Below are positions 1 through 64,000 of a stretch of DNA of 64,000 bases, in pieces. A program made the translations under genes and the position numbers. The stretch's first letter is position 1. Each line of letters opens with the position of its first letter. Location: contig CAKKNE010000001.1 in assembly GCA_918797485.1 (NCBI GenBank), positions 5,146,001 to 5,210,000 of the forward strand, read 5' to 3'. Origin of the DNA: Pelagomonas calceolata (Eukaryota; Sar; Pelagophyceae; Pelagomonadales; Pelagomonadaceae). Below the pieces are notes generated by a model. The model saw only the letters and a program-made list of their open reading frames with translations. It was not told the origin of the DNA and ran no database searches.

Positions 1-158
1 CAGCGTAGCAGCATGCAGCAGTGGACCGCGCGACGACGAAATCGCTGGCGGTCTGATGAATGCGTAAGCACTACTGCATAGTATGAGTAGTCGTTTCATG
101 GTGGTGCAGCGCTTTGATACGATCTATACGTGCCACGCCGGTTGAACAAAATGGCATG

Positions 159-180
159 CTAGTGTCTTACATGACGCTAG
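159..180. promoter_or_regulatory. CTAG palindrome upstream of MFS gene
   Basis: Imperfect inverted repeat starting CTAGTG and ending CGCTAG (22 bases). It lies 146 bases before the ATG of the MFS gene and is the first of the recurrent intergenic palindromes. The rest of positions 1-325 shows no gene. Confidence 0.55.
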
Positions 181-325
181 TTCGGCGGCCCGGTTACAAA
201 AAAAGCGTGTAGTGCTCCTACAACCGCACGGTTTGAGCGCATAGCTCGTGTGCGCGACAGAAATCATAGTCACTGCCTGCACAGCAGACCGTGTGCCATA
301 GTATTCCCTACACGCCAAGATCTGG

Positions 326-1711
326 ATGGCACAGTCCTTGCTTGACAAGAACACCCTGTTGCTTCTCGCCTGCTCGTTTCTGCTGCAGTCCGATCAGAAT
401 CTCCTAGCGCCGCACTTAACGACGGTTGCCCATGAGTTCGGCATGAATGACGTCCAGCGCGACGAAAAGCTGGGCGGCGAACTTGCGATGGGACTATTCC
501 TACTCGGAGCGCCGGCTGCTCTCGCGATCGGTGCGTGCGCCGATCGCTATCCTCGGAAACTCCTCCTCGTCATCATACTGCTCGTCGGCGGCGCCGCGTC
601 GTTAGGCACTGCGCTCGCGCGCAGCTACTCCGACTTGTTCTGGATGCGCGCCTTGACCGGTGTGTCGCTCGGGTCAGCTCTTCCTGTCACGTTTTCACTC
701 GTGGGCGACATGTTCGCACCGTCGCAGCGGACGGCGGCGAGCGGTCGCGTGGGAGTGGCCATGTCTGCGGGAGTCGGCTTCGGACAAGCGATGAGCGGCT
801 TTCTTGGCGCGTGGCTAGCATCTTGGCGGGCACCCTTCGTAGTCGTCGGCGTGCTGTTCGTCGCCCTTGCGGCGATCGTCTGGATTGCATTCATAGAACC
901 GAGGCGTGGCGCGTTCGATGACACGGGTTCGGACGAGGACGAGCCTCGTGCCGAAACGGCACGACGCGATCTGGCAGCGGTTTTTCGGACGCCGACGGCG
1001 CTGCTCGTGTTTCTACAAGGGATACCAGGTTGCGTGCCATGGGGCGTCATTATCGTCTATTTACAAGACTACTTACAAGCGGACCTCGGCCTCAGCCTCG
1101 AGCGAAGCGCAATGGTGCTCACGTGCTTTGCAATTGGCGGCTTCGGCGGCCAATTTATTGGCGGAGAGCTCGGCCAACGACTCTATTCGTGGCGCAAGTC
1201 TGCAGCGGCGTGGCATATGTCCATAGCTGAATTGCTGTCGGTCCCGCCACTCGTCGTAATTCTCACGACGACCAAAGCAGACGCCAGCTTCGAAAAATTG
1301 GCACCCGTAGCCGTGGTGCTCGGCCTGCTCGCCACGCAAACTGGCCCGATCGTTCGAGCTTGCCTGACCAACACGACCGCTCCCCGGGCCAGAGCCTCGG
1401 CTTTTGCCGTGTTTGCTCTGTTCGACGACCTCGGTAAAGGGTTCGGCCCAGTTGTTATTGCACGACTGGTGCGAGCGTATGGTCGCCGGCGGGCGTTCGT
1501 AATTGCGACCATTTTTGGCTGGGGCGTCGGTTCCCTAGTTAATGCGGCGATCACCCTGACGCTTGAAGCCGACGAGCGGCGGCTCCGTTCCACGAACGAG
1601 TTCGAGCTCGTGCCCACCGAGACGCTCGGCGGCGCTGAACAGCTCCATCGCCGCTCGCCAAGTCACTCGCCCGACGGCGACGCCGGCTTGATCTACTTGG
1701 ATGCGACGTGA
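326..1711 (+). CDS. MFS transporter, spinster-like
   Basis: A 461-residue multi-pass carrier of the major facilitator superfamily, probably moving a small organic solute or lipid across an endomembrane or the plasma membrane. The order of hydrophobic segments fits 12 helices in two halves. The MFS signature loop between helices 2 and 3 is visible as GACADRYPRK near residue 70. A charged cytosolic linker rich in Asp, Glu and Arg near residues 192-217 separates the halves. The N-terminal run with DQNLLAPHLTTVA resembles the spinster/sphingosine-phosphate branch. The start is the first in-frame ATG, 146 bases after a CTAG palindrome. It converges with the giant WD40 gene, leaving 71 bases between stops. 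The substrate cannot be read from the sequence. Confidence 0.8.
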   Translation: MAQSLLDKNTLLLLACSFLLQSDQNLLAPHLTTVAHEFGMNDVQRDEKLGGELAMGLFLLGAPAALAIGACADRYPRKLLLVIILLVGGAASLGTALARSYSDLFWMRALTGVSLGSALPVTFSLVGDMFAPSQRTAASGRVGVAMSAGVGFGQAMSGFLGAWLASWRAPFVVVGVLFVALAAIVWIAFIEPRRGAFDDTGSDEDEPRAETARRDLAAVFRTPTALLVFLQGIPGCVPWGVIIVYLQDYLQADLGLSLERSAMVLTCFAIGGFGGQFIGGELGQRLYSWRKSAAAWHMSIAELLSVPPLVVILTTTKADASFEKLAPVAVVLGLLATQTGPIVRACLTNTTAPRARASAFAVFALFDDLGKGFGPVVIARLVRAYGRRRAFVIATIFGWGVGSLVNAAITLTLEADERRLRSTNEFELVPTETLGGAEQLHRRSPSHSPDGDAGLIYLDAT

Positions 1712-1782
1712 AAACCACCGACACCGCGTCGACGGCGTTCGGGGCAATGTTAGTTGATATGTTGTTTAATTCACATTACATT

Positions 1783-4700
1783 CTAGAGCCGCCGCGCGTG
1801 CGTGGAAGCCGACGTCACCTGGATGCTGTAAGGAATGGTCGGGCGCTTGCCCGTCGTCGGCGACTTGGGTGGGGGCTTGTGGTCGTACCTTTTATCGTCG
1901 ATGAGCAGGTGGTACCGCATGGGCTTGGGAGTAGCAAGAGTCATGGGATCGACGCGCGGCGCCACCGTCGCCTTCACCTGACTCTTCCACGAATCGGACC
2001 CGCGCGCGATCGTCCACCTCTCGTCTAGTTCTTCCATCGTCTCGCCGCGATCAGGACTGACAGACCTACGACGACGCCGCCGCTTCCCCTTCTTCTTCCT
2101 CTTCACGAGAGGCGCATGCGCGTTATCGACGGCCAGGGGCTTCATCGCTTCCTTGTCCTCACTTTTCATGTGCGCGAGGCCCATGCGGTACATGAGCTTT
2201 TCAAAAGCAACCGCATCTTCATCGTTCTCCGGGTTATTCAATTCATCCAGCGACACGTTCCAGGCCTCCATGGACGCTTGGGCCTCGGCCTTGGCTTCCA
2301 GAGTGTCACTACCAGGAGCCGGCGCCGGGACGCACGCTTCCTCCTCTTCCACAACCCCAGAAAAGGACATACTCAACTTCTTCGCCTGCTCCCTAAATTG
2401 TTTCCGCTGGTCCTGGACGCTACCCCTTACTAAATCGTCTTCCATCTCCGTCGCCTTTTTACCTTCTTTTATAGCCTTTTCTAAGGCCAACTCGTTCTCG
2501 ACGCGATTCGTCGCGTCCTCCAGAGCAGCGGCAAAGTCCTCTACTAGATCAGAAGCGGGCATCTCGGCTAATACCTTCAGTCGGCGCGTGATGGGTTCGA
2601 CTCGCTTCAAGGTAGCCGATTCGTCACCCTGATCAAGTAACCCGGAACAAGCCGCATAGATCGCGAAGTGGCACGGCGCTTTAGAAGCTGAACGGACAGC
2701 GACGCCGTACTTCCCGACTCTATATTTAGAGTGATCAGGCTGCACTACACATTTCTTCTCTTGTCTCAATGAGGTATCGCGCCAATCTGAGTCTTGCAAC
2801 GTCGGTATGCGACCGTGGGCCACCAACAAGTCGGCGTCGCCCTTGATGCACACCAACATGATCGTCGCGACGGCGCCGTTATGTGGTATCGTGAAGTTGT
2901 ACAACGCTTCTCGGGAAACGGAGCCGTGCTCGACGCGGAACCAAGTCAACGGTTTGGACTCATCTGGGAGTAGTAAATTAGAATCACCGAGATCCAACGA
3001 GTATTTCGCAAACTGCACATTTGACGATGAACCCATCACTTCGGCAAAAGTCCTAGAAGCATCTTGCACGGTCTTGCCGTTCAAGAGACTTTCGGCCTTC
3101 TCAACGCCAAGCGAAGCGTACAAGCGAGCTGATTGAGCCAAGACCTTCTCCAGCGCTCGATCTCGTTCCTCCTGCGACTGGTCACTCTTAACAAGTAAAG
3201 CCTTATCCACTTTATCCCGGTCCGCAAAATCATCAGCAAACCTCCTGTCAAAATACCTGCGCCAGTCATTGGTGACAGGTACGACCACGTCCGCCTCGTA
3301 CACTTTCGTATCTTTCACGTGAAACTGCTCATCATCATACTCCAACTTTTCTCCCCGACTTTCCCGGAAGATGCGCTGCACAGAGTCAGGTAAGCTATTC
3401 TCAGCCATGCCTTCCTCGCCGAAGACATCTAACGACTTCTGTAACTCAACCGCCGCGGGACCCATCATCGGAGGCTTCGACGGCCTTTGTTCCTCGGAGA
3501 ACGGATCAAATCTAAGGTCCTCGGAGAACGCGAATTGACAACCGAAGACCGGCCTGACTTTCGGTTTACTCTCTTCTTCAGCCCGCTTGCGCGCCTCCTC
3601 GGCTTCCCGCTCCAGCCGAGCCTTCTCCGCGGCCAACCGTTCCCGTTCTTCCTCCTCGGCAAGGGCCATCTGTCTTGCTAACTCCTCAGCCTCGGCCTCC
3701 TTCCGGCGAGCCTCCTCCTCCGCCGCCTTTCGTCGTTGGGCCACTTTGCCCAGCAACTTGCCCTTGAAAACGTGCCCAATCTTCTTCGTCCTTTGATCAC
3801 TAATATTCTGCTCGACCGCGCGGAACATGCCGGCCATGTTCCGCGCTTTCAGTTTCGCCAACTCGGCCGCGGCGCGCTCGTTCTCCTCGCGCATGCGCCC
3901 TTCGGCGTCCAACCTCGCTCGCAGTTCATCGGCCTTTTCTTTGGCGATTCGTTCCTCCTCCGCCAGTTGCCACATGTAGTCCCGCTCGTAGTCCTCTTCC
4001 GCTTGCATTTGAGCTCGTTCATTTGATTCTCTATTCATCTCTTGCTTGAGGAAGGCCTCTCGCTCGAGCCGGGCGATCTCCGCCAATCTCGCTTCCTCGG
4101 CCAAACGTTCCTCCTCGACTTGTTTTCGGATGAACGTACCTTCTTCCTCGTGAGAAGCCATCATCGAGCGTTCTTCTTCTTCCAAACGCGCTAAACGCTC
4201 CTCTTCCAAGCGCCTTAACCTTAATTCCTCGGCTAATCGGAATTCTTCTCTGACCAAGTCTCGCAACTCATGCGACAGGTGCTCCTCGCGCTCCATCTTA
4301 CTACGTTCATCCTTCTCTCTACGTAACTCCTCGCGCTTCCGCTTCTGGCGCGCACGCTTCTCTGCCTCGAGGCGCTCCTTCTCGGCCGCAATCCGCAATC
4401 TCTCGGCCTCCAGCTTCCGCAGCTCCTCCTGCTCGCGCGCAATGCGCTCCCGCTCCAACCGTTCCGCTACAGCTCTCTCAGCTTCTAACCGTTGTCTCTC
4501 GGCGCGTTCCTCCTCTTCCCTTTGTACGCGTAATGCCTCGAGCTCCGCCTCGACGCGAGCTCGTTCTCTAGCCTCCTCCGCGAGTCGCTCGGCCTCAAGA
4601 GCAGCTAGTCTTTCAGCCTCCAACCTGTCAAGCTCGGCCTGCCTCCGACGCTCCTCTTCGTCGGCCAAAGCAGCTCGTCTTGCACGCATCTGCTCCTCGA

Positions 4701-7700
4701 GCAGCCGAGCCATGTCCTCGCGCTGCTTCTTCGTGGCCGTGCCCGGCGGCGTCATGCCCGGGATATGAATTGCGGGAGCCGGGCCCGGCGCGACGGCCTG
4801 GCCGGCGGCGCGCTGTTTCTTGCGCTGCGCGGCTAATCCATCTCTACGCTTCTTCTCTAGATCCGCCTTGAGTCGGGCCACTTCATCGGGGGGTAAAAAC
4901 CGTACGGGAGAGACGCCTTTCCCGAGCGCGTTGTATAGACCAGCCGCACTTTCTACTCGTAGCATCTCCTCCCTAATAGAGTAGGGCGGGTGCTCGCCCC
5001 GTTCGCCTAGTTTCGCCTGCCATTCCAAGGCCGACTTGAACTGCAATTGCTTCGAGGAGGGCTCCTGTTTGAGTTGTCGCGCTTCGTAGAAGGGGTCGCC
5101 GATATATGTGTAAGTTGCTAACGACCGGTGCTGGCCCGGCTTGACGGTAGGATGCGGCCACGCTAATTGTTTACCTACCTCTTTCTTTGCCATTGAACGA
5201 CTTAAGGATTGGACGGGCCGCGCCGTCTCGTATTTTGGGGGTGATAACTGCGGCGCCGCCTGCTCTGAGACGTCGGACATGAACAAAGGCACGCCCTCCG
5301 CTTTTAGTGTAATGCCCGGGTTCATCTTCCGGATGCTTTGCACGGGTTTCTCCGGACGCGCGCGACGCCGCGAGTGCGCCGTCGCCGCCCTCGAAGCGCC
5401 GGCCGTGTCCCCTATTAACTCTTCGGAAGCTACGGTCGCGGGTCTGGATATAGTCAGAGTACCGGGCAATAAAGAAGGCCGCTTGTCAAAATTCACGAGT
5501 TCCGACACTTGGAGCTGGCCCGGGAAGAGGCTTGCCAATTGCGACTTCTTGGCTGGGGATCTCACAAACACAGGTGAAGATTTGGGCACGCCGACGTAGG
5601 AACAGTACGTCCGTAGGATCGAACCCATCTGCTCGTCGATGCCTATGAGCTGTTCACAAGCTATGGAATATAAAGCGTGCAATGGCGGCAACCGCTTGTG
5701 TAAGGTGCTATCAACCCACAACATGGCCCAGAAGTCCAGATAACACACCTGCTGGTCCAGGGGGTCGGAATAAGTTCTTACGATTTGTTTCAATGCGAGC
5801 TCGTTGTCCGACAATAAAGAGTCGTCGACCGGGTTTTGGAAGGTGGGCGAGGGCCACGGAGCCCACCCCGTAGTGCCGCCTCGTATACAATCCCCAAACT
5901 CGGAACCACTTAAAACGCCCGTTCTTGATGAATCTTTCGCCACAAATCTCAAAAGTAAATCTCGTAAAGATTGGAGGTCGCGGCTCCACTGCAGGTCGTC
6001 TACCGAAGTTTGGGGACCATGTCTCGAGGCCACAATGCGCTCCTCTCTCTCAAGAGCGAATAAGGTGGAAGCGCATCGCGCCGCGACAGCATCACCTCGT
6101 ACAATCTCTGAAGTCAGTATCAGCGCGAAGGCCTCCGCGTCGACGGCTTCGTCCCAATGACCATAAGGACTTCCGCGCAACCCTTTCAATGAAGCTAATT
6201 CGCGGACGACCGCCGAGGCCACCACCGGAGACGAGCAGACCTGCCTCGCGGCCGACGCGCACGCTCTTCTCGAGGCTGATAAATAACATAAGCCATCATT
6301 CGCCGCCGCTTCATACACAACATCCACGTCGCTCGGAATGTCCCCGTACAGAAACGCCCGATCTCTCAACCAGGCCAGCGCATCAATATAATTCACCGCT
6401 GCTCCTTCCGGGAATGCGTCATAACCATCAACGCCAAACAGCCGCGCGCACGCTAGTAACGAGGGCGCTTTCCGACCGTGCACAAATAATGAGTCGAGAA
6501 ATGAAACAACATGCGCCTCGGCGATCTGCCGCGGCCCGAAGCTCTGTCTGAATAAGGCATAGCAGGACGCCGCGAACGTGTTCGGTTTCCTTTGTGCGGT
6601 GTGCGCCGCGCTCAGCTCCTCGGCGTGCGCCTCGATGACCTTGCGGGCCTCCTTCATGCACACTCTAGGCGGCATCGCATTGACGGAAGTAGTTTCGGGG
6701 AGAGGTTCGGATTTATTCGGCATGGATCCCGTCTCGGACAAAGCTCTAGCGAATTTGAGCCGAGGGTCCGTAAACAACGCATCGAAGACCTCGGGCACCT
6801 CGGCCGGCGGCTTCGTTTGGCGCGGAGCCGTCGGCACGCGAGCCGGCGTCGCCGGCGTCGGGATCCGAGGTTCGGCTCGGAGCGGATACGGCGTCGGCAG
6901 CGGCGCGTCCGGCGCCACTAAATCACTTAGTGGCGTCGCTTCGACCATATAAGCCTCGCCCCAGTCGGCGTAGACCTTGCGCCGCTTGACTCGAGCTAGT
7001 TCTTTGTACCTTTTGACCGAACAACGCTTCTTCTCTTGCGTCCGGGACCAGCCGCCGCCGCCCCGATCTAGGCAGGGAGCGTGTTGTGTAGGCGTATCAT
7101 TTAAAATACGACAGAGATGCGCGGCGACGTCGCAGAGCTGGTCGTACGTTATCGACGCGCCCCGCCGCCGGTTCTGTCTCAACATATCAAGTTTGTCCGC
7201 GCGCTTCCGCCGGAATCGCTCCAGGTTATCCGCATCGTAGTCCTCGTCCTCGTCCTCGGGCCCGAGCCACTGCAGGGCCTCTTCATCGGCCGCGTCGAAG
7301 ACCGACGTTTCTCGTGATGCGGCGTCCACCTGATCCGGTGTGACGATAGGCCACCAGTTCTTGAGGATTGCTGGTAACGCAGCACCATTGACAAAACCCT
7401 TGCCGAAGTCCCTCAGATGGAAAGCGGTCCGTAGTGATTCGTCGGCCAACAACGTTTGTTGAGAGGGGAGGTCCTCCCTTCGGATGGGACTGATGGGTTG
7501 TTGCTCCTCATCGTCAGATACAGTAGGCTCCTCTTGGACCTGTCTGCCCTCAAACAAGTATTCGCCCGCGCCCGACGCCGGTCTCAGTTCGGCAGAAATG
7601 ATCGGCCGGTCGGCGACGCTCCGCGGTCGTTTCCACGGCATTTCGGGAGACGCTTTCGTCAGCCACGGCGCCTCCTCCACACTCAACTGGGGCTGCGCGG

Positions 7701-10236
7701 AGAAGGGCGTCGCCGCGCCCGATTCATCAAATAAGCGCGGGACGTCGAGCGTCAGTCGAGCGGCCGTCCGCGAGGCCGTCAGGACCGTGTCGTTCTCTGA
7801 TGAGACGGAGACTTCTTTCATGATCTTGTGGGGCGTGGCTACACTTCTCTCTTTGACTATCGATTGATCTTGTGGGTCCTCGGCGAGGCTCACGCGCGCC
7901 ACGCGCGCGCCGTCCGCCAAAACGGCATCCAGGCCCTGGCGCGACCGGACCAAGATCGCGCTCATTATACTATGCCCAAGTACGATACATCTTTGTAATT
8001 GTAAGGTATCGGCGCCCTGGATCGCCTTCCATAGAGCCAGGCTTCGGTCTAACGAAGCCGATAACACGAATGCTGAGGAAGGCAACGCATCCAGTGAAGT
8101 AACCTCCTGCAAATGACCCCCGCGAGCGCCCCTATCTAAATCCTTCGGCTCCTCCTCTCCCCGTAATTGCTCGGCGTCGATCGGCCAGGCCTCGATCAAC
8201 CCCGAGTCGAACCCAACGAAGGTCTGCGCTTCTCCCAATGACGCTTGGGCCACACATAACGCCGTCACGGACCCCTGCGCCACGAAGTAGCCCGCAATCA
8301 CCAAGCTGTTGGTAGTGGCGCGCCACAATCGAACAACCCCATCTCCGGAGGCCGACGCGATGACTACTAACGTAGCGTAACTTCGTCGCGGCGTCTGGGG
8401 GTCCTCCCAGCCCTTGAGTTTCTTCGGGAAACCTCTGTGATCAGCTAGGACACCGGACGCCAAGGCAGAAATGGAAGAGGTGTGCGCCTGCTGCGACCAC
8501 AGACATTTTTTATTGGTCATATTCCACAGTTTTAAAAAGCCGTCGGCGTCTCCACATACTACGATGTTCTTTGACGGTAACGGACATACTCGTGTAATCG
8601 GGCCCTTGCCGTCTATTCTGCTTACGGAGGCGGTGCCCATCGCGTTCGTCGCCGGGTCTACTATTGCTCTGTCTCTCAGACTACTTTCCCAGTCCGGCTC
8701 GACTATTTCTAACACACCATCGGACCTCCCAACGACAATGGACGAACAGTCGGGCAGCCAGCCTAATGACACGCGATCACCTTGTAGCGCGGACCGCCCG
8801 ATGCCGACTAAAGCAGCTCGTCCCGTCTGCAACCTTTTGCCGGGAGGCCTCTTATCCTTTGATCGATTGATAGACATCAACTTGTTCGCCTTGGCCAGAA
8901 TCTCGGGAGCGGGCGGCGGCACTCTAAGGCAGTGGCCCTCGGCATGTAAAGCCTCGACGTGGCCGCCGTCCGTCAATGCTACCACACAGTGTTCCCGGTC
9001 ATCCAACAGTAACCCTCGTCGCAAATCCAAGACGCGATCCGCACACAAAGCGGCGTGCCAGGCCGGCGCATGGACCTCGTACAGCGTGACTAACCCACCA
9101 GAACACGCCGCGATCAACGTGCGCCGCGCGACGGCCTCGTCGTTCATCGCCAACTCCATGAGGACCAAGCGCATGGGCGTCGCCCGACATATTGATTGCA
9201 ACCAAGCGGCGTAGTCGTCGTCCTCGGCCGGCGCCGGCTCGCCCGGGATGTGTTTTGCTGTTAACTCAATGACGGAAGGGTGGTCTTGACTTCCATTCCG
9301 CACGATCTGGTTGCACTCTTCTCCATTTGAGTCACCGACGAGCCAGTGCTTGACGCTCCTCGACACACCGCCGCACGAAAAGAACTCGAACCTCCCATGT
9401 CCTTGGTCCTCCAAGCCACTCAACTCGAAGACGCCTTTCGCATCGTCGTTCTCCACCTTATCGTGGATATGTGCCGCAATACAAGCGAGCGCCTCGGGCG
9501 GGCCCCGTTCACCGTTGAGTGCGGGCACCGCCCATATAAGGATGACGCCGTCGTCTAGACCTACTACCACTCTACCTCCACCCACGTGGAGCAAGGAGGT
9601 GATGGCCGGCGGGTCTTCTCTCATAATGCGCCCGCCGGCCTCCCAGCACAGCGCCAGGCGCGGCTCTATCACATCTTTCATCGCGTCGCCGAGCCTCCAG
9701 ACCCAGACCGTCGCGTCGACGGCACCTAACAACACATCTTGAGATGTGTGGAGGACGTGCATCGCGCCCCTTGTCGAATGCTCATTTAAGGTGCATACCT
9801 GGCTCACTTCGCTATCGCTCTCCAAGCGCCACAGCTTGAGCTCCTGTTCGCCCGACGTGATGACTAAACCGGATGAGTGGATCACCAGGCTCGCGAGGAA
9901 GTCGTCGTGCGGTTTATACCGCAACAACGGCGCGAGCGAAGCGTGCAGGATCTGGACGGTGGACGCGTCGGCATGCTTCGAGGGTTCATCATCATACGCC
10001 ACGACGTAGACGTCTCGAGGCGCGTGGTGGACGATGTAGATCGGCGAAGGCGACCGCGGGTCCAACCACAACACGGCCAGTTCCTTCCTTGTCGAAAACA
10101 ATCGTAGAGCCTGCTCGTCTCCTGTTAATAAATGCTGGCGCCGCCGGTTGTACGCTAAGGTTAGCACGGGGAGGACGCTGCCCCGGAGCTGGTGGCGCCT
10201 CACTAGCGTTTCTCGCGTGAGCTGCTGGGGCTCCAT
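1783..10236 (-). CDS. giant WD40 repeat / coiled-coil protein
   Basis: A 2817-residue protein in one uninterrupted frame. Residues about 20-850 hold many WD40-type blades (repeated GH/D...W-D patterns such as LKLWNMTNKK and VRLWRATTNS), enough for two or more propellers. Around residue 1430 an EF-hand-like stretch (KDSSRTGVLSGSEF) appears. Residues about 1780-2225 are an extreme Glu/Arg/Lys-rich coiled coil (repeats of the EEERLAEEARLAE kind). A very basic patch (KKKGKRRRRRRS) lies near residue 2715. I start at the ATG at 10236; an open frame runs a further 49 codons upstream without ATG. The architecture resembles long axonemal or scaffold WD proteins such as WDR87, but this is likeness of layout only. 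A cytoskeletal or ciliary scaffold role is inference. Confidence 0.75.
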   Translation of the reverse strand: MEPQQLTRETLVRRHQLRGSVLPVLTLAYNRRRQHLLTGDEQALRLFSTRKELAVLWLDPRSPSPIYIVHHAPRDVYVVAYDDEPSKHADASTVQILHASLAPLLRYKPHDDFLASLVIHSSGLVITSGEQELKLWRLESDSEVSQVCTLNEHSTRGAMHVLHTSQDVLLGAVDATVWVWRLGDAMKDVIEPRLALCWEAGGRIMREDPPAITSLLHVGGGRVVVGLDDGVILIWAVPALNGERGPPEALACIAAHIHDKVENDDAKGVFELSGLEDQGHGRFEFFSCGGVSRSVKHWLVGDSNGEECNQIVRNGSQDHPSVIELTAKHIPGEPAPAEDDDYAAWLQSICRATPMRLVLMELAMNDEAVARRTLIAACSGGLVTLYEVHAPAWHAALCADRVLDLRRGLLLDDREHCVVALTDGGHVEALHAEGHCLRVPPPAPEILAKANKLMSINRSKDKRPPGKRLQTGRAALVGIGRSALQGDRVSLGWLPDCSSIVVGRSDGVLEIVEPDWESSLRDRAIVDPATNAMGTASVSRIDGKGPITRVCPLPSKNIVVCGDADGFLKLWNMTNKKCLWSQQAHTSSISALASGVLADHRGFPKKLKGWEDPQTPRRSYATLVVIASASGDGVVRLWRATTNSLVIAGYFVAQGSVTALCVAQASLGEAQTFVGFDSGLIEAWPIDAEQLRGEEEPKDLDRGARGGHLQEVTSLDALPSSAFVLSASLDRSLALWKAIQGADTLQLQRCIVLGHSIMSAILVRSRQGLDAVLADGARVARVSLAEDPQDQSIVKERSVATPHKIMKEVSVSSENDTVLTASRTAARLTLDVPRLFDESGAATPFSAQPQLSVEEAPWLTKASPEMPWKRPRSVADRPIISAELRPASGAGEYLFEGRQVQEEPTVSDDEEQQPISPIRREDLPSQQTLLADESLRTAFHLRDFGKGFVNGAALPAILKNWWPIVTPDQVDAASRETSVFDAADEEALQWLGPEDEDEDYDADNLERFRRKRADKLDMLRQNRRRGASITYDQLCDVAAHLCRILNDTPTQHAPCLDRGGGGWSRTQEKKRCSVKRYKELARVKRRKVYADWGEAYMVEATPLSDLVAPDAPLPTPYPLRAEPRIPTPATPARVPTAPRQTKPPAEVPEVFDALFTDPRLKFARALSETGSMPNKSEPLPETTSVNAMPPRVCMKEARKVIEAHAEELSAAHTAQRKPNTFAASCYALFRQSFGPRQIAEAHVVSFLDSLFVHGRKAPSLLACARLFGVDGYDAFPEGAAVNYIDALAWLRDRAFLYGDIPSDVDVVYEAAANDGLCYLSASRRACASAARQVCSSPVVASAVVRELASLKGLRGSPYGHWDEAVDAEAFALILTSEIVRGDAVAARCASTLFALEREERIVASRHGPQTSVDDLQWSRDLQSLRDLLLRFVAKDSSRTGVLSGSEFGDCIRGGTTGWAPWPSPTFQNPVDDSLLSDNELALKQIVRTYSDPLDQQVCYLDFWAMLWVDSTLHKRLPPLHALYSIACEQLIGIDEQMGSILRTYCSYVGVPKSSPVFVRSPAKKSQLASLFPGQLQVSELVNFDKRPSLLPGTLTISRPATVASEELIGDTAGASRAATAHSRRRARPEKPVQSIRKMNPGITLKAEGVPLFMSDVSEQAAPQLSPPKYETARPVQSLSRSMAKKEVGKQLAWPHPTVKPGQHRSLATYTYIGDPFYEARQLKQEPSSKQLQFKSALEWQAKLGERGEHPPYSIREEMLRVESAAGLYNALGKGVSPVRFLPPDEVARLKADLEKKRRDGLAAQRKKQRAAGQAVAPGPAPAIHIPGMTPPGTATKKQREDMARLLEEQMRARRAALADEEERRRQAELDRLEAERLAALEAERLAEEARERARVEAELEALRVQREEEERAERQRLEAERAVAERLERERIAREQEELRKLEAERLRIAAEKERLEAEKRARQKRKREELRREKDERSKMEREEHLSHELRDLVREEFRLAEELRLRRLEEERLARLEEEERSMMASHEEEGTFIRKQVEEERLAEEARLAEIARLEREAFLKQEMNRESNERAQMQAEEDYERDYMWQLAEEERIAKEKADELRARLDAEGRMREENERAAAELAKLKARNMAGMFRAVEQNISDQRTKKIGHVFKGKLLGKVAQRRKAAEEEARRKEAEAEELARQMALAEEEERERLAAEKARLEREAEEARKRAEEESKPKVRPVFGCQFAFSEDLRFDPFSEEQRPSKPPMMGPAAVELQKSLDVFGEEGMAENSLPDSVQRIFRESRGEKLEYDDEQFHVKDTKVYEADVVVPVTNDWRRYFDRRFADDFADRDKVDKALLVKSDQSQEERDRALEKVLAQSARLYASLGVEKAESLLNGKTVQDASRTFAEVMGSSSNVQFAKYSLDLGDSNLLLPDESKPLTWFRVEHGSVSREALYNFTIPHNGAVATIMLVCIKGDADLLVAHGRIPTLQDSDWRDTSLRQEKKCVVQPDHSKYRVGKYGVAVRSASKAPCHFAIYAACSGLLDQGDESATLKRVEPITRRLKVLAEMPASDLVEDFAAALEDATNRVENELALEKAIKEGKKATEMEDDLVRGSVQDQRKQFREQAKKLSMSFSGVVEEEEACVPAPAPGSDTLEAKAEAQASMEAWNVSLDELNNPENDEDAVAFEKLMYRMGLAHMKSEDKEAMKPLAVDNAHAPLVKRKKKGKRRRRRRSVSPDRGETMEELDERWTIARGSDSWKSQVKATVAPRVDPMTLATPKPMRYHLLIDDKRYDHKPPPKSPTTGKRPTIPYSIQVTSASTHARRL

Positions 10237-10410
10237 GCTGCCCGTCTGCGCTTGCTGCCCAGCCCTGCTCCGGCCTTGGCCCTGTCCACTTGGGGCTGCC
10301 CGTCTGGTTGAGGAGCGCTCAGGGTTGCTTGCCCAGTGCCCTGCGCCGGTCTTGTCCCTGTCCGGGCGCGGCACTGCGGCCAAGCCTCCGCAATAGCGCC
10401 GCTGTCGAGG

Positions 10411-10429
10411 CTAGTGCATAGCACGCTAT
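10411..10429. promoter_or_regulatory. degenerate CTAG palindrome
   Basis: A weaker match to the recurrent palindrome (CTAGTG half-site, second half CGCTATG) in the divergent spacer between the giant WD40 gene (start 10236) and the SpoIIAA-like gene (start 10737). Confidence 0.25.
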
Positions 10430-10736
10430 GGCTCTAGCTTAATTTGCCCCGAGTACCAATCATTTGTCATTGTCCAGGCCCTCGATGCCTGGTCCGTGCT
10501 TATGGCGGCATCTGTGGCACCGGCCCGGGTCTGCAGCTCGGCTTGGCTCAATCTTGCTCTTCGTAGCTGGCTCGCAACGACGAGCTACCGCGACGTGCGA
10601 AGCTGTGCCAAGGAGCTCAGTACTTGCACACTCTCTGTGCGCATCGTTTTTTGCTTCAGACCGCCGTCAAAAGGTCGAGTCAAGACAGCAGTGCCTGTGG
10701 CAGCCAGCGCATCACCGCGTGCGACGCCGTTTCGTC

Positions 10737-11264
10737 ATGGTCGCCCGCACGATCGTACTCCTGGCGACCCTCGCGACGCCCTCGGTCGCCGTCGAGCGCC
10801 GCTGGGCCCACCAGCTCGGGCACCGCTGGCGCGCGCTGACCAGCTCGACGCCGGCGGCAGCCAGCATCGACCACGAGTGGCGCGACAGTAGTGGAGCGTG
10901 CGCGATCGAGTTCGCGACGTGCAACGCCCCACAACTGAAAATCAATCTGACGGGCTTCGGGAGCGCGAGTATTGGGCGCCCCGCGACGGAGGCGCTGGGC
11001 CACGCCATCGCCCGCGCGCGCGCCGACGCGGGCTCGGTGGACGCCCTCGTCGACATGACGGACGCGTCCGCGGCGTCGACGACGTGTATCCTGGCCTGCC
11101 GCCGGTTTTTGTTGAGGCATGGATCATCCCTCGGGCGCGTCGCGGTCGTCGGCAAGGGCCCCCAGCTCTTCTTCATGCGCCTGTGCACGCGGCTCGCGCG
11201 CTTCCGCAAGGTCCGCGTCTTCGGGTCGCAGGCGGCGGCGGACCGGTGGCTGCTGGAGGCTTGA
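10737..11264 (+). CDS. SpoIIAA/STAS-like secretory-pathway protein
   Basis: 175 residues. An N-terminal hydrophobic stretch (MVARTIVLLATLATPSVAVE) looks like a signal peptide. The rest has the alternating strand/helix pattern of SpoIIAA-like (STAS/SEC14-type) domains: a beta segment QLKINLTGFGS, a long helix, VDALVDMTDAS, a helix with CRRFLLRHGSSLGRVAVVGKGPQ, and a terminal FGSQAAADRWL that matches the usual end of bacterial SpoIIAA-like proteins. Such domains often bind lipids or regulatory partners; no catalytic residue is evident. The frame is open upstream to 10464, but the signal-like start at 10737 is preferred. Family assignment is by pattern recognition. Confidence 0.55.
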   Translation: MVARTIVLLATLATPSVAVERRWAHQLGHRWRALTSSTPAAASIDHEWRDSSGACAIEFATCNAPQLKINLTGFGSASIGRPATEALGHAIARARADAGSVDALVDMTDASAASTTCILACRRFLLRHGSSLGRVAVVGKGPQLFFMRLCTRLARFRKVRVFGSQAAADRWLLEA

Positions 11265-11337
11265 CTCCTTCCTCCTCCCGGGGGGTTGTGTAATGTTGAT
11301 TTGTAATAAGAATAGTACTCACAACTTAGGCGGCGAC

Positions 11338-12666
11338 CTAGAGCGGCAACCAGCCCTCCTGGCCCGGGTTCATGCAACGCTCGTGGCCCGACTCCCAACC
11401 GCCGTCGCGTATAAGTCGTACGGTCAGCCAGCGCGTCTCGTCGTCGTCGTCGTCGTCGTCATCCGACTCCCACTCGACGTCCGATTGGCAATCAATTCGT
11501 GGCGGGGGTCCCAGAGGAGGCCCCTGGCGCGCCCCGCGGCGTTGCGCTGAACCCAACCAAGGCCCTTCGACCTTGCCAACGCCAGGTATCTCGTCCGGGA
11601 AAGTGACACTGCCGTTTTCGATGACGCTGGCCCGCTTGACCCAAGGAGGGCCGCGGCCCGGGAGTTGGCCAAAACTTCTATGTTGCGACACGAATTGAGT
11701 CGACGCGTCGAAACGGATCCGGGACCCTGCATCCTTGGCAATAACTCCAGAATGCGTACAGCAGCGAATGCGGCACGCCTGCAAATCCGCTCGTGCTCCA
11801 CCTTCGGCCATGCAGGCGTACTTGTTGGCTCCCTGGAAATCCACGCGCTCGAGCACCATGCTAGACTGCGGGCCCTCCGGTTCATCGCAATTTTCGCTGA
11901 TGGCGCCGAAATAGCTCCGGTTGACCGTGGTGTCTCTCGCCTCGATACGCCCGCCGCTGCTTGCCCGGAGCGCCATTCGGCCGAAGTTCGAGAACCAACA
12001 GTTCTCGATAGTGACGCGTGCGCCCTGGGTGGCAACTATGCCGCAGTCGTAGTTGCCCAACTCAACCGGCTCGTGCTCCTCCTCTACCTCGTCCCAGTCG
12101 TCAGAGACGCCCAAAAACGCAATATTGCGGAGCGTCAGTTGCGCGCCCGCGCCCTCGACCCAGAACACGCCGCCGTCGTCTTCTTCGCCGCCGCCGACGC
12201 GGGGTTCGTCAGATCCGCAAATCCAGGGGGATTCGCGGTGAGCGCTGTGCTCGAACTCGCCGCGCGGCGTCCGCCGCGTGCCGTAATTTAAACCTTTGGT
12301 GTTGCCCACGATCTGAAGGCGTATGGGCGGCACAGTGATAACCCTCTGGGAATCGTAGAAGCCATCGTCCACGAGTATCGTGTCGCCGTCGCGAGCCTGG
12401 GCGATCGCGTCTGCCAAGGATTCGGACCGCGCCAGGATTGTGTCCGCGCCCACGCCCACGCGGATCAGGTTGTTCGATACCGGCGCCAGATACGCCTTGG
12501 CCGTGCGGCCGGCGGTGCGAGGAATGTCGAGCGTGCACGCCTGGCCGCCCTTCACGAGGACGCAGTATGGGCCCGCGATGTCGATGATTTTTCTTATTAG
12601 CTCATCAGGCAGGTTTGCATGCCGTCGCTGCTGGACGCGCTGGCGCTGCGCGCGCGTGGCGGGCAT
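11338..12666 (-). CDS. F-box-like / right-handed beta-helix protein
   Basis: 442 residues. Near the N-terminus LPDELIRKIIDIAGP resembles the first helix of an F-box. Residues about 60-330 look like a pectate-lyase-type right-handed beta-helix (DAIAQARDGDTILVDDGFYDSQRV, then repeated turns such as GARVTIENCWFSNFG and GGRIEARDTTVNRS). This arrangement recalls FBXO11-like proteins, in which the F-box recruits a ubiquitin ligase and the helix binds substrate; that role is inference. A run of eight Asp codons (a GTC-repeat microsatellite on the + strand near 11446-11465) lies close to the C-terminus. I start at the ATG at 12666, because the frame further upstream has poor coding character. Confidence 0.6.
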   Translation of the reverse strand: MPATRAQRQRVQQRRHANLPDELIRKIIDIAGPYCVLVKGGQACTLDIPRTAGRTAKAYLAPVSNNLIRVGVGADTILARSESLADAIAQARDGDTILVDDGFYDSQRVITVPPIRLQIVGNTKGLNYGTRRTPRGEFEHSAHRESPWICGSDEPRVGGGEEDDGGVFWVEGAGAQLTLRNIAFLGVSDDWDEVEEEHEPVELGNYDCGIVATQGARVTIENCWFSNFGRMALRASSGGRIEARDTTVNRSYFGAISENCDEPEGPQSSMVLERVDFQGANKYACMAEGGARADLQACRIRCCTHSGVIAKDAGSRIRFDASTQFVSQHRSFGQLPGRGPPWVKRASVIENGSVTFPDEIPGVGKVEGPWLGSAQRRGARQGPPLGPPPRIDCQSDVEWESDDDDDDDDETRWLTVRLIRDGGWESGHERCMNPGQEGWLPL

Positions 12667-12776
12667 TGCTCTGGCAGCGAGACGTGGACTGTCGCTGCAC
12701 TGTGGGGCGCTTTGGACACGCGTTAAGCAATTTATGTGGGAGCTAGGCGCGAGGTAAGCCCAAGGCGCCGTGTTGG

Positions 12777-12797
12777 CTAGAGTGTCTGTAACGCTAG
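12777..12797. promoter_or_regulatory. CTAG palindrome in divergent promoter
   Basis: CTAG ... ACGCTAG inverted repeat in the spacer between the beta-helix gene (start 111 bases away, minus strand) and the S9 peptidase gene (start 136 bases away, plus strand). Confidence 0.5.
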
Positions 12798-12932
12798 CTA
12801 GCAAGCCAGTCATCAGGCAGTCGCGCCACCGCACACAGGCATCGTCTCACAGCTTTGAGACGTGCCGTAAGCTGCACTGTGAGAGCGCTGTCACACAGCG
12901 CAGCGCATTGAGCCGCCACGAGGCCACGACCT

Positions 12933-15400
12933 ATGCGCCACCGCAGCAGCAGCCTCCTCGCCCTCGTCCTCCGCGGCGCAGCATCGATGGCGGCACCCAA
13001 GACCCCGCAGTCTACGCTCAGACCGGCCAAGGGCAGCGCAATAACGTTTGACGACATCGCGCGGATTCCAAGACCAGGTAGCCAAGGCGTCGCCAAGGCC
13101 GCGTTCTCGCCCGACGGCACGCACTTGACCTATTTAAAGTCCGGCGACGGCTCGCTGACGACGCAGCTCTACGCTACGGATGTCGCCACTGGAACGACCA
13201 AACTGGCCTTCGGGTCCGAGACGAACGAGGACTCGTTCACGCTGAGCAAGGAAGAGCAGATGCGTCGGGAAAGGGCCAGAGTCATGGCGACGGGCGTGAC
13301 GACGTACGCGTGGGCGAAGAATGCTGATGTTTTATTAGTGCCGGCGGACGGCGCCTTGTTCGTGAAGCAGGGTATTGCTGGCGCGGCCACGAAGCTCTTC
13401 GATGTCGATGCGTTCCCGGACGTCGGCCGGGGCCCTCCCCTAGATGCGAAGCTGTCTGAGGATGGTTCAAGGGTTGTGTTTGTTTGGAATGATGAGGTGA
13501 CCACCAGCGTCTCTCTTGTATGAAGCGTCGGTCGATGAAAAAAACTCACACGAAACATATACACTCAGACTTCTGAATTGTCCGTGAATGACCCGTGACA
13601 TCCCAATATACTCCGAGACCGCTACATATCGATGAAATGAGAGAACGTTGTCGTTGCGGCTCTCACAACAAAAACACGCAGGTCTGCGCCGTCGACATTA
13701 ATGAAGGCGTCCCGCGGCGCCTCACGACCGGCGCGAGGGACGTGGAGGGCGTGACGAACGGCGTCGCCGACTACTGCGCCATGGAGGAGATGGACCGCTA
13801 CGAGGGCTTCTGGCTGTCTCCTACTGGTAACCGCGTCTGCTTCGAACAAGTGGACGAGACTGATGTGTATTTACTCAAAATCCCGCGGCCCGGCGACGCC
13901 GAGGACCCGGGCGCGGCCGAGGAGCATAGGTACCCTTTTTCCGGTGCCACGAATCCCTCTGTGAAATTAGGAGTGGTTGGCGTGAGTGGTGGAGACGTCG
14001 CGTGGCTCGATTTAACAAAGGCCGGACTGGGCGAAGATACGTATCTGGCGAGAGTATACTGGGCCTCCGACGCCACCGTGTTGGCCTGCGTCCAATCGCG
14101 AGACCAGCGGACGATGAGATTAGTTGCTTACGATATCGATAAGGGCACAGATAGAGTGGTCCTCGAGGAGACCAATAAAGCCTGGCTGAACCTGAACGAC
14201 TGTCTCAGGTGGGGTATTGTGGAGGGTGAAGTCCTGATCGCGTCGGAGCGCGACGGCGTCCAGCACCTCTACGTCCACAGTACGGGAGACGGTAAGGTCT
14301 TGAGAAGGCTCACGGAGGGCACGGACTGCGTCGTCGAAGAGTTAATTGATATCCAGAACGGCCTCGTCTACTACCTAGGAGGCGATGTCGAACCAGCGAA
14401 ATGTACCGAGAGGCATCTGTTCAGCGTGCCCTATGATGGGTCATCACCACCAAAACGCGTCGACGACGCGGCGGGTGTTTATCTCGACGCCGCCGCCGTC
14501 TCCAAGAGTGGCGCGGTCTTCCTCCAGCATAGTGCTGTGGATGCGCCCGTCGTCGCGGAATTAAGAAGTGAGACCACGACAATTCTGAAAGATGCGTCGG
14601 ACGCACCGTTAGTCTCCCAGCTCAAGCCGCCCGAGTTCTTCGAGATCCCGTCGACGGACGGCGCGACGACGTTACGGGGCGCCTACTACGCGCCCGATGC
14701 AAACAAGTACGGGCCCGGGCCGTGGCCGACGGTCGTCAGTTGTTATGGCGGGCCCCACGTGCAGTTCGTGGCCGATAAATATGCGACGATGACCGGTGAC
14801 CTGCGGGCGCAGCATCTACGAGAAAGGGGCTACTTAGTTATCAAAGTAGACAATCGCGGGTCGAAAAGACGAGGTTTAGCTTTTGAGGCGGCGGTCCAGA
14901 ATAAGTTTGGGTGTTTGGAGGTCGACGATCAAGTGGCCGCCGTCGAGTGGGCCGTGTTATGTGGCAAGGCGGATCCCACGAGGGTGGGCATCTTCGGCTG
15001 GTCCTACGGCGGCTACCTGTCGGCGATGTGCCTCGCCAAGGCGCCCATGGTGTTCCGGTGTGCCGTGGCGGGCGCGCCGGTCGCGGCCTGGGATGGGTAC
15101 GACACGCATTATACGGAAAGGTACATGGGCACGCCCTCGTCGAATCCCGAGGGGTACAAAGAAGGCGACGTCTGCACGCACGTCGCGAACGTCGAAGGGG
15201 CGCTTATGCTGGTCCACGGTCTCGTCGACGAAAACGTCCACTTCCGGCATACCGCTAGGATCGCCCAGGCCATGGTCGACGCGGGAAAGGCCTACGACCT
15301 GCTGTGCTTCCCGAACGAGCGGCACTCGCCGCGGTCGGAGAAGGACCGGGCCTACCAGGAGGAGCGCGTCTTCGCGTTCCTGGAGACGTGGCTGAAGTAA
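12933..15400 (+). CDS. S9 prolyl oligopeptidase family peptidase, DPP8/9-like (two exons)
   Basis: Exons 12933-13496 and 13682-15400 join in phase 0 to give 760 residues. The intron of 185 bases begins GTGACC and ends CACGCAG. Splicing restores a continuous propeller reading (VWNDE then VCAVDIN). The N-terminal half is the beta-propeller of the DPP-IV family, with the substrate-anchoring Glu pair in CAMEEMDRYEGFW at residues 223-224. The C-terminal alpha/beta hydrolase carries the catalytic triad: Ser629 in GWSYGG, Asp704 in LVDENVHF and His736 in NERHSP. The enzyme should remove X-Pro or X-Ala dipeptides from peptide N-termini. No strong signal peptide is seen, which fits the cytosolic DPP8/9 branch. 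An alternative ATG lies at residue 19. Confidence 0.88.
13497..13681 (+). other. intron of the S9 peptidase gene
   Basis: 185-base phase-0 intron with donor GAG/GTGACC and acceptor CACGCAG/GTC. It carries in-frame stops and is needed to join the two halves of the propeller. It shares the CACGCAG 3' end with other introns here but has no clear terminal inverted repeats. Confidence 0.85.
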
Positions 15401-15413
15401 CTACAAGTATTAA

Positions 15414-15638
15414 TCACCGCGTGCCCGGCTGCGTCTCGCGGACGCGGAGCGCAAATCGGGACTTTCGTAGGTCGAACTCAATGCCTCGTGTCAGCGGGTT
15501 CGCGCCACCGAGCACGCGCCGCGCGGTCCGTTCTATCTCCTCGAGCGTCGTCACGGCCTCGTGGAGATCGTCGAGCGTGGCGTCGGGGTCCATGCAGCGG
15601 GGCCCGTGGTACGACTTCTGGCGGGCCCTCGGCGGCAC
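15414..15638 (-). pseudogene. fragment of a MYND-TPR paralogue
   Basis: On the minus strand this segment reads DATLDDLHEAVTTLEEIERT followed by ARRVLGGANP. That is almost the same as the C-terminal TPR part of the MYND/RING/TPR gene at 24795-26150 (GATLDDLREAVTTLEDAERI, ARRVLGGAHP). The DNA of 15503-15582 aligns without gaps to 25115-25194, with roughly seven differences in 80 bases by eye. There is no MYND finger and no complete gene, so this is a relic or a copied segment. It sits between the S9 peptidase stop and the sulfotransferase, and overlaps the latter's first codons. Confidence 0.6.
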
Positions 15639-16817
15639 CGACGCTATATATCATGGCCTCGACGCGACGGAGCGCGCGTGGTTGCAAATAGAGCAGGCCG
15701 CCCGTCTGAAATCGGCGCGCGGCGTCCCGGGCCCGTTCAACTCGAGCCGGACCTTTCCCGCGGACCGCCTCGCGCTCTTCGCGCGGGCGCTGGGCGCGCC
15801 CTTCAACAATCTAGAGGCGCGCTTGGAACGAGAACTGGACCGGGGCGCGACGGCCACGAATGTAAGCCGGGGCGACCGCAAACTTTTTGTGGTCGTGACG
15901 ATCCAGCGCACGGGGAGCACGTGGCTCACGCACGAGCTCGACTCACACTCCTGCATCAGTAGCGCCGGCGAATTATTTCTAAGTGCCAAGGAGGGCAAGA
16001 TGCGCCACACGACGTGGACGTGGAAGGAGTCCACGAAGTTCGAGATGCTCGCGGCGTTAATAAATGCGAATCTCGACCACCAAGACCCGCTGCTCGAGGG
16101 CGTGCCCCACAACCACGCGAAGTGGCGCGACCGATGTGTCTATCAACAGACGACGGGTCTAAAAGCCGAGGCTTGTGGATTTAAGTGGATGCTGTCGCAG
16201 GGCGTCGACCTGGCCTGGGACGCGTGGTTCGGGCGCCTCGCGCAGAACCACGGCATCTCCCTCATCTTCCTGAAGCGCGAGAACTTGCTGAGGAACTTCT
16301 TGTCGTGGTACGACAAAGAACGCCACGCGCTGTCCGGCGGCGATGGTAGAGTAGTGACGGGGCGCTTCCGCCTGCCTACCGAAGTATTAATAGAGGACAT
16401 GGTGCCCGGCGGCGTCGAGAGGTCCCTTCTGTCGCGTCGGACGCCGCGACGCCGCACGCGTTCATCACGCAGGAGAAGACGGAGGCGCAGTTCGCGCGCC
16501 TGGACAAGATCGCGGCGGACGCTAAACAACGAGGCCTCCGGACGCTCGCGGTCACGTACGAGGGGCTCCAGGCGCCCTGCCGGGGGTGCGCCGAGGACAA
16601 GGCCGCGGGCCTCGCGCGCGTGGCGCGCTTCGTGCTCCCGAAGCCGGGCGCCTGCGCGAGAAACTTCACCTTCGCGGGCCGCGAGGACGACGGCGACGTC
16701 AAGCTCCACGCGGCAACCGTCGCGGAGTCGATCACTAATTGGGCGGAAGTCGTCGCCAAGCTCCGGGGGACGCGCTTCGAGAAATACCTCACGATGGACG
16801 GGTCGGTGCTCCCATAG
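15592..16817 (+). CDS. sulfotransferase-like protein (two exons)
   Basis: A PAPS-dependent sulfotransferase-type fold. The 5'-phosphosulfate loop is visible as TIQRTGSTWLTHEL near residues 103-116, and the 3'-phosphate region as IFLKRENLLRNFLSWYD near 225-241. The frame changes downstream. An intron ending in CACGCAG at 16472 restores it, with a donor at 16414 (59 bases) or 16402 (71 bases), both phase 0. Exons 15592-16413 and 16473-16817 give 388 residues and continue with EKTEAQFARLDKIAADAKQR and LRTLAVTYEGLQ, the normal family C-terminus. The acceptor substrate is unknown. The first codons overlap the MYND-TPR relic on the other strand, so the 5' end may have been built on copied DNA. Confidence 0.65.
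16414..16472 (+). other. predicted intron of the sulfotransferase gene
   Basis: Needed to pass from one frame to the next. The sequence GTCGCGTCGGACGCCGCGAC inside it resembles the core found in other introns here. An equally phase-compatible donor lies at 16402. A true frameshift is the alternative explanation. Confidence 0.55.
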
Positions 16818-16833
16818 CTAATGTACATACTCA

Positions 16834-17916
16834 TTACGTCGTTTCTAGCCCCTGTGACGACCCTCCCTTGCGGTCGCGGACCACCGCGAGGCCGAACGCG
16901 AAGAGTTGCGCCAGGCAGGGTGCGAGCCACGTGCCGGCGACGGCCGCGGAGCCGGCCGTCGCCGCGGCGCGGTAGTAGTCCCTCCGCTCGTCGGCGCGGC
17001 GGTCGTCGCGCCATCGGTCCGCCGCTTCTCGAAATGCCTCGGCTCGTGGCCCCGCTCGCTCGGGCGGTGCCGTGACCTGGAAGTATTTCTCCGCCCTCGC
17101 GCACGCCTCCTCTATTTCCGTCTCGGACGGCGCCGCGGGCCGCCACGGCGCGATGATCGCCTGCTCGACGGCGTAGCTGCTTCCTGCTGCGAGCACCGCC
17201 GCGACGAGCGGCGCGAACAAAAGGGCGCCCTGGAGGCCCGCGCCGACGAGCGGCCACAATACCCGCTCGGGATCGCCATATAATTCTTCCGGCGTCAAAG
17301 CGGCGGCCGACGCGAGCCTCACGAACGCGTCACGCACGTACGGCTGCGCGATGCCGTGCGCGTATAAATTGGACATCACGACGTACGTCGCTCCGAGCGC
17401 ACCCCGCGCCGCAAATGCCGTCACGCTGTCTTCGTCGTAGCGCCGCGCGACCCGCACAGGTAATTGCTCGTCGTCAATAGTAAGGCGCAGCGGGCTCAGC
17501 GGCAGCGCCACGGCCGCTCTTAGAGGCGTCTCGTCCGTGTCCCGGACCACAAAAAACAACGCCACGGTCGCGAGAACGCCTCGTATGACGTCCGGGGACA
17601 TGTCCTTGGCCGGTAGAAAGCCGAGCACCGGGGCAATAATCAGCCATTCCAATGGCCCCAGCAGCGCGAGCGACACGAGCCACGTCGGGAAGGAAGCGTC
17701 CCAGCGCCGGTTCGCCTCCGTTGCGCTGGGCTTCCGCGGCTCTATGTCAAGCACCTCAACGAAGCGGCGGCGACCGATCGACTCGTCCTCTGCCGCAGCG
17801 ACTTTATCATCATCGCTTTGTGCTGCAGGGCGTGCGCGCGTGCGAGTACAATGCAGGGGTGTGGGCGGCAGCCATGCGGATGCCGCGCAGGCGTAGAAAG
17901 CGATCGCGTTTCGCAT
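16834..17916 (-). CDS. plastid-targeted multi-pass membrane protein, function unknown
   Basis: 360 residues. The N-terminus MRNAIAFYACAASAW followed by LPPTPLHC is a signal peptide ending in an ASA-aromatic motif and a basic stretch. This is the bipartite presequence known for stramenopile complex plastids, so targeting there is likely. About five hydrophobic segments follow, including WLVSLALLGPLEWLIIAPVL, GVLATVALFFVV and a C-terminal AVAGTWLAPCLAQLFAFGLA. I do not recognise the family. The ATG at 17916 is chosen over 17949 because it places the hydrophobic segment at the start. The 3' end faces the sulfotransferase stop with 16 bases between them. Confidence 0.6.
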   Translation of the reverse strand: MRNAIAFYACAASAWLPPTPLHCTRTRARPAAQSDDDKVAAAEDESIGRRRFVEVLDIEPRKPSATEANRRWDASFPTWLVSLALLGPLEWLIIAPVLGFLPAKDMSPDVIRGVLATVALFFVVRDTDETPLRAAVALPLSPLRLTIDDEQLPVRVARRYDEDSVTAFAARGALGATYVVMSNLYAHGIAQPYVRDAFVRLASAAALTPEELYGDPERVLWPLVGAGLQGALLFAPLVAAVLAAGSSYAVEQAIIAPWRPAAPSETEIEEACARAEKYFQVTAPPERAGPRAEAFREAADRWRDDRRADERRDYYRAAATAGSAAVAGTWLAPCLAQLFAFGLAVVRDRKGGSSQGLETT

Positions 17917-18002
17917 CGGGTACTTCGAAATCGCTAAGAAACAAGGCAAACAGCCATCAGGTGCCCTGTCCTGCCTCGCAAAAGCTTTTGGTCTTGGGCT
18001 TC

Positions 18003-18024
18003 CTAGTGTCTTACTGGACGCTAG
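18003..18024. promoter_or_regulatory. CTAG palindrome in divergent promoter
   Basis: CTAGTG ... CGCTAG, 22 bases, 87 bases upstream of the plastid membrane protein start (minus) and 269 bases upstream of the ankyrin gene (plus). A second, tighter palindrome (AGCTAGGCGGCCTAGCT) lies near 18213-18230. Confidence 0.55.
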
Positions 18025-18292
18025 GTCAAAAAAAGCTGAAACCGGCGCTCAAAATCTACGGGGTTGGGCCACCGCTGGCCGAGTCACAGCTCTTCGTCGA
18101 CGACTCCGCAGCGCTGACCACGCGCTCTCGCGATCGCAACGCCTCTGGCTGCGCTGGGAAGGAGCACCAAGCCAAAACGAGTTAAAAGGAAATCAGCAGG
18201 CTCGGCCGGGTAGCTAGGCGGCCTAGCTCTAAGCAAAGCAAATCAACCGACAGCGGGATCGCGCGGCGGCAGCGCGCGGCGGCACCGAGGAC

Positions 18293-19081
18293 ATGGCAGC
18301 CATGGCCGACGGCGAGGGCGACGAGAAAGCTTTGAGGTTCTACACGGCCTGTTTTGATGGCAATTTGGACGAAGTTCAGAGGATCGTGCAGGGCAATCCT
18401 GATTTAGAATTAAATAGGGTGATCCACGGCGGCACGGCGTTCGCGGCGGCGGTGCAGAACTCGCACGTCGACGTGGTGCGGTACCTCGCGGGCCTGGGCG
18501 CGGACATGGAGACGCCGATCCACGACGGCGCGACGCCGGCCTTCATCGCGTGCTATCGGGGCAACGTCGAGATCGTGCGGTTTTTGTGTAGCCAGATGGT
18601 AAATTTGGAAACCCCAAACGCGAACGGGAACACGCCCTTTGCCATCGCGGCGCAACATAGAAGGCTGGATATCGCGGAAATATTATTGCAGCACGGCGTG
18701 AACATCGCGCCGGTCAACAAGAAAGGGAGCACGCCCTTTTTTTTCGCGTGCCAAGAGGGCAACCTGGACGTGGTCAAGTTCCTGGTGCGGAACGGCGCCG
18801 ACGCACGACTGGGAAAGAACGGCATCTCGCCCTTCCACATGGCCTGTTATCGCGGGCATTTAGATGTGGTCACTTACTTGGTCGTAGAGGTCGAGGTCGA
18901 CGCGCGCGCGGTCGACGGAAGTGGAAGGACGCCTTTGGAAGTAGCGCGGCGGGCGAAGAAGGCGGACGTCATCAACTTCCTCGAGCAGATCGACGCGGAG
19001 AAGGACAAGGGGATTGATCCATTACCGCTCTGCGCCGGGCCGAACGGGTCCTGCTCCGACGCGGGCTGCGCGCTGTCGTAG
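18293..19081 (+). CDS. ankyrin-repeat protein
   Basis: 262 residues with about six consecutive ankyrin repeats from residue 15 to 235. Typical units are DGATPAFIACYRGNVEIVRF, GNTPFAIAAQHRRLDIAEIL and GISPFHMACYRGHLDVVTYL. Such repeats bind protein partners; no catalytic domain is attached. The tail PLPLCAGPNGSCSDAGCALS is short and Cys-containing. The start is the first ATG at 18293, with a second Met three codons on. Confidence 0.85.
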   Translation: MAAMADGEGDEKALRFYTACFDGNLDEVQRIVQGNPDLELNRVIHGGTAFAAAVQNSHVDVVRYLAGLGADMETPIHDGATPAFIACYRGNVEIVRFLCSQMVNLETPNANGNTPFAIAAQHRRLDIAEILLQHGVNIAPVNKKGSTPFFFACQEGNLDVVKFLVRNGADARLGKNGISPFHMACYRGHLDVVTYLVVEVEVDARAVDGSGRTPLEVARRAKKADVINFLEQIDAEKDKGIDPLPLCAGPNGSCSDAGCALS

Positions 19082-19344
19082 TCGCTTTTTACTAATACTC
19101 TATACTTCCTGCTGTTGTGGGGAGACGCGTCGCGGCGATGATGGCGTCGTTGTGGCTCGCTCTCCAGTTTGACTGTGGCCCGGGCAGCCTTTGCGAGAAG
19201 GCAATGCGTTTGGGGCGAGGGCAGCGCGCCGTTGAATTCAAATCCAGCTGCGCGCAGTCATTTTGGTCGTATTTACCCCTTCACGACGCGTGGGCTGCCA
19301 TGCGATGTTGCTGGAGCGTCTTACCGCTGCCCAAACTAAATTTC

Positions 19345-20013
19345 ATGGCCAAAAGCGACCGTGACTTCGTGGTGGCCTGCTACGACGGCCAAGTGGAGGC
19401 AGTGACATTAATGTTGAAGAGCGGCCAATTCGACGGCAACACCTCTACTTCTGGGCAATCCGCCCTCTGCGCCGCGGCTGCCGGCGTCCGGGGCGGACGG
19501 CCGCAGAGCGACGAGATCAAGGTGCGGCTCATCCGGCTACTCTGCGCGCACGGCGCGGATCCGAACCGATTCAACTGGCGCAAGTGGAGCCCTCTGCATT
19601 ACGCCATCTTGAACGGAAGCAGCGTCGTGGCGACGGAGCTCCTCGACCAAGGCGCCGACGTCGACGCGCTCTTCGACGGCGCGACGCCGCTCGTGCTGGT
19701 GGCTTGCGAGGATCCACGTTATCCTACGACCGTATCTAATGGGGGTCCAGCGTGCGTCGTCGCCCATCAACGTTCCTCGGCTCTGACGCCAGGGGCCAAG
19801 CGGACTCTGATGCGACTCCTCTTGGATCGCGGCGCGTCGCCCCTCGCAATTCGAAACGCCCATCGCGTGACGGACGACGCGCGGACGATCCTGCGCCAGT
19901 ATTATTCGATCGTCGTGCACCTGAACGTGTTCGGGACCGCGTCCTCGTGCCCGAACCCCGCGCGGCTCTCCGCGATTGACCTGGTGCCCACCATCGCCTC
20001 GTATGTGATATGA
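19345..20013 (+). CDS. ankyrin-repeat protein
   Basis: 222 residues with three to four ankyrin repeats (DFVVACYDGQVEAVTLMLKS, WSPLHYAILNGSSVVATELL, LMRLLLDRGASPLAIRNAHR). The end, PARLSAIDLVPTIASYVI, resembles the short C-terminal helix seen in other ankyrin proteins of algae. I start at the ATG at 19345, where repeat character begins; ATGs at 19138 and 19141 in the same frame would add about 69 less convincing residues. It lies in tandem behind another ankyrin gene, but the two differ strongly in sequence, so recent duplication is not evident. Confidence 0.7.
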   Translation: MAKSDRDFVVACYDGQVEAVTLMLKSGQFDGNTSTSGQSALCAAAAGVRGGRPQSDEIKVRLIRLLCAHGADPNRFNWRKWSPLHYAILNGSSVVATELLDQGADVDALFDGATPLVLVACEDPRYPTTVSNGGPACVVAHQRSSALTPGAKRTLMRLLLDRGASPLAIRNAHRVTDDARTILRQYYSIVVHLNVFGTASSCPNPARLSAIDLVPTIASYVI

Positions 20014-20177
20014 TGCCGTAAGAAGGCTAGTGAGCGCGCAGAGACGTGTCCGGGCTCACGATTTAGCGGCTCGAGCGCCTCGCGCGCAGCGCGAGGCAGA
20101 GCGGGCTGCGTCTCACCGCCGCCTAGCGCTCGAAGGGCAGCACCGCCATCATCGTCGGAGGAGCGGCAGCGTAAGCC

Positions 20178-21068
20178 ATGGGCAAGAAGAAGGGCAAGGC
20201 CGACGCGGCGCCCACCGGGAAACCAGTGCCCACCTTCTACGTCTCGCCCCACTACGCCGACGACGACAAGGCCGTCGTGAAGCTGCCCAAGGCCCTGTGC
20301 ACGTGCTGGCGCAACATCTGCGAGAAGAAGCTCGAGACGTGCGAGGTCTGCTGCTACTCGCCGCGCAACGCGTCGCGGCACTACCAGGTTCTGAACGCGC
20401 CGTCGCCGGAGCGCGTCGACCTGAGTCCAAGGTTGGAGCGGGTCAAGCTCGAGACGGCCGCGGCGGGCGGCCAGGCGCGGAGCCAGGTGTTTGGAGATAG
20501 ATTAGAGAGCGACGCCGGCGTCGTGGCGCCCAAGGGGTCAAGATTAGCGGATTTACGCGAGGAGCAGCTCGGCGAGCTGTTGTGTAGGTACACGGACGCT
20601 GTGGAACGAGATAAATTATTAGGCGTCGAGCGGCCGGACATCTTGATAAGGCGCGCTGCATTATTATCGGCGGCGGGCGAGCACGAGCGCGCGAAGAGCG
20701 ACGCGCAGGAGGCCGTGCGGCTCGTGCCGACGATGGCCGTGGCCCACTTTCGGGTCGGCGTGGCCGAGTTCGAGCTCGAGAACTACGAGGCCGCCGTGCG
20801 GGCCTTCGCCGAGGGCCTCAAGGCGTCGCCCGGGTCCTGCGATCTCAGGAGAGCGCGGGACGCGGCGCTCGTGGCGCTGCGCGCGCGGCCGGGCCGGCTC
20901 GAGGCGCTCCACGCGGCCCAGAGACGTCGCGAGCGCGAGGCCAACGAGATGGTGATGCTGAAGATCAACAAGCTGACGGCCGCGAAGGCCGCCGCGCGCC
21001 GCATCAAGGAGAAGTCTCAAGGCAGCCGGCCGGGTTCGCGGGCATCGTCTCGGCAATCTTCGAGGTGA
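20178..21068 (+). CDS. TPR-containing protein with Cys-rich N-terminal part
   Basis: 296 residues. A basic start (MGKKKGK) is followed by a Cys cluster (CTCWRNICEKKLETCEVCCY, near residues 35-54) that may bind metal. Residues about 150-240 form two to three TPR units (LLSAAGEHERAKSDAQEAVR, AHFRVGVAEFELENYEAAVR). The C-terminus is helical and basic, ending in a Ser/Arg-rich tail (GSRPGSRASSRQSSR). A protein-interaction role is all that can be inferred. The start is the ATG directly after a purine-rich leader. Confidence 0.65.
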   Translation: MGKKKGKADAAPTGKPVPTFYVSPHYADDDKAVVKLPKALCTCWRNICEKKLETCEVCCYSPRNASRHYQVLNAPSPERVDLSPRLERVKLETAAAGGQARSQVFGDRLESDAGVVAPKGSRLADLREEQLGELLCRYTDAVERDKLLGVERPDILIRRAALLSAAGEHERAKSDAQEAVRLVPTMAVAHFRVGVAEFELENYEAAVRAFAEGLKASPGSCDLRRARDAALVALRARPGRLEALHAAQRRREREANEMVMLKINKLTAAKAAARRIKEKSQGSRPGSRASSRQSSR

Positions 21069-21116
21069 CATAAATTCAAACACACTAAGTATAGTAGTCG
21101 CTACGCGATGCGGCAG

Positions 21117-21137
21117 CTAGCGCCAGTGAGACACTAG
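21117..21137. promoter_or_regulatory. CTAG palindrome
   Basis: CTAGCG ... CACTAG, 21 bases, 168 bases before the ATG of the membrane protein at 21305. Confidence 0.5.
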
Positions 21138-21304
21138 CACGCAGCGGCTCGGAGCTCGGGTCCCAGCACAACGCAGAGACGCTGAATACACAGGCATCGC
21201 ACGTCTAGGGCAAGATTTATACGGGCATTGATCGCCTGTGCAATTTCTATCAACAGCCGAGGCCTTGTGACCAGGTAGACCAGCCTGACCAGGGAGACCA
21301 TAAA

Positions 21305-22183
21305 ATGGAGCAATCACCCGAGGAGACCCGCCGGGCGCCTCTCCTGAGCGAAGCGCCGCCATCACCAATGCACGATGCCGAAGAGATGGAAGAGATCGAG
21401 TGCGGTAAGGTCGAAGCAGTGTGTCGGTGCTGCGGCGCGTGCCAGGGCGGCCCGCAGCACGACGTCGCCGCGGCGAATAAATGTGTGACCCGTCTTCTCG
21501 CCTGGATCGCAATGAATTTGCTCGTATATGCGGGTCAACGTGCCATGGTCGCCGCGGGCCTGCCATCCGACGGTATCGACCCAACCGGGCGTCGCGCGAC
21601 GTTCATCCTAGAAAGCGTCCAGATGCTCATCCTTCACGCGTGCGGCACAGCCATTTTCGCGCACGTGCTCGCGCCCGAGCGACGACTACTGACTCGCTGG
21701 ACGGCAAACGCGGGCTTCTTCGTCGTCGCGTCAGTCACAGGATGCGTATTCAGCCTGCTGTCCGATCTCACGCCGCTCGAAACGTCGCTGTCGTCCAGGG
21801 GCGGCGAGGGCGCGGCCTACATCGCCGTCTCGTGTGCTGTCGCATTTTTTGTTCTTCTCGGATTGTGGTTTCATGTGTGGTATGCGCGGCGGTCGAGCAC
21901 GAAACTCGGCGTCATGCCGTATCTGGCACCACGCCTGGCCGTCGTCGGCGCGTATGCCGCGTACATCATCGTCCTAGACGTCAATAATGATGCGTGGGAG
22001 CTCCATCACTATCTCATCGCGTGGATTGGAACGCTGTTCTGTGCCTTCGACCACCCTGCCTCTGTGGTCTGCCTGGCCATCACGACGGGCATCTTCGTCC
22101 AGGGCCTCGCCGCGTACGGCCCGGCGGAGATCTCCGACCGGCGGGCGGAATACGTCGACTGGTCACCCAATGGTCCCGGGTAA
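21305..22183 (+). CDS. multi-pass membrane protein, function unknown
   Basis: 292 residues. The first 60 are hydrophilic, with an acidic stretch (HDAEEMEEIECGK) and a CRCCGAC cluster. Six to seven hydrophobic helices follow (for example LLAWIAMNLLVYAG, FVVASVTGCVFSLL, AVSCAVAFFVLLGLWFHVWY, LAVVGAYAAYIIVL and an HHYLIAWIGTLFCAF segment). I do not recognise the family. The pattern of separate helices with short loops suggests an integral membrane protein of the secretory system rather than a classical carrier. It converges with the WD40 gene downstream, leaving 36 bases. Confidence 0.6.
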   Translation: MEQSPEETRRAPLLSEAPPSPMHDAEEMEEIECGKVEAVCRCCGACQGGPQHDVAAANKCVTRLLAWIAMNLLVYAGQRAMVAAGLPSDGIDPTGRRATFILESVQMLILHACGTAIFAHVLAPERRLLTRWTANAGFFVVASVTGCVFSLLSDLTPLETSLSSRGGEGAAYIAVSCAVAFFVLLGLWFHVWYARRSSTKLGVMPYLAPRLAVVGAYAAYIIVLDVNNDAWELHHYLIAWIGTLFCAFDHPASVVCLAITTGIFVQGLAAYGPAEISDRRAEYVDWSPNGPG

Positions 22184-22219
22184 GAAAGTATGGACAAAAA
22201 CTTTACCACACAATCCCCA

Positions 22220-23290
22220 TCATAGCTTCCGCCGCTTCTCCGCGCGCGTCTCCGTCGGCCCCGCAACAGCCGGTTCGCCACCCTCGACGGCCACGCGCCA
22301 GAGCTGGATGCCCGCGTCGGAGATGGTCTTGCCCGTGCCGCCCGCCGACGCGACGCGTGATCCCTCGGCCTTGACGCACAATATGGAATTCAGGACGCTC
22401 GCCGACGCTTCGACAGTCAAATCCTTCGAGGCGTGCGCCCTTAATCTACCATCGGCGCCCGCGCTCACGACCAGGTCGTCCACGAAGGCCAAAGCATGAA
22501 CCGCCCCTGGATTCGCGCACTCGGCGACCGGCGTTTCCATATGCCGCATGTCCCACAGCAACACCGACCCGCGCTGGTCCGCCGACGCAATTAACGGAGA
22601 TGTAGAAGACGCGGCGACGGCGTACGCTGAATTGCCGCGCCGCGCGTGGAGGTCCACGGAGTCTACACTCTCGAGTGTCCGCGCATCATTGAGACGGACG
22701 GTGCCGTCCGACACCGCCGCGACGAGTATGTCCCCCTTGCGCGCCATCGAGAAAACATAGGATTTTTGGTCCGGGTTCCGGTGGCCGCCGAAGACAATAC
22801 CATTAGGGCTCTTGACGCACGTTTCTCGCTTCAGACACGTCTCCTTCTCCACGTCCCACAGTTGCAACGTGTCGCCCGCGCCCACGGCTAGGTTCGATGT
22901 CAATGATTCGAGGCCGTAGACCTCATCCTCTTGATTCGTATCTAACGTGGCCTTCGGTCTCCCGTCATTTGGGGAGCAGACCTGCATCTTGCCCAGGGAC
23001 GAGCCCGTGATGACGGAATCGCCGTGCCAGGCGACGCGCATGAGCTCGTCTCCGTCCAACGGCGCGAGCTGCTTCCCTTCACCAATGGACCAGACGAAGC
23101 CGCCGACCTGGCCGACGGACGCGAGGCGGTCGTCCGAGCCCCAGGCCACGTCATACACGCGGTCGCTGTGGCCGTCTAACCTAGATTCGCGCTTGAGCAC
23201 GACCTGCGGCGACGGCGCGGGGGCGGACGGCGCGCAGCCCGCGCAGTACCGCGCCTCGCAGGCGGCGTAGCAGATCTCGCAGTAGCCCAT
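22220..23290 (-). CDS. WD40-repeat protein with N-terminal Cys cluster
   Basis: 356 residues. Residues 4-19 (CEICYAACEARYCAGC) contain five Cys in a pattern that could bind zinc. The rest, from LDGHSDRVYDVAW on, makes one seven-bladed WD40 propeller with repeats ending in W or a related residue (LQLWDVEKE, VLLWDMRHM, IQLWRVAVE). The C-terminus TRAEKRRKL is basic and could be a nuclear signal. Such proteins scaffold complexes; the partner is unknown. Start at the ATG at 23290. Confidence 0.75.
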   Translation of the reverse strand: MGYCEICYAACEARYCAGCAPSAPAPSPQVVLKRESRLDGHSDRVYDVAWGSDDRLASVGQVGGFVWSIGEGKQLAPLDGDELMRVAWHGDSVITGSSLGKMQVCSPNDGRPKATLDTNQEDEVYGLESLTSNLAVGAGDTLQLWDVEKETCLKRETCVKSPNGIVFGGHRNPDQKSYVFSMARKGDILVAAVSDGTVRLNDARTLESVDSVDLHARRGNSAYAVAASSTSPLIASADQRGSVLLWDMRHMETPVAECANPGAVHALAFVDDLVVSAGADGRLRAHASKDLTVEASASVLNSILCVKAEGSRVASAGGTGKTISDAGIQLWRVAVEGGEPAVAGPTETRAEKRRKL

Positions 23291-23484
23291 GGAAACCCCC
23301 GCGGCGGGCAGCTGGATAACTTTTAGGCTGCGCGGCCGTGCGAACGGATGCCCAGATTCCCTTCACTGTCGAGAAGGCGTCCAACGATACGGTTCTGTGC
23401 AGCATCTATGCAGCCTTGAGGTCCGGTGAGCGACCGCGCTTTTTAAATCCAAACGCCGAAACTCTTGCTGAAAAAAACAGCGAG

Positions 23485-23507
23485 CTAGCGTCGCATTGAC
23501 ACACTAG
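23485..23507. promoter_or_regulatory. CTAG palindrome in divergent promoter
   Basis: CTAGCG ... CACTAG, 23 bases, 195 bases upstream of the WD40 gene (minus) and 147 bases upstream of the gene at 23654 (plus). Confidence 0.5.
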
Positions 23508-23653
23508 GCTCACGACGCGGCGGCTTTATCGATCGATAACTCCAGCACGAGCCGCCCAAATTGGTCCATATTTGCGCTGCTTGATCATACGTATAATACG
23601 CTGCAACGAGTGCATAAGCGAGCCAGCAGTAATTGGCCGCGGCGCGACGCACC

Positions 23654-24781
23654 ATGGCCTCCCACGTCGCCGCAGCAGACGACGCCGACGCGCTGCGCAA
23701 CAAAGCTGTCACCGAATTCGCAGCCGTCATCGCGACGCTCGACGGCGTGGAGTTGGACGCGAGCGAGGGCGACGCCCTCAAAAAGATGAAGCGCGGCGCC
23801 GCGCTGCGGGGCGTCATGGCCGCGAAGGGCTGCGACAAACCGGAAACGCTCGAGACCATGGCGCGCGAGTGGGTCGGCGGCATGTTGGTGGCCACGTACG
23901 CGCTCGAGAAGGCGGCGTCCAGTCGACGGTTCGTGCAGCAGGGTGATAGAGAACTGGTCAGTACATTAAACAAGTGCTACGACGCCACATCAACGTGGGC
24001 CGAGACGCACCTCGTGGCAGCTTTGGGCCTCACCAAGAAAACAAATGATGAAGAGGAGCAGCGGCCCTCGTGCGAGGCCCGGCCCGACCCGGTGCCCGAG
24101 GCGGAGGCTAGAAGGTTGGTGAACGAGGCCTTGCGGCGGGGCACGGCGCAGTTCGAGGACTACGCGGGCGACGACCCCGCGCCGGCTGCATTGGCGCTGC
24201 AGACGGACACGTGGGAGGCCTTGAATTGGCGCCGGGGGGCCCTCGCTTATTATGTGACGGCCACCGTCTGCGGCCTGGGCAAAGGCAACCCGTCGTCCGA
24301 CGAGTTATCTAAAAGTGCTGTAGCAGTCAGAGACGAGCTCGAGGCCGGCATCGCAGCGATCGGGCGGGTCCTCGACGCGCGGGGCGGCGATTCGTTGCAC
24401 TCGGACCTGAAACCGGCGACCCAGGCGACGGATTATGGTGTGTGGAGCACGACCCACTTGTTAGGAATGGCCTACGCCGGCGAGCAGGCCTACATCCTGT
24501 GGCTGCTCGACGACAGCGAGGACTGGCGACGACTCGCGTTGGTGCTGTTGCACCGCTACGTGTATGTGGTTGAGGTGCTGATGGTCGGGTGCGGCTGGTC
24601 CGTGAAGCGGCCGAAGGAGTTATTGGGGTTGCTCGGCGGGCGCAAGGCCGTCGAGTCTTGTTTAGCTAAGGAGTGGGGCGCGGACGAGGCCATCGCCAAG
24701 GAGCTGAAGCGCCTCGGCCTCGGGGACGCGTCTTCGGAGAAGAAGCCGTCGGGAGGGCGGCGGAAGAAGAAGGGGAGGTAA
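23654..24781 (+). CDS. hypothetical helical protein
   Basis: 375 residues, largely alpha-helical by composition, with no signal peptide. The middle part has aromatic-rich helices (TDYGVWSTTHLLGMAYAGEQ, AYILWLLDDSEDWRRLALVL). The end is a lysine-rich tail (KKPSGGRRKKKGR). I do not recognise a family; a weak likeness to cyclin-D1-binding (GCIP-type) helical proteins cannot be tested here. ATG 23654 is the first ATG of the frame and sits in the context CACCATGG, a good eukaryotic start. Its stop is 14 bases from that of the convergent MYND gene. Confidence 0.6.
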   Translation: MASHVAAADDADALRNKAVTEFAAVIATLDGVELDASEGDALKKMKRGAALRGVMAAKGCDKPETLETMAREWVGGMLVATYALEKAASSRRFVQQGDRELVSTLNKCYDATSTWAETHLVAALGLTKKTNDEEEQRPSCEARPDPVPEAEARRLVNEALRRGTAQFEDYAGDDPAPAALALQTDTWEALNWRRGALAYYVTATVCGLGKGNPSSDELSKSAVAVRDELEAGIAAIGRVLDARGGDSLHSDLKPATQATDYGVWSTTHLLGMAYAGEQAYILWLLDDSEDWRRLALVLLHRYVYVVEVLMVGCGWSVKRPKELLGLLGGRKAVESCLAKEWGADEAIAKELKRLGLGDASSEKKPSGGRRKKKGR

Positions 24782-24794
24782 TACTGTTGTCTTA

Positions 24795-26150
24795 CTAGAT
24801 TGTTTCGGCGTCCGAGTCCGCGCCGGCCGCCCGGATGGACCGGTCATCGTCCCGAGGCGCAAAAACAAGGTCACGGCCGGACCTTCGGCCGTCGAGCTTG
24901 ACCTGGTAGGGGGCGAAGACGCCGGGCTCCCAGTCAGACTCGCGGTAGTGATGGCGCACGACAGTCCCTTCTAAAAATTTTGCCTCGACTTTGCATTCCA
25001 CACGTGCACCTACTTTGAAGCGCGGGGCCGGGAGTGTAGCCAGCATTTCGCGGGCGCGGAGGGTTTCTCGTGCTTCACGCAGGGACCCCGCCATCAAACA
25101 CGCGTTTGGGTGCGCGCCACCGAGCACGCGCCGCGCGATCCGTTCCGCGTCCTCGAGCGTCGTCACGGCCTCGCGGAGATCGTCGAGCGTGGCGCCGTTG
25201 TTCATGACTAGCGACCCCGCGTAACTTCTCCTCATCTTGAGCGTGATATTATCACTCTCACCAAGAACGCGTCGCGCCACTGGTATCGTTCTGCGCAACA
25301 GCGACTTGGCTTCTTCAAAGCGCTTGAGGCTACTAAGGGACGCCGCGTAGTTGTTGGCGGCTATGAGGGCTGAGCTGTGCTCCTCGCCACTGAACTTCAG
25401 CCAGCCGGAGTATACGTCTCGCAGCATAGAGTTGGCCTGTTCAAACCGCCCAAGCTTCTGATACGTGTTCGCAAGATTTGTCTGCGAGATAAGAATATCA
25501 TTTTCTGATGTACCATGCCGCCGCTCTATAGACAGCTCGGCCTCTCTCACGGACAACGCGTCCTCGTCGTGCCCTGCTGCTGATAAACCGTTCCCAAGCA
25601 TCATCATCGCGGAACTCCGAGCCCAGTCCCCCTCCGGCCGACCCAGGTACGTCTTCCAGCACGCCCACCCGAACGCGCATTTCACGACGCCGTGGTATTC
25701 CTGCTCGCACAGACTGCACGTGTGCCACCGATGCCACTGGTTGTCGTCCAAGTTGTTCTCCTCCGCCTCCGCGACCAAAATCTTCGCCTGCTCCGCCAAG
25801 CACGACACGTGCGCAAACCCTGCCGTCCCGCGGCACGCGCACCCGCGCACGAGGCCCTCCTTCGTCTTCCAGTGGAGGGCCTGGGTGCAGATGAAGCACG
25901 TCTGGCCTTTCGTGTCGTCCGCGCATTTCTCGACCGCGACCGCAACCGCCTCAGCGTACTTCTTATTTGCGTTGTATTGTTCGGCTCCGCCTCCTTTTTT
26001 TATCAATTTGCAGAGCTTGTCGTGCCCACCCTCCTTCCAGTGCTGCACCTGGCATTCGGGCCCGCAGTAGCGTGTACTGCAGCGGCCGCATTTCTTGCCC
26101 ATGGTTAAGCCAAGCTCGGTGGCACAGACGGCGCATTTTGTGAGATACAT
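24795..26150 (-). CDS. MYND / RING-variant / TPR protein
   Basis: 451 residues. A MYND zinc finger at about 6-47 (CAVCATELG ... CGRCSTRYCGPECQVQHW ... HDKLC) is followed by a RING-CH-like Cys/His set at about 82-155 (CFICTQALHW ... CACRGTAGFAHVSCL ... CSLCEQEYHG). Tetratricopeptide repeats span about 165-350 (LISQTNLANTYQKLGRFEQA, ALIAANNYAASLSSLKRFEE). A C-terminal module (FKVGARVECKVEAKFLEGTV, then VFAPYQVKLDG) looks Tudor/agenet-like. Pelagophyte genomes, as I recall, carry many genes of this build. A role as ubiquitin ligase or chromatin adaptor is inference. A shortened copy of its TPR part lies at 15414-15638. Start at the ATG at 26150. Confidence 0.8.
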   Translation of the reverse strand: MYLTKCAVCATELGLTMGKKCGRCSTRYCGPECQVQHWKEGGHDKLCKLIKKGGGAEQYNANKKYAEAVAVAVEKCADDTKGQTCFICTQALHWKTKEGLVRGCACRGTAGFAHVSCLAEQAKILVAEAEENNLDDNQWHRWHTCSLCEQEYHGVVKCAFGWACWKTYLGRPEGDWARSSAMMMLGNGLSAAGHDEDALSVREAELSIERRHGTSENDILISQTNLANTYQKLGRFEQANSMLRDVYSGWLKFSGEEHSSALIAANNYAASLSSLKRFEEAKSLLRRTIPVARRVLGESDNITLKMRRSYAGSLVMNNGATLDDLREAVTTLEDAERIARRVLGGAHPNACLMAGSLREARETLRAREMLATLPAPRFKVGARVECKVEAKFLEGTVVRHHYRESDWEPGVFAPYQVKLDGRRSGRDLVFAPRDDDRSIRAAGADSDAETI

Positions 26151-26213
26151 GGGGGCAGCTATATGCTCCTGGTGACACGCGCGCACGATGGATTTGCGCC
26201 GCAGGCTGATGAG

Positions 26214-26235
26214 CTAGTGTGTTACGACACGCTAG
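26214..26235. promoter_or_regulatory. CTAG palindrome in divergent promoter
   Basis: CTAGTG ... CGCTAG, 22 bases, 64 bases upstream of the MYND gene (minus) and 311 bases upstream of the GNAT gene (plus). Confidence 0.55.
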
Positions 26236-26430
26236 GCATTAACCTTCAAGCGCAGCGGCCAGGACTTCTTGTCTGACCCACAGTGGGACCGCAGACGGAT
26301 ACGCACCCGTCCAAACAGCTCCCAGCGGCCCACCGCCGCGATCAGCCTCTTTGGCGGGCGTGACATCGAGCCGCTGCTAGAGGAAACGCCCCAGAGCACG
26401 CCGTCGGTGCGTGAGGCGCCCCCGCCATCG

Positions 26431-26553
26431 ATGGGCCTCGGCGATATACTGCTCTACGCCTTCTGCGCCTTTATTGTGGGAGTATTCGTCTTTAACCTTG
26501 TCGATACCGCCCAGACCGCGAAACGCAAAATAGCGGCAAAAAAGCATGATTAA
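26431..26553 (+). CDS. small single-span membrane ORF overlapping the GNAT start
   Basis: A 40-residue ORF with one membrane segment (GDILLYAFCAFIVGVFVFNL) and a lysine-rich tail. The frame is open upstream to the stop at 26233 and reads plausibly (SISLFGG-like, IEPLLEETPQS), but no ATG lies there. A longer tail-anchored protein would need a non-ATG or spliced start. Its last 8 bases overlap the ATG of the GNAT gene, so it may instead be a leader ORF. Low confidence. Confidence 0.3.
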   Translation: MGLGDILLYAFCAFIVGVFVFNLVDTAQTAKRKIAAKKHD

Positions 26554-27049
26554 GCTCCTCCTGATCACGAGCGCCGTGGCCATGGCGCCGCGCGCCAGTC
26601 GCCCGAAGAAGATCCGAGGCGTGCGCGAGGACCGCTGGTCCTTCGACGTCCTCACGAAGTGGAAAAAAGAGGGCGAGCACGCGCAGATCGTGGCCACGGA
26701 CGCGAGAGGAGAGGTCGGCTGGTTCGAAGTGTTGCGGAGTCGAGGCGGCAACGTCCTCCACGCGCCTCTCAAGGATGAACCAGTGGTAGAGCGCGCGTTT
26801 GGGACCAACGTCATGACGGAGCCGGAAGTTCGGAGAAAAGGCGTCGCGACGGCGTTGTTCCATAGAGCGGAGGAGATCGTCCGCGAGTGGGACCTCCAAG
26901 AATTTCTGTTAACGTGCGTGAAGCACCACGAGCCGTCCTACAATTTATATAGGAAGCTGGGCTTCGAAGAAGTCGATGCCGAGATAGCCAAGGACTCGGA
27001 CTCCGTCATGATGCGCAAGTTCGTGCCGACGCCGACGCGTACCGACTGA
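26546..27049 (+). CDS. GNAT family N-acetyltransferase
   Basis: 167 residues. A short hydrophobic start (MIKLLLITSAVAMAPR) may be a signal or targeting peptide. The GNAT fold follows: acetyl-CoA binding motif A is VRRKGVATALFHRAEEIVRE near residues 95-114, with the R-x-x-G-x-A pyrophosphate loop. YNLYRKLGFEEV near 132-143 is the usual motif B ending. It should transfer an acetyl group from acetyl-CoA to an amine, substrate unknown. The ATG at 26546 overlaps the preceding small frame by 8 bases. Confidence 0.75.
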   Translation: MIKLLLITSAVAMAPRASRPKKIRGVREDRWSFDVLTKWKKEGEHAQIVATDARGEVGWFEVLRSRGGNVLHAPLKDEPVVERAFGTNVMTEPEVRRKGVATALFHRAEEIVREWDLQEFLLTCVKHHEPSYNLYRKLGFEEVDAEIAKDSDSVMMRKFVPTPTRTD

Positions 27050-27534
27050 GTCGTCCTCCCCCCTTTTGTAAGCAAGATTTGTCCCTCGTAGTCTTGTTGG
27101 TCGCGTGCGCGCGTCGACGGACGTTCGCGACTGCCCCAAACCAGCCGAGATCGCCCTATTCGTAGCTGCGGGCCAGTTGCCGTCCGGAACCGGTGCTTTC
27201 GGATGGTTTTGCACCTGCTCGCAGCGACCCCCCTACTAGCTCCGCCAGCTTCAGAGACGAGCGTGCCATTTTGTCTGCGAGTCTGGTTGGCCGCTCTCCG
27301 CGAGCGCAGGGCAACGAAGCTGTGGAAAGTCATTGCCGAACAAGTGCTGTGGCCCTGAGGCCTCCCCGACTCCCGCCGCGCCGTGGTTTTGTCATAAATT
27401 GGCTCACAGCTCAGCTGCCACTAATTCGGGCGCGCAAGTCGCTGCGCGACAGGTGACGCCCGATAGCAGCGCTCATAGATATAGAAACTATCCGTTTCAA
27501 AGAAATCGTCGGAAAAAGCAACACTAACAGCACC
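27050..27534 (+). other. intergenic spacer without recognised gene
   Basis: 485 bases between the GNAT stop and the SNF2 start. I see no convincing ORF, RNA gene or copy of the CTAG palindrome (only a lone half-site near 27234). It presumably holds the SNF2 promoter. Confidence 0.5.
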
Positions 27535-30500
27535 ATGGCGAGCGACGGCGACCAGACCCGCGCGCGCGGCGCCGAGTTCACGACCAAGCCCCTGTTCATG
27601 GTGACAAGACGACATCAACAGTGGCAGCAGCCCCAGGACTGTCCTCTACTCATAGAACGCGTCGATGACGTCCAGGAAACACCGAGTGATTTCACGTCGT
27701 TTCAGCGCCAAGGCTTGAGGCAATTACAACAAAACGCGTCCAGAACGCAATTAGGCCAGCCCTATCCTCTCCCGGATCCGCAGAACGCGCGCTTCCCGCC
27801 CTGGTTCGCGTCCTTGCCGTCGCACGATGTTCTCGACGTCGACCAATATCACGCGCCCTGGCGCCACCCGCACAAGTGCAAGGAGACGCGAGCGCTTGAG
27901 CGGGAAGAACGTCGTAGAAGGACGGACCAGGAGGACTGGAGAAGGCGGACCCAAGCGAAGTTTATGAGGCAGCTCCTCGCGCATCGAGAAGACGTGATGA
28001 AACGGGGTCGAGCGACGCGTGCGGACGCGGCGCGGTGCGCGCGCGGCTGCAAGCAGAAATTAGCGCAGGAGGAACGAGGTCGCGAAGCGGAGGAGACGCG
28101 GACCGCTAGGAAGCGGTTGCAAGCTCTCCGAGCTCATGACATGGCCTCGTATGCAAAGCTAGTAGAGGAAGCAAAAAATCACCGCCTCAAGTTTTTACTG
28201 GAGCAGACCGATGGATATATACGACAGATCACGTCCCAAGTCAGTTCTTTGAGACGGGAGGAGGAAGGTCTCGAGAGACGCGCCAAGGAACGCAAGGCTG
28301 CCAAGGAAGGGACTTCACTAGATACGGAAGAAAAACGGGAGGAGAACGGGTTTGCGATTGACAATGATGAGGAGCATAGGGACGCGACGAAGGACTACTA
28401 CAAGGTGACGCACGCTGTTGGGGAAGAGGTCCGCCAGCCGAAATGTTTAGTAGGGGGTCGCCTGAAGGAGTACCAGTTGGCGGGCCTGACCTGGCTTGTA
28501 AGTCTGCACAATAATAGGTTAAATGGCATCTTGGCCGACGAGATGGGTCTCGGGAAAACCATACAAACTATAGCATTGTTGGCTCATCTTTTGGAGCGGG
28601 GCGTGCCGGGGCCGTTTTTGGTCGTGGCTCCTCTCTCGACCTTGTCGAACTGGTCGCACGAGTTCGCGAAGTGGTCCTTGGCCAGTGTCCTTTTCATCGT
28701 CGCGGCGCCGCGTCGACATGAGAGTCCATGCGTCTCGTGAGATGGCCGCGGCGTCGCGTCGACGGCGTGCGGGGGAACCGCTCGAGAGACGCCGTCGACG
28801 CGACCCTCATGTTATACAACGCAGGGCGCCCGCCATGACCGTTTTAACCTACAAGGGCCCACCATCAGCAAGGAAGGAGGCCCAGAAGGAATTGGCATCG
28901 TTATACACGAACGACGCCGGCAGACGTAGAAGAGGCGGCGTCGCCGCGGCCGCGGCCGCGAGGGAAGCCTCGAAGCAAGGCTCGCGCCAGCTCAACGTCC
29001 TCCTCACGACCTACGAATATGTGATGAGAGATCGAGCCGTCCTCAGACGCGTCGGCTGGGAGTATATCGTCGTAGACGAGGGCCATCGGATGAAAAATGC
29101 CTCTTCCAAGTTCGCCCAAACATTAGGTAATATGTACACGGCGAAACGACGACTTCTACTCACCGGAACACCTCTGCAGAACTCGTTACCAGAATTATGG
29201 GCGTTACTCAACTTCCTACTACCGTCAATATTCAGCAGTGTCGATACGTTTGAGGGCTGGTTCAACAAGCCCTTCTCGCAGTTCGGGAGCCACGGTTCTG
29301 AGGAGGAGGCCGTGGGCCTGGCCCATGAAGAGCGGATGCTCGTTATTCACAGACTGCACGAGGTGCTGCGGCCTTTTGTTCTTAGAAGGGTCAAGTCGGC
29401 AGTACTAGGTCAGCTCCCGGAGAAGGTCGAGAAAGTTTTACGAGTCGACTTAACGGCGTGGCAGCAGGTCCTCTACGAGCAGATACGACAGACCGGTGTG
29501 CAAAAAAGAGATTCTCCTAGAAACGGCGACGTCGCCGCGCCTCCTATTTCAAGAGGTTTAAATAATGTACTGATGCAGCTGCGAAAAGTGTGCAACCACC
29601 CCTTCTTGTTTCGGAGCGACGCCTGGACCGTTGATGAAAGTCTCATTCGCTCGTCAGGCAAGTTTCTACTCTTAGACAGCATGCTCCCAAAGCTCAAAGC
29701 GGCGGGCCATCGCGTCCTACTCTTCAGCCAGATGACTGCGCTCATGGATCTATTGGAAGATTTCTTCCGATATCGCTCCTACGAGTTTCTGCGGCTCGAT
29801 GGGAGTACGGCCGCGGACGAACGAGAAAGGAGGATGGCGCGGTTCAACGACCCCTCGTCGCCGGCCTTTGTGTTCCTCCTCTCAACAAGAGCAGGTGGTC
29901 TAGGATTAAACCTCGCATCCGCAGATACAGTAGTCATCTTCGACAGCGACTGGAACCCGATGATGGACGCGCAGGCGCAAGATCGGGCCCATCGCATCGG
30001 CCAGAAGAACGACGTGAGGGTCTTTCGGTTGTGTTCGACGTCTCCCGTGGAAGAAAGGATTCTACAACGCGCCACGGATAAGCTCAACATGAATTCTTTG
30101 GTAGTGGAGGCCGGCCAATTTTCTCGAGATTCCAAGGCCGACGAGCGACGGCAGATGGTCGAGGAGCTGCTCAAGGAGTACCAGGAACCGTCCGACGAGT
30201 CCAACGACGAGGACAAGAAGGATAACATTCGGGACGATTTATGCGAGGCGATGGCCGCGTCGAGCGACGAGATCGCTCTCTATAGATCCGTGGACGCGAG
30301 ACGAGAAGCTTTGACGCCGTATTCGAACGAAGAAGTCCCGGCATGGGTGCGCGCGGGCTGCGACGGCGCCGACGCGGCCGCGCTGGAGCGCGCCCAGGCG
30401 AAGACGCAATCTAGGTCGGATTTTGGGGATTTCTCGGGCGATCCGTCCCAGCGGCGCGCGCGGTCGAAGAAGCGCGACTACGCGGGCATGTCCGATCGAA

Positions 30501-30601
30501 GCTTCATGAAGCTCATCCAGGGGGGGGCTTCGGTTGGGTACGAGCCCGTCGGGAGCGACGACGGCGCGATGCGTATCAAGCTGAAGAAGCGGAGGCCTTA
30601 A
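27535..30601 (+). CDS. SNF2-family chromatin-remodeling ATPase (two exons)
   Basis: Exons 27535-28673 and 28825-30601 give 971 residues. The junction splits a TGG codon and restores [17 protein letters not shown], matching the family. An HSA-like basic helix ([20 protein letters not shown]) lies near residues 140-165. The helicase core has Walker A in [15 protein letters not shown] at about 333-347, the DEGH box near 464 and the C-terminal helicase motifs [14 protein letters not shown]-type (here [13 protein letters not shown], about 733) and QDRAHRIGQ. The gene belongs near the Snf2/Brahma (SMARCA2/4, STH1) group by HSA plus sequence, but no bromodomain follows. It should slide or evict nucleosomes using ATP. 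Length is shorter than typical Brahma proteins. Confidence 0.88.
28674..28824 (+). other. intron of the SNF2 gene with perfect hairpin
   Basis: 151-base phase-2 intron, donor GTCCTT, acceptor AACGCAG. It contains a perfect 16-base inverted repeat, GTCGCGTCGACGGCGT at 28753-28768 and its complement at 28789-28804, with a 20-base loop. The arm is a close relative of the core in the introner elements at 37.9 and 45.5 kb. Confidence 0.85.
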
Positions 30602-30616
30602 GTGTACTTAGTGTAT

Positions 30617-30811
30617 TTACCATACGTCGGCGGGCCCTCCGAACCGCTGATCCAGAAACACGTGGGGCGGGGTTCTTCCAGTGTTGCCGACGATCAGGAG
30701 GAAGATCAATCTCGAAACCCACGACGCCGCCGTGCCCACAATGGCATCGCAGGAACCGAGCACCTCGAGGTCCGCGACGATCGACGCATAGGTCAAGAGG
30801 GGGGGTAACAC
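30617..30811 (-). pseudogene. 3' remnant of a fucosyltransferase-like gene
   Basis: The minus strand reads TYASIVADLEVLGSCDAIVG, TAASWVSRLIFLLIVG and then PPHVFLDQRFGGP before a stop. This resembles the C-terminal nucleotide-sugar-binding end of FUT8/O-fucosyltransferase-like enzymes of algae (the V-G-T-x-x-S-x-x-S-R-L pattern). Stops lie just upstream, and the rest of a normal enzyme, several hundred residues, is not present in the window. It is a gene fragment, or the last exon of something broken. Confidence 0.4.
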
Positions 30812-30856
30812 GCGCGCGCGGAATTTTTAGGAGGTGTCTGCCGGCCGAAATGATAG

Positions 30857-31003
30857 TTAGTTAATTAATAATATTCCTATGGGTGCACCCAGCCCTATGT
30901 TTGATTTCCACCCTGATTCCCGCGACGTGAACTTGTCTAAGAAGCTCGCGGTTGCGCCGACGAGTAGAATTATGAGGGCTCCTTTTAGAGTCCTTGACGG
31001 CAT
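30857..31003 (-). CDS. small ORF with membrane anchor, possibly 5' part of the same broken gene
   Basis: 48 residues beginning MPSRTLKGALIILLVGATAS and FLDKFTSRESG, the look of a type II membrane anchor of a Golgi glycosyltransferase. It stands just upstream (minus strand) of the fucosyltransferase remnant. Within it, positions about 30876-30912 resemble the end of the introner elements (GTGGAAATCAAAC and GGGTGCACCC), so the reading may run into an intron. Whether it is expressed is unknown. Confidence 0.25.
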   Translation of the reverse strand: MPSRTLKGALIILLVGATASFLDKFTSRESGWKSNIGLGAPIGILLIN

Positions 31004-31186
31004 TATCGATGCGCATTTGCTGATCCGACGCGAGCGTGGCAGCCTCCAGTAGGGTTATAGACTTGTGTATGAGAGTTGTCACTTACGCTAGACAGGCGCT
31101 TCGCGTGATTATCGCACACGAGGCATGTCCCACGCCCCTGTTTCTGTCGAAAACTCCACCCAAAGCGCCCGACGCGTAAAATCGAG

Positions 31187-31208
31187 CTAGCGGCCTATAA
31201 GACACTAG
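31187..31208. promoter_or_regulatory. CTAG palindrome
   Basis: CTAGCG ... CACTAG, 22 bases, 93 bases before the ATG of the Iwr1-like gene. Confidence 0.55.
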
Positions 31209-31301
31209 GAACAAGCAAGCCAGGAGCAAAGCTGCCTATTTTGGCCGCATAGATCGCATAGACGCAAAAGGACTGCCATCCGGGGGCGCAGCGCAGCACT
31301 C

Positions 31302-32423
31302 ATGGCTCAGCCACTCATCCTCCGCGTGAAACGCGCGCGCGAGGAGGACGCCACCCCCGAAACGCTGGTCGTCGCGGCGCCGCCGTCGAAACGGAGGACG
31401 CTGGACCAATCGCTGGCGGCCCTGTCCACGGAGCAACCGCAGAACGTGCTCCACCGCTTCCGTAAATTGGAAAATGCGCCGGTCAGCGGCTACGCCGAGG
31501 CGGCCGCGCGGAAGCTCGCGTTGCAAGCGCTGAAGGATCGGAAGAAGCGGCGGAGAGCTAGTGAAGACGCGAAACCCCAGGAAACGAAACGAGCGGCTCT
31601 GCGGGCCGTCGACGCGAACGGCTGTCTGGACCTCGTTCTCGACGACGCGGAGCCGAAGCTGCCGCCGCCGCCGCCGCCGCCGTCGCCGACGAAAAGAAAT
31701 GCGGTGCTGTCGCCCATGGCCCGTCGACTAGACGAGGCGATCGTGTCTGCGTGCCGAGTCCCGTACCAGCCCGGCGCGCTCGAGGCGATGATCAACCTGG
31801 TCGCGGAAAACGCGCACGGCTCCGGCGCGAATTTTATGAGGCCGGCCGACGGCGCGACGCCGCTGCACGCGGCGGCCTTCGTCGGCGACGCCCAGGCCTG
31901 CCGCGCGTTGCTGTCGCTGGGCGCGGACCCGGCGCTCGCCGACGCGCACGGCCTGACGCCCTACGCGCTTGCAAAAAAGCGGTCCGGGGAGAACTGCGCT
32001 TCCCTGCTAGAGGACGCGCTGCAGAACCGCGACGCGGCCTACGACTACTACTACCTGGACGCGGTCAAGCGCGGCGATTCCACAGAAGCGGGCATCGCGC
32101 TCGAGAAGGCCGTCGCCGACGCGCTCGGGCAGGGCGCGGCCGTGGTCCCGGCCTGCGGCGAGACCTGGACGGAGTGCGACGGCTACGTTTTGGACGACGG
32201 GGCGGCGTCCTCCGACGGCGAGCCGGACTACGACAGCAACGCCGAGGACGCGCCGGCGAACGACTACCCGGACGAGGACGAGGACCCCTGGTGTCGCGAG
32301 GACGACGAGGTTTTCGACGACTCGGAGGACGAGGGCGCGCCGCGCTTCGAGGCCGTCCAGCCTGCGTGGGCCGAGGACCACCCGGATTGTTTGGCTACGC
32401 CGTGTGAGGTCGCACAATATTAA
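31302..32423 (+). CDS. Iwr1/SLC7A6OS-like protein with inserted ankyrin repeats
   Basis: 373 residues. The N-terminus PLILRVKRAREEDATPETLV matches the start of Iwr1 (SLC7A6OS), the factor that brings RNA polymerase II into the nucleus. The C-terminal half has the other Iwr1 block: AAYDYYYLDAV (residues about 245-256), then an acidic run with PDYDSNAEDAPANDYPDEDE. Between them, at about 170-235, lie two ankyrin repeats (GATPLHAAAFVGDAQACRAL, GLTPYALAKKRSGENCASLL). Known Iwr1 proteins have no ankyrin repeats that I recall, so this is an unusual architecture. A poly-proline run (GCC repeats near 31662-31683) precedes the repeats. Single frame, start at the first ATG. Confidence 0.7.
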   Translation: MAQPLILRVKRAREEDATPETLVVAAPPSKRRTLDQSLAALSTEQPQNVLHRFRKLENAPVSGYAEAAARKLALQALKDRKKRRRASEDAKPQETKRAALRAVDANGCLDLVLDDAEPKLPPPPPPPSPTKRNAVLSPMARRLDEAIVSACRVPYQPGALEAMINLVAENAHGSGANFMRPADGATPLHAAAFVGDAQACRALLSLGADPALADAHGLTPYALAKKRSGENCASLLEDALQNRDAAYDYYYLDAVKRGDSTEAGIALEKAVADALGQGAAVVPACGETWTECDGYVLDDGAASSDGEPDYDSNAEDAPANDYPDEDEDPWCREDDEVFDDSEDEGAPRFEAVQPAWAEDHPDCLATPCEVAQY

Positions 32424-32487
32424 GTTTGATCGTTAGTCGCAAATGGGCCTTCACGAGAGGGCTCAGCGGGGATCCTGAGAGGATATC

Positions 32488-33217
32488 CTACGCGTGTGTT
32501 TTATTTGCTCGGCCTCCCGCCCGCACGCAGTACCGACCGTCGAGACCCACATTCACCGTGAGGTCGTAGCCGTCGACGTCTTGCGATCGGGCCCACTGGC
32601 CGAGGCAATTCCACATCGTCTTTCGCATCGCATATAAGACGCCGCCCTTGTACTGCGCCAGGACGCGGTCCGTCCAATGGCGCCGGAGGACACTTAAGTC
32701 CGCGGTCATCTTGATCCGCGTCGTGCCGCACCCGGAGCACTGCTTTCTGCACGTGTCGACGTGCCGAACCTTGAAGGTGTTATCAACGAAGGGTCCGTGC
32801 AGTCGCAATTGCTCCTCGAACCTGCGCGGGACGGACCGTTCGACGCCGTCGAGGCGCCACGAAGTTCCACACGGCCACGCACGTGTCCCACTCGCGCGGC
32901 ACGGGGTAACAAGCATGTTCGACAGTGCCCAACTTTATGTTGCGCAAGAGCGTCGACTTGCCGACGCCGCTCATGCCGCAAAGGAGCACGTCGCATTCGC
33001 CATCATCGGCGTGGTACCGGAACGTCGCACCCGGCACTTTGGTCGTCGTGGAATTCGGCTTGGGATTGGTAGAAGAACCGTTGCCGTGGGAGCTGCTGAT
33101 GAGCGCCCGTGGCGACGCGCCGCGGAGCCGCCGGGCGCCACGGTTCTCGAGTGTGTAGAACAGAAGATATACAACCGCGCCGCCGCAGCAGAGGAGGCCA
33201 GTCAGGTAGCGCCGCAT
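32488..33217 (-). CDS. divergent Arf-like membrane-anchored GTPase (two exons)
   Basis: Exons 32871-33217 and 32488-32821 give 226 residues. A hydrophobic N-terminus (YLTGLLCCGGAVVYLLFYTL) should anchor it in a membrane. The P-loop VLLCGMSGVGKSTLLRNIKL at about 75-94 is a GxxxxGKS/T motif, and the spacing of later blocks (FKVRHVDTC, LRRHWTDRVLAQYKGGVLYA) recalls Arf or SRP-receptor-beta GTPases. The G3 and G4 motifs are poorly conserved, so activity is uncertain. The 49-base intron, donor GTGGAA and acceptor CGCGCAG, restores frame between DTCVAV and FEEQLRLHG. Donor context GT/GTGGAA equals that of the introner elements. Confidence 0.5.
32822..32870 (-). other. 49-base intron, introner-like donor
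   Basis: Phase-2 intron in the GTPase gene. Its 5' end GTGTGGAACTTC (including two exon bases) is close to the introner end GTGTGGAAATC, and it holds CTCGACGGCGTCG, close to the shared core. It may be a strongly shortened introner copy. Confidence 0.5.
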
Positions 33218-33432
33218 GATTTACGCGCGCCAGCTCGCCGGGACGGCCGGGTGTGCCCGAGGATAACGCTACTTAAGATCGAGCAATCTGACCCTGAAAT
33301 CGAGGGTTTCACACGCTACGAATGCCTTAAGCGGGCCTAATCGATCGTAGATGGCCTTAGAATTGCATTGGCCAACGTGTAAAGCCCGCTCGAGTCGAGA
33401 GTGGGCGGCTGCTTCTTCTTGTGTTTTGCCCA

Positions 33433-33454
33433 CTAGTATGTCTGTGTACGCTAG
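33433..33454. promoter_or_regulatory. CTAG palindrome in divergent promoter
   Basis: CTAGTA ... CGCTAG, 22 bases, 121 bases before the glycosyltransferase ATG (plus) and 216 bases upstream of the GTPase start (minus). Confidence 0.5.
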
Positions 33455-33574
33455 CTCGCAGCGCGCCCGAGTTAACAAAACGCTCTTCGCCGGTGGCGAG
33501 GGGATGCTTCGCGCTGAAGCACATAAGTCAGTGATGCCACAAAACTGCACTGGCGGCTGCCGCACATAATAACA

Positions 33575-34813
33575 ATGCCGCAAAGGCAGAGTTTTACCTG
33601 CCTGGCGCTAGGCCTGCTAATCACAGCCATTGTGGCCGTACAGCTCCTGCTCGTCCACAAGCAGACGGCTATGCAGGTCCCAGACCTGCACCCGTTGGAA
33701 ACGCGACAGAAAGCCGAAGCGAACAAATTGCTGCAATCCCTCGAAGACGCGCGCCAGCGCCTCGAAGCCGTCCAGGCCGACCTGCGGCGGCAGCAAGAGG
33801 CGCTCGCAACGGAGCGCGTCGCCCTCGAGCGCTTGCGGAACGCCACTGCACCAGCAGCACAAGCAGCACAAGCAGCACAAGCAGCACCAGCAGCACCAGC
33901 TCCGCCGACCCTGATCCAGGGCATCCTCATGCACGTCGACCGCCCCGAGAATTATTTAAGGAGAGCGCTCGCGTCGCTCCTGACGGAGTGCCGCGAGACG
34001 GCGCTGCTGCGGCTTCTGGTGGTGGACGCGACGCCCGGCGCTGAAAGGGACGCCTTCATCGGTGCGCGCCGCGACCACGGCCGCTTGCCGATAGTGAGCT
34101 TTGTCCGCCTTGCCTCATCTGGTAGAAGGCGGCTCCTCGGCTCGCCGCAGAAGACGGCGCGGCAAGCGCGGGACGTCGCGCGGGCGATGAGGCTGGCGCT
34201 CCAGCATAAACGCTTCACCTACGCCTTTCTGCTGGAGGACGACTGGGTCGCGTGCCCCAACCTGCTGGGCAATTTATTTACTGCGGTCCATAGAGCAGAA
34301 GCGGTGCACGGGACGAATTTCGCGGCGTTGCGCGTGTCCTACGGCCTGAATGGAATAATCGTGCCTCGAACACGCCTCGCTTCCTTGGCCAAGCACGTCG
34401 AGCAGCGCGCATCACAAAAACCGCCCGACCTCGCGTTCACGGAGTGGGCTCTGCAACAAAACGGCAAGCTCGTGGCCTACCGCCACAACCTCTTCGTCCA
34501 CGTCGGTCATCAGAGTTCGGTAGGCAACTCGGGGAGTAGGTGGAACGCGGCCTGTTTCGAGCTCTTGTTCGACTGGCTCCAGAAGGGCGTCGAGGCCTTC
34601 GATGTCAAAAAGTGCGCGCACGACGCGATCTCGCCCTGCGACCCGCCTCCTAGACAACTGCCTCATGTAAACCGGCGGGCCAAGGCCTTCGCGTGCGAGG
34701 TCGCGCTGATGGACCTGCCCGTGGACCGGACGTCTGATAGATTACTGGGGTGCGTGCGGGACCGCGTGGAGCCGGCCGCGAAGTACCTGCTGCCGGCGCC
34801 GCGGATGGCATAA
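33575..34813 (+). CDS. type II membrane glycosyltransferase-like protein
   Basis: 412 residues. A single N-terminal anchor (LALGLLITAIVAVQLLLVHK) is followed by a coiled-coil stem (residues about 45-90) and an Ala/Gln/Pro linker encoded by an AGC-type microsatellite (33852-33900). The catalytic region from about 112 on has the look of GT-A enzymes: LIQGILMHVDRPENYLRRAL and FLLEDDWVACPNLL near 220, where the EDD may bind the metal and nucleotide sugar. This recalls MGAT4-type N-acetylglucosaminyltransferases, but the assignment is by pattern only. Golgi location is likely. Confidence 0.55.
   Translation: MPQRQSFTCLALGLLITAIVAVQLLLVHKQTAMQVPDLHPLETRQKAEANKLLQSLEDARQRLEAVQADLRRQQEALATERVALERLRNATAPAAQAAQAAQAAPAAPAPPTLIQGILMHVDRPENYLRRALASLLTECRETALLRLLVVDATPGAERDAFIGARRDHGRLPIVSFVRLASSGRRRLLGSPQKTARQARDVARAMRLALQHKRFTYAFLLEDDWVACPNLLGNLFTAVHRAEAVHGTNFAALRVSYGLNGIIVPRTRLASLAKHVEQRASQKPPDLAFTEWALQQNGKLVAYRHNLFVHVGHQSSVGNSGSRWNAACFELLFDWLQKGVEAFDVKKCAHDAISPCDPPPRQLPHVNRRAKAFACEVALMDLPVDRTSDRLLGCVRDRVEPAAKYLLPAPRMA
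33852..33900 (+). repeat. AGCACA/AGCAGC microsatellite
   Basis: Short tandem repeat coding for the Ala/Gln/Pro linker between stem and catalytic domain of the glycosyltransferase. Confidence 0.6.
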
Positions 34814-35085
34814 GTCTTGTGTGTTGTTTAAATAAGTAAGTGTAGAAGGGAGAGAGAGAGTCGCTTATTGAGGTAGCCCCTCGCTCAAGTGGCACGGACC
34901 GGTCCGGACCGCAAGCGATGAAAAACCCGCGATGGCATGATGCGGACTGCGCGGCCTGGCCTGCGCTATATCAGTGGACCACGGCGTAAAAGTAAGAGCC
35001 TGAAGTAGGACACATCTTCGCCGCCTGGCGCCCGCCCTGGTCGAGGGTCGCCGCCAGCAACTAAAAGTTGGCCAAAAATAGAAAA

Positions 35086-35508
35086 ATGCTAACAAAGCTC
35101 CTAGCTGTCTTATCGCTTGCCTCGGCGGTAGTCGTGCGCGATGCCGCGAGCCTACGCGCAGAGCTCGCGCGCGGCGCGCCGTCGATAGAGCTCGCGGACA
35201 GTTTTTACCTCGAGGGCGACGCGACTGCGAACCGCGCAGAAAAGGTCGCAAAATCCGCCAGCGACACAAGAGTCGGCGGGGGGTTCGCAAATATTAACGG
35301 CGGAAGCACCACAATGCGCGACGTGGTCCTGGCGGAGAACGTCGCTAATGGCTACGGCTCCGCCCTCAATCTGCGCTATGCGGAGGCGTCGCTCTACAGC
35401 GTCCGGGCCGAGAATCAGACGATGTACCTTTTAAAAAACGGTCAGCTTGACGCCTTCTGCTCCGCGGGGCTCCAGCTCGTCCTGTCAGCCACCGGACGCG
35501 ACGAGTGA
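35086..35508 (+). CDS. small secreted beta-helix-like protein
   Basis: 140 residues. MLTKLLAVLSLASAVVVRDA is a clear signal peptide. The rest (SLRAELARGAPSIELADSFY, GGGFANINGGSTTMRDVVLA, SALNLRYAEASLYSVRAEN) has the spacing of a right-handed parallel beta-helix of the polymorphic outer-membrane/pectate-lyase kind, but only three or four turns are present. Such proteins are usually far longer, so this may be a truncated copy. No CTAG palindrome lies upstream, consistent with either weak expression or decay. Confidence 0.45.
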   Translation: MLTKLLAVLSLASAVVVRDAASLRAELARGAPSIELADSFYLEGDATANRAEKVAKSASDTRVGGGFANINGGSTTMRDVVLAENVANGYGSALNLRYAEASLYSVRAENQTMYLLKNGQLDAFCSAGLQLVLSATGRDE

Positions 35509-35708
35509 AACGTAGCGGCTCCACCTTGCAACGTAGCGGCTCGACTGCTTCCAGAACCGACGAGGAGAACGTGCAAGCGCCTGTTGGCCGACGCCCGCAG
35601 CTGAACCGCTCGGCGACGTGGCGAACGAGCGCCCCCTCCGTAGAGATGTAGAGGGACTAATAATCATACTACTAAAGGACCGCGATTCGATTCACAGAGA
35701 TACTAAGG

Positions 35709-36977
35709 TTAAAGGTCCGGCAGCCCCGAGAAGTGGTCGAGCATGCGCGACACCTTCTCCGGCCGGCAGTTGAAGGCCGGGTGCGTCCGCGGCAGCAGGT
35801 TGGCCGGCGAGCCGGAGACGGTCGCCGGGGCGGTGCAGTCCGGGTGCTGCGAGGCGGACAACCCGGACAGCGCGTAGCACGTGTGGTAGTAGTCGCGGCC
35901 CTTGCCCGGCTTGTCGCGCAACCCGCCGTCCGGGAAGACCTGGGCGCACAACAAGATGTACCGTTGGAGTTTGATCGGGTCCACGATTTCCTGGATAGGC
36001 GTCGCTGCAGGGACGTCAGCTGATGTCGTCCCGGGCCGCCACCGTACGCCTTGTGGTGCTTCGATGTGGTGGGGGTCGCCCCGCCTCGCATGGGCGGATA
36101 ATTGCGCCGTGCCGCCCTGCCAGAAGCTGTAGCATGCATCCACGAGCTTGTTCGCCCGGCCCTGGTAGCCGCCCTCGATGCTCGTCTGGCGCCGCGCGAC
36201 CCACGCGTCCAGGGCGTCGAGATCCACCAGATGGCACGCGTCCAGAATGCACAGCGTCGCGATCGCACAAAAGCCGTAGCCGCCGTGCGCCTCGACGCCC
36301 GGTTCGCCCCCGAACCCCCCTTCGTACGTCTGGCACGACGCCGCGTACTCCGCGACGCCTTCTACTAGTTGTGGTGTCAACACGTTGGTTAAAGCAGCGA
36401 CGGCGATGGCCGTATACGTCCCTCGCACGTCGACCTCGCCATCGTCGTGCATCCGGAAGCCGTTCGACGCGTCCTTCATCGACAACAAGAACTGATACAA
36501 AGCGGGCCGGTCGATCGTCTCGAAAGCTTCATTTGAACCAATACAACAGAGCGCTAGCGTCGCGGCGTACGTCGGCGCCAGGTGCGCCAATTGTCTCGGC
36601 CCGCCGCCGAACGCGCCTTCAGCTCTACACGCTCTCAAGGTGGAAATGCATCTTTGCTTGATCTCAGCATCATCATCCAACGCCTCCAACAAGTCCAAAG
36701 CATGAATAATCCAATAAACGAGCCACGGTCTACTTGCGTCGAGCGCCACGAATCCCCCACTTAAGCCGGCGAGGCCCTTGCGCAGGTACTGCACATGTTT
36801 CTCTCGCATCAACCGTGGTCTGTTCTCCTCGTCCAGCAAGCCCTCGCGGCGCATCTGCGCGAGCTGCGCCGCGGGCACCGTTGAGAAATCATCAATGAGA
36901 AAGCGCGCGCAGACGGACTCGCACTCCTCCTGCTCCAGTAATGTGAGAGAGTAGTTCATGGCGCCGAGGTCGTCCAT
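35709..36977 (-). CDS. FNTB: protein farnesyltransferase, beta subunit
   Basis: 422 residues, the usual size. The enzyme attaches farnesyl to the Cys of CaaX proteins together with an alpha subunit not in this window. The alpha-alpha barrel repeats are clear (GAFGGGPRQLAHLAPTYAAT, YEGGFGGEPGVEAHGGYGFC, GGYQGRANKLVDACYSFWQG). Zinc ligands are present: Asp and Cys in LVDACYSFW near residue 280 and His in YYHTCYALSGLS near residue 365. EAHGGYGFCA is the isoprenoid-pocket segment. The start at 36977 is the first Met of the conserved part; the frame is open for 64 codons upstream but reads poorly. Confidence 0.93.
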   Translation of the reverse strand: MDDLGAMNYSLTLLEQEECESVCARFLIDDFSTVPAAQLAQMRREGLLDEENRPRLMREKHVQYLRKGLAGLSGGFVALDASRPWLVYWIIHALDLLEALDDDAEIKQRCISTLRACRAEGAFGGGPRQLAHLAPTYAATLALCCIGSNEAFETIDRPALYQFLLSMKDASNGFRMHDDGEVDVRGTYTAIAVAALTNVLTPQLVEGVAEYAASCQTYEGGFGGEPGVEAHGGYGFCAIATLCILDACHLVDLDALDAWVARRQTSIEGGYQGRANKLVDACYSFWQGGTAQLSAHARRGDPHHIEAPQGVRWRPGTTSADVPAATPIQEIVDPIKLQRYILLCAQVFPDGGLRDKPGKGRDYYHTCYALSGLSASQHPDCTAPATVSGSPANLLPRTHPAFNCRPEKVSRMLDHFSGLPDL

Positions 36978-37476
36978 CGCTTTTTTGCGATGCGTTCGCG
37001 CGCGCGCGCTGCGGCGAGGTGGGCTGGCGCCTGGTGCAAAAGCAGTGCGCAGGAGTGCAAATTGAGCAATTCTTTGCAGCGATACTGGATCGCGGGCAGC
37101 GATGCTGCTACGTCGCAGCGTTTGCACCTTCCTGCTGGCTTGCACTGCGCAAAAATCAAGCGTTGCCAAGCCGGACGAAAACCCGTTTTCTTTTGCGCGA
37201 TGTGTACAAGCAACGCATCTTCCGCCACTTTAAGAATACTGAGAGCCTTCGACAGGCGCGGTGAAGACGGCTAGAGAGCGAGCTCCGCAGTTGCTCTCTT
37301 TGCTCATGCAGATCAAGAGCGCAAATTACACGATTGGCCGGCGCATCGATCATCAATCGACGCCGTTACTGCTGCGAGACGAATAATTCATTTTGGACCG
37401 CTTGCTGCTGCATCGGTGGGAGTCGGGCAGCCCTGGATTGGTTGCAAGCAGGGCAGCCAGCCACTGCAGCTTGAGC

Positions 37477-38464
37477 ATGAGTTTCTTCTTCCGCAAGCGG
37501 ACGCCGCGCGGCCCGCCGCCGGCGCACTGCAAAACATGCAAAGCGCGACTGGACGCGTGCTCGTGCAAATCGACCGATGAGGAATCGTACGAGGAGCGCC
37601 GCGCGAGCGCCGCGACGACGACGGAGGCACCGCGACGACGAAACTGGTTCGGGCGGTCCGCCCCCGCGGCTCCCGAGCCGGCGCCCGCGGCTGCCAGGCC
37701 GGCGCCCGCCGATGCTGCCGTCGACGATGGCAGCTGCGAGGACGCCACGCCGCGCCTCGACGCTGCCGCTGAGAGGCGTCTAGAGTCGGTCTACGCGGCG
37801 TATGTCGACGACGCGGCGCGAGCGAACGCCGGAGCGCGTCTCCAGGAGAGCGACGCGCCGCCGATCTCTTGTTTTGGGCTGTGTGGAAATCAAAATTTTA
37901 CGGCGCGTTCGTGCTGAACCGTCGCGTCGTCCTCCACGCCATCGACGCGACGTCGGCTCGATGGCGTGGCGATGCCGGTTCGTCACCGCTCGACGGAGCC
38001 GGCACGGCCGCGTCATCGACGAGAAATGACTTAGTGAAGAATTATCGGGTGCACCCGACGCACTGGTTGATTTCCACACAGGTTTCGGCGAGGACGCGTT
38101 TTGCATGGCGCACACGGGGCGGAGTGCGGTCAGCGGCGTCGTGGACTACCAATCGATGGCGACGCGCAACCGCCTCGACGCGGGGCCCCTGGCGCTGACG
38201 CCGCCGAAGAAGCCGTCGCCCGGTCTGGAAGGTAGGTACCGGTCGCTGGCGCGCATTGACACGAGCGCCGCGCCGGCGCCGGCGGCGCGGTCAGGGGGGC
38301 TAGAGCTGTACCTCGAGAGCCGCGGGCTCGGCGCCTACGCGCCTCGGATCCGCGCCCTTGGCGCGCGGAAGGTCGCGGACCTGCAGCTGCTTTCGGACGA
38401 GGACATCGACGATTTGGGCGTGCCGAAGGAGCTGCGCGTGGTGCTGAAGGTGAGTTTGAGTTAG
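37477..38464 (+). CDS. SAM-domain protein interrupted by an introner element
   Basis: Exons 37477-37882 and 38082-38464 give 262 residues. The N-terminal half is basic and low-complexity (MSFFFRKRTPRGPPPAHCKT, then Ala/Pro-rich). The C-terminus is a sterile alpha motif (LELYLESRGLGAYAPRIRAL, then DLQLLSDEDIDDLGVPKELR), a protein- or RNA-binding helix bundle. The two exons join in phase 1, TGT being split, to read CFGLC-FGEDAFCMAHTGRS. The intron is a whole introner element. Without splicing the protein would stop 12 codons into the element (reading CGNQNFTARSC). No CTAG palindrome is obvious upstream. Confidence 0.65.
37879..38081 (+). mobile_element. introner element, copy A (203 bases)
   Basis: Perfect 15-base terminal inverted repeats, CTGTGTGGAAATCAA and TTGATTTCCACACAG. 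The flanks GTTTTGGG (37871-37878) and GTTTCGGC (38082-38089) match at six of eight positions, as expected of an old 8-bp target-site duplication. The element supplies both splice sites: GTGGAA donor at 37883, CACACAG acceptor ending at 38081. It contains an internal palindrome around CACGCCATCGACGCGACG. This fits the introner elements described for Aureococcus as non-autonomous DNA transposons (from memory). Confidence 0.85.
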
Positions 38465-38510
38465 TAGTATTTTGTGATGACTTATGCTTGAGAGGGGGAC
38501 AGGCGCTAGA

Positions 38511-39815
38511 TTAGGACCAGCGGACTCCATAGCCATAGTGGAGGATGAGCTCCGCGTTCTTGCGGCTGCGCTTAATGGCGCGCTCCTTTTTCCGCGTCAG
38601 GGCCTTTTCCCTCTTCCACTTCCTTTCCCTGTAAACTCGAGATATTTCTTGCGCCCGAGCTTGCCCAGACTCCGAGTCCAGGTCCAAGCCCCGGTACTCC
38701 GAGCCCGACGCGTACGGGTCCGACAAGTCCGACTCCGACTCCGAGTCCGAGTCCGACGAGTTGGCGTCGGAGTCCGACTTCGAGTCCCTGGGGTGCGGCC
38801 TCGCCGCGTCGTCGATGCTCGTCCCCGCCGGCCACGCGTTGACGGGCTGGAGGTAGAAGTCCCACGGCCGCTCTTCAAACCACGGGATCGTTTTGGTGTA
38901 GCAATTTTCGTAATATCGACCGTCCTGGCTATACTCGCCGTAAAGGAACGTCTTGTGGCCAGGGGCCTCCGGAGCTAACTCGTCGACGACGTCCTCCGGC
39001 CACCAAGTCTCGCCGCCCCGATTCTCGCCAAAAGATGTCGGTACCTCGTGAAATTGCGGCACCAGCTTCCGAGGGAGTAAAGTCCAGTCATCAGACGAGT
39101 ACTCGTCGCCAAAGGATCCCTTCCACACCTCCGCGCTGCCCGCGTGGCCCGACTTCAACGAGACGTGGTCGAAGTGTGAGTTATTCAGGCAGATTTCGTC
39201 CTTGTGCACCTCGTAAAGCCGCTGCATGAAGGCCGGTAGCTGCTCGCGCCGGCACGGAACCGAGTCTCGCGCCGGCAGCAGGCCGGCGAAGGCCTCTATG
39301 TGTTTCACGCAGTCATCAGGCACGTTGACGCGTCGCGCTATCACGCGCAAAAACCGCATGGCGCTTTCCTCGTTCCGGCGCTGATTGACGATGAAACCAG
39401 CAATCGAAGGCATGACGTCCGAGAGAAATGTGTCGATTCCTCCTGAGGTCTTGAGCCCGACCGGCTTCGCGTAGACTTCCGTCGCGTCCTCCCAGCCGTC
39501 ACTGTAATTGTTCTCGTACGAGGGGGGATCGCCGTGTTCGTCGTGGTGAATCTTGGCGGCGCATATCTCGACCACGTTCTGCTGCACGTATTCGTAGAGT
39601 GACCGTGCGGGTCGCCATTGTCCGTTTTTATCGAGCACCACCAGCGGGCGCGGCTGACCATTTACTCGCCATCCAGACGAGGAGTCTTCGCTCCATACAG
39701 TGACGAGTCCTTCCTCCTGCGCCTTCGCGCGCTCGCTCGGCAGGGTCTGCTTGACGGGGTCGATGAAAGAGCGGCCCGCGCGCGCCGCGAGTGCTTTTGA
39801 CCGAGCAGTCGGCAT
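38511..39815 (-). CDS. hypothetical acidic/Ser-rich protein
   Basis: 434 residues, no signal peptide. Two regions with aromatic and acidic residues (SSGWRVNGQPRPLVVLDKNG; ETWWPEDVVDELAPEAPGHK) flank a helical part containing RNEESAMRFLRVIARRVNVP. Near residues 345-375 lies a Ser-Asp run (SDSDANSSDSDSESES), encoded by a TCCGAC-type repeat around 38720-38785. The C-terminus is highly basic (RKWKREKALTRKKERAIKRS). I do not recognise a family. Start at 39815 (first ATG of convincing coding character; another ATG at 39866). Confidence 0.55.
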   Translation of the reverse strand: MPTARSKALAARAGRSFIDPVKQTLPSERAKAQEEGLVTVWSEDSSSGWRVNGQPRPLVVLDKNGQWRPARSLYEYVQQNVVEICAAKIHHDEHGDPPSYENNYSDGWEDATEVYAKPVGLKTSGGIDTFLSDVMPSIAGFIVNQRRNEESAMRFLRVIARRVNVPDDCVKHIEAFAGLLPARDSVPCRREQLPAFMQRLYEVHKDEICLNNSHFDHVSLKSGHAGSAEVWKGSFGDEYSSDDWTLLPRKLVPQFHEVPTSFGENRGGETWWPEDVVDELAPEAPGHKTFLYGEYSQDGRYYENCYTKTIPWFEERPWDFYLQPVNAWPAGTSIDDAARPHPRDSKSDSDANSSDSDSESESDLSDPYASGSEYRGLDLDSESGQARAQEISRVYRERKWKREKALTRKKERAIKRSRKNAELILHYGYGVRWS

Positions 39816-39969
39816 GTTGTGTGCGTTGTGCAAGAGGGCTCCAGCAGCGCAGGGGCGTTGTTCCAAGGCGGTGCCCAGCGTTCAGGTCAAGCAATGAGCT
39901 TTTTAAGCTTTTCTGACAGTCGATTGGACACAGAGAGAGCCAAAAGAAACGAGGCGACCACAGCGAGAG

Positions 39970-39991
39970 CTAGCGTCATGTAAGACACTAG
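39970..39991. promoter_or_regulatory. CTAG palindrome in divergent promoter
   Basis: CTAGCG ... CACTAG, 22 bases, 155 bases upstream of the gene at 39815 (minus) and 218 bases upstream of the PH-domain gene (plus). Confidence 0.55.
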
Positions 39992-40208
39992 CCAGTCAGC
40001 TGTTTCCTGAACTTCAGCGTCGCGTATAGCTGCCGCGGGCCGCTCAAACGCTTCGTCAGAAGCTGTGAGCAGTGCTACACACGTACACGAACGACTCCGG
40101 TCATTCTTGTCGGGCCGTCGGATATACCCAGGCTGCCACCCTGACATTCCACAAAGCGCACAAAAGCACCGCGGCACCCACATACGTCGTCGCACGAGCC
40201 CCAGAAGA

Positions 40209-41627
40209 ATGTCCAGGCAAGGCCCCCTAGGCGCGGCCCACAGCCAGAGCGACCGCTACCGGCGGCGGCTCCTCGCGGCCGCCGGGCTGTCGAACAATTT
40301 ACTATTCAGCAATCTCAACACGACCATGGCCGTGAAATCCAGCGCTTCGCGAACGGCGCCGGCGACCGCGGCGCTCGGCGCGCTCAGCGGCTACCTCGCG
40401 AAGCGCGACGAGCAGCACCAGTGGCGGCGGCGCTTCTGCGTATTAGCGCCGCAAGCGTTCCTCTACTACTTCGAGGACAGCAGCGCCGACGCTCCAAGAG
40501 GTGTAATAGACTTAGAAGGCGCGGACGTGTCGGTGGGCGACGGCAACGTCGTGCACATCGTCACGCCCGGCACGCACGACACGGAAGGCCGGCGCTTCTA
40601 CTTCCAGGCGGACTCGGCGGACGACGCCGCGGCCTGGGTGTCCGCATTGGTGCGGGAGCGCTACTTTAATGTGCGGGACGAGCGCGACGCGTATAGAGAT
40701 TTGCAGCACGACCTGTCGGCCCAGGCGGCGGCGTCGCGCGATGCACTAGATGAGGCGACGGAGGCGAACGACGAAGCCGAAAGACGCCACGTCGCGGCAG
40801 CTAGAGCCGAGGCGGAGCTCGACGATAGATTAAGGGCCATCGCCAGGGAGCTCGACGAACATGACGACGACTCCGAGGGTGATGATCTGGAGGAGGACGT
40901 CCGGTCCTCCATTTTAGCGCGGATGAAGAGACATGGAAGGCGCTCCATGGCGCGCATCGCCGCGCTCGAAGCTAAACTCGAGTCGAAGGAGGCGTCCTCG
41001 GAAGAACGCGCGCGGGAACTCAGGAGGCACGGCGCCGAGGTCGCACAATTGGAGGAGGAATTGCGACGGGAGGAAGCGCGGACCCAGGACGAGGCGGAGA
41101 CTTCAGCAAGATTGAACGAGGAGACCGAGGAGCTTCGGAGGGAGGCGCAGGAGGCGACGCTTAACTTGGAGGTCGTCGAGCAGCAGGCGAAAGCTGCCGA
41201 CGCGCGCGTCACCGAGCTCCAGGACCAGAAGCGGTTGTTGGTGCGGGAGGTGAAGAACGCGCGGAAGGCTTTGTCTGATGCCGAGGCCGCCAATAGAGCT
41301 GTACTGGAACGGGCGCTCGCCGAGGCCCCCGAGGTCAAGCGCGATTCATCGGAGGAGGAAGTGGAGCGGGGCCCGTTCACGGAAAAGGCGTTTGTCGTCA
41401 CTTGTAAGAGGTGTGGCGGCGACGTCGCCGGTCCCAAAAATTCGACGTGTGTGTGCCCCGTGCCCTTGTTGGGGGAGGAGGGTCCGTCCATGGCCGATCA
41501 GGCGTCGACGTATTTGCGGTCGATGACGAAATCGCTGTTCTCGTCGGCGCCGCCGCCGCCTCCTCCTCCGAAGGCGCCCGACGACGCGCCGGAGGCCGAG
41601 ACGCCGCCGCCTGCTGCTGGGCGCTAG
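40209..41627 (+). CDS. PH-domain coiled-coil protein
   Basis: 472 residues. A pleckstrin homology domain lies at about 57-155: GYLAKRDEQHQWRRRFCVLA at the start and FQADSADDAAAWVSALVRER as the closing helix with its invariant Trp. Such domains bind phosphoinositides or proteins. Residues about 165-400 form a long coiled coil. A short element with CKRCGG ... CVCP (about 418-435) could bind zinc. The tail has a run of prolines (PPPPPPP). A membrane-trafficking or cytoskeletal adaptor role is inferred. Start at the ATG at 40209; a second Met lies at residue 40. Confidence 0.75.
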   Translation: MSRQGPLGAAHSQSDRYRRRLLAAAGLSNNLLFSNLNTTMAVKSSASRTAPATAALGALSGYLAKRDEQHQWRRRFCVLAPQAFLYYFEDSSADAPRGVIDLEGADVSVGDGNVVHIVTPGTHDTEGRRFYFQADSADDAAAWVSALVRERYFNVRDERDAYRDLQHDLSAQAAASRDALDEATEANDEAERRHVAAARAEAELDDRLRAIARELDEHDDDSEGDDLEEDVRSSILARMKRHGRRSMARIAALEAKLESKEASSEERARELRRHGAEVAQLEEELRREEARTQDEAETSARLNEETEELRREAQEATLNLEVVEQQAKAADARVTELQDQKRLLVREVKNARKALSDAEAANRAVLERALAEAPEVKRDSSEEEVERGPFTEKAFVVTCKRCGGDVAGPKNSTCVCPVPLLGEEGPSMADQASTYLRSMTKSLFSSAPPPPPPPKAPDDAPEAETPPPAAGR

Positions 41628-41707
41628 CTGTGTGTGTGAATGATAATATAGGTGTATATCTGATGCGAGCGAGCAATGAATCGCGCGAAAAGTCGCGCGA
41701 AAACGAC

Positions 41708-41729
41708 CTAGCGGCCTGTAAGACACTAG
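41708..41729. promoter_or_regulatory. CTAG palindrome
   Basis: CTAGCG ... CACTAG, 22 bases, 186 bases before the ATG of the ZIFL-type carrier. Confidence 0.55.
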
Positions 41730-41915
41730 AAGCATCTCTCCAACTCCAGCTTTGGCTTGGCCACCTCAGGGCATACATTGCCAGACGTAGCCGTACGATC
41801 GATATCAGTCGTGCAGATTGATTCGACGGCAGAGCGCCAGTGATTTCATCCGTGCAGAGCGTTTGACGACCGCTGACGTGCTGCCACACAGGAAAGCTGC
41901 CTGCGGGACAATACC

Positions 41916-43316
41916 ATGGGCGCTCCCGCAGCAACACCCCAGACGCCGCTCCCAAAAGCGGCCATGGCCGTCGTCTTCCTCATCCAGATCAGCGAGGCGT
42001 TGGGCGGCTTCGCGCTCTTTCCCTTCGTCGTGTTTATGTTGCGTGATCTCGGCGTGAGCGAGCGGAACTTAGGATTTTACAGCGGTTTGTTGGGTGCATC
42101 CTTTTTCATCGGGCAAGTCTTCAGCAGCTATCACTGGGGCCGCCTCGCGGACCGCTACGGCTGCCGGGCCTGTCTCGTGTTCGGCGGGCTCGCCGCGTCG
42201 TTCTCGTCGGCGGTCTTCGGGTTCGTGCCGAACGTGACGTGGGCCGTCGTCGCGCGGGTCGCGAGCGGTCTGCTGAATGGCACAATAGGCATCATCAAGT
42301 CGCACGTCTCGCAGATCACGGACGAGACGAATCGACCCCACGCCTTTTCGCTCTTTCCCGTCGGTTTTGGGATTGGCATCGTGAGCGCGTCCTATCTGGG
42401 CGGCGCCCTCGCGCGGCCGGCGGACACCTGGCCCGGCGTGTTTGGGTCGGAGTTCTGGGAGGCGTACCCCTACGCGCTGCCGCTCCTGGTCTGCGCGGTC
42501 TATCAATTCCTGACCTCTCTGCTCGCGTGCGCGGTCCTACGAGACGCGCCGCGGACGGCCGCGTACGAAGCCGTCGGCGCGGCGTCGACGACATCACTCC
42601 CAGTCTGGCGCCGGCGCGGGCCGGTGCTGTCCTGCGCCGCCTACGCGCTGCTCGCGGGCGCGCAGATTTTGTTCGACGAACTGTTTCCTCTCTACGCGCG
42701 CGGCTGCCTGGAGTGGAAGCCGCCGCGGATCGGCCGGTTCCTGGCGCTCGGCGGCGGCTCGCTGCTCATCGGGTCCTTCGCGGCGCCGCACGTCCTCCGG
42801 CTGTCGAGCGGCAACGCGTCGCGCGTCTTCGTGGTCTGCAATCTCGTGAATGTGCCGCTGGGTATAGTAGTGCCGGCGCTGTCGTCCTTCGCTGGGTTGT
42901 TCCCCGTGTACGTGTCGCTGCGCGTGACGCAGACCATTGCGTTCTGTCAAGTGATGTTGCTGGTCAACACGTCGGCCCCGATGTCCGAGCTCGGCGCCGT
43001 CAACGGACTGGGTCAGACTCTAGCTGCCGCTATGAGGGCGCTCGGGCCCCTCGGCGGCGGCGCGTCGTGGTCCGGGGCGCTCTCGCTCGCGCGCGACAGC
43101 GGCGCCGCGGCGGAAACGTGTCCCGGCGTCTACGCGTACCTGCCCTACGGCGCGCGCGCGTTCCTCGTTGTTGCCGCGATCGCCGCCGCGTGCGGGCTGC
43201 CGACGCCTACGCCCGCCGTCGATGACGTCGACGACGACGAGGAGCGCAAGGACCCCGACGAATCGGTGGTGTTTGCGCCGTCGTTTTCATCGGAGAAGGA
43301 GGTGGAGATGGTCTGA
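41916..43316 (+). CDS. MFS transporter, ZIFL/MFSD-like
   Basis: 466 residues with twelve hydrophobic segments. The MFS loop is GRLADRYGCRACLVFGG at about residues 71-87. The block RVASGLLNGTIGIIKSHVSQ at about 112-131, with ITDETNRPHAFSLFPVGFGI after it, is typical of the zinc-induced-facilitator-like group of plants and fungi, which move organic acids, nicotianamine or cations, often at the vacuole. Substrate here is inference. The tail is acidic (DDVDDDEERKDPDES). Start at the first ATG in the context ACCATGG. Confidence 0.8.
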   Translation: MGAPAATPQTPLPKAAMAVVFLIQISEALGGFALFPFVVFMLRDLGVSERNLGFYSGLLGASFFIGQVFSSYHWGRLADRYGCRACLVFGGLAASFSSAVFGFVPNVTWAVVARVASGLLNGTIGIIKSHVSQITDETNRPHAFSLFPVGFGIGIVSASYLGGALARPADTWPGVFGSEFWEAYPYALPLLVCAVYQFLTSLLACAVLRDAPRTAAYEAVGAASTTSLPVWRRRGPVLSCAAYALLAGAQILFDELFPLYARGCLEWKPPRIGRFLALGGGSLLIGSFAAPHVLRLSSGNASRVFVVCNLVNVPLGIVVPALSSFAGLFPVYVSLRVTQTIAFCQVMLLVNTSAPMSELGAVNGLGQTLAAAMRALGPLGGGASWSGALSLARDSGAAAETCPGVYAYLPYGARAFLVVAAIAAACGLPTPTPAVDDVDDDEERKDPDESVVFAPSFSSEKEVEMV

Positions 43317-43345
43317 TTATTAGTGTGTAAGATGTATTGTTTAGC

Positions 43346-43822
43346 TTACTCGAGATTACCAGCTTCCCCCGACTTCTCCTCGCAAGCCGCCGGCGACGGC
43401 GCGCTGGACTCCGGGCACTCGGGGCGGGCGGACATCCTCGTAAACAAGTCAAGGATGTTCACGAAAAATTGTTTCGTCAATGGATGTTTCTCGCCCATCA
43501 CCTGTTTCGACCTCTCGCCGTTCGAAGTAAGAATTTCCGATGGTCTACCGGCGGGCCGCACGCTTGGCCGCCGACGCGCGCGCCGCCTCGGGGCCGCGGG
43601 GCGTCCAGCGCGGCCTCCTTATCTCGCCGCGCGGGCGGCGGGGCGACTCCGAGGACCACGCGGACCAGTACGCGGACTCGCCCGAGCGCGCGTCGACGGC
43701 GACGACGCGGGACGGGCTTACGTTGCTTTAATTTATCACTATACCTTCGCCTCCGCTACCACCGCTTTTTACGAAACCCGTTTTGGATTCAACTGCTCAA
43801 CGTCGACCTGCGCCACAGTCAT
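43346..43822 (-). CDS. predicted small three-exon gene, function unknown
   Basis: Exons 43773-43822, 43549-43725 and 43346-43511 join with compatible phases to 130 residues: MTVAQVDVEQLNPKRVS, then NVSPSRVVAVDARSGESAYW, and finally SKQVMGEKHPLTKQFFVNIL with an acidic Ser/Pro tail. Introns of 47 (GTAAAA...TTAAAG) and 37 bases (GTAGAC...CGAGAG) are short but have GT/AG ends. The last exon reads most convincingly. The start lies 19 bases from a CTAG palindrome. The model rests on reading alone; the exon-1 assignment is the weakest part. Confidence 0.4.
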
Positions 43823-43841
43823 GGGAGGAGGCATCCGTGTT

Positions 43842-43863
43842 CTAGTATGTTACAGGCCGCTAG
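43842..43863. promoter_or_regulatory. CTAG palindrome in divergent promoter
   Basis: CTAGTA ... CGCTAG, 22 bases, 250 bases before the SPF30 ATG (plus) and 19 bases upstream of the predicted small gene (minus). Confidence 0.5.
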
Positions 43864-44112
43864 CACACGCGGCATTAAAGCAACACGCCCAGCTCGCGCC
43901 CGCTACGGCCCGCTGGTTGAAGCGAACAGGTCTGAAAGACCAGTTTTCACCGCGCCGCAGCCCTTAGCCTTCGCGAGTAGAGCGAAGCCGCACGCCTCGC
44001 CGCCACAGATAAAAGCAGCAAAGAGCTCTCTAAGCAGCCCGCCACGCCGCGTGGCCGCAGCGCTCCCCCAAAAGGCCGCCGCACCCAGACGCCGTCGCCG
44101 CGCACAAAAAAA

Positions 44113-45084
44113 ATGGCCGCCCCCACCGGCTCGTCCGCCGACCTCGCCGAGAAGCTGCGGACGTACGGCGAGCAGCTCGCGCAAGTCGAGCAGTTGCTGG
44201 CCCAGGACCCGGACAACGAGCAGTTCAAGAAGTTGAGACAAGATTTGCTCGAAGTCACTAAATTAACAGAAGATCTGCTGAAATATGACCACGAAAAAAA
44301 GGAACAGGAGCAACCAGACGCGACGCAGGGCGAAGAACAGGAGGGCATCGATATAGATCCGTTCCAAGTCGGCATGCGCTGCGAGGGCAAGTTTAATGAT
44401 GGATGGTATCCTGCCGTGATCACTGCCGTCGCTGGTGGGGCCTACACGGTAGTCTATATCGGGTTCGGCAATACGGAGGTTGTGGATGCCGATGGTATTC
44501 GCCCACTCATCTGCGACGACCCCCTGGACCCGGCACAAGTTGTGGTCGGTGCCGAGCTCGTTGGCAGGTATTCCGGTGATGGGAAGTACTATGATGTGGT
44601 GGTTGAGGCGGTCACGGATTTCGGCTACAAAGTGTCGTTCACGGAATATGGGAATTCGGAGGAGTTGCCTCTCGAATATTTGAGGGTGCGGTCGCAGACG
44701 GGCCAGTTGCCCGATGCCAATGAGGGTTTAGTAAGAGAAGCAGATGGGACGTATCGCATCCCGGAGCATTTGAAGGTGCTCCCTTCCGATAGTGAGCAGG
44801 ATCGATTGCGGAAAAGAAGACGCGTGAAAGCGTTGAAGCAGAAACTCAAACAAAGTGAACAAGACGCGGCCCGCGACCAGTCGAAGAACTCGTGGCAGGC
44901 CTTCCAGCAAAAAGGCGCCAAACGTAGGGTTGCCGGGTCCATGAAGGGCGTGCGCAAGGAGTCGATCTTTGCCGCTCCTACGACAGTGGATGGCAAAGTG
45001 GGCGTGACGGGGTCGGGCCGCGACATGACGGAGTTCGGGGGGCGGAAGAAGTTCAAGGTCGCGGCGAACGGGGGCCTGCCCTAA
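44113..45084 (+). CDS. SMNDC1: SPF30/SMNDC1-like splicing factor with two Tudor domains
   Basis: 323 residues. The N-terminal helix pair (LRTYGEQLAQVEQLLAQDPD, KLRQDLLEVTKLTEDLL) and the C-terminal block (RKESIFAAPTTVDGKVGVTG) are hallmarks of SPF30, needed for joining of the tri-snRNP during spliceosome assembly. Two Tudor domains follow each other: VGMRCEGKFNDGWYPAVITA with FGNTEVV (about 85-132) and VGAELVGRYSGDGKYYDVVV with YGNSEELPLEYLRV (about 142-195). Animal SMNDC1 has one. Tudor aromatic residues that read methyl-arginine are present in both. Start at the ATG after an A-rich run. Confidence 0.82.
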   Translation: MAAPTGSSADLAEKLRTYGEQLAQVEQLLAQDPDNEQFKKLRQDLLEVTKLTEDLLKYDHEKKEQEQPDATQGEEQEGIDIDPFQVGMRCEGKFNDGWYPAVITAVAGGAYTVVYIGFGNTEVVDADGIRPLICDDPLDPAQVVVGAELVGRYSGDGKYYDVVVEAVTDFGYKVSFTEYGNSEELPLEYLRVRSQTGQLPDANEGLVREADGTYRIPEHLKVLPSDSEQDRLRKRRRVKALKQKLKQSEQDAARDQSKNSWQAFQQKGAKRRVAGSMKGVRKESIFAAPTTVDGKVGVTGSGRDMTEFGGRKKFKVAANGGLP

Positions 45085-45320
45085 TCCTACTTGTTTCCTT
45101 TGGGGGGAGGGGTGCGGCGGCGGCGTCGCTGTAAAACCCGTTTTGGCCCGTAGCCAGGTCGCGCATCGCGGCGTGAGGCTCGACGCGGTTATAAAACTGG
45201 CCCACGATGGGCCGCAGTAAGCGGCTTCAAGCGTGGCAGAAGAAGACTAAAGCAGAGCGCCTAAACGAAGACGATGAAGGTCAGCGGAGGGCCTCGTGGC
45301 ATGGCCTCGGGGTGAAACAA

Positions 45321-46273
45321 TCACGTAGAACCGCTGCTAGAACCGCCGCCGGAATTGCCCGGGCACCCGCCGTTTCTGCAAGTCACCCCGTTCGGCGCGG
45401 TCGCGTCGGTCTGCGTGCATCCTCCATTTCTGCAAGTAATCGTCTGGCCCGCATTGGCGTTGCTTTGGTCGCACGAGCCGTTGTCGCCTGTGTGGAAATC
45501 AACCAGTGCGTCGGGTGCACGCCATCGAGCAGGCGTCGCGTCGATGGCGTGGAGGTCGACGCGAAGATTCAGCACGAACGCGCCGTAAAATTTTGATTTC
45601 CACACAGGTTGTCGCAGGTAATGCTCATGCCGGCCGCCGCGTTGTTTTGGGCGCAGTTGCCATTACGGCACGTGATCGAGCCCTTCGGAGCCTTGGCTCC
45701 AGTCTGCGGGCAATTGCCGTTTCCGCAAGAGATATCGCCGGTGTTACTCGAGATGCCGTTCATATGGCAGTTGCCATTTCCGCAAGTCGCGCTTCCGGTT
45801 ACGACCGCGCCCGTCATGTCGCAGTTCCCGTTCGAACAGGAAAGCGTTCCGGCCTTCACCCCGGGCGTTTGGGTGCAGCCGCCGTCGGAGCACGAAATCT
45901 CGCCCGACGCGGTGGCCGTGGCTTGATTGCACTGGCCGCCGGCGCACTTGACCACGGTCTTGTCGTGGCAGTGCGATTGATCACAACCCTTTGTCGGGCA
46001 TGGTTTGCCATTCCACGGCGGGCATCTACAATTGCAGCCGTCGTCCGAGCAGAGATTGGGGTACTTCGCCTGGCAATCAGTTTGCGCCGGGACGGGTACT
46101 TGCCAGTCTAGCTGGGTCGCGCCGACCTCGCGATACGAGAGGGCCGTGGCGGCGCAGGCGCCGAGGGAGAACGAGAGGGCCGCGGAGACGACGACGATCT
46201 TCTTGAGCTTCCAGGACTTGGGCGCCTCCTGGAGGCGGGTGTCTTCGGCGGGCACAGTGTTGTAAAAAGCCAT
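45321..46273 (-). CDS. Cys-rich repeat membrane protein interrupted by an introner element
   Basis: Exons 45604-46273 and 45321-45487 give 278 residues. One membrane span (IVVVSAALSFSLGACAATAL, about 29-48) marks a type II protein. The outer part has about nine units of the pattern G-x-[IL]-[ST]-C-x-[ND]-G-x-C-x-[QM]-[TN] (for example GSITCRNGNCAQ, GDISCGNGNCPQ, GTLSCSNGNCDM). Paired Cys in each unit suggest disulfides or metal binding. The introner lies inside one repeat unit and joins in phase 1 to read ITCDNLC-DNGSCDQ. Function unknown; a cell-surface role is inferred. Confidence 0.65.
45488..45607 (-). mobile_element. introner element, copy B (120 bases)
   Basis: Same 15-base terminal inverted repeats as copy A and a perfect 8-bp target-site duplication, GTTGTCGC on both sides (45480-45487 and 45608-45615). 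The intron itself is 45488-45603. It matches copy A over both ends but lacks about 83 bases of the middle. The perfect duplication suggests a recent insertion. Confidence 0.9.
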
Positions 46274-46474
46274 TGCTGCCTGCGACGGGCGTCTCTGTTC
46301 CTTGCTTCTGCCGCTGCAAAAAGGGGAAACCTCTGGAAACCAACGAAAACTAGGTCGGAAGCGCGGCTCGGTCTACAGGCGAATCTCACAGTGCATAGAC
46401 GCCGCGCTGCACACTTTCTGGTAAAATGAGAGCGTTTTGAGCGAGTAAAAGCGATTGGCCGAGCCCGTAAAAAG

Positions 46475-46494
46475 CTAGTGTGTCCATACGCTAG
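46475..46494. promoter_or_regulatory. CTAG palindrome at the tip of the left repeat arm
   Basis: CTAGTG ... CGCTAG with spacer TGTCCATA, 20 bases. It lies 202 bases upstream of the Cys-rich gene (minus) and also at the outer end of the large repeat arm. Confidence 0.45.
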
Positions 46495-47800
46495 CTCACT
46501 AGGTCTTGCGGCTCGCCAATTTACACCAGCGATTGACGGTGCCTTCTACCGTCCAAATGGTACATCATATCAACTCCAGCCCAGTTTTCATCCGCAATCG
46601 ACGGAACCGGAGCCGACGGCCCGCGCTCGGAGGGCGGGAGAAGAATTCTACTAGACAACTCCCGAGTTTATGTTCGTTTCCTTCCGTTTGTTGGGGGTAG
46701 AGTCCATCCAGCCCGCCTCAACATTTACTGAGCCCAGTCTCTTGATCCGTACGAGCCGCGGGATTCGGCAACTTCGCGACCACGGGTTTGTACAAAGATC
46801 GGCAAAATTCCTGGACCCGCGAGTATCAGCGACGACACTATCCAGTTGGACCATAACGCCGTTGTTCTATTCACGATCGACCGACTTGCCCGTTCTCCGC
46901 GGACGACGGTGCGGAGACGGAGCACCGGAAAGGCCCCAGACCGGTGGTTTATAAAATAAATTTGCGCTTCAGGCGCTTTAGTTATGGGACGGGCCAGATA
47001 ACCGGCCTGACTGCCTACTACATTGCTTCGATACCCCGATATGCTCCTCGCGCCTCGTCGGCCTTGCGAGCCCACCATCTTCTACAAACGGGGCACAATA
47101 CCTGGACCTGCGACCATCAGCCCGTGTATTATCACCATGGACCTTGATGAGATCGTTTGCTTCATGATCGACCGACTTACGCGAGGTCCAGATCAAGATG
47201 TTCACGTCCCGAGCGTGGGCAGCCCAAAGTACCCTTCTCGGCGTGTAGATGTCATATACTTGTAATTGACTATCGCTGGGGTAGTATGGGGCCCAACGAG
47301 ACCGCTATTACGATTCCTGGGGGCCCTCGGGTAATTGACGTTTTTGACGGGAACGGGGCGCCATCGGGCCCAAATTGCACACTTTTTTCGGGGACAGATC
47401 GGCTCCTGGAGGTCTCTCGGGGTCGGTCTGGTAGTGGGTACGCGCCTGTACCGCATACGCCATCGATGCGGCAGCCTAGTGCTCTCGGAGGGCTTTTGAA
47501 GCAAAATAGGCCTAAAATTGCTAAATGCGGCGTGGGCTGCTGAGAGAATTCGACCAAAAATGCTTGAAGCGGCGGCGCATGCGGTGTAGGCGCTTGCACG
47601 TGTATAGTGCCTACCCTAGGCGACCCCAGGGAGACCTCTTGGGCAGGGATTGACAGGATTCCACAGGCGCGGCCGCCCTGTGGCCTCGTCCGCCTCCGCA
47701 CCGCGAATCAAGATGAGTTTTTTCGCACCCCAGTAAGTGTCCCATTGATCTCTTTGGACCAGTAGCGAACTGAAGGATACTCAAACGGCTGCATGGCGCA
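46475..47800 (+). repeat. left arm of a diverged inverted repeat pair (about 1.3 kb, non-coding)
   Basis: Long stretches are the reverse complement of 49680-50951. Examples are ACCAGCGATTGACG near 46525, CAACTCCCGAGTTTATGTTC near 46659, GGGCCAGATAACCGGCCTGA near 46992 and the stretch CCCAGTAAGTGTCCCATTGA near 47727. Similarity is clear but imperfect, with a non-matching block near 47040-47300. No protein family is recognisable. The arm starts with a CTAG palindrome, as does its partner. Confidence 0.75.
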
Positions 47801-47814
47801 TTTCGTTTTGCTTG

Positions 47815-47837
47815 CTAGCGTCTTTACAGGCCGCTAG
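47815..47837. promoter_or_regulatory. CTAG palindrome
   Basis: CTAGCG ... CGCTAG, 23 bases, 168 bases before the ATG of the 2OG-Fe(II) oxygenase. Confidence 0.55.
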
Positions 47838-48004
47838 CCTCAAATAGCAGCGCCGCAAGGAGTACCACAGACTCGCTGCCCGTGCACAAGAACAACAGGT
47901 TGGAAGCCTCCATGCACCTGCGCCGCCTGCGACAGAAGAAACTGCAGTGTCACGTTGCGTATGCGCAGAGATAGGACATTTGCACTCAGAGCTAGCTCTC
48001 ATTG

Positions 48005-48685
48005 ATGATGTTCAACGCACTGGTTGTTTGGCTAACAGCCCACGAGTGCACCGCACTGGTACTGGATCCAAGCTTCAAACAAGCGCTAGCAGCAGGTCGC
48101 GTGCACCGAGAAGTCGGCTTTGCCCCAGAACGACTGGTCGACGACCTGCGCTATGACATAGATGCGCTCGAGCAGCTCGGTCGCTTCGGCCCGGCCGGCA
48201 GCGGACCGCGCGCCGGCGGCGACACCGGCATGCGTTCGGCACTCTTCGCGGACCCGATTGATCGGCCTCGAGACGTCGGATGCTTCGACGCCTTCGCCGC
48301 GCTGTGGGAGCGGCTCGGCATAGTGCGGGAAGAACTCATGGAAGGATTAGATAGAGACTTGATAGAGAACGTCGAGGTGCACTACGTGCGCTATCCCGAA
48401 GGCGGCTACTTCCAGCGCCACGTTGACGACTACGAAGCGAACGACGGCGCCCCGAGCCGCAGGAGCGTATCCTTCATTTGCTATCTGAACGACCCCGGAG
48501 CGCCCGCATGGACGGAGCGCGACGGCGGCGCACTGCGCGTACATTCGGACGGCGCCTACTACGAGATCCTGCCGGACGCCGGATCGCTCGTCCTGTTTGA
48601 CTCGATGGCCGTCGAGCACGAGGTGCGGCCGACGCGGCGGGAACGGACGTGCCTCATCGGTTGGTTCCATGCGCCCACGGCGTGA
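48005..48685 (+). CDS. 2OG-Fe(II) dioxygenase, prolyl 4-hydroxylase-like
   Basis: 226 residues. The iron triad is visible: His139 and Asp141 in QRHVDDY and His205 in MAVEHEVRPT. Arg214 in the following RRERTCLIGWF can bind the 2-oxoglutarate carboxylate. VEVHYVRYPEGGYFQRH is the usual beta-strand entry. The enzyme uses O2 and 2-oxoglutarate to hydroxylate a protein or peptide, perhaps a proline. The start MMFNALVVWLTAHECTAL is hydrophobic and may be a signal peptide. The gene lies between the two inverted repeat arms. Confidence 0.78.
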   Translation: MMFNALVVWLTAHECTALVLDPSFKQALAAGRVHREVGFAPERLVDDLRYDIDALEQLGRFGPAGSGPRAGGDTGMRSALFADPIDRPRDVGCFDAFAALWERLGIVREELMEGLDRDLIENVEVHYVRYPEGGYFQRHVDDYEANDGAPSRRSVSFICYLNDPGAPAWTERDGGALRVHSDGAYYEILPDAGSLVLFDSMAVEHEVRPTRRERTCLIGWFHAPTA

Positions 48686-48736
48686 TTTATGTAATATTGT
48701 TTGTGCAATTTAGTGCAAGGGGGGAGAATGTACAGA

Positions 48737-49342
48737 TCAGCGCTGATGATGCCGGCGGAACCGCGCCCGGAGATTGCTTCCCGACGACGAGCGCGGGAGC
48801 CCGCCCGCGCGCCGCCGGAGGTCTCCGTTCGAGCGCACGCGCCGGAAGCCCTTTTGTTGCGGGACGACGCCCGGCGACTCGCGCTGGTCGAAGTCGGAGG
48901 CCCGCTCGCGCGCGAGGACGTCCCTGGCGAGCGAGGCGTAGGCCGCGCCCTGCTCGGCCGTCGCCGAGTGGTAGCCGGTTATAAAGGCGAGCGGAAAGAA
49001 GCACAGCACGACGAAGAGCCACTTGGGCACCCACGCCTCGGCGAGGCCCACCCACGCCGTGAGCAGAGCTCTCACGACCAAGAACATTGCTGCTGCGACG
49101 GCGGCGAGCACCGATACCAAGCTCAGAGCGTTGCTGTCGACAGAAGTTTCGCAGGGCATCTTTGGCCCCGGCTCCGCGGGCCACGCCGGGCCAGCGTCGT
49201 CGAGGGCGTCGAGGTCGTCGACCGTGCAAGTATCCTCACCGCGCGCCGGGGCGACGACAAGGACCACGATGCTGAGGATGAGGCCTCCCACGGCGAGCGC
49301 TAGGAAAAGCTGCAATATGTCAGCGGGGGATCCGAGGGCCAT
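48737..49342 (-). CDS. small multi-pass membrane protein, function unknown
   Basis: 201 residues with three hydrophobic helices: ILQLFLALAVGGLILSIVVL near residue 9, LSLVSVLAAVAAAMFLVVRA near 73, and WLFVVLCFFPLAFITGY near 107. The loop after the first helix contains two Cys (CTVDD, PCETS) and may face the lumen. The tail is basic and Ser/Arg-rich. No family recognised. It converges with the oxygenase gene, and both sit between the repeat arms. Confidence 0.55.
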   Translation of the reverse strand: MALGSPADILQLFLALAVGGLILSIVVLVVAPARGEDTCTVDDLDALDDAGPAWPAEPGPKMPCETSVDSNALSLVSVLAAVAAAMFLVVRALLTAWVGLAEAWVPKWLFVVLCFFPLAFITGYHSATAEQGAAYASLARDVLARERASDFDQRESPGVVPQQKGFRRVRSNGDLRRRAGGLPRSSSGSNLRARFRRHHQR

Positions 49343-49497
49343 TGTGGCTCGGAGAGCTTGTCTGGGGCTCTGTTTTGGATCGGGATTGCAGCGAGGGCTT
49401 GCGGTGCAACGCGAAAGTCCTCCGAGCCGATTCCCTCAGCGAACGGGTGCTTTGGTGCCTCGCAATCAGCTAAAGTTCTTAGCTCTGGCTAAGTCTA

Positions 49498-51087
49498 CGG
49501 GGTTGTGTTTTTTTGCCAGCCAGGGGGGGGCCGTACCCCCCTTTTAGGGGGGGGTGGGGGGGGTTCACCCTTCATTACTCGCCGGCTCGAGGGTGGGGGG
49601 TGGGGGGGGTCGAAGGCTGCCGGAGGTGACTACCGTCGCGCGCGCCGGGCGCGGATTCCGCGAGGAACTCCTAGACGCGACATGAAGTTGTTTGAGTATC
49701 GTTCGGTTCGATACTGGTCCAAAGAGATCAATGGGACACTTACTGGGGGGCGAAAAAAATAATTTTTTTAATTCGCGATATTGACGGTCCTACCATGACG
49801 GCCGCGCCCGTGGAATCCTGTCGGTTCGTGGCGCGGAGGTGTCCCTGGGGTCGCCTAGGGTCGGTACTAGACACGCGCAAGCGCCTACACCGCATGCGCC
49901 GGCGCTTCAAGCATGTTTGGCCGATTTCTCTCAGCAGACCACTCGGTTTAGCCATCTTTTAGCCATGGTTTGCTTCCAGAGCCCTCCGAGACCACTAGGC
50001 TGCTGCATCAATGGCGTATGCGGTACATGCGCTTACCCACTACCAGACCTACCCCGAGAGACCTCCAGGAGCCGATCTACATCCGAAAAAAGTAAATAAT
50101 TTGGACCCGATGGCGCCCCGTTCCGTGCGACTGCGCCGCCTGCGCGCTCGCGAACCTGCGCCGCGTCCCCACGCATGGGCGATCGGCATCTGCGCGTGCG
50201 GACTACGAGCCTGCGGAATGCTGGGACTTCGACCTGGCCACGGACCTCAAGCCCACGGCCGTCGGCGGCTACGAGCACGCTCTCGACGGCTGCTGCGTCG
50301 TCACGGATTTCATGTACACCGCCCCGGTCAAGGCCAAGGACGCGCAGACCATCCTGACCGAGCCACAATCACATAGCTTATCGGTACGGTACCGTTAATC
50401 AAATGTAGTACACGTTCAGGCCGGTTATCTGGCCCTTCCCATAACCGAAGCGCCTGAAACGCAATTTTACTTTACAAAGTACCGGTCTGGGGCCAATCCA
50501 GTGCCCCGCGTACGCACCGTCGTCCGCGGAGAACGGGCAAGTCGGTCGATTGTAAATAGAACAACGGCGTTATGGTCCATCTGGATGGTGGCGTCGCTGA
50601 TACTCGCGGGTTCAGGTCTTGAGCCAATCTATGTATAAACGCGGGGTCGCGGAGTTGACGAATCCCGAGGATATTCCGGACCATCTAAGGCACCTCAGTA
50701 AATGTTCAATCGGCCTAGATGGACTCTACCACTAACAAACGGAAGGAAACGAACATAAACTCGGGAGTTGTCTAGTAGAATTCTTTTCCCGCCCTCCGAG
50801 CGCGCGCCGTCGGCTCCGGTTCCGTCGAATGTGTATGAAAACTGGGCTGGAGTTGATATGATTTACCATTTGGATAGTAGATGGCGGCGTCAATCGCTGG
50901 TGTATTTTGGCGAGCCGCAACACTTGGCGAGCTAGCGTATGGACATACTAGGACGCATTTTTTGGAGGGGGGTAGGGGGGGTCGTCTCATTTCTCCGGCC
51001 GGCCCCAGGGAGGGGGGTAGGGGGGGTGGCACGACGTCTCTAAAAGGGGGGTACGGCCCCCCTGGCTGGCAAAAAAACACAACCCGG
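49498..51087 (-). mobile_element. non-autonomous DNA element with terminal inverted repeats (1.59 kb)
   Basis: The ends 49498-49546 and 51040-51087 are inverted copies: GGGTTGTGTTTTTTTGCCAG, a G run, GCCGTACCCCCCTTTTAG. The left copy has two extra G. TAAG lies at the start of both flanking 8-mers (TAAGTCTA and TAAGATGC), too weak to call a target duplication. Most of the interior (49680-50951) is the inverted relative of 46475-47800. It also holds several G-runs (for example 50962-51026 and 49550-49610). No transposase ORF is seen, so it would depend on another element for movement. Confidence 0.6.
50932..50951. promoter_or_regulatory. CTAG palindrome at the tip of the right repeat arm
   Basis: CTAGCG ... 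TACTAG with spacer TATGGACA, 20 bases; the mirror image of the one at 46475-46494. Confidence 0.45.
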
Positions 51088-51094
51088 TAAGATG

Positions 51095-51113
51095 CTAGTA
51101 TCGATGACGCTAG
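51095..51113. promoter_or_regulatory. CTAG palindrome
   Basis: CTAGTA ... CGCTAG, 19 bases, 165 bases before the ATG of the TPR gene and directly beside the end of the 1.59 kb element. Confidence 0.5.
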
Positions 51114-51278
51114 ATAGAAAACATAAAGAGTTCCACAAAAAGCAGGCTGCCCCATTTGCCCGCGGCGCGACAAGCGGCAGCCGCAATCAAAATCAAACGG
51201 ATCGTCGCAGCTGAAGATCAATCATCGATCAATCATCGATCAATCACCGAGACAAAACCACAAAGCACACAGACAGCC

Positions 51279-53171
51279 ATGCCTGCCATCAAACACCACT
51301 CAGCAGAGGAGCGCAAGAAGATCATCGAGTCCGCCCAGAAAGCAGTGTTGGAGGACTGCCGGAAGCGCAAGGAGGAAGCAGAGTCGTGGGGCCCGCGCGG
51401 CCCGACGCCTTCTGATGAGGACAACGAAGCCGTGCCGCTCCAGGACGTCGGCTCGCTCTTAGGAAGGACAAAAGACATTGATGCGGTCCGCAAGATCATC
51501 CAGAGGAGCAAGGCCGCCAAAACGCCGGAGGAGCGAGCTAAAAACGCTAGGGATCTTATGGAGCTCTACGGTCCTTTACCTACTCCGCCCGAGGAGGAGC
51601 AAACTTCGGACTCAGAAGAAGAAGACGTCGCACCACCTAAAGTACCGGAGAAGCCCGTCGGTATAACGATGCGCGAGGCGGCCAATGAACAATTTAGGAA
51701 GGGCCAATATAGGGAGGCCCTGGCCGCGTACGATAGGGCCGCGGAAGCATTGGACGGCGCCGAGGCCGCCAAGTGCCACGCGAACAAGGCCGAGGCCTAT
51801 TTACGACTCAAAGAATATGAGCTAGCGGCGGAGAGCGCGTCGAAGGCTTTAGAGCTAGACGAGAGCAACGTCAAGGCGCGCTATCGGCGGGGCAAGGCCG
51901 CTCTGGAATTAGGGGATGCCGCGGCAGCTTTGGAAGATCTCGGCCAAGCGGCCAAGTCCGGCGACAAAGCTTCGTCAGAATTGTTCCGGAAGGCCCTCGA
52001 GACGCAGCGGCGCGCCGCCTTCAATCAAGCAGTCGAGGAGGAGACGGGGCCCTATGATTTGGAAGTACTGGTGGACGCTTATAGGGTTGGGTCCGATGAT
52101 CCAGAAGGACTCAGACCGTTTCTGGAAACAGCACAGAGTGCGGGCTTGTTATCAAGCGACGCTGATCTAGAGGAGGCCGCGGACCTGACGGACTTTTCGA
52201 CACAAATCTACGACGCCTCGGCCGTCCCGTTTTTAACAAGGTTGCGGGCCATCCGGAAGGCGGTAGAAGCGCAGAAGAAGCCGCCCTCCCCCAAATTCGC
52301 GGAGCCGTGGCCCGAGCACGAGCGAAATGCCTTCACCGAGAAGTTTGGAGTCAAGCCGTTCATCAAGGCGGACGCGGCGGCGTGCCTGGACGCGGAGAAC
52401 GAGAGTTTCGTCAGGGCGGTGCTCTCCAATAATTTCGAGGGCGACGACGTGGCGTTCGTGAATTCACTAAGGCGGCTGGGCGTACCGGCTTCCTTGGTTT
52501 TCGCGGCCTTTTTCAAAATATCAGACGGGCGCAACGACCTGGCCATGCACGTCCTACGCGGGGAGGACGTTTCAGGAGAACTCAAGGACGCGCTGGAGGC
52601 GATCGAGCGCGACGCGGCACGAGCTTACACTAATACCCAGGATTGTGTCGAAGCGCTGGAGACGTGGGCGTGCTTCACGTCGGCCGCGCTGGACGAATAC
52701 GGGCGCCTCGCGAGCGATTTTGATGAGATTGCCGCCCAATACGCACTGCAAGCCGCGGACGATTTGAAAAGCGACCCGCGGCGCCTGCTGAAAGCGACGC
52801 AAGCAACCTTCGACGCGTGCCGACGGTCCTTCGGCGGGCGGCCGCGGACCGGCCGGGGCCCCCTTGTGCGCGTCGCAATAAAGCGCGCCGCGGCGCTCGC
52901 GGCGTTGGGGCGGGAGGCCGCGGCGCGCGACGCGCTCGGCGAGGCCTGGGGCGGCGCGCTGCACCTCGTCTTCCGGGAGCGGGGCGACGCGGGCGACAGG
53001 ACGGCGCTCGCGGCGGAAGAAAAGGAGGCGCGCGCGGCTCTCGAGGAGTTAAAAGAGCCGGAGCCAGAGCCGGCGCGGGCGCCCCTGTCCGGCGGCATGT
53101 CGCCGCCCACAACGACGGGCCCCGTGTACTCGTCGCGCTGCGTGCTGCGGCGACAGAACCCTCCCGAGTAA
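51279..53171 (+). CDS. TPR-domain protein, co-chaperone-like
   Basis: 630 residues. A helical charged N-terminus is followed by three TPR units at about 130-240: AANEQFRKGQYREALAAYDR, AKCHANKAEAYLRLKEYELA and VKARYRRGKAALELGDAAAA. This triplet resembles the Hsp70/Hsp90 clamp of TTC and SGT proteins. The remaining 380 residues are mostly helical with no family I know (for example FVNSLRRLGVPASLVFAAFF). A chaperone-adaptor role is inferred from the TPR clamp only. ATG 51279 is chosen over the upstream frame, which is unconvincing. Its 3' end overlaps the convergent DUF3431 gene by 123 bases. Confidence 0.7.
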   Translation: MPAIKHHSAEERKKIIESAQKAVLEDCRKRKEEAESWGPRGPTPSDEDNEAVPLQDVGSLLGRTKDIDAVRKIIQRSKAAKTPEERAKNARDLMELYGPLPTPPEEEQTSDSEEEDVAPPKVPEKPVGITMREAANEQFRKGQYREALAAYDRAAEALDGAEAAKCHANKAEAYLRLKEYELAAESASKALELDESNVKARYRRGKAALELGDAAAALEDLGQAAKSGDKASSELFRKALETQRRAAFNQAVEEETGPYDLEVLVDAYRVGSDDPEGLRPFLETAQSAGLLSSDADLEEAADLTDFSTQIYDASAVPFLTRLRAIRKAVEAQKKPPSPKFAEPWPEHERNAFTEKFGVKPFIKADAAACLDAENESFVRAVLSNNFEGDDVAFVNSLRRLGVPASLVFAAFFKISDGRNDLAMHVLRGEDVSGELKDALEAIERDAARAYTNTQDCVEALETWACFTSAALDEYGRLASDFDEIAAQYALQAADDLKSDPRRLLKATQATFDACRRSFGGRPRTGRGPLVRVAIKRAAALAALGREAAARDALGEAWGGALHLVFRERGDAGDRTALAAEEKEARAALEELKEPEPEPARAPLSGGMSPPTTTGPVYSSRCVLRRQNPPE

Positions 53172-54083
53172 GTTATGAATTGTTAGCTCGGCGCCCGCCA
53201 GCTGGCGCGAGCCGAAGTCGCTCGGCGCGCAGCGCGGGGTCCGTGCGCGCGCCCGCCGCCGCGACTTAAGCGGCTCGCCGCCGAGGATGACGTGGTTGAG
53301 GTGCTCCCAGGCGCCCGCGGTATGCCGGTTGTAGCGCGGCGCGTCCCATTTACGAGTGCGGCTCGACGCGTAGACGGAGAGCGTCTCCCAGTCGAGCTCG
53401 CCTTTGTGGCAGGCACCGGCCCCGCCGAGCATAGCGTAGGCTTTCTGCGAGGACGAGAAAGTTATTGTGCCGCGTCGATGGCGTGCTGGTGGACACCGGT
53501 CGCGGACCTCGTACGCGGCTCTCGGATGCCGCCGTATCATGGCCCGGGAGGCGGCCATCTGCGCGCAGCAATAGAACGACGCGACCGGTTCGACTTTCGA
53601 AGGCAGCCGCACGCCGAACGCATCCAACAAATCGCGCCAGCACTGCTCGACGACGCCTTGCAGCGCGAACTTGCGCCAGTAGGTCGTGCCGCGCGTCTGG
53701 TAGTTCCAGTTCAAGGACGTGTAGTTCGTGCGCGAATTCAGGCATTTTAAGGTATCGAAGAAGAGGGGGTTGTGCTGCTTCGGCTTCGCTTGCGTGAACA
53801 CCGTTAATTCCGGGAGGTCATCATAAAACTCGCTGATGAACTGGAGGTGTACCCCCGCCTCATACCCATAATTCGGCGAGTAGCGCGGCGCGCCCTTCTT
53901 CGTGCGCTGGTATATATACGTGGAGGCCCACGGCGGCAGCTTCGTCGCCCAGGGCGGCGTGCGGCCCCACTCGCGGTAATGAGCGGGCACGACGACTACT
54001 GGCGTGGACCACTGCGACGTACCTTGCCTTCGCTTCGCCGCCGCAGCGGCTGCGGCGACGAGGACGTGCGGCCAGCACCTCAT
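53049..54083 (-). CDS. DUF3431-like glycosyltransferase
   Basis: 344 residues. MRCWPHVLVAAAAAAAK is a likely signal peptide. The family core is clear: VVVVPAHYREWG at about 29-40, GYEAGVHLQFISEFYDDLPE with LTVFTQ after it, and CCAQMAASRAMIRRHPRAAY near 178, the region conserved in fungal and algal DUF3431 proteins. AGAWEHLNHVILGG near 265 matches the usual end, so the Arg-rich last 70 residues overlapping the opposite gene may be non-homologous or mis-read. A possible 63-base in-frame intron (53445-53507) carries the introner core ACGCCATCGACGCG. Sugar donor and acceptor unknown. Confidence 0.6.
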   Translation of the reverse strand: MRCWPHVLVAAAAAAAKRRQGTSQWSTPVVVVPAHYREWGRTPPWATKLPPWASTYIYQRTKKGAPRYSPNYGYEAGVHLQFISEFYDDLPELTVFTQAKPKQHNPLFFDTLKCLNSRTNYTSLNWNYQTRGTTYWRKFALQGVVEQCWRDLLDAFGVRLPSKVEPVASFYCCAQMAASRAMIRRHPRAAYEVRDRCPPARHRRGTITFSSSQKAYAMLGGAGACHKGELDWETLSVYASSRTRKWDAPRYNRHTAGAWEHLNHVILGGEPLKSRRRARARTPRCAPSDFGSRQLAGAELTIHNLLGRVLSPQHAARRVHGARRCGRRHAAGQGRPRRLWLRLF

Positions 54084-54360
54084 GTCACGAATGCGCTGGG
54101 GGCTTCATACGTGCACAAAACGCTGCCCCACGCAACGCAGCGCGTGCAGACGCACCGCAAGCACAAAACTATGATTCCTGCGGCGCGGACGAACTGTACT
54201 CGTGGAGCATTGCATCGATGCACAGGCAAAAAGAGCAAGAGGCAAAAGCTAGCGTGCGGGTTTCTACCCGGACTGATCAGAAGGACTGATCTAGTCCTAG
54301 CACCGTAACAGATCTGCAGACTGATCGGAAAACGGCGCCTTAGCAGCGGACGAATGATGA

Positions 54361-55062
54361 CTAGAACGGGCGGGGCTCGCGCGGCGGCGGCGGCGCCTGC
54401 GCCGGCGTCACAGGCGCGAGGAGGTTGCCCCGCGCGAGGAGGTCGTCCTGCTGGCGGTCGAGGTGCCCGCGGTACTGGCGCGCGCGCTTGCGGACGCGCG
54501 CGGCGAACTCCGCATAGCTAATCTTGGCGTTGTCCGTGAGGTCGTAGAGCGCGCAGAGCGCCTCCGTCTGCTCCGTGGACGCGGCGATGCCGCAGCGCGC
54601 CATAGCTGCCGCTAATTCCGCGGAGGTGAGGAAGCCGGTGCGGTTCTGGTCGATCGACAGGAAGGCCTCGCGGAGGGTCGGCTCCCGAGCTTTCAGCGCC
54701 GCGCTGAAGGCCACGTCGAGCTTCTCCACATCCGATAACGCGACGGGCGCCGGCTCCGGTTTGGGTTCGGGCGGCGGCGGCAGCGTCATGCCCGCGTGGT
54801 CGTACAAACGCGCGAAGTCGTCGAAAGAAACACGTTGGGCGCCGTCTCCCGAAAAGCGCTCCACGACGCGCTGCGCGTCGGCCTGGCTCAGTTCGAAGCC
54901 CATGCGGCGGTATCGCACCGCGAAGTCGTCGGCCGTGACGTAGCCGTTGTTCGACTCGTCCAAGTAGCGGAAGGCCTGGAGCTTCGTCTTGAATTTTGCT
55001 TCTAATTTGTTGAGCAGCGTCTCGACGTGCGAGTCGGCGCTGGCCGCCACGAAGAAGGCCAT
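54361..55062 (-). CDS. EF-hand protein, calmodulin-like
   Basis: 233 residues. Four EF-hand-like units are spaced in two pairs. They are AFRYLDESNNGYVTADDFAV near 30-49, a second around FSGDGAQRVSFDDFARLY near 70, AFLSIDQNRTGFLTSAELAA near 135 and ALYDLTDNAKISYAEFAARV near 172. Loops one and three keep Asp at position 1 and a Glu or Asp near position 12, so they may bind calcium; the others look degenerate. A Pro-rich linker (PPPPEPKPEPAPV) joins the pairs. A calcium sensor or axonemal role is inferred. Start at the ATG at 55062. Confidence 0.75.
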   Translation of the reverse strand: MAFFVAASADSHVETLLNKLEAKFKTKLQAFRYLDESNNGYVTADDFAVRYRRMGFELSQADAQRVVERFSGDGAQRVSFDDFARLYDHAGMTLPPPPEPKPEPAPVALSDVEKLDVAFSAALKAREPTLREAFLSIDQNRTGFLTSAELAAAMARCGIAASTEQTEALCALYDLTDNAKISYAEFAARVRKRARQYRGHLDRQQDDLLARGNLLAPVTPAQAPPPPREPRPF

Positions 55063-55534
55063 GGCTATCCCAGTGATCAAAGGGGATTTAATGCGTGGCC
55101 GCGAACCGGCGGGCGTTTGCAAGCCCTGCGCAAGTGGTATGCTCTGGCGGTCCTGGGACGTCGCAGGAATTTGCGGGGGCAGCCGAAAGTGGTCGCCGCG
55201 GACGCTTAAATCCAGATGGCGCGAGAGTCTGCTTTGCGTTCGGGTTCCAGTTCCAGGCCCACGAATCTGCCCACGATTGAGTTTCTGGACTCATGGTGTT
55301 ACCCCTCTCCGTCCAAGTGAGCTCGTGGAGGAGTACCGATGCTTAGAGCTAGTGCCTCTCCCAAGCACAACAGAGGAGTCGCAGAGCTGCACTTTGGCCG
55401 GCTCATACGACGGCATCACTGACATTCGTAAAGGCTGCGCTTCACAGGAGTTTCCATCAGACAACTGCAACCTATTCGTCTTGGTTCCGCATCGTTCGGG
55501 GCCGCAGCAGAAACAAAATCCAGCCGAAAGCAAA

Positions 55535-57262
55535 ATGGCTGAAACGCCTATAAGGTTTGCCAAGGGCTCGGCCGTCTGGTGCCAAACAACCCCCGTGAAC
55601 TACCACGACGCCGTCGTGCTGGAGGACTGCGTCGAGGGCGACGCCGAGGCCGTCGTGCGCTACACGACCGCGGCGCGCGTCATGCGCGTCGCCGTCGACA
55701 AGGTGATACCGATCGGCGACGCGCGGCCGAGGCGGTCGACCACGAAAGTGGCCGCCGTGTCGCCAGCGCGTGCGCCCGCGGCGCCGCGGCGCAAGCAGCC
55801 GGCGCCGAAAAGGCGTCTCTCTCGCGGCGAACAGGCCGAGCTCGAGCAATACATGCGGCGCGACAAATGGACCACGACCAAGACCGGGCGCGACCCCTAC
55901 TACAGCAAGCCGGGTGAGACGAGGCAGTACCGGTCGCTCCTCGAGATCGCACGTACCCACTACCCGGACGTGCTGCATGCCCCGCTGGACTCGCTGCAGA
56001 TGCTAGACCCGCCAGGCCACGCGGCTTGGGCGGTTTCGAGCCCCTGCCGGCTCGCTGCTGGGCGCCGTATATATCGTCGGTCGACACCGGAAGTCTCAGA
56101 CGATAGCGACGACGCGGCCGCCGAGGCGGCCACCGAGCCGACAGCCGCGGACGCCGCCGCGGCCGCCGCCGAGCCGGCAGCAGCCGAGCCGGCAGCAGTG
56201 GACGAGCCGGCAGCCGCGGACGCCGAGCCGGCAGCAGAGGCGGTCCAGCCGGCTGCCGAGCCCGCGGCTGAAAGCGGCGACGGCGACAGCGCGCCGGCCT
56301 TCGCCGTCGAAGCTCTGGTCGAGGCGCGGTTCCGGGGCGGTGACGTGTTCTATCCGGCGCTCGTCCTCGTCGTCAGAGACGGCGGTAAAACCTTCGATCT
56401 CAAGTATACGGATGGCGATTTCGAGGAACGGGTGCCGGTGCACCTCGTGCGGCCGCTCGCGCGCCGCCGCCGGACGCCCGCGAGCGCGCCGGCTCCCGCG
56501 CCGCCGGCGCCTCCAGCACGCAAGCGGAAGCCGGCGAAGCGCGCGAAGAAAGCGCCCGTCGCCACGCCCGCGCCGCCGCCACCAGCGGCCGTCGCCGCAC
56601 GGCCGGGCCACGAGGTCGTCGGCCGGCGCGTCCGGGTCTGGTGGACGGACGACGCGGCGTGGTACGCCGGCGAGGTCAAGTCCTTCGACGGCGAGAAGCA
56701 CGCCATCCTGTACGACGACGGCGAGGGGGAGGCGCTCGACCTCTCGAGGGAGAAGCACGAGTTCGTCGCCGCGCGGCCGTCCACGACGTTGGGGCGGACG
56801 CACCGCGGCGCGCCGGCGCGCTGCTACGCGAAGGGCACGCCGCAGAGCCGCGGCGCGGGCGTGGGGACGTCCTCCTCCGATGACGACTCGTCGTCGTCGG
56901 ATGACGAGGCCGCTGAGGCTCCTGCTCCGGCGCCGGCCGCTTTGACGCCGCCGCCCACCAACGAGTCGAGCGACGACGAGGATGTCGAGGCGCTGCGGCG
57001 GGCGCGCCGGCCCAAGCAGCGCGTCGCGCCCCAACCGACGGTTGAGGGCGGGGTTGCTGCGCAGACGGAGTGCGAGAGGATCTTCGGCGAGCCCGACTCG
57101 GACGCGGAGGAGCGCGAGGACACGGCCTCGGCGAGCGAGCCGTCGCAGGGGCCCCAGTCGAAGCGCCAGCGCAACGACGATGGCTTCGTTGTCTACGAGG
57201 GCTTCCGAAGCTTCGGCCGGGCGAACCCGACGGTTTTGCCGGTCGAGGAGCCGCTAGCGTAA
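55535..57262 (+). CDS. Tudor-like domain nuclear protein
   Basis: 575 residues. Two or three Tudor-like beta barrels appear. One is near the N-terminus (GSAVWCQTTPVNYHDAVVLE). One is at about 250-305 (VEALVEARFRGGDVFYPALV, LKYTDGDFEERVPVHLVRPL). One is at about 350-400 (GRRVRVWWTDDAAWYAGEVK, ILYDDGEGEALDLSREKHEF), close to the Tudor of MSH6/PDS5-type proteins. Linkers are Ala/Glu/Pro and Ser/Asp-rich, with basic patches (RKRKPAKRAKKAPV). Chromatin binding is the likely role. The ATG at 55535 follows a long open but non-coding-looking stretch from 54989. It converges with the HEATR5-like gene, with 18 bases between stops. Confidence 0.6.
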   Translation: MAETPIRFAKGSAVWCQTTPVNYHDAVVLEDCVEGDAEAVVRYTTAARVMRVAVDKVIPIGDARPRRSTTKVAAVSPARAPAAPRRKQPAPKRRLSRGEQAELEQYMRRDKWTTTKTGRDPYYSKPGETRQYRSLLEIARTHYPDVLHAPLDSLQMLDPPGHAAWAVSSPCRLAAGRRIYRRSTPEVSDDSDDAAAEAATEPTAADAAAAAAEPAAAEPAAVDEPAAADAEPAAEAVQPAAEPAAESGDGDSAPAFAVEALVEARFRGGDVFYPALVLVVRDGGKTFDLKYTDGDFEERVPVHLVRPLARRRRTPASAPAPAPPAPPARKRKPAKRAKKAPVATPAPPPPAAVAARPGHEVVGRRVRVWWTDDAAWYAGEVKSFDGEKHAILYDDGEGEALDLSREKHEFVAARPSTTLGRTHRGAPARCYAKGTPQSRGAGVGTSSSDDDSSSSDDEAAEAPAPAPAALTPPPTNESSDDEDVEALRRARRPKQRVAPQPTVEGGVAAQTECERIFGEPDSDAEEREDTASASEPSQGPQSKRQRNDDGFVVYEGFRSFGRANPTVLPVEEPLA

Positions 57263-57280
57263 GACTAGAACAACACATAA

Positions 57281-60200
57281 TTAAGACCGATACGCACTCA
57301 TATCCAAGCGAACACCACCTCCAGCCGGCGACACCGGCTGCTGCGGCGCCCGCGCCCGTGCCGCGGCGCGCCCCATGCCGGCCTTGACGTCGGCCAGCGC
57401 GGACGGAGATAACCGCCCGACGGCGTCCTTGAAGAGCTCGACGTGGCCCGTAGCTACTTTCACGAGGACGTCGCCGGTCCCGTCGTCGCTTTTCAGGAGG
57501 GCGCTCAGGGGCGCCTCGAGCAAATCGGCGAGGAGCGCCGCTCGTTCGTGGGAGACCGGCGCCGTCAGCGCCGCCGCGATCAGGAGGGGCGTCGCCAGCT
57601 TATCTAATGCAGCGTCGCCGGTCGAGGCCTTGGCTGCTAGGCGCGGGAGCACCTCCGCCGCGAACGCCGCGGCAGAAGCGCCTAGCACGGCGTCACCGCG
57701 CGGCGGCAAGTAAGCCGCCACGACGTTCAGCAAACCGGCGTCGAGAGCTTCGGCGAGCGCCGCACCAGCGGCCGCAGCCTGCGCCGCGTCGGGCTTCGAG
57801 GCCGCCCAAGCTTTTAGTAAGGCGGCCGCGGCCGCGTCGGCGACGCGGGGCTCCGCGCCATCATTCAAAAAGGCTTGGCGCCGCACGACCGCCAGCTCCG
57901 GGAGCACGCCCGCCACGTCGGCAGGAAGCGGCTTCGCCAGCAACACGGCCGCGGGTGCGAGCGCGGCGACGGCCGGGTCCTCCGCGATCGCTCTCCAAGG
58001 CGATCTGCACGCCCGCAAAGCGAGTAGCAGGCAGCGTCGCGTCGCGCCGACGTCGTCGAGCGTCGCGAGGCGCGCCGCGGCGCGCAATGGGGCACCCGCG
58101 TCCCTTTGATCGGCGAGCGCGCGTTCCAGCGGGTCGAGGACCGACGCGGCGACGGCGGCCGGCGGCGCGACGCCCGCCTTCGCACAGGCGTCGAACGCGG
58201 CGCCCGGCGCGCCCCGCCGCGCGACCTCGCCCAGGGCCGCCGACCGCTGGTCGTCGTCAGCTAAAGCAGCGGCGCGCACCGCTACTGCTGAAAGCTGGGC
58301 CTCGTCGTCGCCACAAATCCGCAGGGCGAGCGCCACGAGCGCGTCGTCCGGGAACGAATCTTCCGACGGAAACAAGCACGCGGCGCACGCGATCGTCGCG
58401 AGGTACTCCGGCACGGGACCGCCGTCGTCCAGCAGCAGGGCGCCGTCGCGGCACGTCGCGCGCCACGCGGACGCGTCCACGGCCAATGATGGGTCCCGCA
58501 GCACAATGGCCGCGACCGTCGCCTGGCGCCAGACGCCTCCGGAGTCCCCCTTGGCCGCGACGTCGGCGACGCGCTTCCAGGCCGACGCGTCGAGGAAGCC
58601 GCCGACCTCGTGGACCGCCCGGAAGGCGCTCCTTAGCTCAACGGAGGACGCGCCGGGCCGCAGGGCCGCGCGGAGCGACGACGACATCTGCGGCGCGTAG
58701 ACGTCGAGGGCCTTCGCGCCCTGCGGGTCGTCGACGTCGACGACGCCTCCCAAATAGCGGGCGCACGCCGCGAGCAAATCTAGACCGGCGGCCCGCAACT
58801 CGGAGAGCGCAAAGTCGTCGCCCACCGTCGACCCGGCGAGCGAGCACGCCGCCGCGGCGACGCGCGCCGCTCTGAGAGAAGCGTAGTCCGGCGCCGGCGC
58901 CGCGAAGTCCCTTCTCCTTAAAGCCTTGCGCGCGTCGCGCACGGCCTGGTCTACAGCCTTGCGCGCTTCCCTCATATCCGTGTGGAGCGGGTCTCGTAAG
59001 AGTGCGAGGACCGCCGCGGCCGCGTTCGCGAGCTCGCACCGCGTCTGCCAGCGCGGCGCGGCGCCGAGCCGCGCGAGCGGCGCCGCCGCCTTCGTGCGAT
59101 TCGCGTCAATCGCCTGCCGTCGCAACGAATTCAGCGTCTCCTGGACCGGTTCCTCCTCTTCCACAACTTCGGACACGTCGCCGGGCTCCTCGTCGACGAC
59201 GCCCAACACCCACCGCTGGCAGCCTTCCGTCTCGGCGCACGCGTCCAATACCGCTCCTAAGCCAATTTCCTCGCGCCGCGGCTGCTCCGCGCCGAGCACG
59301 CAGAGCCACGCCGTCGCCGCGCGGCAGTCGTCCACGTCAGCTCGCGCCGTCGCGGCTAGTAATGAATGGGCATCAATAACCGCTAAACGCGCGACGGCCT
59401 CCCTCCGCTCGAAGCCGCGCGGCAGGAACAGGCCCCGCCACCGCGGCGCCGTCCCCGAACTTAAACGTCCTTGGGCCCGCTCGACGCATACTATAGAAGC
59501 GTGCGCCGCGCACTTGCGCTTGATAGCTTGCGACGCGTCTTCATCAGTTTTGATGAGACATATCGTCCGTAACATTTCCACGTCGCCGCGCGCCGCGGCG
59601 TCCGTCAGCGCCGCGCACTTGAGGGCGAGGTGCGGGCCGCGCACGACTCCCGTCAATGCCGGGAGCGCCTTGGCCGCGTTTCTCTTCACATACGCTTCTA
59701 CGGAAGCAAAGTCTAACCTGGACACGGCGTCCGCGACGCGCGCGTAGCGTCTCGCCAAATCGACGTCTCCAGTTAATTGCGTTGGCTCCACTAAATGACC
59801 AACGCACCGCGCGATGCAGCACGCCAGCACGCTCCCGCCGTCGAACCCAAACACGTTCTCCGGTCTTTTAGTTTCCGTCATGGCTTGCGCCGGCGACTTC
59901 GTCGTCGGTTCGGCGAAGGGCGCCGCGAGCTGCGCCTCGAGCGCGTCCAATACCAGGGAAACGGCCTGGCGCCTCCTTTCATTATCCGCGTGGACTAGAC
60001 CGGGCACGGCGTCGCTCAGCCCGCGCACGGCCCAGGCCCGCGCCGTCGTCGATAATAGAAGAGACCCCTTGGTCAGCGGCGTCGCCAGGACGTCGCAGGC
60101 CGACGGCGCCGTCAGGACCTTCTCCCGCGCCAGATCCGCGACGGCCGGCGCCGCGGCCGCGCGCCGCGCGGAGTCTCCCGGATTCTTCGGCGCGTCCTGC

Positions 60201-63200
60201 CTCCCGCAGGCGTCGGCCAGGGCGCGCGCGGCGCCGAGTCTAGCTCGCGCGTCCGGCAGGCGCGCCGCCAGAGCGGCCAACGCCGCGGCGGCCGCGCGCC
60301 GCGTGCACGGCGACGCCGCGGCCAGCGCGCGCGCGAGCGCGTCGCGCGGCTTGTCGCCGAAGGGCGCATCTGACAATAATTTCGGGGGCCCGAAGGGGTC
60401 CGCCGTCGGGTCCGGCCGCGTCGCGTAGGTCCGCGGCAGGTTCGAGACGCAGGCTAATAAAGCCATCGACGCGTTCCGCGCGCACGCGGCGCACCGCAGA
60501 TCCCGCTTGCGCTTCTCATCATCAGAAGCCATCATCGCGAGCTTCGCCGGGTTGAGGGCGGCTTCCAAGGCGCCCGCCAACGCATCTAAACCCTGGCGCT
60601 GCGCGTCGGCGTCGACGCGCGGTATCAGCGCTCGCAGACACCGCACGCACGCGTCCACTAACCTCGCACGGGTCTCGCCCGCCCGCTCCGCGGGCAAGTC
60701 GCCCGTCCGACCCACGGCCAAGGCCGCGAGGACGTCTCTCTCCCCAGGACCTAAAGCGTCCCCGTACCTCACGGCCAAATTCGACGCGTAGGCGTCGTCA
60801 ACTACACTCGAACATGCCCCGGCCCCCAGGAACACCGCATCCGGGGGTCCTAATCCGGGAGACGCGTGCGACGCCAGCAAGACGTCGTCGTCGCAGCCAA
60901 TCACGTCGCGCGGCTCGAACGTCGTGCACGCCGGCGTCTCGCTCCTTAAAGCCGCGATGGGGCAGTCCGCGAAGGCCGCGTGCGCCGAGCCGCCGCCGGC
61001 CGCCCCGAGGAATAAGCCACAACACCATCTAAATGAAAGCGTCGCGTCGTCCTTGTTTGGTAGAGAGGCCTGGGCTTCGAGTAAAGCAGCCGCACACAGA
61101 GCTAAACGCGCGAAGCTTCTAGATGTTTGCAATTGCTTCGACGCGAGGATGGACCGCGTCTGCGTCAGTAGTTGCGCAACATCCTGGCCGAGCTTGCCTT
61201 CGAGTAGAGGCGAGCCCGATTCACATAGAGCGGCGACCGAAGATAAACAAGCCTCCAGGCAGGTCAGGCGCACCTCGGCCGCCGCCTGGCTCGAGTCGTC
61301 GCCGGCCCACTGGACGCTCCGCTGCCAGACCTCGCTTAATCTACGGGCCTTCGTCCGCAACCACTTCGGTGGCGAGGACGCCACGACGGCGCCCAGGACG
61401 CCCCAGCCGGCCCTCGCGCAGGCCACCAGCGCCCCCGCTGAGAGCAAGTCGTCGTGCTGTCTCATGACCAAACCTTCCGCGACGGCCAAGGCTTCATCTA
61501 ATAATGAAGGCGAACTATCCGAAGACGACCGCAAAACGGCAGAGGCTAAAGCCGTGCCACCATGTAAAGCACACATGCCGCCTCGCAGCAGCTGCGCCGC
61601 GTCACTTCTACGGGGCCGCGCCTGCGCGCCCGCCGGCGGCGCCGACGCGAGATCGACTAAAGCGTGGTGCTCCGCCGCCGCGCCCCGCAACGCCATCGTC
61701 GCCAGCGGCGCGGCCCGCCCCGGCACGGCCGATGCCAAAGCGCCGCCGAGCGCCGCGGCCTCGCAGCGCACGCCGAAGGCCGGGTCCGACGCCGACGACA
61801 ATGCGGCTCTTTCTAATGCTTCGGCTTCCGGTGCGGCGGCTTCGCCTAAAGCAGCGGCGAGGTGCGCGCACTCCGCTAAGACCACTTGCAATTCGCCGTC
61901 CGCGAGCTTCCGGCCCTTCTCCTTCAGGTCGTCGGCGTGCCGGTCGACGGCGCCCGCCAATGTTAGTAGAGCACTTAAAACTTCTCGTTGTCTCCTCTCA
62001 TGGACCTCGCCTAAACCTCGTCTTAGCGCGTCGGCGATGGCCGCGCGGACGGTTGCATGTAAAGGGTGCTCCGACGGCACGCCTCGTAACGGTGCGAGCG
62101 CCGCTCGTATGGTAGCTTGGAGGCCCTCCTCCTCGACACTCTTTAGGAGTGAAGCGAGGCAGCCACCTGTTCCAGCGACGCCTGCTCTCGAAGAGCTCTT
62201 GACCTGGCGCATCATCAATGAGGACACGAAGGCGCAGGCGTCCGCCGATGTAGGCCCGCGGCCGTCGCCACCACTCAAGGCCTTGGCGACGGGCGACGTC
62301 CGCTTCGCGAATTCGGTGGTTGAATTCTTCGAGGACATCATCTGGATCTTCGGGAAGCTGCCCAGTCTTCTAGGCGGGCTCGCACCGTCATGAGGCTTCT
62401 TCTCCTCATCCGCTCTATTCTGCGTCGCCGCGAAGCGCTCGCGCGTCGCGCGCGCGCACCGGACGTGGGCCGCCAATGCGCTTCCCGCAGCTTGGCCGCA
62501 GTGCACTCTCACCAGAGTGTCCTCGTCACTTAAATGGCGCGCGGCCGTCTCTACCAACCTGCGTGGAAACCACATCTCAGGCGCCCCACGCCATCGACGC
62601 GACGTTGTCCCGGTGATAATCTGACTCACACTGCGACCGACGCGTCGAGCAGGTGCAGCGCTGCGTCCACCGTCGACCGCGCCCTCTTCACAGGATCATC
62701 AGGAACAGGTTCCTTCTCTCCTTGTTTCTTCGGGGGCGCCGGCGCCGGCGCCGGGGCGGTTTTGGACGTTTCTGCGGCGTCCGCTACTACACTAGCCAGG
62801 TTCGCCACGGCCCTATCTGAAGCCTCGGCCGCCCTTTGTGAGACGTCCCGCAGTGACGCCGCGGCGGCCTTGCGACATGATGAATCGTCCGAGCCCTTCA
62901 AGACCTTGGCGAGCGCACTCACGCAGTCCTTGCCGGAACACACGAGGGCCTGCTTGTGCTGCTGCGTCTGCACGGGCCGCGGCGCGACGCCCGTGACGCC
63001 CTCGTCGGGCGACGCGAGGACGACGCGGCCCAGTGCCCGGGCCGCTGCGGCTTTGGTGGACTGGTCGTTCTTCGCGAGTTTCGCGAGGCGCTGGCGCGCC
63101 TCGCCCAGCGCGCCGGGCCCGAGCCGCCGCGGGTACGTTGCACACAAAGCGCCGAGCACGACGCACGCCGCAGCCCGCGCGCCGGGCTGGATGACGAGCT

Positions 63201-63588
63201 TCTGCTGCGATTGTAGGGACTGGGCGATGGACGCGACGTCGCCGCAGCACTCGTGGAGGCCCCGCGCGGCCGCGTAGAGCTGCCCGCCGGCGTCGCCCCT
63301 TGCATACAACGCTTCGGCCGTGCACGCGAGCTCGTTCGCCAGCGACGCGGAGAAGACGAGTTTCGGGTGGCGCAGCACGGCCTCGACGGCGTCCCAGGCT
63401 TTCGCTTGCGACGCGTTCTCGCGGAGCGCCTCGACCGTCGAGATGTCGGCCGTGGCTTCTCTTAATAAAGCGAGGTTCGTGGCGACCGATGCGCTGCTCG
63501 CTAGGCGCGCGTCGTCGTTGCCGGCCGCGTCGCAGGTTTTTATTGCTGCTTGTAAGGCTGTGGAGGCATCTTGTAAGGCTTGGGCCAT
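57281..63588 (-). CDS. HEAT-repeat protein, HEATR5/Laa1-like (two exons)
   Basis: Exons 62630-63588 and 57281-62558 join in phase 2 to 2078 residues, close to HEATR5 proteins (about 2050). HEATR5/Laa1 helps the AP-1 clathrin adaptor work at the trans-Golgi and endosomes. The sequence is a continuous alpha-helical HEAT array, Ala-rich. Segments resembling the family include APRWQTRCELANAAAAVLAL, the FALSELRAAGLDLLAACARY region followed by VYAPQMSSSLRAALRPG, and the N-terminal YAAARGLHECCGDVASIAQS. The 71-base intron has donor GTGAGT and acceptor CCACGCAG. The start is the first ATG (63588). Family assignment is by remembered pattern and length. Confidence 0.65.
62559..62629 (-). other. intron of the HEATR5-like gene
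   Basis: 71 bases, phase 2, donor GTGAGT, acceptor TTTCCACGCAG. It contains GTCGCGTCGATGGCGTGG, identical to the arm of the introner core. No left terminal repeat remains. It links two frames that otherwise end and begin without ATG. Confidence 0.85.
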
Positions 63589-63768
63589 CGTCGGCGGCGC
63601 GTGCGACGACGCCGACCCGCTCGAGTGCCGCAAGTGTATTGGACGTGGCTCTGCTGATCGCAGCGCTCGACCACTTCTCAGGCAAGCTGTTATTTGTTAT
63701 CTCTGATAGCTACACCGCTGTCGCAGCAGCGACTTTGGCCGGCGCAAAGGTTGCTTGCTTGCTTAATG

Positions 63769-63789
63769 CTAGTGTCTTACGGCCGCTAG
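63769..63789. promoter_or_regulatory. CTAG palindrome in divergent promoter
   Basis: CTAGTG ... CGCTAG, 21 bases, 181 bases upstream of the HEATR5-like gene (minus) and 149 bases before the F-box-like start at 63938 (plus). Confidence 0.55.
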
Positions 63790-63937
63790 CTGAGGGTAGG
63801 TCGTTTTTTGGTTAAGACCGCTTACTTCACGGGACGCACTATTTGGCGTGCCGTTTTGCCACCAAACGGTACGGCTTTCGCCACCAAACGTTTCGCTCTG
63901 GCGCGAGATACAGCGGTCACAGATTTGGGTCATTTCA

Positions 63938-64000
63938 ATGGAGAGCTTGCCAGACGACCTCTGGCGCATAATTTTCGCGTTTGCCGGGCCCGCGGCCGGC
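63938..64000 (+). CDS. partial F-box-like protein, cut by window end
   Basis: An ATG at 63938 opens MESLPDDLWRIIFAFAGPA, which resembles the first helix of an F-box and the start of the beta-helix gene at 11338-12666 (LPDELIRKIIDIAGP). The rest lies outside the window, so the type of substrate-binding domain cannot be seen. Confidence 0.5.
   Translation, partial: MESLPDDLWRIIFAFAGPAAG

Follow-up and report, generated by a model that had tools for sequence, protein, structure and literature searches.

The DNA between genes of the pelagophyte alga Pelagomonas calceolata carries a CTAG dyad, i.e. two related boxes facing each other across a short spacer, and this dyad is a real feature found genome-wide. 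It is probably a core promoter of the pelagophyte nuclear genome that works in both directions, bound across both boxes and setting transcription starts at its outer edges, a reading drawn from sequence patterns, gene positions and trinucleotide counts. The window is the whole stretch of DNA that was analysed, 64,000 nucleotides long (C1:5146001-5210000), and the genome scanned comprises 32,445,274 bases in 8 contigs. The assembly of strain RCC100 is described as six nuclear contigs totalling 32.4 Mb, with 63% GC and 16,667 genes, together with a 90-kb plastid contig and a 39-kb mitochondrial contig (PMC9481584).

The CTAG dyad and its grammar

The first-pass annotation of the window had listed 16 places where CTAGYG and CRCTAG face each other. 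Two facing CTAG boxes are indeed present at every one of them, and the spacer range of 7-11 bases given there holds at all 16. The motif form CTAGYG...CRCTAG is exact at 11 of the 16, the other five (12777, 33433, 43842, 50932 and 51095) being one base off in one box. The scarcity of CTAG, also pointed out there, is borne out in the window by 139 copies vs about 221 expected from base composition. The copies in the window are given below, the strand being the one that has the CTAGTG box at its 5' side; one of them is extra to the 16.

159-180, + strand: exact CTAG dyad (CTAGTGTCTTACATGACGCTAG), upstream of the gene model at 443-1711 (+)
10411-10429, + strand: degenerate dyad with one mismatch, between divergent genes; extra to the 16 places
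12777-12797, + strand: CTAG dyad with one mismatch, divergent promoter
18003-18024, + strand: exact CTAG dyad, divergent promoter
21117-21137, - strand: exact CTAG dyad in a predicted intron, better explained as a border between tandem genes, the upstream frame stopping 51 bp before the dyad
23485-23507, - strand: exact CTAG dyad, divergent promoter
26214-26235, + strand: exact CTAG dyad, divergent promoter
31187-31208, - strand: exact CTAG dyad, tandem promoter
33433-33454, + strand: CTAG dyad with one mismatch (left box CTAGTA), upstream of the gene model at 33671-34813 (+)
39970-39991, - strand: exact CTAG dyad, divergent promoter
41708-41729, - strand: exact CTAG dyad, tandem promoter
43842-43863, + strand: CTAG dyad with one mismatch, tandem promoter
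46475-46494, + strand: exact CTAG dyad in a long divergent interval, where a missed gene may be hidden
47815-47837, no strand assigned: exact CTAG dyad of the rare symmetric CG/CG form
50932-50951, - strand: CTAG dyad with one mismatch (right box TACTAG)
51095-51113, + strand: CTAG dyad with one mismatch, upstream of the gene model at 51279-53171 (+)
63769-63789, + strand: exact CTAG dyad, upstream of the gene model at 57281-63588 (-)

A genome-wide count gives 4303 sites for CTAGYG-N4..14-CRCTAG vs 134 for a reversed control. The long form CTAGTGTCTTACNNNNCGCTAG has 1379 sites, 703 and 676 on the two strands, vs none in the control. The excess is confined to gaps of 4-14 bases, since widening the range to 1-31 yields 4443 sites, i.e. 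only 140 more (control, 379). In 303 kb of pooled sequence, pairs of CTAG whose starts lie 12-22 bp apart number 87 vs 21.1 expected (ratio 4.12), and 40 of these 87 are exactly 18 bp apart. Among the 16 palindromic tetramers tested, CTAG included, a marked excess is seen only for CTAG, the pair ratios of the others ranging from 0.83 to 1.35. The long pattern has no match in viral contigs, a collection from which records very near the P. calceolata genome may be absent.

When copies are oriented by their CTAGTG box, the consensus is TTG-CTAGTGTCTTACA-KGC-CGCTAG-CTC, also given as CTAGTGTCTTACAKGCCGCTAG. The middle TCTTAC of the dyad is well conserved and the flanking consensus fades 3-5 bp beyond the boxes. 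Spacer length is flexible: among the 100 first-listed genome copies, it is 10 bases in 54, 9 in 17, 8 in 15, 11 in 8, 6 in 4, and 7 and 12 in one each. The pairing of the boxes is far stricter. A CTAGTG box faces a CTAGCG box in 54 of the 55 exact copies of the 303 kb and in 97 of the 100 first-listed genome copies (from the start of C1), about 50 being expected under independence. Symmetry at the fifth letter occurs in only three of these 100, vs 49.6 expected if the letters were independent. As symmetric copies are avoided, the dyad nearly always carries a C-A mismatch on one strand. Therefore, the "palindrome" of the first-pass annotation stands as far as the facing CTAG boxes are concerned, but strict symmetry does not: the element is an asymmetric near-palindrome (97 of the 100 first-listed copies).

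Orientation of the dyad relative to the gene is random, on small numbers: it is the same as that of the downstream gene in five tandem promoters and opposite in seven, and, for copies in predicted introns, the same in four and opposite in two. The two halves are nevertheless not equivalent, as their pairing shows. Where the dyad separates divergent genes, the start of the gene on its CTAGTG side is somewhat closer than that of the other (medians of 161 and 205 bp; n = 31, p = 0.02).

These properties bear on whether the dyad acts through its own folding, either as a stem-loop in the RNA, at the 5' end of mRNAs, or as a cruciform in the DNA, with the spacer as its loop. Inverted boxes separated by a variable spacer are what such a hairpin would look like. 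However, the avoidance of exact palindromes and the random orientation, the latter incompatible with an RNA function, disfavour both a structured RNA and a plain cruciform and make a hairpin very unlikely. The RNA version was discarded on these grounds, pairing of the arms not being maintained. At the gathering score, Rfam gives no match in 90.5 kb (the window and loci L023, L024 and L036).

Position relative to genes and conservation

Genes were modelled with our own self-trained gene-finding HMM, run on the window plus four blocks of 50 kb, each at a set position on C1-C4. In these 264 kb, it predicts 142 genes, with 206 kb coding and 6.4 kb in convergent spacers. As 19 of 30 long ORFs of the window match a Pfam family at 1e-5, much of the gene map corresponds to real genes.

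The 46 exact copies in the 264 kb comprise 27 in divergent spacers, 10 in tandem spacers, six in predicted introns and three outside the outermost gene model. The absence from coding exons noted in the first-pass annotation extends to the whole set, none of the 46 lying within the 206 kb of CDS. The equal density in coding sequence or 3' spacers that would speak against a promoter element is not seen either, convergent spacers being likewise free of exact copies, where promoter density would predict 6.2 of them. The 26 copies with one mismatch comprise 11 divergent, six tandem, two intron, one edge, six CDS and no convergent ones.

A position-weight scan of the 303 kb, counted at scores above 14 (one CDS match at that score), finds a dyad in 38/59 divergent, 16/39 tandem and 0/58 convergent intervals. 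These fractions are slightly biased upwards because the matrix was trained on exact dyad copies from the scanned sequence itself and because 19 kb of the 303 kb are counterparts of dyad-bearing contigs of a relative. The threshold matters little: from 8 to 20, divergent intervals with a dyad go from 40 to 36 and tandem ones from 18 to 14. The absence of exact copies from CDS and convergent spacers, together with the divergent and tandem placement, supports the earlier suggestion of a promoter element.

All eight "intron" copies (six exact, two with one mismatch) are preceded by a stop of the upstream frame 41-159 bp before the dyad and followed by an ATG beyond it. These copies are therefore better read as tandem gene boundaries, and an intron location was rejected, as all eight cases look like fused neighbouring genes.

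A single copy is the rule, the 59 divergent intervals carrying one dyad in 37 cases, two in one and none in 21. As 21/59 divergent and 23/39 tandem intervals are devoid of it, the dyad is not universal. Dyad-bearing intervals hold 92 of the 157 modelled gene starts (two for each of 38/59 divergent intervals and one for each of 16/39 tandem intervals). A weak hidden dyad is absent from most of the other promoters, since CTAG pairs occur in 4 of 42 dyad-less promoters vs 1.9 expected from shuffles.

A pattern scan of GTDB genomes matched three stretches, all in marine metagenome-assembled genomes labelled Spirochaeta. The contigs concerned are either syntenic with P. calceolata at 76-91% identity or align with it over 1 kb at 96%, and they are evidently algal contamination, judging from these alignments. 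Two contigs of this relative, picked because they bear dyads, allow seven promoters to be compared, an eighth running off a contig end. The dyad is kept in place and orientation in five of the seven; across these five, 59 of 60 box letters are identical (counted by eye), and the spacer has changed in four (P. calceolata/relative: 11/10, 8/8, 12/8, 9/10 and 10/8). In the remaining two promoters, one dyad is inverted and the other is exact in the relative and degenerate in P. calceolata. In three tandem promoters, identity is 0.16, 0.44 and 0.36 over the 80 bp upstream (shuffled nulls, 0.32-0.35) vs 0.68-0.81 over the 80 bp downstream, so that conservation of these genes begins with the dyad. 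In three divergent promoters, the upstream/downstream values are 0.75/0.69, 0.42/0.82 and 0.50/0.46. Outside the seven-promoter comparison, the relative locus L034 matches the P. calceolata genome at 96% over its dyad. Locus L040 was dropped as a conservation locus: it has no syntenic match in the P. calceolata genome, where it matches repeats only.

The existence of thousands of similar copies could also reflect a miniature mobile element, or a transposon footprint, inserting in promoters, and another dispersed repeat does lie close to the dyad in several tandem spacers. However, conserved letters stop about 3-5 bp outside the boxes with no conserved body beyond the termini, promoters usually carry a single copy, and five of the seven compared copies were retained in place between genomes 76-91% alike, boxes kept and spacer changed. 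Such an origin is thus extremely improbable. The dyad was also considered as a part of a 157-bp dispersed repeat and this was rejected, the repeat lying at a varying distance from it and in only some tandem spacers.

ATG depletion and the proposed mechanism

Translated leaders of eukaryotic mRNAs avoid ATG; therefore, depletion of ATG on the sense strand marks the mRNA 5' end. Counts were made on 111 gene sides of 66 elements carrying no more than one mismatch in their boxes, a pool that includes eight loci picked for carrying the motif and relative-species loci (L040 among them). It is limited to divergent and tandem intervals of up to 1200 bp that hold a single dyad, and to gene sides of more than 20 bp. 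From the element to the start codon, 99 ATG stand against 264 CAT (p = 2e-18), the strongest strand skew of the 32 trinucleotide pairs. The ATG rate drops from 0.0133 to 0.0040 at a best change point 5 bp beyond the edge of the element (10-90% bootstrap range, 0 to 5), in a fit where positions within the element carry no counts. The bootstrap ranges are wide in subsets (-38 to 16 for tandem promoters only, -36 to 5 for divergent ones only), and the relative alone, with 10 sides only, gives no resolved boundary.

In tandem promoters, 24 of 1762 positions upstream of the dyad carry an ATG, as against 10 of 2423 positions downstream (p = 0.0013); in this comparison, depletion is stronger still for TAT and TTA. 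Depletion is seen facing either box: from about +5 to +40, ATG and CAT number 5 vs 20 on 54 sides and 2 vs 16 on 50 sides, with 0 vs 4 on the seven sides where the box is unclear. On the 74 gene sides that lack a dyad, with bins counted from the start codon, ATG depletion is weaker and shows no step. A possible second marker of 5' untranslated regions, the skew of A+C vs G+T, shows no sharp step at the element.

As ATG becomes rare from about 5 bases outside the element, the 5' untranslated region seems to begin at the element; we infer that the ATG-depletion boundary corresponds to the transcription start. The dyad thus seems to lie at the transcription start and not merely upstream of it, which is why it is read as a bidirectional core promoter with starts at its edges. 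Replication origins or insulator/boundary elements sitting in open DNA between divergent genes would be compatible with a position between genes and with absence from 3' spacers. However, neither role predicts a presence in 16 of 39 tandem intervals or a coincidence with the ATG-depletion boundary, and both appear unlikely.

The nearest rival is a general regulatory or pioneer site. Yeast factors such as Reb1 and Abf1, and NRF1-like factors, clear nucleosomes between genes, and yeast general regulatory factors and NRF1 have strong sites in many promoters, often divergent ones and free of orientation. A protein bound to the dyad could similarly clear nucleosomes, transcription starting wherever the DNA is open; the dyad would then organise promoters while leaving the start base unset. 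The long, high-information motif, its usual single copy per promoter, its non-universal presence and its orientation independence fit such a site equally well, which makes it a serious possibility that stops short of being probable. However, an ATG boundary within about 5 bp of the element is tighter than scattered starts predict. Known sites of these factors differ from the dyad by their motifs and by the fixed spacing within the site. The regulatory-site and core-promoter readings overlap and are hard to tell apart, and the likelihoods assigned to them are not mutually exclusive.

In the core-promoter reading, two related but non-identical boxes would face each other across a flexible middle, and both would be held by a sequence-specific protein, most likely dimeric or equipped with two DNA-binding domains similar to each other. 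Once bound, it would position the initiation machinery, with transcription beginning on the outer side of one or the other box, at its edge or no more than a few bases away, and proceeding outward. A single dyad would serve both genes of a divergent pair; between tandem genes, the same dyad would serve one gene in either orientation. Binding by a dimeric factor, already envisaged in the first-pass annotation, is plausible. However, a single rigid transcription factor dimer would not normally tolerate spacers of 6 to 12 bases, which counts against the core-promoter reading.

A bolder version, possible but held more tentatively, is that of back-to-back initiators. Each CRCTAGCWM box would itself be an outward start, a dedicated pelagophyte factor would read the CTAGTG and CTAGCG boxes across a springy spacer, one 22-bp sequence would be the whole core promoter of two genes, and the genome would be largely laid out as divergent pairs around the dyad.

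Relation to known promoter elements

The dyad resembles the vertebrate CGCG element and initiators but is neither. The CGCG element (TCTCGCGAGA), the closest one described, from TATA-less CpG-island promoters of vertebrates, drives transcription both ways and lies between sense and antisense starts, mostly less than 50 bp from them at no fixed distance; its core is rigid, an insertion mutant being inactive (PMC6192621). Both elements are short, promoter-linked near-palindromes, and the dyad may likewise act in two directions, with an ATG-depletion boundary about 5 bp outward from it and depletion facing either box. However, the CGCG sequence is unrelated to the dyad consensus, its motif is symmetric whereas the CTAG dyad avoids symmetry, and its rigid core contrasts with dyad spacers of 6-12 bases that occur naturally and drift between relatives.

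In the TATA-less promoters of oomycetes, which are also stramenopiles, the core element at the start combines an INR (consensus YCAYTYY) and an FPR (MWTTTNC), with a forward/reverse bias of 5.9 for INR+FPR and 2.9 for INR alone (PMC3599244). By our own comparison, the outward reading CTAGCWM of the dyad loosely resembles the Inr YYANWYY, but the dyad differs from INR/FPR by its sequence and its two facing boxes, and it lacks an orientation bias on the small numbers given above. The Inr of Trichomonas is single and unpaired, and its binding protein IBP39 is exclusive to that genus (PMC8871863). A lineage-specific protein acting on a sole core element would parallel the dyad, which is however paired. 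The IBP39 domain (PF10416) has no match in the P. calceolata genome, nor has it any in the control genomes.

A literature search covering top-ranked results, with subscription papers and supplements outside its reach, found no published description of the dyad, and the available main text of the Pelagomonas genome paper makes no mention of a motif, palindrome or promoter (PMC9481584). Promoter elements are known as a class; it is the grammar of the dyad that is unusual. Its asymmetry rule and flexible spacer raise the question of how one protein reads two facing boxes, and the dyad bears on the preference of this genome for divergent gene pairs. Few eukaryotic lineages have known core promoters, and the dyad would give an abundant ocean alga a defined and frequent one that can be found by sequence alone. 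If the core-promoter reading is true, the dyad predicts transcription starts for the genes in dyad-bearing intervals and offers a compact two-way promoter for genetic tools.

Gene order, dyad orientation and upstream sequence

In the window and the sampled blocks of Pelagomonas calceolata, neighbouring genes alternate strongly between strands: together these stretches contain 59 divergent, 58 convergent and 39 tandem pairs of neighbouring genes (p = 3e-10 for the alternation of adjacent genes against an even split), the exact ratio of the three classes being less firm because fused gene models conceal some of the tandem pairs.

The dyad, i.e. the facing CTAGYG and CRCTAG boxes, can differ in orientation between relatives. 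At one promoter, it lies in opposite orientations in two related loci (L036:5353 and the reverse complement of L037, at 7594), which suggests an in-place inversion or turnover. Like L033, L034, L035 and L038, L036 is a pelagophyte-like contig found inside the GTDB genomes that bear the labels Spirochaeta sp. MED672 and uncultured Spirochaeta ERR599032_bin.133, where these contigs are evidently contamination.

In the 150 bp upstream of the dyad of tandem promoters, CAT (an antisense ATG) is low, with 17 occurrences versus 32 for ATG, which faintly hints that this upstream DNA is transcribed in the antisense direction. Concerning the tetranucleotide itself, one report describes adenine methylation in CTAG and CTAGY by a giant virus that infects the pelagophyte Aureococcus (PMC12700378).

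Dispersed repeats

A dispersed repeat, distinct from the dyad and beginning with TGTTACGGTGCTAGGACTAGTGGGCGG, occurs at the following places:

Window 54291-54310, copy of the repeat
L036 (pelagophyte-like contig) 299-455, copy of the repeat
L023 (locus outside the window) 7261-7397, copy of the repeat
L024 (locus outside the window) 7738-7892, copy of the repeat

Its 19-base core has 93 + 108 exact copies genome-wide, versus 0 for the control. In all six placed copies of its 14-base core (five in tandem and one in convergent spacers), the nearest feature is the 3' end of a gene in the same orientation as the copy. Some copies terminate in an intron-like ...CCCGCAG, so this repeat could be either an introner or a signal for 3' ends. 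Another repeat, of about 98 bp, located at 4825-4922 of a further relative locus (L040), has over 30 matches in the algal genome with at least 74% identity.

Motifs of convergent spacers and dyad-less promoters

Convergent spacers are enriched for ACGCCATC (8/36), a possible 3'-end signal that is also found in 10 of 56 dyad promoters. In a post hoc comparison, GGCTGCCC was present in 20 of 42 dyad-less promoters versus 12 of 56 dyad promoters. Eighteen further copies lie in coding sequences; outside genes, most copies are located 7-140 bp ahead of an ATG, and GGCTGCCC is possibly a second promoter element or a 5'-UTR element.
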